From Capitulum mitella (Eukaryota > Arthropoda > Thecostraca > Pollicipedomorpha > Pollicipedidae), in assembly GCA_030062745.1 (NCBI GenBank), contig CP099839.1, forward strand, positions 44,156,796 to 44,220,795: DNA of 64,000 nucleotides, read 5' to 3'. Position 1 is the stretch's first letter. Each line of letters starts with the position of its first letter. This document shows, piece by piece, positions 1-64,000 of the stretch. The position numbers were made by a program, and so were the translations under genes. Under the pieces are notes generated by a model. The model was not told the DNA's origin, ran no database searches, and saw nothing but the letters and a program-made list of their open reading frames with translations.

Positions 1-531
1 AAAAGACCAGGCCTCCAGCCACCATCTCGTCGGACAGAGGATGTCAGGAGGGCGACGAAACAGGAGCAGGTTATCGGGACAGGACAACCCAGCTGGCACG
101 ACCCATTTACTACAGAACGAGCTGACAGGTGAGTGAGGACGCCGCAAAAAAAAACTGACAGTCGGGCCCCAGAGCTGGAGCTAAGACACGGCCTTCAGTC
201 CATATGCCAGGCGATCGAGTCGCATCATGCCAATGCGGTGCTAAGACAGGGCTCGACTGTTGGTATGCTGGTTTCAGATACGAGTTGCGGTACAAGGAAT
301 AAGTCAGCTGTTCGTTTTTAGGGACCATTACGTGAACTGTGAACACCTCAACGAAGATTTGCCAGAAATCCTCCCACGAGATGAGCAAGCAGCACACTCG
401 CATCCTTGGCTCAGGCAGAGACTCGGACTTCGTAAACTGTACGGAGCTAACGAAAGCGGCGACTTCTGGGCTCACACCTCTTCACCGTGCCGGACCTGAG
501 GCCCGACCCGTCACTGCACGCGACGACTGAC

Positions 532-686
532 CTGCCAGCAGAGCTCGGCACACTGGGCCAGTCCGGTGGCGCCCAACGGGTGGCCCTTGGAGATGAGTCC
601 GCCGCTCGGGTTCACCACGTACTTGCCGCCGTATGTGTTGTCATCGGCGTCGATCATCCGAGCCGCGCCGCCCTCCGGACACAGGC
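532..686 (-). CDS. SCP2: SCP2 exon 7 (last one in window)
   Basis: Encodes [20 protein letters not shown] and [17 protein letters not shown], ending AELCWQ before donor GTCAGT. The acceptor CGCCAG at 687-689 (plus-strand ctg) is the first of three tandem copies of this splice site. Phase 1 in, phase 0 out. Confidence 0.93.
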
Positions 687-3600
687 CTGGCGGTCAAACG
701 TAGGCGTCTGTTGTCCGCTGCCGCCAACAGAGGCATACAACGACCCGCGCCGCCCTCCGGACACAGGCCTGGCGGTCAAACGTAGGCGTCTGTTGTCCAC
801 TGCCGCCAACAGAGACATGCAGCCTGGCAAGACCCACGTCGCCCTCCAGAGACAGGCCTGACGGTCAAACGCAGATGTCTGCTGTCCACTGTCACCAACA
901 AGCAAACAGCCTGATACGAGGCGACAGAGGGAAGTTCAGTAATTCAAGGTACATAACGTGGCAACGGCGGCACCAAGAACGAATGAAAGCTCTTGGCCTC
1001 CCCCACAATATCGTAGGCCATCAACCCTGACACGATGATACACCGCGAGAAAGAAGGCTGCAACACATTCTGGGCCACGCCACTGAGAAGCTGCCGCACA
1101 CGCCTGTCACACGTGACGCGGAACCGGTCGGTCTGCGCGTTGGTTACCGGGACCGCGCTGCCCGCGCAGCCGTCCGGCCGTCAGTACGGACTCCGCTGAA
1201 ACGAGCGCCGGTCCCCGCCACCTACCGAGCGCCTCATACGAGATGAGCTCGTTCGCAGAGAAGCAGTCGTGCAGCTCCACCACCTGCACGTCGGCCGGCG
1301 TCAGCTTCGTCTCCGAAAACAGCCGCTGCGCCGCCAGCTTCGTCATGTCGTAGCCGACCTGCCGGCGGCCAACACCGGCCGGTTACGGGCCGCGCCGGCG
1401 CCCCACAGACGAGCAGAGTACCCGTCACGCCACTCACCACATGGTTTGGAGAAGCATCTCTCTTCCCACATTGTGGCGATTCTTGTTAAATATCATCACA
1501 CATGACAGATAGTGACAGAACAAGTCAATAAAATGAACAAATACATGCAAGATTACGTAGCCTATTTCATACACACACTCATAACCCAAGACCTGCCAAA
1601 AGCGTGGCGGGCATCTAACCATTTTAATACAGCTCTTCTCTTTGAGCGAGCTGGGCGGGTCGGTGGTCATCTGCATGCCCAGAATGCGGACGGCGTGAGC
1701 GCGCGCGGCGGGTGTGGCACACCGTTCCAGATAATGGCGCGACACGACCACGGCGGCAGCAGCGCCGTCCGAGGTCGGACAGCACTGCAGCTTGGTCAGA
1801 GGACCGAACACGGTCGGCGACGCCAGGATCTGCTCCAGACTGTACTGGTCCCGGAACTGGGAGTACCTGGCGGGAACCAGACCCACTCAGGTCACGCGGA
1901 GCGCAAGTCTCGCAGCTCTCACTGAGCACAGATCAGGAGGAGACAGATTTCACAGTCCTCACAAAGCGCAGATTACAGAGACGTCGGGATGTCCAAACAG
2001 ACATACAAGCTAGACGTTAGCTGGGATGTAATCTGTAAATACTTGAGTGCAAATAATTATGATACTCTCACTAGCGGAAGATTAAGCACCAAAGTTGGCC
2101 TAGAGTAACGTAGCACTAGCCCACACATGCTAGGCATCACACCAGTGCAAGTGTGTTGGTACAGTAACAACAGCAGAGGCGCAAGACTGGAGTACGGCCA
2201 ATTACCAGACTGGCGGTATGCCTGCGACAACGCTAGACGAGAACAGGGCCACGTGCGCCCCCCCCCCCCCCCGTCCAGAGCGAAGGCGGCAACGTCCTGG
2301 CGGTCCTCCTCACCCCCCGTCCGGGGCGGGGTGGCCATGCGCCGGCAGTGTCTCCGCCATGTCCGGCGCGGACAGAGCCACTCACGGGTTGTTGACCGAG
2401 TGCTTGTGGTTTTTCCAGGCGATTTTGGCCAGGTGTTCGGCGGTGGTGCCATGTTTCTCCATGTGCTCGATGCCAGCGTTGCCGAACATCTGAGCCGTGA
2501 TCGGCGCCGCCGCCAGCTCACGCACCTCGCTCATCATCTCCACGTGCTGGTCCATAGGGTTGGTGCGGTCCGAGAACTGGAACAGGCCAGCAGCAGACCA
2601 GACAGTCGTTAGACGACGGGTCAGATGTAGGGGCCAGCGCAGCTGGACTTCGACGGACTTATCAACCTCGTGTGCCCCGGTCAGGTCCGGCTCAAGGAAC
2701 TAAAAGGGACACGTAGACCTGATGCAACGGCGCAACAGACGACCAGCCCCTGGTCGACCAGAGGAAGATGCCAGGTCACGGGTCCGAAAACAGCCGGAGC
2801 CGGCACGCACCGCACTTGACGTTCACCAGGCCTCACCATGTCAACACAATACACACATGACGGCTAACGCGACGTGGCAACGTGTCGACATCCGACCCCA
2901 AACGGCGAAACAAAACACCACTCGCGGCGCAGTCCACCGCGCACTCACGGTGGACGAGAGTGAACCGCGCTGCATCTTCTCGAACCCGAGCGCCAGCGCA
3001 CAGTGCAGCTGACCGCCCCGGACCAGCTGGTACGCCAGGAAGAGCGCGCTCGAGCCGGTCGAACAGTTGTTGTTGACGTTGATGATGGGGATGCCGGTCA
3101 TGCCAATCGGGTAGAGCGCCCGCTGGCCGCAGGTGGAATCCCCTGGGCACAGCAGTTACCGATTTGGCTCGACGAAGCAGTATGAATAAACCGCTGGAGA
3201 CGACGAGAGACTGGCAAGTAGTCGATCCGGAAATGGATCAGTGCTCTACCCCAGACAATGAGGAAAATTAACAAAACAGCAAAAAACGCCCATTCCCTTC
3301 ACAAAAAAGAAACATGAAATGTGACAACTAACCGGCACCGAACAATACGACGGCGCGCGACCAGCCTCACCGTAGACGTAGCCCACGCACGCCTGCTGTA
3401 TCGCCGCGTATTCAGTGTCCGCGTCCGCCAGCGCCTTGGTGACGGCCTCCGACGCCATGTCCGGGTAGTCAAAATCATTTCGTCGGCCAGGCTTCTCAAA
3501 CTGCAACAGCAAATCGACAATGGCGACCCTCGTTTCGCAAGTTGCACTCACAGCTGGGTACCGACTACGCCCACGCCCAAAACGTTATAAATAATATCCT

Positions 3601-3962
3601 GGCTTCTCGCACTGGCCACGGAAAACTAAGTCGCGTTCAAAAATTGCTGAACGGGTGAAAACGCACCAAGAAAATGGCAACAGAAAAAGGGAAAAAGGAA
3701 TCAGAAAAATGTTGCACTAATAATTCTGTCAACTATAAAACGAACACAAAACTCATAACGTAACTGGCCCCGCCTGCATCAAACATGCTTGATCAAGTTC
3801 ATGGACGCTTCGGTACTCACCAACTCGTATTTGCAAACCATGCACGTCTTTAATTTGAAGGAATGTATTAAGCGAACAGTTTCACACCATGACGATTCTA
3901 CTTACCTTGGTCATTCCAACACCCAGCACAAAAACATCATTACTGGCTTTCTCAGACGACAT
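532..3962 (-). CDS. SCP2: Sterol carrier protein x, thiolase part (3' end beyond window)
   Basis: SCPx is a peroxisomal 3-ketoacyl-CoA thiolase fused in most animals to a sterol-carrier (SCP2) domain; it cleaves branched-chain and bile-acid-type 3-oxoacyl-CoAs. Seven exons on the minus strand (3906-3962, 3371-3500, 2949-3142, 2386-2576, 1620-1866, 1226-1358, 532-686) join in frame through canonical GT-AG introns to give 369 residues. Landmarks read in the translation are GVGMTKFEKPGR near residue 15, the nucleophile motif [12 protein letters not shown] (Cys about 89), [23 protein letters not shown] (about 301-310) and the thiolase signature [17 protein letters not shown] (about 343-359). The start ATG lies 19 codons before the first junction and fits the family. 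The last thiolase segment and the SCP2 domain were not found in 1-531 and must lie outside. Three copies of the exon 7 acceptor sit in tandem. Confidence 0.95.
664..900. repeat. Tandem repeat spanning the SCP2 exon 7 acceptor (three copies)
   Basis: Three copies of an 82-89 bp unit start near 664, 746 and 835. Copies 1 and 2 are nearly identical and copy 3 is diverged. Each unit holds, on the minus strand, the acceptor TTTGACCGCCAG or a variant followed by GCCTGTGTCCGGAGGG, the first bases of exon 7. Confidence 0.9.
1226..1358 (-). CDS. SCP2: SCP2 exon 6
   Basis: Encodes [18 protein letters not shown] and the second thiolase active-site block [19 protein letters not shown]. Acceptor GGCAG, donor GTAGGT. 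It ends with one base of a split Gly codon. Confidence 0.94.
1620..1866 (-). CDS. SCP2: SCP2 exon 5
   Basis: Encodes [33 protein letters not shown] and the segment ending KEKSCIKM. Acceptor CGCCAG and donor GTTAGA, a weaker but GT-type donor. Phase 2 in, phase 0 out. Confidence 0.92.
2259..2275 (+). repeat. Poly-C tract
   Basis: A C homopolymer inside the intron between SCP2 exons 4 and 5, next to a GC-rich stretch. No other feature is seen in this intron. Confidence 0.8.
2386..2576 (-). CDS. SCP2: SCP2 exon 4
   Basis: Encodes [15 protein letters not shown] through [13 protein letters not shown] with a split Pro codon. Acceptor TTCCAG, donor GTGAGT. It contains the conserved [16 protein letters not shown] stretch. 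Confidence 0.93.
2949..3142 (-). CDS. SCP2: SCP2 exon 3
   Basis: Carries the catalytic cysteine in [14 protein letters not shown] and the downstream [13 protein letters not shown] segment. Acceptor GCCCAG and donor GTGAGT are canonical. Phase 1 in, phase 0 out. Confidence 0.95.
3371..3500 (-). CDS. SCP2: SCP2 exon 2
   Basis: Follows acceptor TTGCAG and ends before donor GTGAGG. It encodes [20 protein letters not shown] through ACVGYVY, plus one base of a split Gly codon. This is the start of the thiolase N-terminal domain. Confidence 0.93.
3906..3962 (-). CDS. SCP2: SCP2 exon 1
   Basis: Encodes the 19-residue N-terminus ending in [11 protein letters not shown] is at 3962-3960 and the donor GTAAG follows at 3905. 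The exon ends in phase 0. It is more AT-rich than the later exons. Confidence 0.9.
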
Positions 3963-4069
3963 GATGCTCGCTAGACGACGGCCGTTTTTAACAGGGCGAC
4001 AGCTCCCTGCGAACAGATCAGATTCTGCTGCAGAGTCTTATCGGGCCCACAACGGCCCGGCAGTCCGTC

Positions 4070-4260
4070 CGCCGTCGACAATGTCGGGAGTGACTGTTCG
4101 CCGTTAGTTAGACTAAGTAGGTCACAGTGTGAAGCATGACTGTGCGCCGTCGACAGTGTCGGGAAGGTCTGCCCACCGTCGACACGGTGTCGGGAACGAC
4201 TGTCCGCGGTTAACACGGTGTCGGAAATGACTGTCCGCCGTCGACGCTGTCGGGAATGAG
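4070..4260. repeat. Degenerate 33-40 bp tandem repeat upstream of SCP2
   Basis: Repeats of the form GTCGACAGTGTCGGGAATGA (variants include GTCGACACGGTGTCGGGAA) occur about five times just upstream of the SCP2 start codon. They would lie in the promoter or 5' leader. Copies differ at many positions. Confidence 0.6.
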
Positions 4261-4888
4261 GGGCGGCCGGAGCGCAGCAGCCGACACCGTTATCGGCGGA
4301 TAAAGGTCGCGACTCTGGTTTGACCTTGGATCTCGCCTAACGCAGGCCGGGAGACAGCTTAGATCCGCCCCTGCCGTACGAACCTGGCGTCTAAAATCAG
4401 GGTCAACTGGCACCCGACGACTCTTCCTGTCCTCACGAGGTCAAAGCCACCTACGTTCATGCATCGTAAACTAGATCCATTACTGATTGGGTGCATGTTC
4501 GAAAGTACGAATTAATGCCCACCAGATATCTTCAAAAACCACGAAAAACAGCTGTCACAACCAGCCCCTCCTAAAAATCGCTCCTGTGTCTAACAACCCG
4601 CACACTGGACTGAGAGTTGTTTGTAGGACCAAAAGTTACTTAGCCATAAACGGAACGCATGTTCCATGCCCTCGCTAAGTTCTAACGACATTCTAGCGAC
4701 CACCACATGTTCTTTTCGAAGCTTTTGAAATATTGGTCAAATCTGCTTTGATTATGAAAACAGACAGCCTTCCTTATACCAGGAGAAACTTGGGTTTACA
4801 TGCAAAAGATGAGTAAGGACTTGACGTTTCAGACATAAGCCATCTTTCGGACCCTGCAAAGATCCTTTCTGACTTCATTTAACTTACT

Positions 4889-6107
4889 TTAACCTTGTTC
4901 CCGGAGGGCCAGACGGTATGGTCGATTCCCGGTGGGGGGGGGGCCGATTCGGTCCCCCCCCCGAGATCTCGAGAACTACTTGTCCGATTTCGTCGCAACA
5001 AACGGCAATCGATTTGCCAAGACGTGAACTACATTTTTATAGAAATAATTTTTCAAAATTTTGAAATGTGTGGATATAGGGGTGCAAAAATGTCAAAATC
5101 AGAGGTATTTTTGGACTTCTTATAACTCCGTTGTTTATCGACCGATTTCCATGAAACTGGCATGAATCGAGAGAATATGGATAGGACTTTTACCATGGGT
5201 ACACAAATCTGAAATTTTGGGAAAATCCATGGGCGTTCACAGGGTTTCAAAAATAGGAGGATTAGTTTTCTAACAACTGAATGAACAAAAGAGGCAAAAA
5301 CACTTTTTTGGCTTCTGCTAATCGTGTTATGCTAAAGAAGTACAAATCGCATTGAAATGTTTGTATAATGTTAGCATAGGCGGTGCCAGGGACATGAAAA
5401 AGGGGAAACTGTCAAGGTAACACGTTCTTTAGATCAACTTGTGACCTTTGACCTTAATGACCTCCAGTGACCCTGGAGTCACTTGGAATGATCTCGTATG
5501 CATTTAATATTATCTGCAAACGTTTTCAATCATTTGAATTCAGTCTATTTCAAAAATTTCGTTTTACGGCTATTGCGATATAAGGTACGCGCACAGACAT
5601 TTGAGGTCATAGCTCCGTGACCCGACCTGATATCAAGCTGAAACTTGGTACATAAGTAGAGGGCACCGTTCTATGTCGTATGCATTCCCGGTTTGGCATT
5701 TGAAAAAAACGGCGCCAAAATTATTGCGAAAAAAACAAATTTTGACTTTTGACCTTGACCTGACCTTGTAAAGTGACCTCAGATGAACAAAATTACATCT
5801 ACACATTGGCCAACTATTTAGCTATACATCCGTATAAAGTTCCAAGTTCTATCTACAAAAACTCCGTTTTGGGCAGACATTTTCCTTTTACCCTCAACAT
5901 GGCCAAAAATCGCCTGAGGTGCCTCACAAAAACGTTGCCTGGCTCCGCCCCTGAGCAAAATAGAATTCTGAAATTTTGTCATGGCGCGAAGAAAGAAAAG
6001 CTAGGAAAAGTGAAGAAGTTTCGTGAAGCTGCGTTAAAAAGCCTGGAATTGGCAAGCAAAAAAACCGAGGGGGGCCGATTCAGTCCCCCTGCCGCGAATA
6101 GGGTTAA
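4889..6107. mobile_element. TTAA-bounded miniature transposon, family A copy 1
   Basis: Bounded by TTAACC...GGTTAA, with terminal inverted repeats close to TTAACCCTATTCCCGG. The same sequence appears in inverted orientation at 44801-45889. TTAA at both ends with CCC/GGG termini is the signature of piggyBac-type non-autonomous elements (established for that superfamily). No transposase ORF is present; the 138-aa ORF at 5773-6189 runs past the element end and shows no known domain. Inside are many TGACCT/AGGTCA motifs and a G-run/C-run hairpin near each end. It lies between the divergent SCP2 and AKAP10 genes. Confidence 0.85.
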
Positions 6108-7283
6108 TAGACTGAATTCCATACCATTTGGATGGGCAGGACTGTTTAGTATTTTCAGCAACATTCAGCCACATGTTCCATGCCACTGAAACAGACTGCT
6201 CTGAACTCTCACCAAACGACCTGTCGCACATGGTTTACTCCAACTTCCACTCCTTGTTCACTGTCGACCTTTAGTCTGTTCAACAATATTCAACATGCCA
6301 AGCATACGTGACCTCAGTAACTACGTCCGATCATCATAAGGATACGGACTTTCGAACAGCCTCGTCCGCGACCACTGCACCACAAAAGGTCGTTGCACTG
6401 CCACTCATGGTTGCTGCGTGGCGAATGGTCTATGAGTCCGGCATGGTGAATGATCTGGTCTGAACGTCAATTTCCTCCCTTACGAAACAACACGTAAAAG
6501 TGAGAAACCGCCTGTCATAGCAGCCTTCCTCCGTCCCGGCCCCTTTTCGTCTGTTCTTTTCGTGATCCAGCTGAAAAACGAGTTCCAGCAGCAGACAAGA
6601 AACCTGATCGAATCCGCAGTCAATGACAGGTTGTACTGCATCCACTACTCTTGGCGTGTGTAATGCGTACTATGCACACGAGATGAAAAATATGTTGGTT
6701 GATGGTGCTTCTGATGGTTGAGGCCATTATTCTAGATGCAGTCAAAATGGCATAAAATGTGCATCATAGTGCGGCTTAACCTACCTTCTATCATTAGTCT
6801 TTGCATAATGCATCTGACGTACACACAAGACAGACTCAAGACCCAAGGTTCCGGCTTGTAGCTTTGTATGGCATAAACAATGCAGTATAATCTGGTATTT
6901 TTGGCTGGGAACATCCTCTTTTTTAACATTTTTTTTCTACCCACCAGAAATCAGGTGGCCAATAGTGTTCCCGCCCCAATCCATCACGACGCAAATCGCC
7001 TTACCTGAACTCCCAGGGAAATCAAGTTATTAACCAAAGAGATGAATACAAATTGTGGCAGTCCCTGCAATGAAAGGAAAACAAAATAAATAAATAGATA
7101 AAATGGAAAACCAACTACTAAATATTGCCCATATCAGTATGTGTTAATAAACAAAAGAGAATGTAGTCTCAGCCAAGAAGCTTCCGACTGTCCGCTAAAC
7201 CATTGCCATAAAATGTAGTCCAGTTAGTGTAAACAAAAGATCAGCTGCTTTCTTCTTGAGGTGGGTGGAAACACTCGGAGGCC
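6108..7283. other. Intergenic, nothing recognised
   Basis: AT-rich sequence between the family A element and a small hairpin. No ORF with a recognisable domain, no RNA gene and no clear repeat were seen. Confidence 0.5.
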
Positions 7284-7398
7284 CTTTTTATCACGGGCCG
7301 ACCACCGGGGCAGCCCACCAGGACTATGCAAGGCTTGCTGTCTGGTGGGCCACCCCAGCATTGGTCAGTTGATAGCGGTGGCCCAAATGATAAAAAAG
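7284..7398. repeat. Imperfect inverted repeat (hairpin)
   Basis: The outer arms CTTTTTATCA and TGATAAAAAAG pair. An inner stem GGGCAGCCCACCAG pairs with CTGGTGGGCCACCCC. It could be a tiny foldback element; no target duplication was resolved. Confidence 0.55.
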
Positions 7399-7450
7399 CA
7401 CACGGCACTCATTCAAATGACTCATACATGAAAAAAACAACTCACAGACT

Positions 7451-7452
<2 letters not shown>

Positions 7453-7506
<54 letters not shown>

Positions 7507-7620
7507 AACCCACACCCACACATGACACGCATACGCACGCACACACACCTATACGCAGATGCAAACACCCACGCACACAGGCACCCACCCACCCGCACAC
7601 ACATACAAACATACACACCC
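7453..7620 (+). repeat. CT then CA microsatellite
   Basis: A (CT)n run to about 7493 passes directly into a degenerate (CA)n run with CAC-rich interruptions. The serine/leucine and threonine/histidine ORFs over it are products of the repeat. Confidence 0.95.
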
Positions 7621-10047
7621 GCAGACAGGGAGAATATACCCTCGAAACATTTGGGACAAGCAGACGACCACACAATGACCCCTACTATACAGATACTTAA
7701 AGGAACATGCATCATACATCATCTTGGATTATGCATAACAGCCCAGAATATTCACAAAATATGCACGCAAAAATGCATGCATGTCATTATCAAGCACATA
7801 GTCAGCACATAGTCATTATCAACCAAGGAAAGCATAGACATATTACATTAAAATAAAAATAGGAGTGAACTGGAAAAAAATAAACGAAATCCACAGCCTG
7901 CCACAGAATTGCAAGGCAGACCAAAGCCCCATCCCTAATTCTGCTGGGGACTGCCACTGGGCCAGCACAACAGCTGGCTAGGTTGTGCAGTTGGGGATGT
8001 CCGCTGGGCCGGCACAATCATCTTTTAAGCACCAGCTGGCTACGTCGCTGACCTCCATAAATCTTGTCTGAGATGTATGGAAACAAAGAGAAAGAGCACA
8101 AAAATGACACTGAGTCCAAGAAGTAACATAAAGCATGAGTCAACAAGACACTTCTGGATGACATTTTGCATGCAAATTTGTAGGAGAGGAGCATCATTAA
8201 GAGTAGCATATTTAGGTGCTAAAATGTTATTGCACAATTTTGGACCCTGATAAGCCAAAGACAAACAATGATACTTTTGGTTTGGAAAAGGTTGCTCAAA
8301 AGGTTGTGTAAGTCTAGTATTATTTTTGTTGCTATGTTTTATCTTTTACAACAAACTGAACAGCAAGGGTAACTGGTGAATCAAAAATTTGTGCATTAAC
8401 ATAAAAGCAAGCAATTTTGCAAGGTCTGCAGGCTTCAGGATTTTGTGAAGTTTAAACACTGGCTCTGAGCTATGAGGGGTAAGACCAACTCAACCATACA
8501 GATGACTCTTTTTTAGATTCTTCCAGAAATCTGATAATCTTCTTGTAGGGACTTGCAACTAAGGCAGTTACAAGATCATCTCCAGGAATAATCATGCAGC
8601 AGATACCACTGGTGGTTCAAAACAATGGAGATGTGGAGATGCATTCTTGACATGTGAGGGAGTTTAATGTAATGCATACTGTGGCAGTCCCAGAAAAGTA
8701 ATGACAGATAATGCTGTAAGCTGGAGTGATGGGAGTGGGAAATTCACTGAAGTTCACAGAAGTTAATTGTGCATGCTTGTAATATTGCAAGTTCTGTGAT
8801 ACTCTATGGCAACCAATGCTTACAAATGACCAAGCTGGTACCCAGCACTTCATAAATTCTAACACATCACATATACCATGTTAGACTTTGACATATCCAG
8901 GGACAAGCTCTTCCAACTCTCATTTCCACCATATTTTTGGGCCCATCCCAAATGATGCGCCTTATACAAAATGTTGCATGGGTAATGCCTGCACGTGCTG
9001 GGTAACATGATCCCTAAAGGGTTTCTAAATTCATCTCTGAAGAAGTCAGAGATGCATAGTTCAAAACGTTAGAGCAACTGGGTTTTTCTGACTCAAATGT
9101 GCTCAGACAGATTAAACTTAATTTTTCAACAATCCTGACACTCAACCTAGACAAATTTTATCACTCTGGTATGAGGACATCTAACGTTTCCATTTCAACC
9201 TTCATACTTCAGGATGGCCAAATCAACATGCCTGAATTGAGCTCAAATCAATGTCATGAAAATATCAAAATTCCTCAATGTGCAACTGGTGCACCCTCAA
9301 ACTCATCTCATGTCTTGTGTAATGACATTAGTGCCACGGACAGGCAAGCTGCCTTGTTTGTGCAAATCACACTTTTTTAAGGTATTTTTCAGGGAAAAAC
9401 ACACTTAAGCCCTCCCCAACACGAAAGCATTCCCACCATTTCAATCGCCTGGGACGTTTGAAAAACTGCTGACCAGCGGTGGTCTACGATACAAGTATCG
9501 GTCACCACACGATGGAATTACCACTGCTTTGTGTCTGCGTAACACTCGAGCACTTATATACACACTAAAATGCCTGCAATAAACACACCGCCCACCGTAA
9601 CCTTGAAACAATGGGGAAAAACCCACTTATTCTCCATATTCCCTCGCCGTAGTTTTTATTATGGTTAAATAGCATATGAATTGTAATACAGTCACCATTA
9701 ATGCCTTCCAAGCTTTTTGTGTTCTTGTACCAAAAATATCGTCATTTTTACGTCATAACAATGTTTAAGATTGAAGAAACCTAAAAGTTTTCCTAACTGT
9801 ATTAAGTGAATTTAAACTTCTGCGAGATGGCTCTTGTTCTGCGCCTACGTAGAATTCACTACACTTAAGAATGTAGGGCAGTGAAGCGGATGGCCCACAG
9901 ATAGGAGTTGCAGGCTACAGTGTCAGTTTGCGCGGGTAACGCTTCTTACAACTGAAGTAAAATATCGGCAAGTGAGATGTAAATGTGTAAAACGTGTGCT
10001 CATGCATTGTTCCACGTCCAAGTTCAGCACTGCTCTTGCGCGTTGTC
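7621..10047. other. Intergenic upstream of AKAP10
   Basis: AT-rich DNA with short ORFs only. No coding domain, RNA gene or long repeat was recognised. It presumably includes the AKAP10 promoter and 5' leader, but no TATA or initiator could be assigned with confidence. Confidence 0.5.
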
Positions 10048-10075
10048 ATGTCTTTCTTCAAGAGAAAGTTCAAAA
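10048..10075 (+). CDS. AKAP10: AKAP10 exon 1
   Basis: Encodes MSFFKRKFK plus one base, followed by donor GTAAGT. The match to the vertebrate AKAP10 start supports it, but the frame into exon 2 is unsettled. Confidence 0.7.
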
Positions 10076-13000
10076 GTAAGTATTAAAAATGCTTTGTAAT
10101 GCATTTTTTGATATAATGTCTTGTAGTATTCCTGTATCCGAACCAAACAAGGGCAGAAAAGAAATTTCAGACAAGCTTGAAAAGAACACAACAGGTAACC
10201 ATTTTTGAGTTATGCCATTTCATTTGGTCCAGTGTCATGCTGGAGAGCATGGTAGTGGGCTTTCTGGAATGCACCTGGTCCTGAGAAAGATATTTGTGGG
10301 AGTGGCTATTTGTGCTTGCTGGTGCAACATATTGTTTACTAGAATAACCAGGACCATTTATTGCAAAGACATACAAATTCTATAATAAGAAATGAACAGT
10401 TTTACTGCAGTAAGCCTCTGTTTGGTCTTTTTCTGGAATAGAGGACATGCAGTTTAATTATGTACAGATCCTAAACTAACCAAATAAATTTGGTCTAGTG
10501 ATTGGTTGTTTGGTCTGAAGAATAATTAATTCGATAAGTTTATTTTCACCATGGTTACCAGGTAGCCATATACATTACATCACATAGTCATGTTGGCACA
10601 AACTACAGAAAAATTTAGGAAAGGAAATATGCTTCTGCTCATCACCATGGCAGAGGCATTATATGCCACATTATATACTATGTGTACCAAATTGTCAAAG
10701 ATAAGCTTTTATATGTTGTACATATGTGATATTGGCTGGACTGTAGAATACATTATGGTGGCAGACTGCTGTTGCAGTAGGGATGTCCTAGCTTTGTTGT
10801 CTCATAGGTGATGCTGTCATATGTTCTGAGCTGAATTAAATGTTGATGGTCTTGCAGTGATAACAGTGGTGTTTGATGTTTCTCAGCTCACTCCAGGAAC
10901 AGCTCTATATCTAGTTCATCTTCATGTCCAGTAGAGCAGAGCTCCACTCCACTGTCCAAGTCTGTAGCAGATTCACCAGACCCCCAGGCTAGCTTTTTGG
11001 CCAACATTCAAGAGGAAGAAAAGAGATGGCCACTTATTACAGGTAATATGCAATGAATATGTTGGCATCTTGTCATATTTTGATACATTATATGCTAGAA
11101 AGGACTCACATCTGTGGGCTTGTTAAACCTATCATTTGATAGCCTTAATGATGCAAAGCTAAGATTTCTTACTTGGGATACAAGTTGTTTCATATCTGTC
11201 TTAAAATAAAACATCAGGTGCACAGCAGGGATTCTTGTTGCAGGATGTCATTCACTTATCACTCTTTGGTTTGTCATCAGATACCGAGAAGGAACATCTG
11301 ATTGGCCAGCGGCTGACGAAGACACTGCGCTGCCTGGCGGCCGACAAATGCGCGCTCGGCTACCTCACCGCCTACCTGGAGAGCAAACACGTGGCCGGCT
11401 ACCTGCACTTCTGGATGGAAGCTGAGGCGATCCGGCGCCAGCTGGAGTCGGACGCGCCGGAGCGGCCGCCGCCGGACGCCGGGCAACCGCGCAACGGCGA
11501 GCTGCCGGCCGCAGCGCTGTCGCGGCTGCTGCGCCGGTACGCGTTGGACGAGGCCGGGCCGCGGCTGCGGCTGCCGGCCGAGCTGCTGGTCGAGTCCGTC
11601 GAGCCCCGGCAGCTGGTGGCACGCGCCCAGGCGGCGGCGGACGCGGCGCTCTCGGCCCAGCACCTGACCGACTTTCTGCAGAGCGACCACTACCAGTGCT
11701 ACCAGGTGGACGTGCTCACCAGCACCACCGTCGAAATTTGTGATATCCTCTTCAATGAGGCCATCGTGTTTATGTTTATGGAGGTGAGTGGTGGTTGTGG
11801 TCTGTTTTGTGTCCATTTTGATGATTTTCATGTCATCGTCCAAAACAATGGATCATGTCATTTTTTGCTCTAAAAGTGTGTTTTTGCTATGTCAGGTCGG
11901 TAACTTTAGGTAGAAACTGGCTTGATTGGAAGTGTCTTTTCATTTGCTGTGTGTGAGATAAAATGTATGGTTTTGTATAGGAGTACTTTCCATGATCATG
12001 TCATCATCCTTTGATATTTTTCACTGGCAAGTCCACTGTGTTCAATATATTATGCCCAATAGAGTTCTTTGAAATCACATAAGGTAGGTATTGGGAGCAT
12101 ACAAATAATGTTATGTCAGTCACAGTGCGGAGAAGAAATTGGCAATTCCTGTTAACTCAGTCTGTGTGCACCAGTCTTTGTAGACAATTTCACAGTCTTG
12201 TCCCTCGGCAGACATCATACAAAAAGTCCCAGATGGCAGATATGTGGTCGAGCAGCCCAGAGGAAAAACGAGAACAACGTGTTTTATGCATATGACGTCC
12301 ATTCCAGTTCATGGAGCAAGAGGGTTTGTCCCAATACATGGAGTTTTGGATGTCTTCCAACAACTTTCGTGATCAGCTGTACGCAATGGGCGATGACTGT
12401 GATGGTGAACAAACCCAGAATGATGCCATGATCCTCTATGACAAGTAAGTCTCACTGTCCTGGATAGGATTAACCCACGACGTCGCACACGACGACGCGC
12501 ACGACCGTCGGTCGGTTACGATGATGCCCGACTGGGGGGGACAATTGGCTGCCCCCCTCTAACTCACGAACGATTGGTCGCACGATAAAAAATAAGCACA
12601 CCGTTGGAACGTTTGTGACGAGTAGAGCTCGAAACTGGTCTCATTTTTTAGTTTTAGGTAATAGGTAAACAATTTACGTCCTATGTATGTTTTCTCATAG
12701 CCAACTGCATGAGACCGAGAAATGGCCTGAATCTCAAGGGCTGTGACTAATAACACATAGGTAAAGGCATCAGCGCTTAAGTAAAGGTCCGCAAATGTCG
12801 ATACACATCTAATTTCTCGGATTTGTTCAATATATACGCCGAAACATTGAGTTAAGACACGGCAATTTTCGCGCCGGCTATCTGCGTGCGCCGCAGCCGT
12901 ACGCAGTAAGAAATTGACGGGAACTAATTTTAGCGTTGGTTTATTTTTGCGAAAGAAGCCTGTTTATGTAAATTGTATTGATCTTAGTGTTTTTGTGATG

Positions 13001-14902
13001 GTTTTTTATACTTAGATTTTGCAAAAATTAATTGGTTACCAATCTACACAACTGGCGGAGCTTTATTCGTGAGAGCCTGTTTATTTCCAAAATATGTAAT
13101 ATTCTTTAAAACTTTTTGAGGTTCCTGGTATTACTTACGTCTGTGCAAGCCAGTTCTGCCATTTTCTACCCATTCTGAGTAATTCATCGCTGATTTTGAC
13201 GGTGGTACACTTTGGCCCACTACAGTTATTCGTGACCTGACTTCAGGTCAATGGCTGGAAGTCATTGATACTTTGCCCAGTGACGGTAACTAGATGTCTG
13301 CTTCACTTTACTAAAAATGTTATGAAATATTCCGTCAATTTCCGAATAAAACGGCATGACTTAAAAATGGGCTTGACCTTAGGTCAATGACCCGGAAAAT
13401 TCCGGAAAATCTGAGATAATAGATTCATTGCATCTGTCGAGATCACTAATCCCTGAAAGTATTATTGTGATGTCTTGTTTTCCGAAAAAGTTATAGAGCG
13501 TTTAACTTTTTTGGACATGGTCCGTTTGACCTGGCCTAGGTCAGGCACCCGACCTAACCTGAGGCCAACACTGTGACACAAGGTGTAAAAATGATGAAGC
13601 AAAAGGGACACAAAGTTTCGTAGTTCTGTGTTTGTTCGTTCTCTCGCAATTCCAGGAAAACCTTTGGGGGATGGCGGTCAACTCCCCCCCAGTCGGGGAC
13701 GGGTTAAGGTTGTATTCGTAGTGCTACTTACATTTTCGTCTGTTGAGCAGGATTATTTTGTACCAGAATCGAAATGATGGGACACGCGGCGATGTTACTC
13801 ATGATTTTGGCCCAGTTGCAAAGCATTGCCAATAGGCCATCCTCTTGAATTACGGTCTTAATCTTAATTTCTGGATAGGATTTAATTCTTTTTTTTCCTT
13901 TCTTACTGAACTGGTTGCATTTTAAGAAAATGTGTAAGGAATGGACCAGGTATTTCCGTTTTGGTTAAATACCCACAATTGTTGGTATACGTTTGACCAC
14001 ATTTCTAGACGTGTTCAAGTGCTAATATCTACCAGCAGAGCTGTTCGTTGTACATTGTCTTCACACCTTGCAGACGTCTTCTGTCCCCTGATATGCCATC
14101 GCTTCGCCTCCCATGCCATGGTAACCCGTCGTGTCTGCGGACATTTGTCCCGTGGGACGCCGCCCCCTGTCCCCAATGACGCGTGCCGTGCCGTCTGACG
14201 CCGACCGCGTCCGCCGGCGCGCAGGTATTTCTCGCTGCAGGCGGCCAGCCCGCTCGGCTTCAGCAGCCTGACGCGCACTGAGCTGGAGCTCAACATCTGC
14301 CGCGACGGTGGACCGCAGCCAGAGTGTTTCCTCCGGCCGATGCTGGTGCTGCACAACGTCCTGCAGCAGGTGAGCGGACCTGATCTGGTCTCACCTGACC
14401 TGACGAGCTGGGGAGCAGAACTGACCAGCAGGTGAACGCACATGACTGGCAAAAGAGACTGGACCAAAAAATGAGACGCCCTGACCAGCAGGTGATTGGG
14501 CCTGACCAGCAGGTGAGCAGACTGGTCCAGCAGGTGAGAAGACCCGTCCAGTTGGTGAGATGACCTGTCGATCAGGTGAGCAGATCTGTCCAAGATGTGA
14601 TAAGACCTGACCAGTAGGCGAACGAACCTGACCAGCAGGCGAGCAGACCAGACCAGTAGGTGAGCGTGCGTGGCCTGGAGGTGAACGGACCGGCCAGCAG
14701 ATGAGTGGACATGACTTTCAGGTGAGAATATCTGACCTGCAGGAGAGTGGACCTGACCATCACGTGAACGGACCTAGCCATCAGTTCAATGGACCTGACC
14801 AGCAGGTGAAAGACCTGACCAGCAGCTTAGCAGCCCTGACCAGCAGCCAGCTGGTGAAGTTAGTTGACCAGTGGGATAGAGAACAGGGATGGCGGGTTTA
14901 AT

Positions 14903-14946
<44 letters not shown>

Positions 14947-16629
14947 TTTGATTCCTTCCATATTGCACTTCCGAAATACAGCTTGGACGCGGATATGGTT
15001 ATGTCGAAATGCCCATAGGTTAACGACTGGCTTTCCTACGTTTAGCGTCGTGTTTAAGGTCCGGTGCACTTAGATATGTCCAACACGTTTGTTTTTCTTA
15101 GTTGTTACCAACTTACGAGTCTCTGTCGTTTTTCAGAGGTATTTAAGCGAGTTTCTCAACTCCCAAGTGTTCTTCAAGTACGCGATGGATCTGGTGAACA
15201 GTATACGACATCCGACTAAGCCGTACACCTGCGACAGGACAGGTAAGTACCCCACCGTGCCAACGTCCTTGACGCGTGCTGGCATTACGCTTGACGTGCC
15301 TTAGATTTAGCCCTGTCTAGAGGCAGTCTGAAACGTTCACATGGTGCGACGTCAGCCGCTCAGCTTCACACGGTACGTGTGCCTGACCGTGCTGGCCGGC
15401 TCAGGGACTGGCTTAGTGACCGGCCCCGGCGACTGGCCTTTTGTCAGCGGTCGCCAGGCGGCCGGCGCCGGGCTGCGACCTTTCGTGTCCCTCCAAGACG
15501 TGGACGGACCGGTATTGATTATCGGACGGTGCGGCACCTGGCCGTCCACTCGGACCGGACAGTCGTCCGCCGGTCCGTCCCCCGGCCCGTAAGCCGGCTG
15601 TGCGCGCCGGTCTCTGTGTGCCGCTGACCGCTGTATCGTGTTGTGCAGTGCTGGCTGCCCGGCTGCCGGCGGTGGTCCTCTGTGTCGGCGGCGCCTAACC
15701 ATGGTCGTGCTGGTGTCGACAGACGCGGCCAGCACGTGCAGCAGCGATCTGGGCTCCTCGGTGACGGGCGGCTCGGTGCCGGAGCGCTGGTCCCACCCTG
15801 ACCCTGGCCAGCTGCACCGGCGCCGATACTATGGGTCAGTGCCGCGCCGGAGACAGCCGGCTGCACGGCGGGGGCGGCAGCTCCGGATAGCGGCCGGCGG
15901 TGGGGGCGACCGGACGGTGTCGTGCGGACGTGTGTTGTCACCTCTGACGCGAGGGTTTTTGGAGATTCGTTTTTGTGTCCTCGTTTGCTTTTTCGATTTG
16001 TTCTTTTTCGATTTGGGTTTCATGTACGCACCTAACGCGCGGCCGGCGCTGCTCTGACAGTGCTGGTCCGCCCACTGTCGTGTCCTGTGCCGGCAGGCTG
16101 AGTATCGGCCACGTGAACCACGTGGGCCGGTACGAGTCGCACCTGGAACCGCAGCCGGACCCCGGCCGGCCGGGGGCGCTGCGACGCGCCGTCCAGTCTC
16201 TTCTCAGACACGACGAGAGCAAGGTACGTCTCTGCCCGACCCGGCAACGGGGAGGGGGCCGGGGAGGGGAGCCTGCAGTGGTTGTAGTGGCACTCTGTGA
16301 TCGTGCGATACAACATGTGTTATGCCGTGACTCCAGAGGAACGTGCCAGGCGATTATGTGAATACTCCTAACGTTGCCGTGGGGTTTCTGGGACTTGTTG
16401 GAATCGGAGAGTGTCGGGTCGCTCCTAGGTTGGGCATTCCTTCATATTTTTTTCGATTCTTTAATTTCCTGATGGCGCGCGCCGAAGAGGTCGTTCGCCC
16501 CTGACCCGACGTGCTGCCGACCAGGTGAAGGAGGAAATGGCCTGGCGGGTGGCCAACCTGATCGTCAAGGACGTCACCAACGTGACCATGGGTCTGGGCG
16601 GCAGTCCCACACATCGGCCCAACTGGTGA
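10048..16629 (+). CDS. AKAP10: A-kinase anchoring protein 10 (D-AKAP2)
   Basis: AKAP10 is a dual-specificity scaffold that tethers protein kinase A regulatory subunits and carries RGS-like domains that bind Rab4/Rab11 in vertebrates. Ten exons are proposed: 10048-10075, about 10162-10194, 10887-11042, 11281-11783, 12308-12444, 14225-14369, 15137-15242, 15723-15834, 16097-16223 and 16525-16629. Exons 3-10 join in phase with GT-AG introns, giving about 483 residues against 662 in human. The start MSFFKRKFK resembles the vertebrate start. RGS-like region 1 (SKHVAGYLHFWMEAEAIR) has a much shorter insert than in human. RGS-like region 2 contains FLQSDHYQCYQVDVLTS, YMEFWMSSNNF and QNDAMILYDKYFSLQA. 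Exon 10 carries the PKA-binding amphipathic helix EEMAWRVANLIVKDV. The exon 2 acceptor is uncertain. A family B transposon sits in intron 5 and a 21-bp donor-containing array in intron 6. Confidence 0.93.
10162..10194 (+). CDS. AKAP10: AKAP10 exon 2 (acceptor uncertain)
   Basis: The frame that joins exon 3 reads ISDKLEKNTT before donor GTAACC. The more attractive acceptor TTGTAG at 10126 would put the exon one base out of phase with exon 1. An AG at 10160-10161 restores phase but is a poor acceptor. Transcript evidence would settle it. Confidence 0.45.
10887..11042 (+). CDS. AKAP10: AKAP10 exon 3
   Basis: Acceptor TTTCTCAG, donor GTAATA. It encodes a serine-rich linker (HSRNSSISSSSSCP) and ends ANIQEEEKRWPLIT. 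Phase 1 in and out. This is the unstructured N-terminal region. Confidence 0.75.
11281..11783 (+). CDS. AKAP10: AKAP10 exon 4
   Basis: The largest exon at 503 bp. It encodes TEKEHLIGQRLTKTLRC, SKHVAGYLHFWMEAEAIR, an Ala/Arg-rich insert and AQHLTDFLQSDHYQCYQVDV, ending FMFME before donor GTGAGT. It holds RGS-like region 1 and starts region 2. It is very GC-rich, unlike exons 3 and 5 on either side. Confidence 0.92.
12308..12444 (+). CDS. AKAP10: AKAP10 exon 5
   Basis: Acceptor ATTCCAG, donor GTAAGT. It encodes FMEQEGLSQYMEFWMSSNNF and QTQNDAMILYDK, the core of RGS-like region 2. The exon is AT-rich. A 1.24-kb transposon begins 26 bases beyond its donor. Confidence 0.93.
12470..13707. mobile_element. 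TTAA-bounded miniature transposon, family B copy 1
   Basis: Bounded by TTAACCC...GGGTTAA with short terminal inverted repeats and a G-run/C-run hairpin inside each end. It is about 1.24 kb with no coding capacity. A second copy in the same orientation lies at 34420-35649. TTAA and CCC ends point to a piggyBac-type non-autonomous element. It contains repeated TGACCT/AGGTCA motifs. It has inserted 26 bases after the 5' splice site of AKAP10 exon 5. Confidence 0.87.
14225..14369 (+). CDS. AKAP10: AKAP10 exon 6
   Basis: Acceptor GCGCAG. It encodes YFSLQAASPLGFSSLTRTEL, NICRDGGPQPECF and ends HNVLQQ at CAG|GTGAGC. This donor is the first unit of a 21-bp tandem array. Confidence 0.93.
14363..14870 (+). 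repeat. 21-bp minisatellite beginning at the AKAP10 exon 6 donor
   Basis: More than 20 copies of a unit close to CCTGACCAGCAGGTGAGCGGA at 21-bp spacing. The true exon end CTGCAGCAG|GTGAGCGGA matches the unit, so the array repeats the 5' splice site and the last exon bases. Later copies vary at the GTGAG core. Confidence 0.92.
14906..14943 (+). repeat. AT microsatellite
   Basis: A (TA)n run in AKAP10 intron 6, just after the minisatellite. Confidence 0.95.
15137..15242 (+). CDS. AKAP10: AKAP10 exon 7
   Basis: Acceptor TTTTTCAG, donor GTAAGT. It encodes RYLSEFLNSQVFFKYAMDLV and closes RGS-like region 2 (human counterpart FLPGFLSSNLYYKYLNDLI). Confidence 0.93.
15723..15834 (+). CDS. AKAP10: AKAP10 exon 8
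   Basis: Acceptor TCGACAG, donor GTCAGT. It encodes a Ser/Gly-rich linker (TCSSDLGSSVTGGS) and ends RWSHPDPGQLHRRRYY. Phase 1 in, phase 2 out. Confidence 0.85.
16097..16223 (+). CDS. AKAP10: AKAP10 exon 9
   Basis: Acceptor CGGCAG, donor GTACGT. It encodes LSIGHVNHVGRYESHLEPQP and LRRAVQSLLRHDESK, corresponding to the human FGRVSDLGQFIRESEPEPD region ahead of the anchoring helix. Confidence 0.9.
16525..16629 (+). CDS. AKAP10: AKAP10 exon 10, PKA-anchoring helix and stop
   Basis: Acceptor GACCAG. It encodes VKEEMAWRVANLIVKDV, the amphipathic helix that docks on the RI/RII dimerisation domain (human EELAWKIAKMIVSDI). The protein ends HRPNW with TGA at 16627-16629. The vertebrate C-terminal PDZ ligand ending TKL is absent. 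Confidence 0.92.
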   Translation: MKEEMAWRVANLIVKDVTNVTMGLGGSPTHRPNW

Positions 16630-18569
16630 CGTGCCGGCCGGTCCGGTCCGGCCGGACCCACGCTGTGATCCGCTGCGGGACGGAGTGTTCGGCTGGCGCC
16701 TGCTGAGCCCAGTTGCGGTCTTTTAATGTCGGTTGCTTGACGTTTTCGGTCGCAGGAGCGATGCGTATGGTTACTGGGAGGCGACACCTCCGACGTATCG
16801 CGCTGCTTTGTTTAACCGCGTTCTGGTGTCTTGTTATGACTTTGCTTGGGCACAAATTTTAGATGCGTGCTTGGCTTCGACGGCGGTTGAATGGAACAGC
16901 TGCTACCGGAAGGTGGTGCCCAGTTTCCGGGTCTTAAGGGCTCTACGTGAGAAGCAGGGAGCAAGGACAATCTCTCCGCTTCGCTGCAATATTGAACAGA
17001 ACGCTATGTCGGTTGGCTGTTAGGACGCTACCGTGGAGTTCAAAAACGCCGACAGTACCTAGATCTGTGTTGCCAAAGCGAGCTGTGGGCGTGCGGTGGA
17101 TTTCGGCCCGCTCGGCGACTGTCGGTATTCAGAGTGACGGCGCCGCGGTCGCGGTGTCGGGCCGGCGTACACTGGTGTCCCCCAGAGGACAGGCCCTCTG
17201 GAGAGGTGCCGGGCGGAACTGGTCGCCGGTCGCACGAGCCTGTTTCCCCGCCCGGACTTGCCGGCGCAGCGTCAACGGTGGACCTGGCGACAGCAGCGCG
17301 GGCGCAACTCTTCCATAAGGTTGTATTTTTGCGAGTTGTGCGCCTGCGTTGGAAATGTACACGAGCATTCGTATTTGTTATGTGGTGAAGACATCTGTTA
17401 CAGGATGAGATTAGCTAGTTTCTAATATATCGACACATATCCGTGGCCTGTGTCAGCCGTGCCGTTCAGGGCAGAGGGCAGCCGCTGGAGAAAATTATGG
17501 CTGATCCGTGTGTCAGAGCACATTGAAATGTGCACAACAGAACATACATTCGCTTGCCATACCATGTGACCCAATTGCCTGATTTTTACGGCTGATAACG
17601 CGTTGTTCTTCACGGGATGCAACAACTTTTGATGAGACTATCTGAGTTAAATTCGTTGTTATAAATGTGTACGGAACTTCCGTTGGCAATTGGCGACAAA
17701 CTGGGTCTTGCGCGCGTGTGTCCGCTGCGCAGCGTCCGCAGTCAGTGTCGAGACAAAATGAGTCTTCAGCTTGCTTGGTTCGTCTCTCACCGGCCAATGG
17801 TTGCGTGCGACCTAGCGAGGTCGCTGGATTGCTTATTTATCTATCGATGAAATCATCGCCCAGTTACAGATCGTAGAACGCTGGCTGACGGTGTTAGCTT
17901 GTGGAGAGAAATGCCATTGCAGATTCTAAAACCTCGCTCGGTGTTTGGCAAATCTGGAAAATGGCAGTTGTTTTCAATGCACGTTGACAACAGCTCGGTG
18001 CACCTTTGATGGAAGCGCCCGTTGGCGAAGACAGGGCATGGAATCAGGGTTCCTGGGAATTAACATCAGTATCGAAGGGGTCTTCAGAATCCAATATTTA
18101 TGGGCAACGGGAAGGATGCGTGGTTGACCAGCCTCGAATCGGTTGAGTTTTCAAATAAATCATGCGCCATATCCACTACGCACCTTGGTTGTTTATGTAC
18201 CTGATCTGTCGCTAGAAACAAGCAAAAACAACACAAATGTACAAGTGCCTATTTTATAGCTAATTCCCTTGAGTTACGCCCATAAAACCAAACAAACTTG
18301 CGTATGTTCATCAGTCTTCGAGAAGAATCAACAGACGCGGGAATACAGAAAACCAGTTGGGATCAGATGCGCTTGGATGCGTGTTTTCAAACAAAAGTTA
18401 AAAAGGCTGCACTTTGCTATATTTAAAAGCTAAACCTCACCAACGTGTACTCTTTTCATCCAACACACCATGAATGCTGTAAAAACCGTCCCATATTATT
18501 ACAGCTCTCCGAAAGGCGTCGACTGGACCGCCCCCGACATCACAAAAGACCGTGACGTCACGACCGGTC
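16630..18569. other. Space between convergent AKAP10 and APEX2
   Basis: Should hold both 3' untranslated regions. AAATAAA at about 18151 on the plus strand could be a polyadenylation signal for AKAP10, though it lies 1.5 kb from the stop. No other gene was recognised. Confidence 0.45.
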
Positions 18570-19460
18570 TCACTTGCTCTGCAGCCACTCGAAGTGGCCG
18601 CAGCGGGCTAGCGGGTCGCCCGGCTTCCCCACACCGCGCGCGCAGCACCAGAACAGCTTGCCCACGTTCGGACCGGCCTTCTTCACCACGCGCTGCACGC
18701 AGGGCTCGCGGTGGCCGCGACAGGCCGGCGGTCGGCGCGTCTTGAGCGTCTGCCGCCAGAACGAGGCCACCTGGGGGTCACGTGAGGCTCCGGCCGCGAA
18801 CAGCGCCGGCTCCGGCACCGCCGCGCAGTCAGCCGCGTTCACCGGCGTCCCGGTCGGGGCCTCAGACGCGCCGTCGGCGGCCGCTGTCCGGTCGGACGTG
18901 CCGTTCGTGTCCTTCGCCGACCGGCGCACGAACGTCAGCAGCGAGGTCTGGCCGGAGCGGGCCCGCTTCAGCGGCGGCGGGGCCGGCGCGGCGCGGCGTG
19001 GCTCGGCCGGCGGCGGCCGCTTCTGGGCGGCAGGCGGCAGGCGGGTAAACACGTCCCGTAGCGTCAGTTGGCGGCCGGCGAACTCCGGGTAGTGTCGGGT
19101 GGCGGCCGGCGGGCAGCGCGCCTCGGCCAGTAGTCGGCCGGCCACGACCGCTCGCACCGGGCAGTGGTCGCTGCCCAGCACGTCCGTCAGCTGGTCACAG
19201 CTCTGCAGCCGGGCCGCCAGCCGGACGTCCGCCAGGACGTAGTCGATGCGGGTGCCGTAGTTGAGCTGGCGTGCGTCCTTCTGCGTGTTCCAGCAGGTGT
19301 AGGCCTCGGCGGCGGCCGGGTGCAGGTGGCGGAACGTGTCCACCAGCCGGTCGTCGTCGTCGGAGGCCGGCTGCGGGCCGGCCGGGGACGAGTCGGCAGC
19401 GGGCGGCGGCTCGCACAGCCACGAGTCCATGAACTGGCGACTCGGAGAGGAGCTGAACTC
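18570..19460 (-). CDS. APEX2: APEX2 exon 5
   Basis: Acceptor GTCCTCAG. It encodes EFSSSPSRQFMDSWL, YGTRIDYVLAD, LGSDHCPV, the PIP box and the GRF zinc finger. The TGA is at 18572-18570. The acceptor was chosen because EFSSSPSRQFMDSWL aligns with the human FEEDPGRKWMDSLL block; a second AG 27 bases inside would delete it. Confidence 0.95.
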   Translation of the reverse strand, partial: EFSSSPSRQFMDSWLCEPPPAADSSPAGPQPASDDDDRLVDTFRHLHPAAAEAYTCWNTQKDARQLNYGTRIDYVLADVRLAARLQSCDQLTDVLGSDHCPVRAVVAGRLLAEARCPPAATRHYPEFAGRQLTLRDVFTRLPPAAQKRPPPAEPRRAAPAPPPLKRARSGQTSLLTFVRRSAKDTNGTSDRTAAADGASEAPTGTPVNAADCAAVPEPALFAAGASRDPQVASFWRQTLKTRRPPACRGHREPCVQRVVKKAGPNVGKLFWCCARGVGKPGDPLARCGHFEWLQSK

Positions 19461-22400
19461 CTGAGGACGTCCGCACCGAGTCACGGTCAGCATGAGACAA
19501 CATGGCCGCCGATACATGCGCTGTAGGAGGACTGTTGTACTGTAGGGGGGCTGCGCGGCTTAGAGACATGCTGCCCATTCCCCTTTGAATGCGGGGGCGG
19601 CCGCCCTGGCCGGCGCATCCGGACATGTGCGGTCCGGATTGGTCGAGATGTCACGTGATTCGCAGCGTCAAGGTCGGGTCGCCGGGTCGCGGGGAGGGGA
19701 TTGCGGAGACTGAGTTCGGGCGGCGTGGGAGGAATGTAGCGCGAGTCACTGTACCATATCGACCTGCAAACAGAGCCGCATCTGATTCAATGTGTCAATA
19801 AGATCACGCTTACAGTACTGTCACAACACACGGAAAATCAAATAACCGAAACACTACAAGCATAAGTGAGTCAAAGCAGGGACATACATACCTTCAACGA
19901 CGTCCGGGATGGCGGTGCACCACGGCGCGATATCAATAATTAAACATCAAAATCTACAGCATTCAGCGAATTCTGTATCTGCTGAAGTACCTGGGTCCGA
20001 AAACTGTCTTCACAGCTTTGATTACTCCAAGGACATAGCACTCAACCAAAAGCCGCCCACCGACGCAGCACAGCGTGTCGTTAAAACGTGAAGTCCCGAA
20101 ACTGCTGTATGCACTCGGCCACGATGTCACGGCAAAATCACGTCCCGAATCATGACGTCACGGTTCCGTACTGCCTCGCAGCCGTCACAACAGCGGAAAG
20201 CACGACGGGCAGACAGCAGTACCCCGGGCAGCGCAGCCACCGTTCTGGAGCGTTCCCCGGGCAGACAGCAGTACCCCGGGCAGCGCAGCCACCGTTCTGG
20301 AGCGTTCCCCGGGCAGACAGCAGTACCCCGGGCAGCGCAGCCACCGTTCTGGAGCGTTCCCCGGGCAGACAGCAGTACCCCGGGCAGCGCAGCCACCGTT
20401 CTGGAGCGTTCCCCGGGCAGACAGCAGTACCCCGGTGAAGCCGCCGTCCCGGAGCGTCCGAGAGCCGCAGCCCTGTCCCGTCCCCGCCCGCTCACCGCCA
20501 GGTCTCCGGGCTCGCAGGTGTCGATCGGCCGATGGCTGCAGTTGAGGTCACCCACCACCAGCACGTGGTGGCCGGCGGCCCGCAGCGCGGCCGCCCGCCG
20601 CCGCAGCGCCGCGTAAAACAGCAGCTTGTAGCGGAGCCGCTCCGGTCGGTCCGGGTCCACGCGCGGGCAGTAGACGTTCACCACGGCCAGACGACACCGC
20701 CTGTCGTCGCCGGCGCACTGCCCGGCAGACAAAGACGGCCGTGAACACGGCCAACCGCGCCCAGGCGTACGCAATTCACAGGCCAAACGAATCACCTGGT
20801 AATTAGTGTGGCACAAACTGGCCACGAATGACGAGTGGACTGACATAAAAACCCGTCATGTCTCAAGTGCGACAGCTTTGAACAGATGACCCAGTTGTTT
20901 ATCAGGCTTAATTGCAGTCTATGTCAAACAGATTGCTTACAACAGGACCTCACTCAGTCCGCGCGAGAGGCTGGATTTCATGTATCATTTCAGAATGCAA
21001 ATTAATATTCAATTCAAGCCACATACATGGGTAAGAAATAAAAGCAATGCAGTAGGGCAAAAAACAAAAACGGGTCGAGCGAATAACAAAAACATGGAGT
21101 AGCCTCCATTCACACAAAGCAGCAAGAGTGTACTATGCACTGACCACTGGACTGTAACGGTCAATCTAAACCTGCCGGGTCCGTATGCACCTGGCAGGTC
21201 CGTCTGTACTTGGCACGTCCGTCTGTATCTAGTAAGTTCGTTTGTACCTGGCACGTCCGCCTGTACCTTGCAGGCCTGTTTACACCTGGCCGGCCAGTCT
21301 GTGCACGGCATGTCTGCACCTGTCAGACCAGTTTCTGCGGGTCTGCGTCTGCAGGCCAGTCTGTGTCTGGCTGGTGTCTCTGTACCTGGCAGGTCAGCCG
21401 GTGCACGGTGACCAGACAGCGGCCCTCGGCGTCCAGCTCGGTCCGCTCCGCCGGCTCCAGCTCAGCCGGGATGGCGCCGTAGCAGCCGACCGGGCCCGCT
21501 CCACCGCCGCCGCCGGCCAGAGCCCGCGAGCCGGCCAGGCCGGGCTCGGCAGCCAGCGGCGTGGCCGAGTCTCGACAGTAGGTGGCCACGCCTGGGGGCA
21601 CGGACAGCGCCGCCGGCGTCAGGGCCAGCTAGATAAGCGACGCATCAGGACTCGGTGCATGACACCAGCCGGTGTGTGTAATCACGCAGTGTTACAACGC
21701 AACTTCGAAAAAGAGGGTGAAGCAATCCAGCAATAAAGCTTTCACAACAGTCCTCTGTCATAGTGCATCCACAACTTTTACTCACTGGATGCATCATTCG
21801 GCATTTGATGGCATATTTAGAATCACACCATTTGCTGGGGATTCTTTTTTTTTGTCCCCCCCTCATGTCTACCTTCGTAATTAAAGCACAGATCGAAGCA
21901 CTTCAAATAACGACAGCCCTTAACAACAGCTATCAGAAAACGCATTGCTTTTATGCTTAATGTCACGGATGACGTCAAAGATCACGTCAAATACAAAACG
22001 AATGTATCCACTCTTGAAGTCCCGTGGGCATCCTGGAAAATGTAAGCGTAATTTGCCTCATGGAACTGTCCTAAAATTTTATAACAGTCTTACAGAAAGA
22101 GGTCCGAGGAAGAACACGGGGCCAAGGTCACAGGCCACGACAAGGTCAGCTTCAAGGCCAAGGACAACTTTTCGTAAGGAATGGTTTTAAATGTCATGGA
22201 ACCACTCTTTGCGCCAGTTAGAACATAAAATAGACCCTGTTATGTGATTCGACGCCTCCGACCCCCCATTAATCATGGAACTACGGTCACGTAAAGGAAA
22301 AATTTCACATAAAGGACTTTGAAAAAATGTCCATTCAAGCTTTGACCTGAGCAGGCCATTAGATGGAAATGGTATCTATGTAATTTCAGTCTGACCATTC

Positions 22401-23286
22401 ATATTTTATTCACTGCTTCACTTTTATACTCAAATAGCGAATCTTCCAATCCCACTGGGACCTGAACAGGTCGTTCCTCGCAATGCCTAATTTTGACCTA
22501 CCATTCCTCTGTTACCCTGCATGATCTTGACCTGAAATTTTGATGAACAAGAACCATGAGTATGTTCCTAGCTCAATATAAAGCTTAATGTAAGGTCGGC
22601 AGAGCTTCAGTCTGATACCTTGTACAGCTTTGAAGGTATTCATGAAAAACCTGGGGGGTGTTACAGCCCCCCCCCCCAGCAAATGGCAGGTTAACCTGCA
22701 GGAAAAGTACGGTACAACCAGTCACCACCAATCACGCTATCAGTGTCACATGTCACAACGCATATCATTCAGCAATATCCAGCTTGCACGTCCAGCTCAC
22801 CAGAGTAGCCACTGCGGCGCTGTGAGAAGTCGAAGTAGGAAGAGTAGCCTGGCACAATGGCCAGAGGCTCAGTCAGCATTTCGCCTGCCAGTGGTACGCA
22901 GAAGTTGGTTCAGCCCACAAAGCTTCCGGCGGGGTTGATCCGAATGCCTTTTCCGCACATGCATAACAACAATGACGAATGAATAATTGAACTTAAAAGG
23001 CAATGGCCATGGGAGTCAAGATCTGAGCACATGTGGAATAAAATGTCCAGTACAATACAGCCATGAACCCAATTTTTTTTATCAAACCCTCAAACCTTCT
23101 TGAAAGACGTTATGAATCTATGTTTTAGTGGAAAAGTAATTGCAAGGCATACAAGTGTTTTGGTCACTCACGTGTAATTTTAGTTTCCTGTATGCAAATA
23201 ATATCGGAATCCAAACTGTCCAATGAAAGCTTCAGGTCTTTGGTTGTGCGAAGACCATTGATGTTCCAGGTGGTAACAGACCACAT
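18570..23286 (-). CDS. APEX2: AP endonuclease 2 (complete, five exons)
   Basis: APE2 is the nuclear AP-endonuclease / 3'-5' exonuclease that resects DNA at oxidative lesions, binds PCNA and feeds ATR-Chk1 signalling. Five minus-strand exons (23172-23286, 22801-22884, 21386-21591, 20496-20717, 18570-19460) join in phase with GT-AG introns to 505 residues (human 518). EEP-fold landmarks are TTWNINGLR (residues 5-13), CIQETK (Glu34), RSGYSGVATYC, the NVYCP tyrosine (Tyr151), VVGDLNCSHRPID (Asp192, Asn194) and LGSDHCPV (Asp307-His308). A PCNA-interacting box QTSLLTFV lies at about 380-387. The C-terminus has a GRF-type zinc finger with CRGHREPC and FWCCARG, ending GHFEWLQSK. Intron 2 holds a decayed family B-like fragment, intron 3 a donor-containing array and intron 4 a 52-bp minisatellite. 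Exon 1 is AT-rich and exons 3-5 are very GC-rich. Confidence 0.96.
20203..20440. repeat. 52-bp minisatellite in APEX2 intron 4
   Basis: Units starting at 20210, 20262, 20314, 20366 and 20418 are essentially identical and each contains CCCCGGGCAGACAGCAGTAC. It lies about 55 bases inside the intron from the exon 4 donor. The open frames across it come from the repeat, since 52 is not a multiple of three and every frame is sampled. Confidence 0.95.
20496..20717 (-). CDS. APEX2: APEX2 exon 4
   Basis: Encodes CAGDDRRCRLAVVNVYCPRV, RPERLRYKLLFYAAL and VLVVGDLNCSHRPIDTC. Acceptor GGGCAG, donor GTGAGC. It holds the catalytic Tyr and the Asp/Asn pair. Confidence 0.94.
21170..21400 (-). repeat. 19-bp minisatellite beginning at the APEX2 exon 3 donor
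   Basis: About ten copies at 19-20 bp spacing. Read on the minus strand the unit is GACCTGCCAGGTACAGACG, and the exon 3 end is GACCTGCCAG|GTACAGAGA. The array therefore repeats the 5' splice site together with about nine exon bases. Confidence 0.9.
21386..21591 (-). CDS. APEX2: APEX2 exon 3
   Basis: Encodes GVATYCRDSATPLAAEPGLA, a Gly-rich insert, VGCYG and AEGRCLVTVHRLTCQ. Acceptor CCCCCAG, donor CAG|GTACAGA. The donor is one unit of the 19-bp array at 21170-21400. Confidence 0.93.
22270..22694. mobile_element. Decayed TTAA element resembling family B
   Basis: The right end has CCTGGGGGGTGTTACAGCC, a C run and AGGTTAA, like the right end of family B. TGACCT motifs recur across the preceding 400 bases. 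The left boundary is not certain. It lies in APEX2 intron 2. Confidence 0.45.
22801..22884 (-). CDS. APEX2: APEX2 exon 2
   Basis: Encodes (R)EMLTEPLAIVPGYSSYFDF and QRRSGYSG (split Gly). Acceptor TGGCAG, donor GTGAGC. It matches the human DALTEPLAIVEGYNSYF block. At 84 bp it is easily missed by ORF callers. Confidence 0.94.
23172..23286 (-). CDS. APEX2: APEX2 exon 1
   Basis: Encodes MWSVTTWNINGLRTTKD through DIICIQETKIT plus one base of an Arg codon. Donor GTGAGT. It contains the metal-binding Asn and Glu of the EEP fold. Confidence 0.94.
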
Positions 23287-24183
23287 TCTCTTGCATTCCC
23301 TAAAATCAAGAGAACTAAGACATTCCAGGGTGATAAAAAAACTACACTGTCCCTATAGTTATGAGAACAATGACGGATTCAACGACACAAGAGAACAGAC
23401 ATACAGACACATCATATTTGATCTGTCTAGCAATGACACTAATCAAACTTCAAAATCCTTCAGTACCTGAAACAACATTTGCTTGAGCGGTGGGCATCGA
23501 GAAATTGTGTTATTGAAGACAACGTATTCCAACAGTGAGTAGAATAAAATAAATGTTCCAGTCCACAGTTGGAAACATGGCTTGAATCGTCATTTGTTGG
23601 TGATGCGAGACCTCAAACAATATAATTTCCAACACCAATTCTGCTCTGGAAACAAGCATAACATTCACTCCATGAAGTGAATAAATTGGCCTTGTAAAAT
23701 GACCAGATTTACAAAGATCAATGGATGTCTGAATATAATTTCACGACATTCCCTTATTATCACTGACAGATATCTCCGAAAATGACAACATTCAAGGTTG
23801 TTCAACAAAGTTCAAGAGAATGCTCTGGGGATTTCAGAATTTTTTTAGAATGCTCTGGGAGTCTGTGACAAAAATGTCAAAGCCATCTACCCAAGCCCAA
23901 AAGTATGCACTATGCATATTTTTACCACGCCAGACCCAGACTTGTAACCAATCCAGAATACACACAGAAGCAAGTCTGATTCTCCAATTCTTTCTGTGGA
24001 TCAGAATGAGAACTCATTATGGAAATCATGAAAGACAAATAAACGGATGATAATATGTAGCAGAGCCAGCAACAATTAGGTGCACAGAAAAAAACAAGCA
24101 CGGTTCCCATGTTTTCAAAAAAAAAATGACGCACATGGGGACATCCATACATTGCGTACTGGAGACAGGAGGGGATGACAGGC
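23287..24183. other. APEX2 upstream region
   Basis: AT-rich sequence that should contain the APEX2 promoter and 5' leader. No motif could be assigned and no other gene was recognised. Confidence 0.45.
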
Positions 24184-24584
24184 GTGTCGGGTTCTGTCAT
24201 CCGTGACGCCACTCGGCTACACGCGTCGACAACCACTACATGTTGCAGTTCCTTGAAGTCTAGAAGGTCTGCTGACAGCTTCTGCCAGGGCCTCTGTGGC
24301 AGCTCCGCTGGCTTGAGCGACTCTAAGCGCTGAGCTGGGCGATAGTGGTTGCACCATTCGCAGACAAGGACTGTCCGTCTGATGTCATGACTGATGCCAC
24401 CAAAAACGGACTTGCTTGCCCGTTCGCGGCAGGCCGTCAGGCCTTGATGTGATGCGTGCAGTTTCTGCAACATATCCGACCTGAGCGCCCTCGGTATGAC
24501 GATGCGGTCTCGGTAGGTTACCGGTCCGTTTGTTACAGACAGGTCACCCCTGGCCTCGTAATATGGGCCAAACATCGGAGGCAC
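24184..24584 (-). pseudogene. gypsy integrase, N-terminal part
   Basis: Reads DRIVIPRALRSDMLQKLHAS, HQGLTACRERA and VCEWCNHYRPAQ, an HHCC zinc domain, then WQKLSADLLDFKELQHVVVV, the beginning of the catalytic core. The frame leaves the family at DACSRVASRMTEP, and the rest of the core is missing. Confidence 0.85.
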
Positions 24585-24779
24585 GGCGATCTTCTGTTTC
24601 GGTCATCCTTGGGTCTCCCGGCATCTCCGTCACCTTCTTGATAACTTCGTTGGCGGCCGACGCCTGTCTGTACTCCTCCAGCTTCTCCTGCGAAGCTGCC
24701 CGTAATGCTTCCGCTGCACCCACGTGGCTCGCCACTTCCGCCGCATTTTCAACATCTTCCACGTGATCAGCATTCTCTG

Positions 24780-25208
24780 CACTGCTCAGGGAGCTTCTGG
24801 ACAGCGTATAGGCTGCCACTAGTTCCTTTCCCGGCATTTGATGTACTTCGTAGTTGGAGCGAAGCATCTTCACAGGCAATGGCAGCGCAGAGGAGCCTGA
24901 TGCATGAGTTTGATGCTGAGAAGCGCCACAAGTCTCTAGTGGTCCGCCAACAAGGCGAACCTGTCTAAGCTCACCAGATACTTCGATCTGGGCGTACCTC
25001 TGCTCCGTTTCAGTCAGCGTTCTGGAACAGAAAGCCACCGGCTTAAACTCCCCTTGATTTTCTTGCTGCAGGACAACTCCCAGGCCACAGGAGCTGGCAC
25101 CTGCGGCGACAACTATTGGCAGTTTAGGGTCATAAAACTGCACATGGGCAGCTGGATCAGCAGCCCCTTGCACCGGTTGAAGGCATCCTCTTGTGGTGGC
25201 CCCCATTG
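24780..25208 (-). pseudogene. gypsy RNase H fragment
   Basis: Reads VVAAGASSCGLGVVLQQENQ, FKPVAFCSRTLTETEQRYAQ, then a shift and HQMPGKELVAAYTLSRS. The first Asp of the DAS motif is replaced (AGASS). This is the usual domain between RT and integrase. Confidence 0.8.
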
Positions 25209-26159
25209 TCACATGGTGTTGGCTTTCAGCAGGTCTGTCATCGGCTTCAACATGCTGGACAGGTCCGGCATGAATCTGCCCAGGTAGTTCAGTATGCCGA
25301 CTACCCAATGCAGCTCCTCTAGACCTGCTGGGGCAGACAAACATTGGATGGCCTGTACCTTATCGGTGTGCGGCTTGATACCATGGGCTCCCACCCGGTG
25401 TCCGAAATTGACCAGTTCCCGCTGTCTGTACAGGCAATTTTGGTGGTTGAGCCTGAGTCCTGTTGCCATGATGGCTTAGAGCGCCTTCTTCAGCCTGGAG
25501 TTATATACCTCCATGGTTTTGCCATGCCCCAGGATGTCATCGATGATGACCTCCACACCCTCCTGTCCAGAAAGCAGCTCCTCCATCTTCCTCTGGAAGA
25601 TTTCGCTGGCTGACGTGATGCCAAAGGGCACTCTTTGGAAACAGAATCTGCCTTGCAGGCTGATGAAAGTGGTCAGTTCTTGGCTTACTTCCTCCAGAGG
25701 GATTTGCCAGAATCCACTTTCTACGTCCAGTCGGATGAACACTAGATCCAGCCAGGTTTGAGGCAACGTCTTCAAGGGTCGGCAAGTTCAAATGCTCCCT
25801 CTTGACAGCCTTGTTGAGCTTCTGAAGGTCTACACAGATCCTTATCAACCATCTCCTCTGGTCACTGGCACCATCGGAGCACACCAATCGGTGGGCTTGG
25901 TCACCTTCCGGTTCACGCCTGCCTCCAGCATTCGGGCCAGCTCTTCTTCAACCTCCTGCCTCAGGGGAATGGGCACGTTTCTAGCCATGTGTAGGCAGAA
26001 CGGTTCTGAGTTGCTCTTCAAATGAACCCTCATGGAATCTATCGCCATGCACCCTGCTTGCCTGGAGGTGGTGACATTGTCTAGTCGGGCTGCCAGGGCC
26101 ATCTTGATGGCCACTTCCCTGGCCAACAGGTCCCTGGTTACTGATCCTTTTGCCACCAC
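25209..26159 (-). pseudogene. gypsy reverse transcriptase fragments
   Basis: Pieces in shifted frames read ELARMLEAGVNRKVTKPTDW, LDVESGFWQIPLEE, FCFQRVPFGITSASEIFQRK, VIIDDILGHG and FGHRVGAHGIKPHTDKVQAI. The metal-binding box keeps its Asp-Asp. Frameshifts near 25476 and 25800 break it. Confidence 0.85.
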
Positions 26160-26289
26160 AACCCTGAAGCCGTGAGTACCTCCTCTGTGTGTGGTCTGCC
26201 TCGAATTCGCCTGCCAGGCTCAGCTGTCCACCAGGGCTCACCAGCTGCATGCCTGGTGGCTTCAGCTGTCCCTTGGACTTGAGGTTTCG

Positions 26290-26560
26290 TCAGGCATCGA
26301 GGGCTACGACTGTGACCTCCGCTCCAGTGCCGATGCAGAACGTCACTGGGCTGCCCAGGATTGGCAGGGTCACATCCCAGGCCACTGACTTGTCCCTGCC
26401 TGCAATGAAACCCAGATAGTGCACAGGTAGGTTATCCTCTAGCTCATCACATCGAATTGCGCTCTGTGTCGAGACTTCATCCACGTGGCGGCTTCTGCAC
26501 ATGTTTGCAAAATGGTTCAGTTTTCCTCACTTGTGGCAGGATTTCCCTTTTGCTGGGCAC
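26290..26560 (-). pseudogene. gypsy zinc knuckle and protease fragment
   Basis: The stretch with C...CHK(C)GK...HFANMC is a nucleocapsid knuckle, and VTFCIGTGAEVTVV marks the aspartic protease. The catalytic Asp-Thr-Gly reads Gly-Thr-Gly here, so the active site is lost. Confidence 0.72.
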
Positions 26561-26623
26561 TGACCAATGATGTGGTTGCTGCAACGACACCTGGGACATG
26601 GCCTACCCTTTTTTGTCTGCTCT

Positions 26624-27200
26624 TTACCCTGACTTTCTACTGTGGGTCTTTGACCTGCACAAACAGCTTACATGAACAGCATCCACCTCTTCAATGCCTG
26701 ACAGCTGACCACAGATGATGTCCCTGCTTTTCTGGGCTGCTTCCTCAATCACAGCTATGTCAACAGCTTTTCTCAGAGTCAGGTCAGGGTCTTTTAGCAG
26801 CTGTTTAACTGTCTGACTACCCCTCAGGCCAAGATAGAGCTTGTCCCTGACCACCTCATCCCCATAATCTTGGAACTTACTGCTTGAGGCAAGTGTCTGC
26901 AGAGCAGATGAACACTGTCACACTTTCATCTTCTTGCTGGTTCCTTCGACGAATGCTGCACCTCCCAATTGCTGGATTTTCTTTGGGGCTGCAGAAGTCA
27001 GCAAGCTTTGCAATAATTTGCTCCAGGTTGGCAGAATCATCAGGATGTGCTCACTCAAACTGGTTGGACTTTTCTTGTGCAGTGATTCCTGCACAGATGA
27101 ATAACATTCCTATTTTTACCTTTCAGGTTATCTGTCTGGCTCATAAGCATCAAGGAAGAAATTCCAGTCCTGGACCCATCTCTTCCATGAACTTCTAAGA
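26624..27200 (-). pseudogene. gypsy gag fragment
   Basis: Frames with stops and shifts read NLEQIIAKLADFCSPKENPA, RRNQQEDESVTVFI, GDEVVRDKLYLGLRG and LLKDPDLTLRKAVDIAVIEE, the typical end of an arthropod gypsy gag. Gag packages the RNA. At least three frame changes are needed, so it is dead. Confidence 0.75.
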
Positions 27201-27334
27201 GCACTACTATTTCGGTCAAGCTCGGGGGTCTATGCTGGCATGCTCACCTTCCCTTTTTTTAGATGGCTGGGCTATCCATAACTGCTTCCAAGTATGGGTG
27301 AATACTTGTTATGGCCTACAGCAGACTTCTGACA

Positions 27335-27573
27335 CCATGTCAGGTTCTGTCACTCAAAATGCCACTCAGCTACATGCATCAACGACCACTAGATCCTGCA
27401 GTCCCTCAAAGTCTTGGAGGTCTGCTGATAGCTTCTGCATGACTTCTGTAGCAGTTCCACTGGCTTCAGTGGCTCTTGAGGCTGAGCTGGGAGATAACGG
27501 CTGCACCATTCGCAGACAGGGTTCGTGGCAAGCCATCAGGCCCTTATGTGATGCATGCAATTTCTGCAACAAG
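27335..27573 (-). pseudogene. Second integrase fragment upstream of gag
   Basis: Reads MLQKLHASHKGLMACHEP, loses the zinc-domain cysteines through an internal deletion, and resumes at KLSADLQDFEGLQDLVVVDA. It is a diverged direct repeat of 24184-24480, and both copies end at the same TGACAGAACC point. Confidence 0.75.
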
Positions 27574-27595
27574 GCATTTATGCCTTAAGTTCAGA

Positions 27596-28230
27596 AAAAT
27601 GAGTTTGAAAAGGTATTACAGGAGGTAAATTATGATAGGATGACTCCCATAAACCATAGATGGCTTTATGGTGGTGACATGCTTAAAGGGAATATATCTG
27701 GTTTCTAATAATTACATAATACATAATTACATAATAATTTTGGCATTTGTCAACTGATGTAAGCTTTGACATTGCTGAGGCCAACAATACACTAGCATGA
27801 TTCATTGGTGATTTTAGTGTTGAAAAAAAATGGGATAAAAAGATTAAACTTGGACTGGTAGCCAGCATACTCACCTACCCCAGTAAAATATGAGCAAACA
27901 AGTGTGAGTTGGCAAGTACAAATGGGATGTACACTTTGATTCATAAAAATGTCCTCTTCATTCAAATGTGCAGAGTAAGAAAATTGTGATTTGAGTAGAT
28001 ACACTCCCTTTAATGGAGGACCTTTCTCCAGGACCTGGCTTGACACAATGTTACTTGGAGGGTGGTGGGGAAAAGCAGCTGGTGGATGACAGTGGAGTAA
28101 ATGAGTTCCAATGATTGCATACAAAGCTGATTTTAGGTTTAACATCATGGAACTGAGAATACACGTTTACTTCAATATTTAAACACAACTGAAGTTGCGG
28201 GTGCCCAAAGCATATTGTGGGTGGCCATTT
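27596..28230. other. Intergenic, nothing recognised
   Basis: AT-rich DNA between the gypsy remnant and the foldback element. Short ORFs show no domain. Confidence 0.45.
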
Positions 28231-28262
28231 CCCTTTCGTGGGTGCCGGGGCACCCACAAAGG
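28231..28262. repeat. Short hairpin beside the foldback element
   Basis: CCCTTTCGTGGGTGCC pairs with GGCACCCACAAAGGG around a GG loop. It ends five bases before the 9-bp target duplication of the foldback element. Confidence 0.6.
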
Positions 28263-28275
28263 GATACAAAACAAC

Positions 28276-28866
28276 GGTAATCCTTACCGATCGCACACCA
28301 TGCGCAGAGTCGAGGGTAAGGTTAACGCGCGAGTGTAGTTCCCGATTTCACCACCAGGGTGATATTCGTTCTTTTTCTCGCCGCTAGGGAGCGTACGTAA
28401 AAATACTGGCATTCGCTAGGATGGTTCCGCTCAAGAACGCGCGAGTGCAGTTGCCGATTTCGCCACCAGGGTAATATTCGTTAGGTTAGGTTAGGTTAGG
28501 TTAGGTTAGGTCTGAACGAATTCATCTGCTTTCCATCGTGGTTCGGCAATTCTGGAGAAAGTGGTCCTTTTTTCGTGATTGACCTCACCTGTGACGTCAT
28601 CAGCGGGTCAAAAATAAAAGTGTGTAAGTCACAGAAACGAAACGTTCGGCGCTATCAACTGGCGTTCGAATCAGCCGAATCGACCTATTGGTTATCATAC
28701 CATTGGTTCTTGAGCGGAACCATCCTAGCGAATGTCAGTATTTTTACGTACTCTTCCTAGCGGCGAGAAAAAGAACGAATATCACCCTGGTGGCGAAATC
28801 GGAAACTACACGCGCGTTAACCTTACCCTCGACTCTGCGCATGGTGTGCGATCGGTAAGGATTACC
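28276..28866. mobile_element. Foldback (Mutator-like) element with perfect 9-bp target duplication
   Basis: Left arm 28276-28438 and right arm 28706-28866 are near-identical inverted repeats beginning GGTAATCCTTACCGATCGCA. The bases CAAAACAAC occur immediately outside both ends (28267-28275 and 28867-28875). Arms of about 160 bp with a 9-bp duplication are typical of Mutator/MULE elements. The loop holds a second copy of an arm segment and six TTAGG units. There is no coding capacity. Confidence 0.88.
28481..28510 (+). repeat. Interstitial TTAGG array, six units
   Basis: Six perfect TTAGG repeats, the ancestral arthropod telomere unit, inside the foldback loop. They begin exactly where a partial arm copy ends (ATATTCG). 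Confidence 0.95.
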
Positions 28867-29394
28867 CAAAACAACACCCCTGTGCTGTGGTAAATATTGT
28901 ATTGTGAGATCGTAGTAAGGCCACAATGGAAACAGAAGCCAACAATGCATTAAATCTACCTACCTCAATTCCTCACGTCTCCGCTCCCGCCGCTGGCTGC
29001 TTCGCTACCACTCTTCGTTTGCTTTGCACTGAGACAACGATTTCAAACCCTTTTCGAAAAGGTTTCCCGGGCAATCGGGCAGCCGGCAACTCACCATAAT
29101 AGCTCGTCACTTGCGAGTGGCGCCGCGGAGGGCGGCCGTGAAACTAAAGGAGTCGTAGACTCGCTTTCCGCACCAATGACGGGTATTCCGCCACCCGTCA
29201 TTGCCTGCCGGGGGAGCGTTCATCGGGCGTTATGTTGTGCCGTAACCGCAACGCCGCGCCGAAGGCGCGGCATAGGATACAAGAGGCCGTAGGTGGTGGT
29301 ATTCCATGGCCGCCGATAAAAAAGTGTAATCTGACTTGCCTCTGTCCAACCGAGGTTAGGTCGCACGACGCGCAGTATAAGGTTTTATCTCAAT

Positions 29395-29830
29395 AGGGAT
29401 CGTATGCTGAGCTAGGTTCGTAATGAAAAGGGTTCGTACGAAAATGGTGCGTAAGATTGGTTGGTTGGTTATTGGGGCTTAGGGGCGCACCGACTGCAGG
29501 GTCATTCGGCGCCCAATGGTGCGTAAGAGAAAAGGTTTGTAAGAAAAAGGTTCTTAGCCAAAGGTTCGAAAACTTAAGGTCCTTATCAGAAAAGGTGGGT
29601 ATAATCGGACAATGAACGGACCTAAACTAGTAACCTAACCTAATCTAACCTCTTTGTTTACCCAAACCAAGTCTGATCGCACCCTTTATCGGCATGAGGC
29701 CTCAAATACCTTAGCCCGAGCCTTCATCGCGGAGTTGCGCCTATAATTCAAACCTAGAACCAACCTTTTCCGATACAAATCTTATCCTATACGGACCTTT
29801 CCCGAAACGAACCTTATAGTGGTTCTGAAT
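29395..29830. mobile_element. Inverted-repeat element with AGGTTCGTA-type motif arrays, copy 1
   Basis: The left part has repeated GGTTCGTA/GGTGCGTAAG-like motifs in one orientation. The right part has ACGAACCTT/CCTTTTCCGATAC motifs in the opposite orientation. CTAACCTAATCTAACC lies between. The layout matches the element at 33297-33795. Ends and target duplication were not resolved. Confidence 0.55.
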
Positions 29831-30585
29831 ATAGTGGAAAACGTAATGGTTTTCAGTCACTCAGGTGAGTCAGTCAGGCATTCGGTCAGCAGTCTTGACA
29901 GTATCTGTTTTTCACAGCCTCACAGCAACATATGTTTCTACCAGTGTTTGCTGAGTGCTCATTACACCAGGTAATAAGGATGTCTGACTGGTTTACTTTT
30001 TGTTGGGTGTTTTTTGGGGGTGTGCTTGCTGTTCTTTTACCAGTTTCTTTTATTTGTCTTTTATATAAATCATGGGAAGGTCACTGGTCTCAATGTTAAT
30101 TGTGCACAGTCTTTCACAACATCTGGACTCTGTAATGCTAGATCTGTGAATATGAATTGAGTTAATTGTAATTACAAGTAACATCTAGTTGATTTGTCAT
30201 ATGTGGAAGATGATACATTTTGTTAGATATGCTTGATTTACAAAAACAATAAAGCATGGAAGGTGCGGTGTGACTCCTGAGGTTTCCTCCTTCCATACCA
30301 TCTGTCTTGTTTTCATGTCACTGCTCGGTTGGATTGTATGTAATGACGTCTGGATTGTTCAGCTGCCATTGGCATGCCAGACAGATCTAATTCAAAAAGA
30401 TTGAATCTGGTTGCAGCCTGCGTTAGAGGTGTCGTAAAAAATGGGCAGTTAATTTAATGCATGTCATTATTATGCAAAAAATGCCATTGAAATTTGTAAA
30501 TACAACACGTGGTAATAACGTGTAGTTTTGTACATGTAACCACATGTATGTCGTCTAGGACGCTTGTAACTATATTTGTAACTAC
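29831..30585. other. Intergenic, nothing recognised
   Basis: T-rich DNA without a recognisable coding frame. AACAATAAAGCATGG near 30245 contains an AATAAA but has no adjoining gene. Confidence 0.4.
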
Positions 30586-31129
30586 ATGTGCGCCCGCCCG
30601 CTCCGGCCTCTCCGTACCGGACAGCACGTCCTCATGCAGGACCTCAAGATTAGTCTGTGGGATCGGTCGAGGACCGTCATGGGCATTGACTGGCGACAAA
30701 ATTACCTGGCACGTATGCCCAGCGAGCGCATATACCGGCGCAACAGCCGGTATCTCCGGCCTCCGCGACCGCTCCTGACGGTCTTGCAAGGTGGCGACAG
30801 AGACTGAGACAACGGCGACGGCAGCTGCCTCGATTCCGGCAGCCGCCACGGCGGCGACGGCAACATTAAGGGCAATGGCAGCCGCGACGACGGCCCCGAC
30901 GACGTTGGATGTGGCGACTGCGGCGGCCTTCGTGTCAACGGCGTTGCGTGTGGCAGCGACCGCATGGACCCTAGAACTCCGGCAGTATTGCCCGCGAGTC
31001 GGGCTGCGGACTGGACTCGGGCTGCGAGGACGCCAGTGGCCGCAGAAACCCTCGGTTAACTGGTCTGAGCCAGCGTATCGTTACGTGTGGAAGGTACGGC
31101 AGCAGAGTAGTAGCCAGGCCAAACAGTGA
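30586..31129 (+). pseudogene. Ty3/gypsy pol C-terminal fragment
   Basis: Reads TGQHVLMQDLKISLWDRS then ARMPSERIYRRNSRYLRPPR, which resembles the C-terminal integrase tail of gypsy pols (VLVQ-P-T-LWD...G-V, then RRNRR-LRP). After a frameshift it continues as a Thr/Ala-rich tail. It is a separate insertion from the 24-27 kb element and on the opposite strand. Confidence 0.65.
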
Positions 31130-31786
31130 TGATCGGTTTCGTGGGGGTGACTCCATTGTTATTGGCTGCTGCTTTGTTCTGTTTGCGGTGGTGTGTATGG
31201 TCGCAAGTGAGGGTTGGTCTCCTCCACGTCTTAGGGTGAAGTGTTTTGTCGCCATGACTGCGCTGGGATCGGACGCCGGCGCCTGCGGCCCGCTGACCCG
31301 GCGGGCCTTTGCGGCCGACCGGTTGACCGTATCTAGCCTTTGGCGGTAGTCGTACCATCCTACCTGACGTGCACTTGTCGGGAGGACCGAATACAGTCTG
31401 AAGAGAGAGCCCAGCTTTGAGAGGTGTCCCGGTCTGCCGCGTTGCTCGGAAAAGTGTCCCGGCCTGCCGCTCCACTCGGAGACACGTCATGGCCGTATTG
31501 AGAAATGTTGAAATATATCACCGTGCTTCATGTCTATTTACTATCATTATTAAAAGAAAAAACGATGCGAATGGTTCGCTGGGGTGCTTAAAGTCAAAGC
31601 CCGTGCTGAGCAGTGCTTATACAGACTGTCATCCACCGGATCGCGCCATGCCAACCTAATTGCATAATTCGGAGGCGAAAGTTGAACGTGCGGGTGATCA
31701 CGTGACCCAGACGATCACGCGGTAGTCAGCATCTCCTTCAATGGGTCGCTTGGAGGGTTAAGTGGCCTCCAGGAGAAAAAGTGAGG

Positions 31787-31866
31787 GCCGCGACGATTTG
31801 AACCCACCTGGCCATGGTGGACAGCGGCAATAAGCGTTGAACCAAGTGAGCCATCGACACGGCAGT
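31787..31866 (-). repeat. tRNA-derived sequence (SINE head or tRNA pseudogene)
   Basis: The minus strand contains an A-box-like TGGCTCACTTGGTTCAACG and a B-box-like GGTTCAAATC at tRNA spacing. The acceptor and T stems do not pair well and no CCA-end context is seen. It is therefore not a working tRNA; a SINE head is likely. Confidence 0.6.
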
Positions 31867-32475
31867 CACATAATACATGCACCTTTCTTACGAATTACTA
31901 TTTTGCTTTCATGGAAACATGGCATACCGCATGATATTGTGTCCGTTAAAAAAGGGGTGAAGGTGAAGCACAAGGGTCCGACGGCCGAAATCTGGGCTGA
32001 TTTTTCAATGCCCATGGCGGGCGCTGACGGAGTCACTCCCAGTGACGTCACACAGAGGCTTGCGCAGAGTAAATAAATCGCTTGGTGACCATATCTCCTA
32101 TAGAAGGCCTTGGTTTCTAGGGACTTCTACGGCCTTGGGTTTCTCGAGCTGGAATTGGCCCCCAGCGACGCCGGTGATCTGTGCTGCGGGCGCAGTTTAA
32201 AGAGAGTTCGTCTGATCTTATCGGTTTCCCAAAGACATTCCAGTGGATACTTGACCCTAGCTTTGATTTATGACAGTAATAAAGAGTGCATCTGGGGCTT
32301 AAAAAACGATAATTCACGCAAATAATTTTAATTTTTCCAATCCGCGATATCGATAACTGCGTAGGTGCGAATACAACACTACAGGGGCCCCAGCAAAAGC
32401 AACCAATTAGCGGGCTGGAAACGATCGGTACAAAAAAATGGCGCACCCGAGACAAAACAAGATCGCAGAATGCTC

Positions 32476-32707
32476 ACATGTTCATGAAGTCAGACGACTG
32501 ACTGACGCCGAGGAGGCACAAGACTTGACCCAAGACTTTGGACACCTGAGCCCAAGAGGCTGTGTATCCTAACCCAAAAACAAAGAAACAAACATGTTCA
32601 TGAAGTCAAGACGACTGACTGACGCCCGATGAGACACAAAACTTGACCCACACCTGAGCCCAAGATGCTGTGTCCTAACTCACAAACAAACAATGTTCAT
32701 GAAGTCA
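32476..32707 (+). repeat. About 113-bp tandem repeat, two and a fraction copies
   Basis: Units begin ATGTTCATGAAGTCAGACGA near 32478, 32593 and 32693. Each contains GACTGACTGACGCC, CACCTGAGCCCAAGA and TCCTAAC. The third copy is truncated. Confidence 0.85.
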
Positions 32708-33296
32708 TCTTAGGTTACGAAAGGTTATTGGCAGTCTCAACCAAAGGTAACTTTATATGCCTGTAGTAGGGAGCTTGATAATGGTTTAGCAGGCCTCCCA
32801 CTTCTCATAACTCTAGAAATCCATGCAGCTACCTAGCCATGTTGGTACCAAAAGATGCGCTATGAAAAAATAGCCGGGTCGAACGCATTTCACACCTTAT
32901 CGATGCCACAACTTCCCAAAAATAACCCTTAGAAGTGATCCATTAACCCACCGCATTCACAACTGGCACGAGTACAGATAACGAAGCATCTCAGCGAGAC
33001 GGATCAACGCTAACAGACAAGGTTTGGCAGTTCACAAGTGTCGTGAAATATGACGTCACCGAAAAACTCCCTTAAAAACGCAACAGTCTAGAAATCCGTA
33101 ATAAGAGGCAGCAACACTGCAAAGATTCGTATGGAACAAGGGCGTTGGAACCAGGGGGAGGGAGGCAGCTGTCTCCCAACTTTGGGCAACATTTAACTTC
33201 CTATGGCGTTGCATGGAAAAAAACGAGACAAATATCGCTCCATAGAGATTCCATGGAGATCCCCGTCTCCATAGAGATTCCATCGCTCCTGGTATG

Positions 33297-33795
33297 GAAA
33301 AGTTTGGTAGACAAAGGTTCGTACGGGAGAAAGTTCGAAAGGAAAAAGGTTCGTAGTTAAAGGTTCATAAACATAAGGTTTGTATCGGAAACGGTTCGTT
33401 CCGGTTTTGCGCTGAAGATGTGGTACAGGACACTAGAGGCCGCAGGCCGATAGATGGTGCGATCGGACTTGGCTTGGTCCAATAAAGAGTCAGTCCAAAG
33501 GTTAGGTTAGGTTAGGTTATGTTAGGTTCGGCTACGCTGGGTTAGTCTCGGATACTATTATAGGTCCGTCCCATTTCCAATGCGAACGTTTTCCGATACG
33601 AAGCACAAGTTTACGAGCTTTTTGTTACGAGCCTTTTTCCTAACAGACCTTTCCCGTTACGAATATTTTTTCTGACTAGCATTTTCCATACGACCTTTCC
33701 AGTACCGGCCTTTTTCATTACGAACCTTTTCCGATAAGAACCTTTTCCGATACGAACCTTATGCATACGATCCTTTGGCTACGAACCTTTTCCCA
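33297..33795. mobile_element. Inverted-repeat element with AGGTTCGTA-type motif arrays, copy 2
   Basis: The left side carries AAAGGTTCGTACGGGAGAAA-type units. The right side carries at least six CCTTTTCCGATACGAACCTT-type units in reverse orientation. The centre has GGTTAGGTTAGGTTAGG and a TGGTGCGATCGGACTTGG block also found in the reverse complement of copy 1. Confidence 0.6.
33501..33528 (+). repeat. Interstitial TTAGG-like array
   Basis: GTTAGGTTAGGTTAGGTTAT followed by GTTAGG. These are telomere-type units, one mutated. Confidence 0.85.
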
Positions 33796-34419
33796 TGAAA
33801 CCTGATCTCCCAACTCAGTACCCTTCCATTCCCGTCCAATTACAGTCATCTCTATCCACATTCCATCCAGGTCCCCCTTCATACCCCAGTGTTATCCCAA
33901 TTTTCCTTCTCAGTCCTTCCATCCTTGGCACACATGTCTGTCCTTGTCCGATCCCGGTCGACCTCTCTGTCCCATTCCAGAAGTCTTTTATTTCGAATTT
34001 AGAAACTGTTGTTTTTGTGGAATTCTTTCATGGACGTCATATTTCACGATACTTGTGAACTGCCGACCCTTACCAGTTTTTGTTGACCTGTTTCGTGGAG
34101 ATGCTCCGTGCCTCGTACTCGTGCGAATTGAGGACTCCGTGGGCAACTGGACCATGTCTAAGAGGGTATTTCTGGGAAATTATGATGTTGATAAGGCAGA
34201 AAATGCTTTCCATTGGGCCATGTTCTTACAGTGCATCTTTTGGTACCAATATGGCGAGGCAACTACCTGGGGTTCTGGAATTAAGAGAAGTGGGAAGCCT
34301 GCTCAACCAGTACCGGAAGCTTTCCATACCAAATGAAGTTACTGGTATGGGACCCCATACCAGTATCTTGATTAGTTCATGTGCTTTCTTGCATTGTAAA
34401 ATAAAGTACTGGAGATACG

Positions 34420-35649
34420 TTAACCCACGCACGACCGTCGGTCCGTTGCGATCATGCGCGACTGGGGCGGGGGCTGTTCGCCGCCCCCCTCTAACTCGCG
34501 AACGGTTAGTCGCACAATAAAAAATAAGCACGCCGTTGGAAAGCTCGTGACGAGTAGAGCTCGAAACTGGACCCATTTTTAGTTTTAGATAATATGTAAG
34601 CAATTTACGCCCTATGTATGTTTTCTCATAGCCAACTGCATGAGACCGAGAAATGGCCTGAATCTCAAGGGCTGTGACTAATAACGCACAAATAAAGGCA
34701 CCAGCGCACAAGTAAAGGTTCGCAAATGCCGATACACATGTAACTTCTCGGATTTGTTCAATATAGACGCCAAAACGTCGAGTTAAAGACGCGGCAATTC
34801 TCGTGCCGGCTGTCGGCGTGCGCTGCAGCCGTACGCAGTAACAAATTGACGGGAACTAATTTTTAGCGTTCCTTTATTTCCACGAAAGAAGTCTGTCCAT
34901 GTACATCTTATTGGTCTTAGTGGTTCTTGTAATGTTTTTTTTTATGCTTAGATTTTGGAAAAATTAATTGGTCACCAATCTACACAAATGGCGGAGCTTT
35001 ATTGGCGAGAGCCTGTTTATTTCCAAAATATGCATTTTTTAAAAACTTTTTCAGGCTCCTGGTATTACTTACGTCTGTGCGAGCTAGTTCTGCCATTTTC
35101 TACCATTTTGAGTAACTCATCGCTGATTTTGACGGTGGTACATTTTGGCCCACTACAGTTATTCGTGACCTGACCTCAGGTCAATGGCTGGAAGTCATTG
35201 ATACTTTGCCCAATAACGGTAACTAGATACCTGCTTCACTCCACACTAAAAATGTTATGAAATATTCCGTCGATTTCCGAAAAAAACGACGACGTGTCTT
35301 AAAAATGGGCTTGACCTTAGGTCAATGACCCGGAAAATTCCGAAAAATCTGAGACAGGAGATTTGTTGCATCTATCGGGATCACTATTCCCTGAAAGTAA
35401 AACTGAAATGTGTTCTTTTGCGAAAAAGTTACAGAGCGCTAAGTTTTTTGACATAGGTCTGTTTGACCTGACCTAGCTCAGGCACCTGACCTAACCTGAG
35501 ATCAAGATTTTGACACAAGATGTGAAAATGATGAAGCAAAAGGTACACAAAGTTTCGTGGCTCTGTATTTGTTCGTTTTCTCGCAATTTCTTTCCCCCAG
35601 AAAAACCTCGGGGGGGCTGTCAACAGCCCCCCAGTAAACGGCGGGTTAA
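34420..35649. mobile_element. TTAA-bounded miniature transposon, family B copy 2
   Basis: TTAACCC...GGGTTAA, about 1.23 kb, roughly 80 percent or more alike by eye to 12470-13707 over its whole length and in the same orientation. It holds CTGACCTCAGGTCAATGG and other TGACCT motifs and G-run/C-run hairpins near both ends. No ORF has a domain. Confidence 0.88.
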
Positions 35650-36240
35650 GAATGCCAGATTTTAGGGAGTGGTGAATTAGTTTTTCTATACCAAAATGCG
35701 TTTCAATTCTTCACCCATGGTCTAAATGGTACCTGTATGAATGAACTCTGACATTGGTTATTTGTTTCTCTGAGACAATTCATTCCTTTACTTATGAGTA
35801 TTTTTGCTTATAGTAGCCAGCAAGGTAGATACATATGGATTTTTACATCAGTCTGTACAATTAAACAATTAGTATAATTTTTACTAGTCATTTTCATACA
35901 GCACATGAGAATACATCTTTCTTACATAGTCAAACACTTAAAAATTCCATTCATTTGCAACAGTTTTTGTCATCCATCTCAGGGCACGTGGTAAACCCTG
36001 CAATGCTAGGTACAGCCAAGACAAAAAATACTGAATAGCATGCAAAAAAAAAACAACAATACATTTCAGGTGGGGCAGCTCAGCTGGGGCGTGGTCACCG
36101 ATACCATCCTGCATTGTGTGGGCTATCTGCCGATGAGCCCAGAGCCTAACTATGCGGGGTACAACAACTTCCAGAGCGTACTCCGGGAGCTTTGAACTAC
36201 CCGCAGCCCCTCCCCCCAGCGCCAATGTTCGGCGCGCTGC
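35650..36240. other. Intergenic, nothing recognised
   Basis: AT-rich up to about 36060 and then rising in GC. The 154-aa minus-strand ORF at 35938-36402 crosses low-complexity GC-rich repeats and has no recognised domain. Confidence 0.4.
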
Positions 36241-36244
36241 TGCG

Positions 36245-36505
36245 GCGCCGGCCGCTCGGGATGCCTGAACTCTTCGGTGGCGCCGGATGCTCCGATCACA
36301 TCGACCCCTCTGCGCGCTCCGCGGCGGCGCCGGCGACGCTGGATGCGCAGACTCCTCGGCCGGTACCGCGGTGACGCGGGCAGTGCCAACTGCTCGGAGC
36401 ACTGCGGTGGCGCCTGCCGCGCCGGATGTACCGATCCCTCAGTGAGCTCGGCGGCGGCGCCAGCCGCTCCGGATGTGCAGACTCCTCGACGACTCGACGG
36501 CGACG
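36245..36505. repeat. 129-bp GC-rich tandem duplication
   Basis: Two diverged units share GGTGGCGCC, GCGGCGGCGCC and GATGTGCAGACTCCTCG (or GCAGACTCCTCGG) at 129-bp offset. The ORFs read through on both strands, which fits repeat composition rather than selection for coding. Confidence 0.65.
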
Positions 36506-36879
36506 GCGACCGCCTCAATGATACTGCCGATGGTCGGGCACCAGGATTTACATAGGAATGCATACGTTGTGGGCCATCGGAGGGCTTCGGACGCGGACCA
36601 GAGATGGAAGCCTCTTTCTTGAAAGCCACCATCAGCTGGGGCATCTCCGCAACGTCCGGGTAGCCCTTCGGAGTTCGTTCGTGTCGCTTGGCGACATTTC
36701 CCTTTCCTGGCTGTGCACAGGGACTAGCCTATAAACAGTAATTGGTTTCAGTGATGTGTGACGACTAACCAGCTTATATTTGAACAACGCATTGCCTGTT
36801 AGAATCTCAGCATGTAGACTGCAAACGGCCAAAAGGCTTTGTGTGTCGTGAAGAGAGGACCGTGGTCTGAATGAGCGTT

Positions 36880-38920
36880 TAAGGGCCCTTGCAGACTTGT
36901 AGGGGAGTTCACTTCTTGTCTGGGGAGGGCCCCATGTCGGCACATAAAGGGCCTCTGTCAGCCTCTGAAGGACCTCCTTTCGGCCTGGAAGAAGGTCCCT
37001 GCCCCTGCCTCCAGAGGTCGACAAGGACCCTTTACAGGCGGATAGGGTGCCCTTTATAGACAGGCAGTGACCCCCTGGCCGAGAGGGGTCCCTAAACGAT
37101 CAATCGGGGTTCCCTGCTTTCCTGTAAAGATGTCCCTGCCGACCTGTAACAGACACCCGTCAGTTCGGCAGGAATGTCTTTACAGGAGAGCATGGGCCAC
37201 TTTTACTCTTCATTGAGGCCCCTTTACAAACCGACAGTAATTTAAACCACATGTGGCCCCACTGATTACGAGGGCCAGGCGCGTATCCAAAGGGGGAGCA
37301 ATTGGGGCGATCGCCCCTCCCCCTGAGGCCTGAGAAAGGGCCGCTGTCAAACTTAAAAGGAGCCAGAAGGGGCCCTGTATGAGCTTCACGGAGTCTCCTT
37401 AAGAGCCTGCTGGAGGGTTATATGACCTCTGAGACTCACAGAGGGCCCCTGAAACTCCCAAAGAGCCCCTGGGACCACAACGAGGCCCCAACACGGCAGA
37501 GTGTCCCTGAGATCGTCAGATGGTTCATAGGGCCCCTGAGATGGCCAAAATGAAGACTGGGTCCCTAGGGGGCCCCTGTTAATGAAAAGCTGAAGGTTCT
37601 TGATGTAGTCAGAGAGCCTCCGGGAGGGTTAAGGAGACCGTGACACGGTAAGATGGCCCCTAAGATGGAAAAAAGGGCCCTTGAAGCTCTTCAAGGGCCC
37701 CAACACGGCAAAGGGTCCATGAGATCGCTAAAATTGCCAGAGAGGCACCTGAGATGGAAAGAACTTAAGAGGGTGTCTAGCACGGCATAAAGAGACCCTG
37801 GCTAGCCGGAGGAGCCCCCCGAAGGGGGATTCGTCGGCGACATTCTCGAACTCGAGAGGAGCCACAAATGGGCTACACTGGCCTTTTTGAAAGCTTGAGG
37901 GATTCTTGATGCTGTGAGGAGCTCCCGGGAAGGTCAGGTGATTTCTGAGACCTCAAGATGGGCCCGTACACCGCAGATGACCTCTAAGACCGACAAAAAG
38001 GTCGCAGGGCCCCTGCCAGGCAAAGACGATAAGAGGGTCCCTCAGACGGTATTTGGGTTTTATGGGCGCTGGACGGCCAGAGGATCCCCGAGTGTAATAA
38101 GTGGGCTTCTGGCACGGGCAAGGTCCCCCTGAGACGCCAGTGCCCTGAAGCGCCAACAAAAGCCCCTTGTTAAGGCTAGAGGGGCCCTTAAAAGACTGCC
38201 AGACATACCTCGTGTAACAGAGGAAGACCCCTGATACAGCCATGAGTACCACCGGAGACGTTCAGATGGCATATGACACTGCACAGAGGCCCTGAAATTA
38301 CCAAAAGGTCTTTTGTAACTGCCAGAGGGCCCCTGAGATGGCAAAAATGTTTCCCAGGGACGATAAGAGGGGTACCCACGACCACAGGGAGTCCACTTAG
38401 ACTGTTAGAGAGGGGCCTTTGAGGCTGCTGACTAGAAGTCTCTAGCAATAGGGGTCTCTGGGGCGACCAGAGAGGCCGCTGAAACTACTAGACCTTGAGA
38501 CGTTCAGACTGCTCCTGAAATGACCAAAGGACCTAGAGGATTGCCAGAGTTGCTTCTGTTACGGCATAGAGAAACTTATAGAGGGCTTTTCTTAGTGCCT
38601 GTCGGGCTCCTTAGGCGACCGCAGGCACTAAAAACCCCTGATACAGCCATGGGTACCACCGGAGACAGAAACGTCCCAGTGACGACAGGAGGGAACGCGA
38701 AATAGCTTATGGGTCCTTGAAACTGCCAGATGGGTCCCTGAGACTGTCCGAGGTACCCCTGAAACTGCCAAAGGAGCGCCTGAGACGTCCCGCGGGACAC
38801 GTGGAACTGCAAAAGGAACCTAAGATCACTAGAGGGTCTTGAAACGGCAGACGGCCCGAGGACACCTAAGACGGCCCGAAAGTGCTGCTATAACTCCAAG
38901 AGGCGACCTAAACTAAGCTG
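36880..38920. repeat. Long degenerate about 20-bp GC-rich array
   Basis: Roughly 2 kb built from variants of GGGCCCCTGAGATGGCCAAA and, at its left end, GGGGCCCCTGCCGGCCTGTA. Periods are mostly 18-21 bp. Almost every unit keeps a GGGCCCCTG-like core while the rest varies. No gene is seen inside. Confidence 0.85.
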
Positions 38921-39589
38921 ACAAAAAAATTCCCAGAAGCTACGGGATTGGGGGGGAACAGACGGGCTCCTGGACTGGATACAGACACGACATTTGAAAT
39001 GGAGGGAGGTACGGAACGATCTAAAATCTCGCCGTTTTTGTCATATTTTGACTGCTTTGTTTGGGAACAAAACGCAAAATTTTTCCTTAAATGAGGTGAC
39101 GTGTTTGAATTTCCTCGGTTATTTTATATTGTAAAAAAAAATCCATCATTTTTCATATCTCAGGAACAAAAAATGGGCCTCGCTCTGACCATCCGCCTCC
39201 ACCTTCCCCTGCTTGGTGAAATCCTGGATCCGCTCTTCGCGAGGGCCCCAATTGTTTACGAGGGCCCCTTTGATCCGGTTTGCCCCCCTCCCGGGCGAAG
39301 TCCTGGCTACGCCCCTGTGACTATCTATTCACAGGACGCAAAGCAGACGTAACACAAATAGGAATACACGCCAGGCTCAACGAGTACACCACAGTCAAAT
39401 CGTTCATATTCACGGACGGGTTTAAAAACGGCGTCCCCTCCTCCTAAAAAAACCGCGCCCAGTACGTGTGGTGGCCAGGACCATTTCGCTGTGGGGCCGG
39501 CGTGTCCGTGTCGTTGAGATGCCGCTTCCGGTGCCGATCCCTCCGGTTCTACCGGTAGGGACCGTCTACCGGCTTCGGCTCGACCTTGG

Positions 39590-40800
39590 AGCCGTTCCAT
39601 CCCCGTCCGCGGCGCCTTCGGAGCTGAAGCCGCCGTTGCCGCAGGGGACCGCCAACGGCACCAGCCTTTCCAGGAGGACGACGCCGTCCACACGATGCAC
39701 GCGGTTCGAGAGCCTGACGGTGGCATGGCTCAGTCGGGTGACCAGAATGGCGTGCTCAAAACCTTGCGTACCCCGTCTGGAGTGCCAACCCGGTATCTTG
39801 TGGACTCGGGCTCAGAGTGCAACGGGATTTTTCTGCACGAGTACGAGCGCTTCACAGGAACACTGCGCATGTTAGTCTGCGGCGTGCTGTGTCTAGCCTT
39901 CGTGTGCACGATGGTGCACATATGTGCACAATCGGTGTCACGCGTCTTCGACCGGCCAATAACTCGTCTGGTCGGTCATGCTCCGGCGTCGTTAGTGCTA
40001 CCGCTGGTGACGTGCTCCCCGCCCTCTGTTTGACTGCATTCGTGCCCCTGGGTCTGATCACTGTCAAGGACGTGGGCCCCCTCTTCTGTGTTCCCAGGGT
40101 GGGGCTGGACCTCTTCCTCACCGCCCGGCCCATCCGAGCTCTGAACCTGGGTTCGCAGACCCCCTCACGGAGACAGGGGTCACCGCCCAGTTCCAGGATG
40201 TCTTCGATATCAGTGCCGTGGGTCAGGTCGTTTACAATTATGACATTGTGACTGGCCCAGTGTGACAACGGTGTGACAACGGACAACCCTTCCCGTCAAG
40301 TCCGTTCCCATGTGCGAGACAAGCTGAAAGCCGGGCTCGACAAGCTAGAGGCACAGGGACTGATTACTGCAATCGCAGCCCCATTGGCATGGGTGTCGAA
40401 CCTGGTGGATATCGGCTCGTGCCTGGATCCCAGGGCCGCCAGTCAGGCGATCCGGCGCGAGCACGATCCGACTCCGACCCTGGATGAGGTGACCTCGCGT
40501 CTGCATGATGCGTAGGTGTTCTCTGTTGGTGACGCCAGTCGCGCGTTTTGACAGGTCGGCCTGTCTTAGGCGTCCGCTGATCTCTACTGCCACCGCACAC
40601 CAAGCCGGCACAGGTGGAAATGTCTCCCATATGATATCTGGTCGGCTCCGAAATTGTGGCAGCGCATGATGCACGGGCTGATTAGAGATATGGGTGGTGT
40701 CGAAATGATCGCGGACGATTTCATCGTTTACGAGTTCGTGGTGACCCGTGAGCTTACAGACCTGGATCACGACGCCAATGTTCCGTTTATGGAATAGCCT
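39590..40800 (+). pseudogene. Ty3/gypsy gag-protease-RT debris
   Basis: Frames read DQNGVLKTLRTPSGVPTRYL, LVDSGSECNGIF (protease-like, Asp-Ser-Gly), then VRSHVRDKLKAGLDKLEAQG and IRREHDPTPTLDEVTSRLHD. After a stop come VGDASRAF, ASADLYCHRTPS, SAPKLWQRMMHGLIRDMGGV and EMIADDFIVYE of the RT palm. There are several stops and a deletion between WVSNLV and CLDPR. It is a different lineage from the 24-27 kb copy. Confidence 0.82.
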
Positions 40801-40829
40801 CAAGGCAATGAGGATGCACATGCACACTG

Positions 40830-42250
40830 AAACCTACAATACCGAGGTCAGGTCAAAGAGCTCATCCTCCAAGAAATTATAATCCTTACAGGTTGTTAAG
40901 ATCGGACGGATTTTTATGACATCTACAGGAATAATAGAAAGAAATAGGCATAACAATTAGTATATTTCGCTTTTTCGGAATATAGTAAGTCAGTGACACA
41001 AGGTCAGGTCACGTTTGGGCGCGTTTAAGATTTGGCCTAGATTTCAGCAAATTTCTGCACGTTTTATGCCAAAAACATGGCTAACGGCATGTGCAACCAT
41101 CATATTACTAGTACAAGCGTGACCTTCGCTCAGGTCATGACCCCTGATGTGGGTAACTCCCGCAGCACACGAAAACCAAAACTGTCTGCTTAAAAATGAT
41201 GATTTATTATTTTCTAAGGTTGAAATAGGTGTACAAATCAAATTTAGCCCAAAAAATTGACCCATGTCACACCTTCAGTCAAAATAAGGTCGCCGGAGGT
41301 CATCAAAGGCTTATGACCTATAGTGACCTCACTTGATACAGGCTGACCTTCAGGGCAGTAACAGAAACTTACCACGTGTTTTAATATGCTACGGGCGTCA
41401 TCTGCAATCCAACCCGTGACCAAATCACCGGGTAAGTTGAGGCGTGATACATCATAATAGAGCTCAAACGTGCATAAAATTAGGTCGTGGCTCCACCCAG
41501 GCACGTAGCCAGGATTGCCCTAAGGGAGGAGGCAAATGTTAGATTTTGTCATCTGCCACTGGCGTACGACAAAGTTTATACGAAACGCAGTAACTTTATG
41601 TACCTGACCTTATACTTAACCCTCGGGAATACATATAATGTTTGCTTTTGCAACACATAAATGACCACTATTCCATATTCGTGCGAAATCGCCATATATC
41701 TAGTGTAGACCGCTTGGCTCGGGGGGGTCACGGCCCCCATGGTCCCCCTTTGGCTACGTCCATGGCTTGACCTGACCTCATTTATTTATTGTGTCATTGT
41801 GATATGGGTGTTTTCAACACTTATTGAGTGTTTTGTTTATAATCATCTTAACATTTCATCAAAAAGAAGATCAGAACGACCACTTTCTATTCTTTTCTCT
41901 CCGTTCCTATCTCGGTCCGGGCGAAAGGCGTCTTGAGGCCCGGCCGGGCGCTCAGCCACGGGTCACAAGTCTTGCCAACGAGACCGATTCAGGATTTTGT
42001 CACTGATTTTCAAACTGGACTGCCCTCGGCGACAGCTACCGGCGAGCTTACTCGTACCAATGCGAGTATTTGACCTAAAATTTTACTACCATGGTAACGA
42101 GTCACGGTTCAGATTACCAACACTGACTCACGACATGACCTGTGGTGGCCGTCATAAGCGCCACGACTTTGAAAAGAGAGTAAGCTGTAGCTTGGTAAGC
42201 TTGGTCACTGCGCCAATGAGTGGCATTGCCCGCAATCATTTTTCTCCGTG
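40830..42250. repeat. AGGTCA/TGACCT-rich sequence
   Basis: Contains more than a dozen AGGTCA or TGACCT hexamers, for example GGTCAGGTCA at two places, GGAGGTCATCAAAGG and GACCTGACCTCA. TTAACCCTCGGG at about 41619 resembles a TTAA element end. Probably one or more decayed TTAA elements. No coding domain. Confidence 0.5.
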
Positions 42251-42299
42251 ACATCTTGAAATAGGCTGCAGCTGCCAGAAATTGCAGACTTCGCCAGAA

Positions 42300-43990
42300 A
42301 AACGATGAAACCTTGGCCAACTAGCCCCGCCTGAGTCGGAGGAGGCGACCATCGAGGAGATGTAGGAGGTACAGGAAATAATGTGAAGCGGACTACCCCA
42401 GGAATGGTGTTATAGTAATGTAAGTTCTGTACAATAATGTTCTGGACAATAAAGCCATTCTGAAATGTAGTCGACCATCCATTGACACGATGGCCAAACT
42501 GAACTTTATCAGAATATTATCCCGATATGTGCCCTACTTGTCTTCATCTTTACGACCAGTTTCAGCAAACTGATACAATATTTCAAACGGAAAGAAACAA
42601 AAATGGTTAGACAAAGTGGGCTAATTATGCTTGAAGATTTTTCTTTTTCTCCAACATTCAGCAGTACTATACATTCTGAGCATGCGTGACGACTAAAATG
42701 ACTGAAATGTAGTAATGCATACTGATGAAAGACAACTCAAGGCCAATAAAACCCATGCGAAAGTTGCAACAGGGTAACTTTTTTCTTCCAGCTACGCTAT
42801 AGGAAAAAATAACGCTTACAGAGCTGGAAAAAACGGAAAATGGAAAACAGTGTATCTTACGCTTTAACGGACGACAGTTCATGCTACAGGCTGCAGTAGC
42901 GTTCCCAAAGCGGGGAACCAAGTGGGCCATGGCCTCCAGATGGGTTAAATATTAACGTTTCTCTAAGCATCAAAAATAAAAATGATAACAATTCCGGAAC
43001 TCGAAAGCAAAATGTCCGAATTCAAATGAGTTTTACGTTTTGAAGAGGACTAGCCTTGTCCTGGTCTCTTTCTCGGCGAAATCCTAGCTACGTCTTTGAC
43101 AAGTTAGCCCAACTTGCCATTCAGATCGGTCTAATTCTTCCGGAGAACAACGAGAATATTTTCCATGCTTGCATTTTACCTTGGCGGACATGGATTGGCC
43201 CAGTCTAGGGTACATGTCATCAAAACATGTCAGCTTATTGCACAGGCTAACTTTGAATACGGTGCTGTGGCTGGCCGGCTGGCAACGGTCATTTCACACG
43301 CAGTCTGATCTTTGTCAGCGGCTGTCCGGTACGCATGCGTCCATGGCTGGCGATTGGGGGGTCTGGGCCCCCACTATTCAGGGATTTTAACATTAGGCCT
43401 ACGGCAATGACTGGCAACAAACGGTCGGAAATCCCGTGCGGACCCCCACCCAGTTATTTTCGAAAATCTTCAGCCATGCGCGCGGCCCTCTACCGCCGCC
43501 AACAGATCCGCCTCCCGACCTTGTTCGGTCATCACGGAACGAGCCACGCACCGATTACATAATTTTTAAGGTCAAAAAGTCCGCTAGTGGTACGGCAGGA
43601 GTTAGAGAAAACCTTGGCACTGTAACTTTATTTGCTCGAAATATATTCATAAAGAAACAGGGGACTGTGCAATTTGTCCTCATCAGTGTGCATGTGCATC
43701 AGTGTTAATTAAGGTATGGTGGTAAACAGGTTTATCTCCAACCCATTGGCTCAGCCAGGAGGGTCATAGGCACCAGCGCAGCCAGAGGGGGTTAGGGGCC
43801 CGTCCCCCTCCCTCCTTTAGCCCGGATTTTTCTCTTGCTTAATATTCCCGGCAGGGGGCTGTCGTATGACTTCATTTCCCACTGAACTCCACCCCTTCAG
43901 AAAACGCTGACTGTGCGCCTGGTCCTAGGGGTCCCAGGACCCCGCAAATGTTTTGAAGAGGACCCATCGATGTTGAGAAATTATTTTTAC
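42300..43990. other. Intergenic, nothing recognised
   Basis: Mixed composition with ORFs up to 90 aa that match nothing known. CAATAAAGCC near 42450 has no adjoining gene. Confidence 0.4.
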
Positions 43991-44049
43991 AAAAACCAAA
44001 GCTATCGCCAAAATGCTTCTAAAAACTGTTGGCACAACCTCACAGACAG

Positions 44050-44460
44050 ACCACGATCGGCCTATAGGGGCCCCTGCAAGCTTGTAGGGGTCCCTGCCGG
44101 CCCTTAGGGGCTCCCGCCGACCACAGGGCCCCCTGCCAGCCTGTAGGGTCCTCTGTCGGCCTGTTGGCCCCTGCCAGCTTTCGGAGAGCTTTTGCCGGCC
44201 TGTGAAGGGATTTCTTGCCGTTGTATGGGGCTCTGCGTGCCTGTAGAGTCCTCCCACTAGTCGTAAGGGACCCCTGTTTGCCTGTAACTGGCGCCCTGTC
44301 GACATGAAGGAACCCCTGCTGACATGCAGTGGCCCTTACCGCCGCCTGAAGGGAACCTTGCCGGCCTGTGGAGGGACTCCCCTACGGTCCGTGGAGAGGT
44401 CCCCTGGCCTGTAGAGGAACTCCCTGACGGCCTGCAGAGGGGCGCCATGACAGCTGTGGA
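44050..44460. repeat. Degenerate 20-bp GC-rich array, second block
   Basis: About twenty units close to GGGGCCCCTGCCGGCCTGTA at 20-bp spacing. The unit matches the left end of the 36.9-38.9 kb array. Confidence 0.88.
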
Positions 44461-44800
44461 AGTCCCCAGTAAGGCATTGTTTTTGGCGCGATCATCGACA
44501 GTCAGAGAAGAGCCAGCAGTTCAAACTAATAACATTTAAGAACGCCAAACGTCCATTGTCGTAAAGTTTTCATTGGCTGCTTTTATTCGTTGGGCCCATT
44601 CTAGGATAAGTTTGCCATTGGTCACGCAACCCCCACCCGAAATTTTGGGCTGGCAGTGCCCCTGCTGCGGGGCCTGCAAAATGTTCTTTTAGTATTCTTG
44701 TCCAGGGGTCCGCATGAAGCGAGGGGCCCACCGCTGGGCGAGGACCCCCGAAATGTTTGGCTGGCTGCGCCCCTGCTCCAACTTCACAACTAAATTTGCG

Positions 44801-45889
44801 TTAACCCTATTCCCGGCAGGGGGGGGGGGCGGAATCCGCCTCCCTCGGGTTTTTTGCTTGCCAATTCCAGGCTTTTTAACGCAGCTTCACGAAACTTGGT
44901 CACTTTTTCTAGCTGTTCTTTCTACGTGCTGTGACAAAATTTCAAAAGTCTATTTTGCTCAGGGGCGGAGCCAGATAACGTTTTTGGGAGGCACCTCATG
45001 CCATTTTTGGCCATGTTGAGGGTAAAAGGAAAATCTCCGCCAAAAACAGAGTTTTAAAGCTAGAACTTACAATTTTATATGGATGTATAGGTAAATAGTT
45101 TGGCAATGTGCAGATATAATGTTGTTTATCTGAGGTCATTTTACAAGGTCAGGTCAAGGTCAAAAGTCGAAATTTGTTTTTTTGCTATAATTTCGGCGTC
45201 ATTTTTTCAAATGCCAAACTCGGAATATATATGACGTAGAAGGGTGTCCTCTACTTGTATATCAGTTTCAGTCTGATATCAGGTCGGGTCACGGAGCTAT
45301 GACCTAAAATGTCAGTGCACGTACCCTATATCGCAATAGCCATAAAATGAAATTTTTGAAATAGAGTGAATTCAAATGATTGAAAACATTTACAGATAAT
45401 ATTAAATGCACACGAGATCATTCCAAGTGACCCCAAGGTCACTGGAGGTCATTTAAGGTCAAAGGTCACAAGTTGATCTGAGAAACGTGTGACCGTGACA
45501 GTTTCCCCTTTTTCATGTCCCTATGCATGTATGCCTATGTATGCATAGGCACCGCCTATGCTAACATTATACAAGCATTGTAATGCGATTTGTACTTCTT
45601 TAGTATAACATGACTAGCAGAAGCCAAAAAAGGAAATCGGTCCATAAACGACGGAGTTATAAGAGGTCCAAAAGTATCCCCCATTTTGACATTTTTGCCC
45701 CCCTGTATCCACAAATTTCAAAATTTTGGAAATTTCTTTTTATAAAAATGTAGTTCACGTTACGGCAAATCGATTGCCGTTTGTTGCGATGAAATCGAAC
45801 GAGTAGTTCTCGAGATCTCAGGGGGGGCCGAATCCGCCCCCCTTGCCGGGAATCGATCATACCGTCTAGCCCTCCGGGAATAGGGTTAA
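44801..45889. mobile_element. TTAA-bounded miniature transposon, family A copy 2 (inverted)
   Basis: TTAACCCTATTCCCGG at the left end and CCGGGAATAGGGTTAA at the right, a perfect 16-bp inverted repeat. The interior is the reverse complement of 4889-6107 with indels, 1089 bp against 1219. It is the younger-looking copy by its ends. No coding domain. Confidence 0.9.
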
Positions 45890-46420
45890 GCATGTAATGC
45901 CATATGGGAAGAATGCTGTCTAAAGTGAGATTTTCATCCAAGATGCTTGGGACTCCGACCATGATATAAATATCCATCCACTGCAGCCAGCCGATGCAGT
46001 TCACTATTCAGTTACGATTAGGCAGCGTGAATGCTTTTCGCAGATTATTGCGAAATGATTACGAAAAAATCGATCAATAAGTGAGAAAGAACGCCTTTGT
46101 GTACAGAACGAAAACAATGAATACAATAAAGAAATTGCCGTGCCTAGAAATACCCATACATGCATTGACAAAACCCACTTTTCCACTCAGAATAATTGCC
46201 CTTACTGAGGTATACCTACTGACAGCCTGCCACCTTGTATCATGTTTCTGAGTTCTTTCTGCTGGAGCAATTATGCTAGTTCCAATGACAAGTGTGGGCG
46301 CTATATGACCCAACAACTAAAGCGCTCCTAGTTCCCAGCAATCGAAAAGGGCACGACGTTCGGTGCCACGGCACATTCTTTCTGGTGCCATCGATAGCTG
46401 GACGCTCCACGAGCGCCAAG
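45890..46420. other. Intergenic, nothing recognised
   Basis: AT-rich sequence with no recognisable gene. Confidence 0.4.
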
Positions 46421-46429
46421 CCTTCGCAG

Positions 46430-47650
46430 GTGCTGCCATCTGGCGGCGGCGGTCTGCCGCCCGGCGGGCGGGCGCCTCGGAACTCGGCATGCGGCCTCCC
46501 CCGGCGCCGACCGTCGGTGGACTGACCCAGTCAAGAATCCCAGGAATGGTCCGCTCGGCAGGTGCGGGGCCCGCGGCGGGCGACGCCGCTTGTAGGAGAG
46601 CCCGGCCGGCCGGCGCGCCGCCTGGACGGGCCGATTCGTCAGCTGACCGTGACCGCCGCGGCCGGGCTGGCGGCGCCGACGCGTCGTGCGGCGCTCATCG
46701 CCGCCTCGTCGTTCCGCGGCCGGCCGGGTCGCGACCTTCGGCTCGGTCGACGCGTAATGGCCGCCGGTGGCGAAGTACCGCACGGGCATGACTCCCCGTC
46801 GGCGCCCGTACGCCAACCGGTCCAGCGAGAGGCGACTTAATGGCCGCAGACGGCGTTGGATTAGTGACCCGCCTTGAAAACACGCGGCACGAGTTTATCC
46901 ATCTGAAGACCAGGGAATTAGCCGGTGTCAGGAGGCACGAGAGACAGACTCCGCACGGCTCGTCACCCTACATTACTTCTGATTGCTACGGAGCACAATT
47001 GTGATAATGGGCACTTTATAAACAACACTATAGCAGTGAAAGTATTCTGACGTACTTTTACGCGAGTCAGCAGCTAAGCACAATGGATTCCTCCAAACTG
47101 TAGTGTGAGAAATGAAATAGCGCGCAGAGATATGATCCGTGCGTTCGGCCCGATTACTGTGCGATGGAACGTTCGGTTCTTCACACGGCGCTTCCTCTCT
47201 CATCTCGACCGGCTGTGCGGACGCCTGGCTGCCGGCAGTGCTCTCTCCGCCGTGCTGCGTCCCCTCCACTCCATCCCGTCCCAGGGACGCTCGCATTCCA
47301 GCCCTCGTCTTGTTGTTTTTATGCACTGGACAAACTCAAGGCTGGCGTTGGCGCCTCTCCTTCGGAGACAGCTTGGGACCGTTCGGCTTGCGATCGGCGA
47401 CCTCTGCAGAGTCCGCGCCTCGCCGATGGTGCACTTGACCCTCGCGACCCTTGACAGCGTCAGGTATGCGTGCCCAGTGCGCGGGCGGACCGAATGATTC
47501 CCGTGCGCGCGGCTCGGCGGCGGCAGGCGGCGGCCGCATAGCCTTGCCCTCCGATCTGGCAACACTGCTGCCATCTCGAGGCGTCGCCTGGCAACCGCCA
47601 CAGTGATGGCGGCGTGCGCACGGGGCGGCGGGCGGGCAGACGGGCAACGA
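46430..47650. other. GC- and CpG-rich island, no gene recognised
   Basis: Two GC-rich blocks (46430-46860 and 47160-47650) with overlapping long ORFs on both strands, the largest being 162 aa (46328-46816, minus) and 157 aa (47336-47809, minus). None reads like a known family. The blocks resemble the recognised exons in composition, so an unrecognised exon is possible. Confidence 0.35.
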
Positions 47651-48350
47651 CGTGATAAATCTACCCCAAAATAGTGGCTTTACGTGCAAGAACGGTGGTA
47701 ATCGCCGTAGTATGTCGAGCATCACAGTGAGCCGATTATGAGAACAGAGGAATGGCCTCAGTGCGTGTGTGGAGGACAGGTACATCGAGTGGAAATTGAT
47801 GGTCGTCACCTTTCACCTCGGTCCATCGGACGGTGAGTGCAGTTTCCCAGCGAATGGCATTTGGGATGGTGCCATTTCTCGCGTGGTATGACAGGTGGCT
47901 CTCTTCCGCTCTCCCTCGATCACTCTTGTGACGGGTGTTCCACATCTAGGAGCAGGTGCCACCGCCGTGAAAGCCGTGTGGTGGCCACGACATGTTTAGA
48001 TCGAAGGAACATAATGACAGGGCGATAGTGTTAAACACTAACAAAAGTAGGGCTTGTGTCCTGTCTTTTTCCGCATCTTGGAAAGAAGATGACGATTTGG
48101 CACGGTGCCTTTTAGTCCATAATATTACGCAGAGGTGAATTTGAAGGTGGTGAAACCAAAATCAGTTTGATTTTGCATGTAATTTCTTTGCATGTAAAAT
48201 GTTCTACAAAGCTAGAAGAGTCGTGGCTTCCATGCCCCTTACTACATCTGTGCCAGTACTGCTAGACGTGGATACAGCCTGAGGTTTTGCATAACGTCAG
48301 GTTTACCTCATGCAGACAAATATCGGCTTTGCTGTTTGGATGGTCCTGAA
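47651..48350. other. Intergenic, nothing recognised
   Basis: No coding domain, RNA gene or repeat was identified. Confidence 0.4.
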
Positions 48351-48359
48351 ATTGATTGA

Positions 48360-49760
48360 AAAATTTATTTATTTACATATTGCACGTATCTGTAGATTCC
48401 AATACAGTTGGCTGTTGCCACCACATCATCATGAAAGGCATAGGTACAAAATGTGGGTAAAAAGGAGATAAAACAGTGAAGATGACTAGACTGACAAAAC
48501 CTGGGTCGAGGAAAACAATGGGTGGGTACATACAGTGCAGGCAACTGGTTTCAAAAAACGAAGTATTCGACCATCTGGACAGTGCACATCACATATGACT
48601 GTGATAAAACAGACAGGATGAGCTTCTTAAAAGCTCGGAGATTACGCAGCTGCTCTGCACTCGTCGGGAGTGAGTTCCAGCCCGCAACGGAACGCTCGGG
48701 CACAGTTTTCGGTGTCACTCCAGCCTGCGTAAGCCAATCTGGAACACGCGAGCAGCTGTGGCTCGCGTACTGCGATCAGCGACCTGCTCCCAAAATACTA
48801 CTGGTATTTTGAGATTTTGCGATCCGTGGATGAAGCTAATTACTAGGTGAATGAAAGCACAGTCTTTGTAGGCCATCGGGCAAAAGTTGTTGATCCAAGC
48901 TTCCGGGATGTACTTGATATGCGGTTGTGGCATGGCCCCCGCGGCTCCCCTGGCCTTCCTGCCCCCCCCCCCGGCCAAGCCGTCTACACTAGATATTTAG
49001 CGGTTTCGCAGGAATGCGGAATAGTGATTATATATGTGCTACAAAAGCAAGCATTATATATTTTTCCTGTGCGTGGACTCTGCTCATGCTTCCTCTCCTT
49101 GGCTATGTGCCAGGTTCCATAGCATCGCTGCACCACTTATCTGGCCTGGTCTTTCATGCTCAGTTCTTTATTTGAAATAATGCCGAGTACTGTTACGTTT
49201 TCGGCAGATTTTAGTATGGTGCATTCGGACTGAAGTGAACAATTAGCCATCTTTTTTATCGTTGCCGGCGTTCCAAAAATGACAAATTCCGTTTTGGCTG
49301 GGTTTGCTCCAAGTCCGTTTGAAGCGAACCAGGTGAATAAGACCTCAAGGTCAGCCCCCACGGTGAGACGGAGCTCAGCAATACCAGCCGGAGTAGGCAG
49401 GGCACTATGGACTAGCCGTGAGTCATCTGCAGGAGGTACGACAGAGGCATTCGAGATATGGAATGGGAGGTCGTCGGTGAAAAGGTTAAACATGATCGGT
49501 TCGACTGTGCTGCCCTGCACCACGTTAAAGCTGACTTCCAGGATGGTGCAGTTCGGCCTTCGCCGTACGGTGGGCGCCGAAATGCATGCGATGGGCGGCC
49601 GGGGTGACAGTTGTTGTTTGGTCCGACACGTTGCCAGTTCAGGTGCGATGTGGCTCCCGACGTTCGCGAGGTGAAGTCGTTCGCTGTTGCTGCTGCTGAA
49701 ACATCGTCGGGTCGGTGCACTGGTTGGGACCGAGAGCATGTTTCCGCAGCCCTGCTCACA
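48360..49760 (-). pseudogene. Decayed LINE (non-LTR retrotransposon)
   Basis: The minus strand reads VVQGSTVEPIMFNLFTDDLP, HISNASVVPPADDSRLVHSA, LFTWFASNGLGANPAKTEFV and ENVTVLGIISNKELSMKDQ between 49540 and 49140, the RT palm of a Jockey/CR1-like LINE. The Tyr of the YADD box has become Pro. A downstream segment at 48600-48760 reads RSVAGWNSLPTSAEQLRNLR and AFKKLILSVLSQ, the characteristic ORF2 tail. Frameshifts separate the parts, and a stretch at 48830-49135 between them is not recognisable. Confidence 0.8.
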
Positions 49761-49814
49761 TCTCTTTCGTAGTGGATGGCGACGAGGAAAAGTCCGCGCG
49801 GGCCTATGTGGCAT

Positions 49815-51378
49815 GCCGCCTGATTTTTTTTCCTGAATTTACGTAAGCTTGCTTATTAACCGTGGTGCGGAGAGCATCTCTCTCGCGTCTGGCTACTTCC
49901 CCGTGATATTGCAGGTGATGAGCTGGTCTTCGCTGAACGTCGACCATGGACGACCTGAGTGATGCAGCTTCATTCGCTTCAGAGGGCAGTGCTTGTGCAT
50001 GGCCGCATTTCATGTGCGCATTCCATATCCATATACGCACATATGATTATAAAAATACATACATGTATGGAAATCGAAATCCAAATCATTTACTTGATGT
50101 AAAATTAAATGTATCACCTGCAGTATGTCTCAGTAACGGTGAGACGGGAGCAGGAGTAGCTGCTCATCCCTAGCTTGGGGAAATTTGGTTTTAGCCCTAC
50201 TGCGGTCTTATGGTGATCCACAAAAATAATGGTCCGAAAACGTCGTTTTCCTTCGCAGACCTAAATACGTGACGCCGCCACAGACGTGTCTTCCTGTGTA
50301 CATGGCTTAAAGATTTTGTCATGTGGTTGCAGATAAGGCCCTAGCATATTTTTGTTTGTTCCTTTGCTATAAATTATCCAGGAAGTAGATTTTTGTTCGC
50401 TATCGTTCGTAAAAGGAGCTTCAAGGTGCATCGCAGTTTTTTGTTGTTTTTTTCCAAAGCAGGATATAGTTCTGAAAATGAGCTGTAATTTCGCCAAGCC
50501 GTTTCATTTCAAATGTTTAGTTTCCCACTGAAAAAGCGTCAGGTGTTTTTTGAAATCGGTATGAAATACAGACTTGAATTTGACCTGACCTACGCCAGGT
50601 TTAGATAATTCCAGCTGTCATAGCCTGTTTCAAAGCAAGGATGTTTAGGGACGGACATACCAGCGAAAGAATTTAATGCAGTACAATCAAAACTAAAGCA
50701 GCTTTAGGTTTTTGTCCAAGTAATTTAACTCGCTTGGCGCTACCAGGTGGAAGTTTTTAATGTCTTCTCTAATATCCCATGTTTCACTGGATTGTCAGCA
50801 ACGTCCGCAGATCCCCAACGGGAGATTGCACGATCGCACAAAAAGACATCTCTTAGTTAGGTACTTGTGGTGCAGTCCAGTCGTTTGCCATGCGGGATTG
50901 CCTGGCGAGGTGGTCAAGAAAAGGCTGCCATGGACCATGCCGGAAGAGCGTTGCCACCTTTCTGTTCGGAGTGTATCATGAAACATATTCATAATTCATT
51001 TTTGCCAATCTTGTGTTTGCAACTAATGCGAGTGGGGCGAAACTCCATAGCTGCCTTATGTCCATACGACTCGGTAAATGTCTCAGATCGAACAAGTACT
51101 AGGCATCTACAGGGTTTTGGATCCGTGTTGCAGACATGCTGCCAGGAATTTGCATTTCCGACTTGGTTAATACAAACAAGGTTTACGCTGCGACTGGAAG
51201 TTTTGCTTTCAAGACAATGGGAGTTATTTTTCAGAATGTGTGTTCTTTTACCTTGTAGAAGCACAGTGAAGGAATGTTCCTACGGTGGATTGCAAGCATC
51301 GTTAAGTAACCTAAGGAAGTATCTAAATTTGTCAACAACGACAAAAAAAACTATTAATATATACTATAAATGCACGGA
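49815..51378. other. Intergenic, nothing firmly recognised
   Basis: The plus-strand ORF of 171 aa at 50867-51382 and a 65-aa minus ORF at 50795-50992 match no family that I recognise. TGACCT motifs occur around 50580. The first 100 bases may be the 5' continuation of the LINE remnant. Confidence 0.35.
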
Positions 51379-52089
51379 TTAATCCTCGCTGGACGAGGAG
51401 GAGGAATGGATGCCACCCACTCCAAACAGCGTTTCCGAGACCATGGCAAAATGGCGCACGACAGCGCAGTGGAATTTGGCATATCCGACGATACATTCAT
51501 TGCGCATATTTTGGAAAAGAGCGACCCCAGGTCATATCAGGTCATATCAGGTCACCCAGCTGTGACGTCATTATTGAAGGCTTGCGCAGCGATTTCGCTC
51601 CAAATGTCGGTTTTTACTGTCTTAAGGCAAAAGGTATGCATAAACGGCAGATGACGGGCGTGAAATCTCTTCAGAAAGCAACCCACATACAAACAGGTCA
51701 CTTTAGATAGGTCAATGACGTTTTTAAGGGCAAACGAGGTCTTTGACCTAAGTTGGCCTTTTTACCTTAAAACATCCCTATGCAAACTGTTGGCACTGCA
51801 TGTGGTAAAAGGGATGATTCTAGGCCTATTTGCCCACAAATGCGTCGTTTTTAACTCCGGAAAATCGCTTTATAGTTCTCAAGCATAAAGTCTGACCTCA
51901 CCTGGGAGGCCACTGGTGTGCCTGATGGAGTCCACCTGGGTCCCGTAGATTTCATGGGTACAAAGCTATCGATTGGTTTTCGTCGCGAGGTGCTGACTCA
52001 ATTAAAGGCTAAATGGCGGGGAGAGGGATGCCTGCCACCCCCATCGTCATCGGCGCGAGTGAAAATCCCTCCTGTCCCGCGAGGATTAA
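51379..52089. mobile_element. TTAA-bounded miniature transposon, third family
   Basis: Left end TTAATCCTCGCTGGAC and right end GTCCCGCGAGGATTAA are inverted repeats with one mismatch, 711 bp apart, both starting with TTAA. The interior holds three AGGTCA motifs at exact 10-bp spacing (51529-51554) and several TGACCT/AGGTCA singles. No transposase. Confidence 0.8.
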
Positions 52090-53030
52090 CAAGGGTTAAC
52101 GGAGAAGCGAGATGTTACCGTGCCTACATCACGAATAGGAAATCGAATGGAAAGGCTTAAATCACTGACGCGGCCTGCAATATTTAATTCCTCATACTTC
52201 CTGCGCAAAGAATTGGGAAGAAATTTTTCTGTTTCACGCGCAATGTCTCCCCAGAGGAAGGACAGAGGAAGGCCTTCTTACGCCGTCTTGCGGAATGAAC
52301 GTTACGAGTGAGAACAAGTCTTGCAGCGCAAAAGAAAAAAAAAAGAAAAAAGAAAAGCGATGAAGAAAAAAGAAAAAAACAAAAAAAAAAACAAAGCGAA
52401 AAACCAATCTTCCTAGTTAATTGCCTGTGGCCTTCGTATATGTAGTTATTCCATTTTCAAAGGAGATTTTGTCGTAGCGCGGAACAAGCTTGCGATTAGT
52501 TCTAGAGAGAGAAACCCATAGAATAAAGCAAACTGGCTTGTGAATGTCATTATCGCTCATCCGTATGACGATTACGAATAATTAAACTATATTCATCTCG
52601 GACATCAATCTCGAGCGTCATCCCAACATAGGATTCGGATACAGTTTCTGAAACGATGCATGCATGGGCACTGCCCCCCCCCGGGGGGGGGCACATGCAC
52701 TCAGCTTTTACAACTGGTGTGCAAAGAATCTGGTACATCATCTTTCTAACTGATGTCTTCACGTTCACCTCAAGACAGAACAATTTTTCTCATAACCATG
52801 AACATTAGAGGACTTTGATAGCATTTCATTTTTATGGTGGAATATTTCTCTCGTTGAAATACATTGCAAACACGTTGATTAATTGTTTTCTCGCCAAATA
52901 TATGTTGGCTTAGGAAAACACTAAATTTAGAGAAGCAAAATCGGAAAATCATCACTGGAACCTTAATTCTCTTTTCTGCAGTTTCACGAATCCGCATATG
53001 CTTGAAACTAACACGTGTTGTTTTGTATTA
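52090..53030. other. Intergenic with A-rich tract
   Basis: An A-rich AAAAG-type run lies at about 52327-52400 and a C-run/G-run hairpin at 52674-52690. No gene was recognised. Confidence 0.45.
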
Positions 53031-53033
53031 CAG

Positions 53034-53118
53034 ATAATGAATTTTCAATCTAACTCCCTGCGGAAATGCCCAGCTACTTCAACCGGATCTTCGGTGACGA
53101 CATCAGAATCACGAACTG
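53034..53118 (+). CDS. Possible isolated exon
   Basis: A pyrimidine-poor but plausible acceptor GTATTACAG and a strong donor CTG|GTAAGA flank 85 bp open in one frame (IMNFQSNSLRKCPATSTG). A second frame gives a short ORF ending FGDDIRITNW then TAA across the donor. No family is recognised and no neighbouring exon was found. Confidence 0.2.
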
Positions 53119-53222
53119 GTAAGAGCAGCACAACGGAAAACAATATAAAAAAGGGACACGAAATGTTCAGCAAAGACACTGATGCTGTTGAGAATAAACT
53201 TTACTCTTACATAAGGATTTGA

Positions 53223-54500
53223 AGTTCGTTTTTTGGGGCGAGGAGGGAATGCCAACAAAATATGCGGCAACTGCAAGCCGACAGTCTGTGGTGGGCATGA
53301 GAAAATTTCAGTGTCATGGCAACGACTTATTTAATGCCCACGTGGTTTTGCAGCTAGTTTAAATCGCGAGAGTAGATCGACACAGCACCAATTCTGCTGA
53401 TTATAGGCTGGAAAAGGAAAGCACGCAAATTTCGAAGGTCGTGATAGTTTGTTGGAATATTTTCTTATTTGAATAATTTATTTATGCAATATTTTCTTAT
53501 TTCTTATTTCTGACATCAAATTTTTATCTGTTTATCCGTGCAACGCAAGGATTTTATTTAGTGTCCGGAGCTTGTCCCTTTAATGCGAAGCTAACATTTT
53601 GAGCCAGATTCAACACTGGCCCGCGAGGTCCTGAGAGGGTGTGCTAAAACCCCTGCTAGCATGCCTTTATGAGAGTTTTTATAGTGACGTTGCTTAGTCT
53701 TCCCAGTTACGACCATCAAGAGCAACCTGAACATCATCCCTCGACGTCCCAAGCATTACGATGCAAATAATTTGCTAGCCAACGAAGAGGACTGTACTGA
53801 TACCCCTTACCATGTCAAGCATATTCGCATTCCCCAAATAAAGACGCATTTTCATCGGTAACCATGGCCACCAGGCACCTATAGGAAGCTACCTGGTGCC
53901 GGCACATTGCTTGCTGGTTTGTTTGCACATTGTTTGCTGGTCAGCGCCAGTTCCCATCCGGTGCACATATAGCGATCCCAGTGCTGGCGTTACCGAACCA
54001 CACGAAAGCCGTCTGCCTCCGAAGTTTCTGAACCCAATCCGGTTTTCGGCTCATTTTCCGGAAGCGAATTATGCGATGCGTCCAGTTTTCCGCGTCCAGT
54101 GATCAGTTCTATGCAAGTCGATGCTTGCCGGGTCTTTTAGCGTAGGTAAACGTCAGATGGTGGTGCTCCGATCCCTATCCATTCCCGAGGTCTCATCTGA
54201 TGTGACGAAACGTTGCCGAAACATGGGCCGAAGGGCCTTTCTCTCCAGCCACTGTCGGTCGTGGAGAAAAGCGTCGCCTGTGTACCTTACGCCCAAACCC
54301 AAGGATACCGGCCGGACCCGGCGTTACGCAACCGCTCGAAAACAAAGTCCATCATGTGTGGTGCAAGGCCGGTGGGCCGACGCCAGACCGCCGAGGCGCA
54401 GTGACACTGGGTCACGCCTGTTCCTTTTACGAGCTTTTGTGACGAAGAGGTGGTTCCAGCAAACTGATTCTAATGGAGATATTCACCTCTGACCTGGGAG
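53223..54500. other. Intergenic, nothing recognised
   Basis: Short ORFs only. The duplicated CACATTGCTTGCTGG / CACATTGTTTGCTGG pair near 53905 is a small local repeat. Confidence 0.4.
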
Positions 54501-54519
54501 GGTTTCTGCTCGAGGCCAC

Positions 54520-54830
54520 TACTGTCTGTGGCTGCGTGGTTCCTGCCATTGCTGTCTGGTTGCGTGGTTCCTACCACTGTTGTCTGTAGCTGCGCGGTTC
54601 CTACCACTGCTGTCCGTGGCTGCGTGGTTCCTACCACTGTTGTCTGTAGCTGCGTGGTTCCTACCACTGCTGTCCGTGGCCGTGTGGTTCCTACCACTGC
54701 TGTCTGGCTGCGTGGTTCCTACCACTGTGTTCTGTGGGTGCGTGGTTCCTACCTCTGCTGTCTGGCTGCGTGATTCCTTTCATTGCTGTCTGTGACTGCG
54801 TGGTTCCTACCACTGCTGTCTAGCTCCTAT
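54520..54830. repeat. 30-bp minisatellite
   Basis: About ten copies of a unit close to GCTGCGTGGTTCCTACCACT followed by GCTGTCTGTG, at 30-bp spacing. Because 30 is divisible by three, ORFs run through it on both strands. Confidence 0.93.
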
Positions 54831-54969
54831 GGCAGTGCTCCTAGCACTGCCACACTACCGCTGTGGCTGCGTGGTACCGATTTCCCATTCTGAACCCCGC
54901 TGGACAGCTCCATGCTTCTACCACACTCAGAAATCCCTGACCCTCACAGGTCGCCCATCTGTCGCTAGC

Positions 54970-55180
54970 CCTGAGCCACAGCTCTAGTTCGTGGTTTCCT
55001 GAGCTGAAGTCTCCATTCGTGAGTCCGAGACTGTAGGCTCCATCCGTTAGTCGGGGATGTAGTCTCCGTCCGTGAGTCCGGGGCTGAAGTCTCCGTCCGT
55101 GAATCCGGCGCCGCAGTTTCCGTGAGCCTGGAACTGTATGCCTCCGTCCCTGAGCTCGAGGCTCTAGTTTCCGTACGGGA
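54970..55180. repeat. 27-bp minisatellite
   Basis: About seven copies of a unit like GAAGTCTCCGTCCGTGAGTC at 23-27 bp spacing. Most copies contain the donor-like string CCGTGAGT or a variant. It borders the GC-rich block that follows. Confidence 0.8.
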
Positions 55181-55199
55181 GTTACATGTCACCGGTCGC

Positions 55200-55625
55200 C
55201 GGTCGCCAGTCTCCAGTGGCCGGTCGTCGCTCCTCTCCAGCTGCGTGCCGGCCTGCGTGGCGGGAGCGCACGAGCGCCGGCCGCGGCCGCCGGCCGGTCG
55301 GAGCCGCCGCCAGGAAGAGGTATGCGGCGGCGCGCCGGCCCGGGCGGCGGGCGCGCCGCCGCCGCCGCCGCCGCCGCCGCCCGGCCGCCTCCAGTCGGTC
55401 CCCGAGCTCGGCGCCGGCCGCCGCGTGCCGGTCGGAGCGCAGCGTGTCGCGGCGCGGCCCGGAAGTGTGGCGGTGTAGGTCGGCGGGAGGCACCGTCCCG
55501 GGCCGGAGTGGAGACGAGTGGAGCGTCGGGCCGGGCCACGGACGTGGGAGAACCAGCGGAGCGGCCAGCCGGAGAGAATGGTGAGAACCGACGCCACCGC
55601 AGCACCAAACAGAGCTGGCGCTGGC
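55200..55625. other. GC-rich block with GCC repeat, no gene recognised
   Basis: Extremely GC-rich, including a (GCC)n run at about 55358-55383. Long ORFs cross it on both strands (220 aa minus, 167 aa plus). An acceptor-like CTCCTCTCCAG at 55229-55239 and donor-like GAG|GTATGC at 55321 would delimit an 81-bp plus-strand exon, but no family match supports it. Confidence 0.3.
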
Positions 55626-55629
55626 ATTC

Positions 55630-57650
55630 AGGGGCAGCTGGTTTACGTAATGGTCTCGCTATGCGCCCGAATAGGTCGGGTAATTTGAGAACATCACTCC
55701 CATACCTATGGCAAATCCGTGACATTGTTCAGGCACTCTTGGCCACTGCCCAAGGGCTTCCGAGCCATAAAATTGGCCAGCATTTCTTTAGTGTCCAGCC
55801 TGCATGCCTCTTTGTTTCCACGTAAGGTCAGTATCTTTTGTATCAAGAAGACCGAAATGGATGCACATTCTGTTGGCTTTAACGTTTCCTGAGCATGCAC
55901 GTAGATAAGGGAATGACCAGATGCATCAAGATAATAATGATCATGATGCACTAAACAATCTTTTTTTACTTTGAACGAACTTTGCCTAACATTCATGCCA
56001 CTAAATTCTCCGCGCAATATGTTTGATATATAATCGTACACTGTTTAAGCGTCTATAAGCACGGATCGGCGATAGATATTGATAGATACGGCCGATGCTG
56101 TCGAGACCAAGTAACCAGACTGATGCACATGACACTTCTCATGCCGGGTCCTCGTCTAGACGCTACAAAAATTCTTCGATCCAGAACTAGACTACTGCAT
56201 TTCAGAATGAATCAGACTGAGTTGTTGCTATGGCGCAGTTTCTTGTACAGTTGTATTTGACATCCAATAGACCTCTGGTAGGGAGGACGTCATATTCGTG
56301 TGTCAAAACCGAAAGCTAAAAAGACGAGGAAGGTAGGGAAGATCTTGCTGCGTTTCCAGTACCCTGCATTCGGGAAAATGATTACGTCGCGTAGGCCAAA
56401 GTTGAGTATGCTGCGCAAAAATCGGTATGACAAGTGGGCTGAACCATCGCAATGCTTGAAGCACGGACGATGAATGAATGTGGGGGTGGGGGGTGGGGGG
56501 TGGGAGCTCAACAGCGGTAACTTTCTCGTATAACTGTATAAATTTAGCATTATCATATTACGCTGGACGGAGAAAAATGGCCCCAAGAGACATTTCAAAG
56601 AGACGCAATTCTGATGGCGTCCCGCCGTCACCGACGTGAAAATATGTAGGCCAGGTTGGAAATATGCCAGCTTACATATATTTATAAATGTAACTGTCCT
56701 CATATATCTTCCTCACTAACCGTTCCATGTCTGCTCTTGATTTTGTTGCATCAGATGGAAATTTGTCTGCTGGAGAATTTAACACGTTTTGACAATTTTT
56801 TTTACTCAAAACCTATTAGCAAGTCATACGCTTTTAAATAACTAGACCATTGTTGTTCATCTTAGGAGAGCTTTGTGTCTGCTTGCCATTACTCTTTCCA
56901 TTGCTCATTAGTTCGTTGCCCCATAAATCATATAAGGCCGCCTAAGTAACAGGTGCTGAGCCGAATGCGCCATATGTGCTCACATTCGAGAGCAAAGAAT
57001 CCATCTTCCCTTCCATCGTTAGCGCGAAGCTATCCATTTTGGACGGAGTTTTCGTTTTTGTTCCTCTCGTGGGCCGTCATTGGCTAATGCGTCTTCTGAA
57101 CATGACGTCGCCTGCTGGTCAACTATCGCCCATTAGTGGATAGGCCCAGGTGACTGGGGTGTATTAACATCTCGTACAGTCAGCTCACCGGCCTCAGCTT
57201 CGTTAGGTAATCACCGATATTACGACTTTCGGCGACAAAATACAACATGGCGCGGGAAGAGTAATCGTTCACTTTTGAACAGACATTGAATGCTACCACC
57301 GGTCGCATCGTCGCTTTGAAGTTTCGTAAAATATGTGCGCAGACTGCAGGCGTGACTGCAGACTGCACCGACATGATTGTCCCGCTCTGAATTGGCTATT
57401 TTTTCGCCTTGTTGGCCCGCATTTCCCCGGTGATGTTGTCTGGCTGAAAAGGGCATTTTCCACATCGTGGCATTTCCTTTTGAGAACAGAAGATCCTCTC
57501 AGAGAGCCTTGGCTGGACCACGAGGTGAACAGCCCCTTTGTGCCTTGCCTGCACCATGAAACAGAAATTCATCTGTTTTGACCGCACCACAAAATAGGGC
57601 ATTCAGCTTGAACTAGACCATCAGACAAGCTCTCAATTCCTTTCTGGCCA
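55630..57650. other. Intergenic, nothing recognised
   Basis: AT-rich DNA with ORFs up to 137 aa and no recognisable domain. Confidence 0.4.
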
Positions 57651-57654
57651 AGAC

Positions 57655-57830
57655 TATGGAACAGACAAGACCTACCTGGGATGGACCATACAAGAGACAA
57701 CATTTCCTACCATGGCTGGACCATATGAGAGTCAGCACCTCCTGCTTTGACTGGACCGTTGAAGAGCCAGCACCTCCTGCCTTGACTGGACCACAGAAGA
57801 GACAGCACCTCCTGCCATGGCCACTGAGTG
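57655..57830. repeat. 35-bp minisatellite
   Basis: Five copies of a unit like AGACAGCACCTCCTGCCTTG followed by ACTGGACCACAGA, at exactly 35-bp spacing (CACCTCCTGC at 57736, 57771 and 57806). Confidence 0.92.
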
Positions 57831-59200
57831 CGCCCTGTTGCATTATTCATGAGACAGCCCAGTGCAAAGGGAGAACGATAAATCTTGTCCTTCAGTCATA
57901 GTAGCCGGAGGATCACTGCATACTTTTGCAATGCAACGTAACTACGCAGCTTCATTCATCGGCAGGGATGACGCCATCCGGCTAAAATGGTCCTGTTCGT
58001 ACGTACCACTTTTACCGGGAAATTTCCCTCCGCAGCTGGCCAGCAACACAACCGCTCCAGTTCTTGTCAGGCGCCTCCTGCCAGGCGTAACAAAGACGAC
58101 AGCCGCCACCAGTCAGCCGCAGACTCTAGTTTCGGTTAGCTGAAGTCAGTCACGTAATTGACTGGTCTGCTTCTCACGCTGTGTTTTCTGTAAGAGTGCG
58201 TTCTACTTCAATGAAGAAGAACGTAAAATTAGGCAGGTTTCTAAGCGTAATTTATAACAGTCCAGACGATCTAGATGAAACCACTTTGTTGGGTGTTTTT
58301 CTTATACATGCTTTGCAAAAGTGTGGTGGTCACATACGATTTGCATGGCAAATCTTCCCTCAGAATATATCATGCTGGTCGTTTTGTTTTTTGTATTGCT
58401 CCCAGTCGAAAATGAGAACGACCGAGAGAATTTCCATCCTATGTCATTCTCGTCAAAAATGGTCGAAGCTAAAACAGTTTGCTTTTTACGCAGTTTATTG
58501 TCAAAACGAACCAATCGGGCAAATTTTGATTCGTACAGTGCGTTTTGCCAAAACGAATAAAAAACTGTTAGCAATGCTGAAAGAAAGTTACGATTTTGCC
58601 ACTTACGTTGCCTTTGGTGTGTCAAAAATGTCACATATACAGCACAGACTGTTTGCGTTCGGTAACGGCAAATCCACCACCCATCCTAATACAAACAAAT
58701 AGACGCCTGCACATCGGTTTTCTCCGAAACGAACAGATGACTTAAGTTCGATGGAGACTAAGGAAGATTTTTACATCTTTTAACTCTTGTTGGGTCACTG
58801 TGGATATAACACGAATGAATCTGAAAAAAACTCGCAGGGCCGGCTCTTCCCGAAATTAATAAGGAAGAAATTAATAAGGAAGAAATCATTTTTAAAGCCC
58901 ATTATCTCCATTCAAAACCATGAAGCGGAATGGTTTTGAAGTGAGGATACACGCACAGAACCCAACATCGTGGTTCCACCCACGACCAGCTGGGCCAGAA
59001 TGGTTTCGGATAACGCCACTCCTGCAGCAGGAAGAGGAAGATACTTAGCCAGCCAGCTGGGTATTACAGTTCACCTCGTGACCAGAGGATTTTGCGTCTC
59101 GTATCGTGTCATGAATCAGTAAGGTGCTCGGCACGCGTGCGTGATTGAAGGGAGTGCTGACGGCGGTGAGGGCGCGGGCGTTTCAGTTCGGATCGAATAA
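57831..59200. other. Intergenic; one uninterrupted AT-rich ORF
   Basis: The plus-strand ORF 58181-58702 (173 aa) is long for this composition but shows no domain and is overlapped by a 110-aa ORF on the other strand. A 16-bp direct repeat GAAATTAATAAGGAA is at 58853-58884. Confidence 0.35.
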
Positions 59201-59244
59201 AGTCTTGCTGGCTGTGAGAGTGAGTTCCCGGCCGCGATGGCTTC

Positions 59245-60240
59245 TTGTCACTAAGCAGCCGGAATCTGTTTCATCCCGGTAAGGGTTACGAAGGCTGTCT
59301 GGTCACAAGACGCGGTTGTCTCCCTCAGAAACTTTTCTTGCCGGCGGTGACATGGACAGGCGCTCCACAAGGTTCCATGTCCCTCGCGTACTTTTCCAGT
59401 TGCTGCTGCACTAGTTTTTGTCAGATTGGCACCAGACACTGGTGGACATTGCGTTTGAATTTTGCCGTCCATGCCACAATAGTATCAACTTCTTCAACTT
59501 CTTTGAGTAACTTTTCACGGACTGTTGTCTTCTGTCATGTTCGGACGGACGTGTTCCACCCCGGTCTGCAAAAATTTAAAGCAACGGTGCTGTTCATTGC
59601 TGGTCGTCGTGCAGCTGAGCACGGTGTCGAGGTCGGTCACCATGTGGACGGCGCCTGTCCGGAGCCGGTCAGCGGTGCTGGCGCTGTCCCGGCCGGCGCT
59701 CGCCGCGGGGAGACCCTGCCGGCCGGCCGGAGCCGTTCCGTTCCCACGATATCTGTGCCGACCGGCAGCGGTCAGGGTCACCGCGGCGCCTGCGCTGCAC
59801 CGGCCGAGCCACGGCGCCACCGAACGGTCCGGCCAGCACGCGATCGGCCGGCCCCTCCGCCGCCGGCCGCCGGCGCCGCCCGCTGCATCCAGACAGTGGG
59901 GCGCCGAGCGCGGCGGAGGACACCGGCCTCTCGCGGCCGCCGACTCCCACGTCCCGCCGCGTTCCGCGCTGATCGGACCGGCTCCGACTCGTCCGCCGGC
60001 CCGGATCGCCTCCGTGTCGCCGCCGACGTGGGAGCCCTGTTACGAGACCGTCTCTACCTTGCGATGCTCGTGGGTGTGGGCGACCATAGTGCTTCCTCCT
60101 TCTGGCGTTTCACAGCTGACTGGAGAATGGGTACCTCCCGGCCTGCAAGGCACATACGGGCACATACGGGCACATACGGGCCCTATTTTAGCGTCGGAAC
60201 GCCCATCAGCCGGCTTCAATGTATAATTAACCGCAATTAA
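59245..60240 (+). other. GC-rich ORF of unknown status (331 aa)
   Basis: The longest single frame in the window that is not part of a recognised gene. Its second half (from about 59620) is Arg/Pro/Ala-rich, and a second plus-strand frame and a minus-strand frame are open over the same bases, so composition alone could explain it. It might include a 5' exon or leader of the synphilin-like gene about 700 bp downstream. It ends over an 11-bp tandem GGCACATACGG repeat at 60151-60182. Confidence 0.25.
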
Positions 60241-60689
60241 TGTCGATAAATTATTCGGACGCCGCTTATCTGTACTACCAGACGGTATTCCGAATCTGGG
60301 ACGGAAAATGCGATTGACGGTCGGCGAGATGGATGAGAGTGCGCCACGCCAGGGCCGGCGTCCGGCGGCGGCGTGCTGTGGCCGCCGACAGGGCGCCGTT
60401 CATGTCAGGCGGCCGTTACCCGGCGCCGAGGTGGCGGAGAGCCGCCTCCGCCGCCGCCGACAGGGCCGGCCAGCGCCGACGGGCCGCGCCCGGCCGGCCG
60501 GGACGGCAGGACGTCCGGACCGACGCGACGGGTCTCGGCCACCGCTGCTCTGGCAGTGGCCTGCCGTGGTGGCCGGGCCGGCGGCTGACAGTCCTGGGCT
60601 GCCCGACCACTGGCACAGAGCCATGCCATCCCTGGAGAGCCGGACCACCGCCACAGCGACGTCGTGATCTAGTCCTGACTCCGTAATCC

Positions 60690-60912
60690 ATATGACGTCA
60701 GCTCCAAGTCGACGCTGTCCTCCAGGCGACGTCAGCTGTAACCCTGACCCTATGCGCCGTGTGACGTCAGTTATAATTGTAATGTTGTGGGCCGTGCAAC
60801 GCCGAGCTTCATCCTCGCTCCGGTGCCGCATGTAACATCACACCTGTCCCTAGTGCTGTGTCCGGTGTGACGTCAACTGATAGCACGGCCTGCTGTGCCC
60901 CAGGTGACGTCA
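60690..60912 (+). repeat. 35-bp degenerate array ending at the first visible synphilin exon
   Basis: TGACGTCA-type motifs (TGACGTCA, GCGACGTCA, TGCAACGCC, TGTAACATCA) occur near 60693, 60728, 60762, 60796, 60831, 60867 and 60905, i.e. every 34-38 bp. The last one is the exon start CAG|GTGACGTCACC. Four are perfect TGACGTCA, the CREB/ATF consensus. Confidence 0.85.
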
Positions 60913-61121
60913 CCGGCTGGACGGCCGGCCGCCGCTCGGCTGGCCTGAGGGCGGGCCTCATCCAGACGCACGTGCCCAAGGTCAGCATCCAGGCGCGCTC
61001 TCGACCGAGCCAAGAGCGGGGCTGCCGCTGCCGCCCGCTCTCCCAGGACATCCTCTGCCTGGAGCGCGATGCCGACGCCGTCTCCTGCAACTGTTCGGCG
61101 CGAGCGCACGGCAAGAGCAAG
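60904..61121 (+). CDS. SNCAIP: Synphilin-like exon (first visible)
   Basis: Acceptor GCCCCAG, donor AAG|GTGAGA. Phase 1 in, phase 0 out. Its first bases are the last unit of the 35-bp TGACGTCA array. Cys-rich segment near the end (DADAVSCNCSARAHGKSK). Confidence 0.6.
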
Positions 61122-62603
61122 GTGAGACGCGCTGGTCGGCCCGCTCGCCGCTGTGGTTGACCGGCGAAAGCGGCGTGATTTATTCGTCTCCGGTGTCGCG
61201 GCATCCACGCGATTTCCATTGTTTTCTCGCCTCGGCGGTATTCATTGGCGGCCGGGTGATTTCTCGAGACGTCATCCGGGTGAAACCATTACGGTCGGGC
61301 GCGTCGCTGTCGCGGGACGTTCCGGCAGCTCCGTCGAGGGACGCAGCGCGCTGCCGCTTCCAGAGGCCGCGGCCTGGCGCTGCGTCTCCCCGTCCCGACT
61401 GACCGCCGGCGCCCGGCCTCTGTTGCAGTCCGCGGCCTCCGTGCACGGCGACCACGTGATGGAGGAATACAAGCTGGACGACAAGGAGCTGGCCGCCCTG
61501 GAGAAGCTGTACGACTTCCCGGCCCGCTCGAGCATGGCCTCCTCGCAGGTGCGCGCCGTCAGCATCATCGACACGCTGAGTCAGATGGCGCGCACGCCGG
61601 AGGCGCGCCGGCTGGCGCAGCCGCCGCCGCGGCCGCACGCCGCCAAGCAGCCGAGCAAGCGGACGCCGGCCGGCGGCGCCCGCTCCGAGGCGGACGGTCC
61701 GGCCGGGCCGCTCGACCGGGAGGCGATCATCGCGCGCCTGCTGGCGGAGGCGGCGCGCAGCCCGCCGCCGCCCATCCCCAGCCGGAGGCCCGACCTCTCC
61801 GTGCTCAACATCCGCGCCGAGGCGGCCAATAACGCGGCCGTGCGCGGCAAGCTGCCGACGCCGCCGGCCGGCGGCGCGCGCGAGCGTCGCGACGGCCAGC
61901 CGCCGCCGGCCGCCGCCCCGGCCCGGCCGCGCGAAGACCTGCTCGACGACCTGTACGGCCGCATCAAGGGCCGCCGGCCGCACGAGGTGCGCCGCACGCC
62001 CGACTGGATCCGCACCATCTTCGACGTAGCGCGGCGCGGCGACATCGCCCAGCTGGTGAGTGCCGCCGCTCGTGTGGCGGCTGCGTGCGGAGCCGCGCGC
62101 CACCCGCCCACGACGCCGCGGCCGGCGCGGACGCGGCGGAACCTGCAGTCCGGTCGGGGGCGGAATCGGCACAGGTGCGGCCGGCCCGTCCGGCACCTGT
62201 CGGCATTAACGCAACAGACTCGGCGAGATGACCGGCTTTCGACGGTGCGGGTCGGCTCCGTGCCAGTAAAAGTGGGGATCATTGCCGCGTCGAATCCTGT
62301 CGGCGCTGCGGCCGGCGCCGGACGGGCATTCCGCCGGAGGCCTCCGATCGGCGCGGCCCAGCGTCGTGCCTCCTGCACCTGTCTAATCCGGAGACTTTAC
62401 AGCGCTCCTCGCTGGAGGACATGGAGCCGACCCTGGTCCGCAACCTGTCCGACCACCACGGCAACAACCTGGCGCACGTGCTGGCCGCCTGCGGCCACGT
62501 GCAGGCGCTGGCGTGGCTGGTCGACACGTGCGGCCAGGTGCTGAGCGAGGCGCTGGCCGACGAGAACAAGCACGGCCTGACCCCGAGCGTGGCTGCAGTC
62601 AGG
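60904..62603 (+). CDS. SNCAIP: Synphilin-1-like ankyrin protein (partial)
   Basis: Three exons in phase (60904-61121, 61429-62055, 62403-62603) give 348 complete codons with no start or stop seen, so the gene extends both ways. The first has a Cys-rich stretch (GCRCRPLSQDILCLERDADA). The second starts with EEYKLDDKELAALEKLYDF, continues through a long Pro/Ala/Arg linker and ends RTPDWIRTIFDVARRGDIAQ. The third reads HHGNNLAHVLAACGHVQALA and ENKHGLTPSVAAV. In human synphilin-1 the first ankyrin repeats have the same order: an ILNIVKEGQ helix, NGNNLLHIAASQGHAECL, then EKLTPAGLAI. Synphilin-1 is a cytosolic scaffold that binds alpha-synuclein and E3 ligases. The assignment rests on remembered similarity over about 75 residues; another ankyrin protein cannot be excluded. 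Confidence 0.6.
61429..62055 (+). CDS. SNCAIP: Synphilin-like exon (middle)
   Basis: Acceptor TGTTGCAG, donor CTG|GTGAGT. It is 627 bp with phase 0 at both ends and strongly GC-rich. An acidic N-terminal helix is followed by a low-complexity linker and the helix that precedes the ankyrin repeats. Confidence 0.75.
62403..62603 (+). CDS. SNCAIP: Synphilin-like exon (ankyrin repeat)
   Basis: Acceptor TTTACAG, donor AGG|GTGAGT, 201 bp, phase 0. It encodes SSLEDMEPTLVRNLSDHHGN and the ankyrin helices NNLAHVLAACGHVQALAWLV. Confidence 0.8.
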
Positions 62604-64000
62604 GTGAGTTCTGTTACCTCTGTGTCGACGTACAGACTAGAGCACGTCTGGGGAGTGGTGGTACCCGGTGTCTGCTTGTTTATCATTGGGATGATTCTTT
62701 GGTGTACGATATGTAACAACGAGAAGACGGAAATTAATATGACATTTGAAATCCCCTTGGGCCACTTTATACTAAGACTCAGTTTGAGATGGTTGGTTAT
62801 CTTGATCAGAAGTGCTGTTCTGGTCCGTGCAATAGTGAGACCCCGCTCTTGTCGCGACAGCTGACGTAGAAAGTCGCCGCGCGAAATCACCCGAGCAATG
62901 TAAAGCGCCGGTTCCTTCGAGGAAAAAACTGCCGGAAGCACATACATCTAGACTTTCCATGCGTCGGAATGCCCCAGTTCAGAAATCTAGATCTAGATAC
63001 ATTCTTTACATCATCAGCGTTTATCGTCACATGCATCAAAAAGCTAGAGGAAAAGACGACATAAATGCACATCCCTGTCTGTTTAATTTGCTTTGTCCTG
63101 AGCGCTTTGAATTGTAGAAAAATGCAATTTTGCATTTTTCTCGGTATTTGCAAGAGTAGCATTGATAACTGCGATGGAATGAGACCGGTTTCTTGTTTAT
63201 GCCTCACTTGGGATATTTAATCGCCTTACGGACTTCAGGACAGCAGGATTCTGTTCTGCGTGACCATTGGCGGTGCAGGGACGTGGTCTGGTCTCTCCAG
63301 AACTTAGAAACACACTAGTGAAGTTTTCGAATGTGCCAGTGGTTTTAAGCCAGAGGGAATGTATATTCATGAACGTTGTGGAAAACGGGCTAACACTCTC
63401 TGCATTGCTGAAATATGAATTTGGTAGTGGCAGAAACGACCTGGTGGCTCGGGAGTGACGAGTATCGACAACGTAAACTTCATAATCGACGTCAGTAGCT
63501 TAAATCAACGTAAGTGGGAAAGTGCCTCTAAAACTACCAAAAATGTGGGTCATACCATGTGTTGTACGGATTTCTGATGTCACAGCGGAGATGAGTCCTT
63601 ATTTGCTGAGTACTGAATGCTTGATATAAAATACTTGTTTCATGCTTTAAACTTCCGTGATGAGGAATTATGGGGTACACCGGAAAGTAGCTGCAGTGGG
63701 GATATCACTGTATGACCAGTTCTGGATTTAACCGCAAAACTTCTGGTTAAAATGAGGCACGATAGGCACACATTTAAACCCGTTTTCACATGCCACGTCA
63801 CCCGGTTTACTCCAGGCCTCACGAGAGGATGGGGTTTCACCTGGTCCGTTTCCCACCAGTAGTGTGACGCGCCGACGTCACCAGCCACACGGCAGTCAAC
63901 TGACGCCGGCGGCGGAGCTCGGCTCAGGGCGAGTCGAGCTCGAGATCAGGCAGGCCGGCCTCGTGGCACGAGCTGGCAGCGCCGCCCCCGCCCGGCCGCC
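62604..64000. other. Intron of the synphilin-like gene or intergenic
   Basis: AT-rich until about 63880, then sharply GC-rich to the window edge. An acceptor-like CACACGGCAG at 63885-63894 opens a GC-rich frame, but it does not match the next synphilin ankyrin segment. No further exon could be supported. Confidence 0.4.

Follow-up and report, generated by a model that had tools for sequence, protein, structure and literature searches.

The 64,000-bp window of the Capitulum mitella genome analysed here holds four genes (SCP2, AKAP10, APEX2 and a synphilin-like gene) in each of which one splice junction lies at or within a tandem array. The question raised by this locus is what brings minisatellites to splice junctions: the birth of introns from duplicated AGGT segments, as a sequence-only reading of the window had proposed, a tendency of junctions to duplicate, or the ordinary growth of introns that were already present.

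Junction arrays in the four genes of the window

The SCP2 gene (SCPx thiolase, minus strand) carries an 82-bp acceptor minisatellite of three copies, detected by TRF (659..900), which encloses the acceptor of a thiolase exon (532..686), the first exon base (686) being located inside the array. The copies display identities of 72%, 91% and 100%, and each contains approximately 24 exon bases. The spliced SCP2 protein aligns without gaps over the array junction with the SCP2-thiolase of PDB entry 6hsj.

On the plus strand, the AKAP10-like exon (14241..14369 in the gene model, with a hand-read start at about 14226) ends in ...CTGCAGCAG, and its donor (14369/14370) is followed by GTGAGCGG from position 14370. 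A donor-like minisatellite with 21-bp units (CCAGCAGGTGAGCAGA) extends from this donor into the intron (14360..14846, plus strand); its first 110 bp are degenerate, TRF recognizes 17.6 copies of 21 bp at 14480-14846, and 11 additional junction-like copies were found with 67-76% identity. The APEX2 exon (21386..21628, minus strand; upper edge hand-set, absent from the gene model prediction) ends in ...CTGACCTGCCAG, with the donor at 21386/21385 and GTACAG at 21385, while the Exo_endo_phos and GRF finger domains are encoded by two exons downstream of it. Here 19-bp units (ACCTGCCAGGTACAGACGG) run from the donor into the intron (21162..21394, minus strand), with TRF rows of periods 19-38 bp at 21170-21332 and 10 additional junction copies of 63-74% identity. 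Between the junction and the main array, the sequence showed no significant periodicity of its own in either AKAP10 (P 0.30) or APEX2 (P 0.32).

The fourth array is a degenerate acceptor array with a 35-bp period (approximately 60694..60915, plus strand), adjoining a predicted synphilin-like exon (60904..61121, plus strand; coding score 21.5, acceptor score 5.5) whose predicted first base is 60904. TRF recognized only 60694-60737; the autocorrelation of 60691-60915 peaks at 35 bp and exceeds that of all 500 mononucleotide shuffles, and GACGTCA cores are found at 60694, 60728, 60763, 60869 and 60906. A 35-bp TRF array at 57682..57816, with no strand assigned, is not the junction array of this gene; no predicted exon is located beside it. 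The gene names AKAP10 and synphilin are based on weak matches.

The four junctions have 2, 6, 5 and 4 copies of themselves within their own introns, compared with means of 0.03-0.07 for shuffled oligos (4 versus 0.05 for the synphilin-like junction). Because shuffled oligos alone do not control for the splice consensus, 139 oligos taken from foreign junctions were searched for in each intron alongside its own junction, and in this comparison SCP2, AKAP10 and APEX2 ranked 1 of 140 and the synphilin-like junction 2 of 140. A rerun with 126 foreign oligos covered every one of the 33 junctions in the 17 introns assigned to these genes, four hand-set edges being one base off; the array junctions ranked 1, 1, 1 and 2 of 127, and the remaining 29 junctions had no match place at 65% or above. 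The recurrence of one junction per gene within its own intron is thus confirmed, as is its distribution over two donors (AKAP10, APEX2) and two acceptors (SCP2, synphilin-like) with unrelated units. The emphasis that the sequence-only reading placed on AG|GT or AG|G, present at all four junctions, is correct as an observation and carries no evidential weight, because an acceptor always ends in AG and model donors usually have A at -2 and G at -1 (66% and 89%, respectively, of the donors with a score of at least 1 used for the model).

Recurrence outside the window

Genes outside the window were sampled via Pfam matches, and their models outside the conserved domains are predictions. Ab initio prediction gave 158 introns, of which 24 were set aside because their flanking exons were weak or their length extreme; contiguous match pairs lacking a junction above the score cut-off were likewise dropped (eight in CCT, six in myosin and two in adaptin genes). 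Twelve of the 80 Aldedh candidates were scored, and Sec1 and Aldedh contribute no introns. A strongly recurring junction was found in six of 126 sampled introns, a rate that includes the homology-placed introns of myosin (18) and adaptin (16), among which no array with more than one exon base was found.

The CCT genes, picked without regard to repeats, provided two clear cases: an acceptor array in CCT2 (55-bp unit, 7.4 copies, 34 exon bases) and a donor array in CCT7 (35-bp unit, 14.8 copies, 21 exon bases). The CCT2 protein aligns with CCT-beta without gaps over the array junction, and the CCT7 alignment has one additional residue immediately past it. Units that combine exon and intron bases in register are clear in SCP2, CCT2 and CCT7 and present in degenerate form in AKAP10, APEX2 and the synphilin-like gene. 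On contig C1, 11 arrays of the donor octamer CAGGTGAG were listed, the longest with a 45-bp unit across approximately 2.1 kb; of nine inspected, seven start at the donor of a predicted coding exon. F-box and dynein genes are among those with arrays on C1. At locus L079, the exon end lies 18 bp upstream of the first exact CAGGTGAG. Donors and acceptors are both affected, across several unrelated genes with unrelated units of 19-82 bp. The six sampled introns and the seven C1 arrays support the claim that the phenomenon recurs genome-wide.

Origin of the arrays and age of the introns

The reading we consider best, with a probability of about 0.74, is that these arrays are junction-crossing minisatellites of the kind termed mirages in amphioxus, produced by nearly neutral, one-sided expansion into introns older than the arrays. 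A short segment made up of an exon end and the intron sequence bordering it, at either the 5' or the 3' end of the intron, would be tandemly duplicated, with additional copies accumulating on the intron side and turning over, presumably by slippage or unequal exchange. The exon-proximal copy would remain the working splice site, and junction-crossing arrays would persist because this site still functions; it alone is predicted to yield the conserved protein, as the protein alignments show for SCP2 and CCT2. Inner copies would be excised along with the intron, so that expansion would be nearly neutral. Only three of 15 hand-listed unit lengths are divisible by 3, and there is therefore no sign that inner copies serve as coding sequence. 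Tandem duplications would arise throughout introns while selection purges them from exons, and arrays would be able to reach roughly as far as the junction, but hardly further towards the exon, and still survive. Array edges would thus pile up there, as the gradients in TRF coverage (0.9% of exon and 7.7% of intron sequence) and in recurring 24-mers, given below, suggest. One shared intron position and the one-sidedness of seven arrays suggest that the introns predate the arrays.

That the arrays could instead be relics of intron creation, in young introns, by tandem duplication of AGGT segments is very unlikely. In that model an intron arises through the duplication itself, and its two ends are copies of one segment. 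Hellsten (2011) reportedly also described intron gain by tandem genomic duplication. The route as such is published (Rogers 1989, as cited in PMC3087553, where mirages are proposed as a source), a potato RdRp intron is reported as a case of it (PMC4974935), and the present units do bear exon bases plus AG|GT or AG|G. They resemble these cases in the local duplication of an AG|GT-bearing segment and differ in being one-sided: the array unit resembled the opposite junction of its own intron at P < 0.05 in none of seven testable arrays (P 0.06-1.0; lowest for APEX2, P 0.062). Lineage-specificity was looked at in one case, the CCT7 array intron, whose position (alignment column 600, phase 1) is shared with an intron of the paralogue CCT3 in which no TRF array above score 31 was found. 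The sequence-only proposal of intron birth accordingly finds no support. Still less probable is a coincidence in which plain intronic minisatellites resemble splice sites through consensus motifs or low complexity. The donor consensus is G-rich, as are many minisatellites, and shuffled octamers form triples too, but the units contain gene-specific exon bases, approximately 24 in SCP2 and 34 in CCT2. A search for foreign junctions that fit the arrays equally well was negative, the own junctions outranking all, or all but one, of the 139 in the same intron. Selection for rows of decoy splice sites, for instance as binding sites of U1 snRNP or splicing factors that would affect splicing efficiency or premature polyadenylation, is likewise very unlikely. 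The splice dinucleotide is conserved at least as well as other unit columns in seven of eight arrays, but the differences are small with alignment drift uncontrolled, and the gap-free alignment of the copies weakens the test; the synphilin-like array goes in the opposite direction (0.57 versus 0.77), and 120 of the 126 sampled introns outside the window have no strongly recurring junction.

A likelier, though still improbable, alternative is that in this lineage local tandem duplication strikes preferentially at splice junctions, AGGT donors in particular, which would make them mutational hot spots; nicks or R-loops formed at exon ends in connection with transcription are one possible cause. 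The comparison of arrays with junctions in the sampled introns gave a divided answer. Outside the window, 10 of 33 arrays (TRF score at least 50) have an edge that crosses a junction or comes within 15 bp of one, compared with 3.6 (P 0.002), 4.5 (P 0.01) or 5.8 (P 0.056) expected under uniform placement with a tolerated exon overlap of 15, 25 or 40 bp, respectively. At TRF score 90 the figures are 6 of 21 versus 2.2-3.6 (P 0.02-0.15), at score 130 they are 6 of 15 versus 1.6-2.6 (P 0.003-0.03), and for strict junction spanning, window included, 5 of 34 versus 1.6-4.1 (P 0.02-0.40). Triple matches of CAGGTGAG occur at 4.6% of sites, compared with 0.94% and 0.90% for two composition-matched controls; the octamer GTGAGGAC forms triples at 2.5% and is not treated as a clean control because it starts with the donor-like GTGAG. 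The predicted donors at the start of C1 arrays and the very long CAGGTGAG arrays point the same way. So may the share of CAGGTGAG arrays located at donors, seven of nine, set beside the nine of 22 CAGGTGAG octamers in the sample that coincide with called donors (P 0.11). Against a hot spot, junction 24-mers recur at four donors and four acceptors out of 126 each (3.2%), whereas interior 24-mers at positions 24-96 bp into the intron recur in 7-14 of 126 (5.6-11% over 24-120 bp) in a two-sided search that favours interior positions, and in 6-12 of 126, a like picture, in a rerun that was one-sided as at the junction; the values are 0-2.4% at exon positions and 2.4-4.0% at 12 bp into the intron. 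C1 arrays per site are not significantly more frequent for CAGGTGAG (11 of approximately 2,190) than for a shuffled octamer (3 of approximately 1,406; P 0.27; site counts estimated by length share). Among the donors sampled, the commonest octamer, AAGGTGAG, has 85 matches in 18 arrays genome-wide, a raw count rather than a rate per site, and exact triples, too few to tell, were found for 1 of 134 in-sample donor octamers compared with 0.30% of interior octamers. Duplication seeded at AGGT is thus not shown, 24-mer recurrence being lower at junctions than in the interior. A modest junction bias may nevertheless exist, as the array-edge and octamer measures point to an excess. We regard it as possible, at low probability, that active junctions duplicate at approximately 2-5 times the intron background in this arthropod lineage, making many splice-site arrays; if so, exon-intron borders would be a recurrent target of transcription- or chromatin-linked duplication, shared independently with lancelets.

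Mirages in an arthropod genome

The kind of array is already known; its occurrence in an arthropod is the new part, no arthropod case of mirages having been found in the literature by text search. PMC3087553 describes amphioxus mirages in Adh3 (units of 10-72 bp) and in the globins BflGb6 and BflGb9 (150-160 bp), and troponin C and PGBD5 provide further cases (PMC3902484). These mirages comprise many copies with splice signals, regular splicing is reportedly undisturbed, and copy-number polymorphism or somatic instability is reported for the Adh locus. The present arrays share with them the minisatellite-like tandem duplication of an exon/intron boundary, at 5' and 3' boundaries alike, with units unrelated between genes. 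They differ in the arthropod host, in units of 19-82 bp and arrays of up to approximately 2.1 kb, in being known from genome sequence, and in that the genes sampled were unselected and the rates were set against those of intron interiors. Amphioxus itself was rejected as the host on account of matches to chitin_bind_4. With ordinary intronic minisatellites they share short tandem units, variable copy number and a location within introns, but their unit takes in exon bases and their edge is a predicted working splice site.

The pattern suggests that introns have grown harmlessly, and not that new ones have arisen. Arrays at junctions can now be separated from intron birth, two things that are joined in one published model (PMC3087553). 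Each array is also a natural experiment in which the spliceosome faces anything from several to dozens of sites that are nearly identical; according to the gene models, it would choose the outermost donor or, for acceptors, the last in a row of similar AGs. Mirages have so far been described, in the sources available, for a handful of lancelet genes; their presence in unselected genes of one arthropod, at a small percentage of the introns sampled, suggests that they are a general by-product of tandem duplication in minisatellite-rich genomes.

Tandem arrays at four exon/intron boundaries

Each of the four genes of the window has one junction inside a tandem array, in agreement with the sequence-only reading: the acceptor of SCP2 (686), the donor of AKAP10 (14369/14370), the donor of APEX2 (21386/21385) and the predicted acceptor of the synphilin-like gene (60904). 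The window is C1:44156796-44220795 in a genome of 16 contigs and 477 Mb, and the host is placed among the arthropods by Pfam matches to the cuticle domain chitin_bind_4, 150 of 627 candidates being scored hits. Arrays with units of 82, 21 and 19 bp were detected by TRF in the window, and in each case one junction of the gene concerned falls in register with the array. The fourth unit, of 35 bp, could be upheld as a degenerate array at about 60694-60915, surrounding the acceptor; this is probably the array meant by that reading. Its autocorrelation peaks at 35 bp and exceeds 500 of 500 shuffles, and the junction oligo is present in four copies versus 0.05 in shuffles. Since the splice consensus alone could yield matches, each junction 26-mer was scored in the intron to which it belongs, with 139 26-mers from foreign junctions for comparison; the own junction ranked 1/140 for SCP2, AKAP10 and APEX2, and 2/140 for the synphilin-like gene. 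A rerun on 33 junctions (17 introns placed in the four genes) singled out the identical four, with zero match places for the other 29. The names SCP2 (SCP2-thiolase match, E 4e-161) and APEX2 (Exo_endo_phos and a GRF finger in downstream exons) are firm; AKAP10 (RGS, E 0.07; last exon versus the AKAP10 kinase-binding helix, E 0.58) and synphilin (ankyrin, E 0.06) are weak.

Other repeats were observed in the window. An intron of the APEX2-like gene carries a 52-bp array (20206-20435; 4.4 copies, 100% identity), which is either very young or homogenised. At 54516-55123, a 30-bp (x10) and a 27-bp (x4) array found by TRF adjoin a GC-rich stretch, and a promoter or first exon may lie nearby. TTAGG, the arthropod telomere unit, is represented by tracts at 28480-28511 (GTTAG x6.4) and 33499-33528 (AGGTT x6), some 1.3 Mb short of the contig end. 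The palindrome TGACGTCA, whose core recurs within the synphilin array, occurs 36 times in the whole 240,805-bp sample; with equal base frequencies 3.7 occurrences would be expected, so the excess is roughly tenfold.

Recurrence outside the window

Genes were sampled without regard to repeats, and introns that were placed by contiguous Pfam hits and had their splice sites called (31 in CCT, 18 in myosin and 16 in adaptin genes) served to train a small gene model. On nine of its own training loci this model found 69 of the 72 called sites again. After filtering, it gave 134 introns, of which 126 come from 35 loci outside the window. A strongly recurring own junction (rank 1/140 and at least four match places) was found in 6/126 of these, two at locus L043 and one each at L052, L044, L037 and L038; L052 is the weakest, because its donor holds the word TGACGTC, which is common here. 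The corresponding count in the window, which was selected for these arrays, is 4/17 (P 0.019). Clear spanning arrays were present in two homology-placed CCT introns. At the CCT2 acceptor the unit measures 55 bp and is present 7.4 times, with 34 exon bases; at a CCT7 donor it measures 35 bp and is present 14.8 times, with 21 exon bases. Two intron positions of equal phase (alignment columns 109 and 600) are common to CCT3 and CCT7 (L037 and L043). At C16:5450234-5453643, C15:16425920-16428593 and C14:17197973-17199021, two to four copies of one myosin-head exon (about 377-436 of the model) lie next to each other and look like the alternative exons of muscle myosin genes.

A genome-wide search for three octamer copies spaced 8-38 bp returned 1,053 matches for CAGGTGAG versus 88 for the reversed octamer. 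The first 100 matches are all on C1, extending to 43.7 of 45.5 Mb, and are clumped, nearly half of them coming from one array; among the matches listed, they form 11 arrays on this contig. The upstream flank was read for nine of the 11, L072 to L080, and in six a predicted coding exon has the first exact copy as its donor, its coding status being supported by Pfam (L072, ALMS motif; L074, F-box; L076, dynein AAA_8) or by coding score (L073, L075 and L080, the last with no Pfam match). The L080 array is about 2.1 kb long, and its 45-bp unit includes the exon tail. At L079 the predicted exon (coding by coding score, no Pfam match) ends 18 bp before the first exact copy, at GAG|GTGAGG fitting the unit, and the upstream flank of the L077 array is without coding sequence. 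The recurrence proposed from the window is therefore borne out elsewhere in the genome, by the six introns and by these arrays at predicted donors.

Splicing of the copies and the junction as a possible seed

Tandem duplications probably arise across introns; copies reaching into the coding exon would be removed by selection unless the exon-proximal copy still supplies the junction, and the inner copies would be spliced out, so that the array could grow. In the SCP2 and CCT2 alignments the exon-proximal copy alone is used at the protein level: SCP2 is gapless across the junction versus SCP2-thiolase, as is CCT2 (...INVFINR|QLIYNYPEQLF...) versus CCT-beta. CCT7 has one extra residue directly after the array junction. 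In 7/8 arrays the copies show no more erosion at the splice dinucleotide than in the other unit columns, so that there is no sign of decoy purging among the eight.

Possibly the junction itself is a special seed, as the sequence-only reading had suggested for AGGT, and on this point the measures disagree. Junction-centred 24-mers recur in 4/126 donors and 4/126 acceptors, less often than those 24-96 bp into the intron (7-14/126, or 6-12/126 under the one-sided search used at the junction); 24-72 bp inward in the exon they recur in 0-3 of 121-126. The arrays on C1 likewise speak against a seed, with 11 among the matches listed at about 2,190 CAGGTGAG sites versus 3 at about 1,406 sites of the shuffled octamer CAGGAGTG (P 0.27; site numbers estimated by length share), as does the donor octamer AAGGTGAG, which yields 18 arrays in the whole genome. 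Array edges, however, cross a junction or come within 15 bp of one in 10/33 cases, versus 3.6, 4.5 and 5.8 expected at a tolerated exon overlap of 15, 25 and 40 bp (P 0.002, 0.010 and 0.056), and in 6/21 (P 0.02-0.15) and 6/15 (P 0.003-0.03) at stricter TRF cut-offs. Strictly spanning arrays, window included, number 5/34 versus 1.6-4.1 (P 0.02-0.40), and triples per site reach 4.59% for CAGGTGAG (1,053/22,952) versus 0.94% for GAGTGGAC (88/9,377) and 0.90% for CAGGAGTG (133/14,734); the value is 2.50% (321/12,823) for GTGAGGAC, itself donor-like, and 2.1% for same-GC intron octamers within the sample. On these measures seeding at AGGT is no more than a possibility, and junctions may carry an excess of a few-fold at most.

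Age of the array introns and relation to mirages

Intron birth by tandem duplication would leave both intron ends as copies of one segment. The units of seven array introns showed no resemblance to the opposite junction (P 0.06-1.0), which argues against the suggested birth of these introns by AGGT duplication. A CCT3 intron also lies in the same alignment column as the array-bearing CCT7 intron (35-bp unit), both being in phase 1, and no TRF array in the CCT3 intron scores above 31; the two genes were identified as eta (CCT7) and gamma (CCT3). Because the position is shared and the CCT paralogues are ancient, the CCT7 intron most simply predates its array, parallel insertion at the same position being a possible alternative.

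Minisatellite-like tandem duplications of an exon/intron boundary, described in amphioxus as mirages in Adh3 and in the globins BflGb6 and BflGb9 (PMC3087553), are also mentioned for PGBD5 and troponin C (PMC3902484). No arthropod mirage was found in the literature searched, among the matches listed (at most 20 per search, of up to 15,654), mostly titles and abstract starts. The arrays of this arthropod are a further occurrence of the known mirage kind, for which the present sample adds a rate and a comparison of junctions with the interior of introns.
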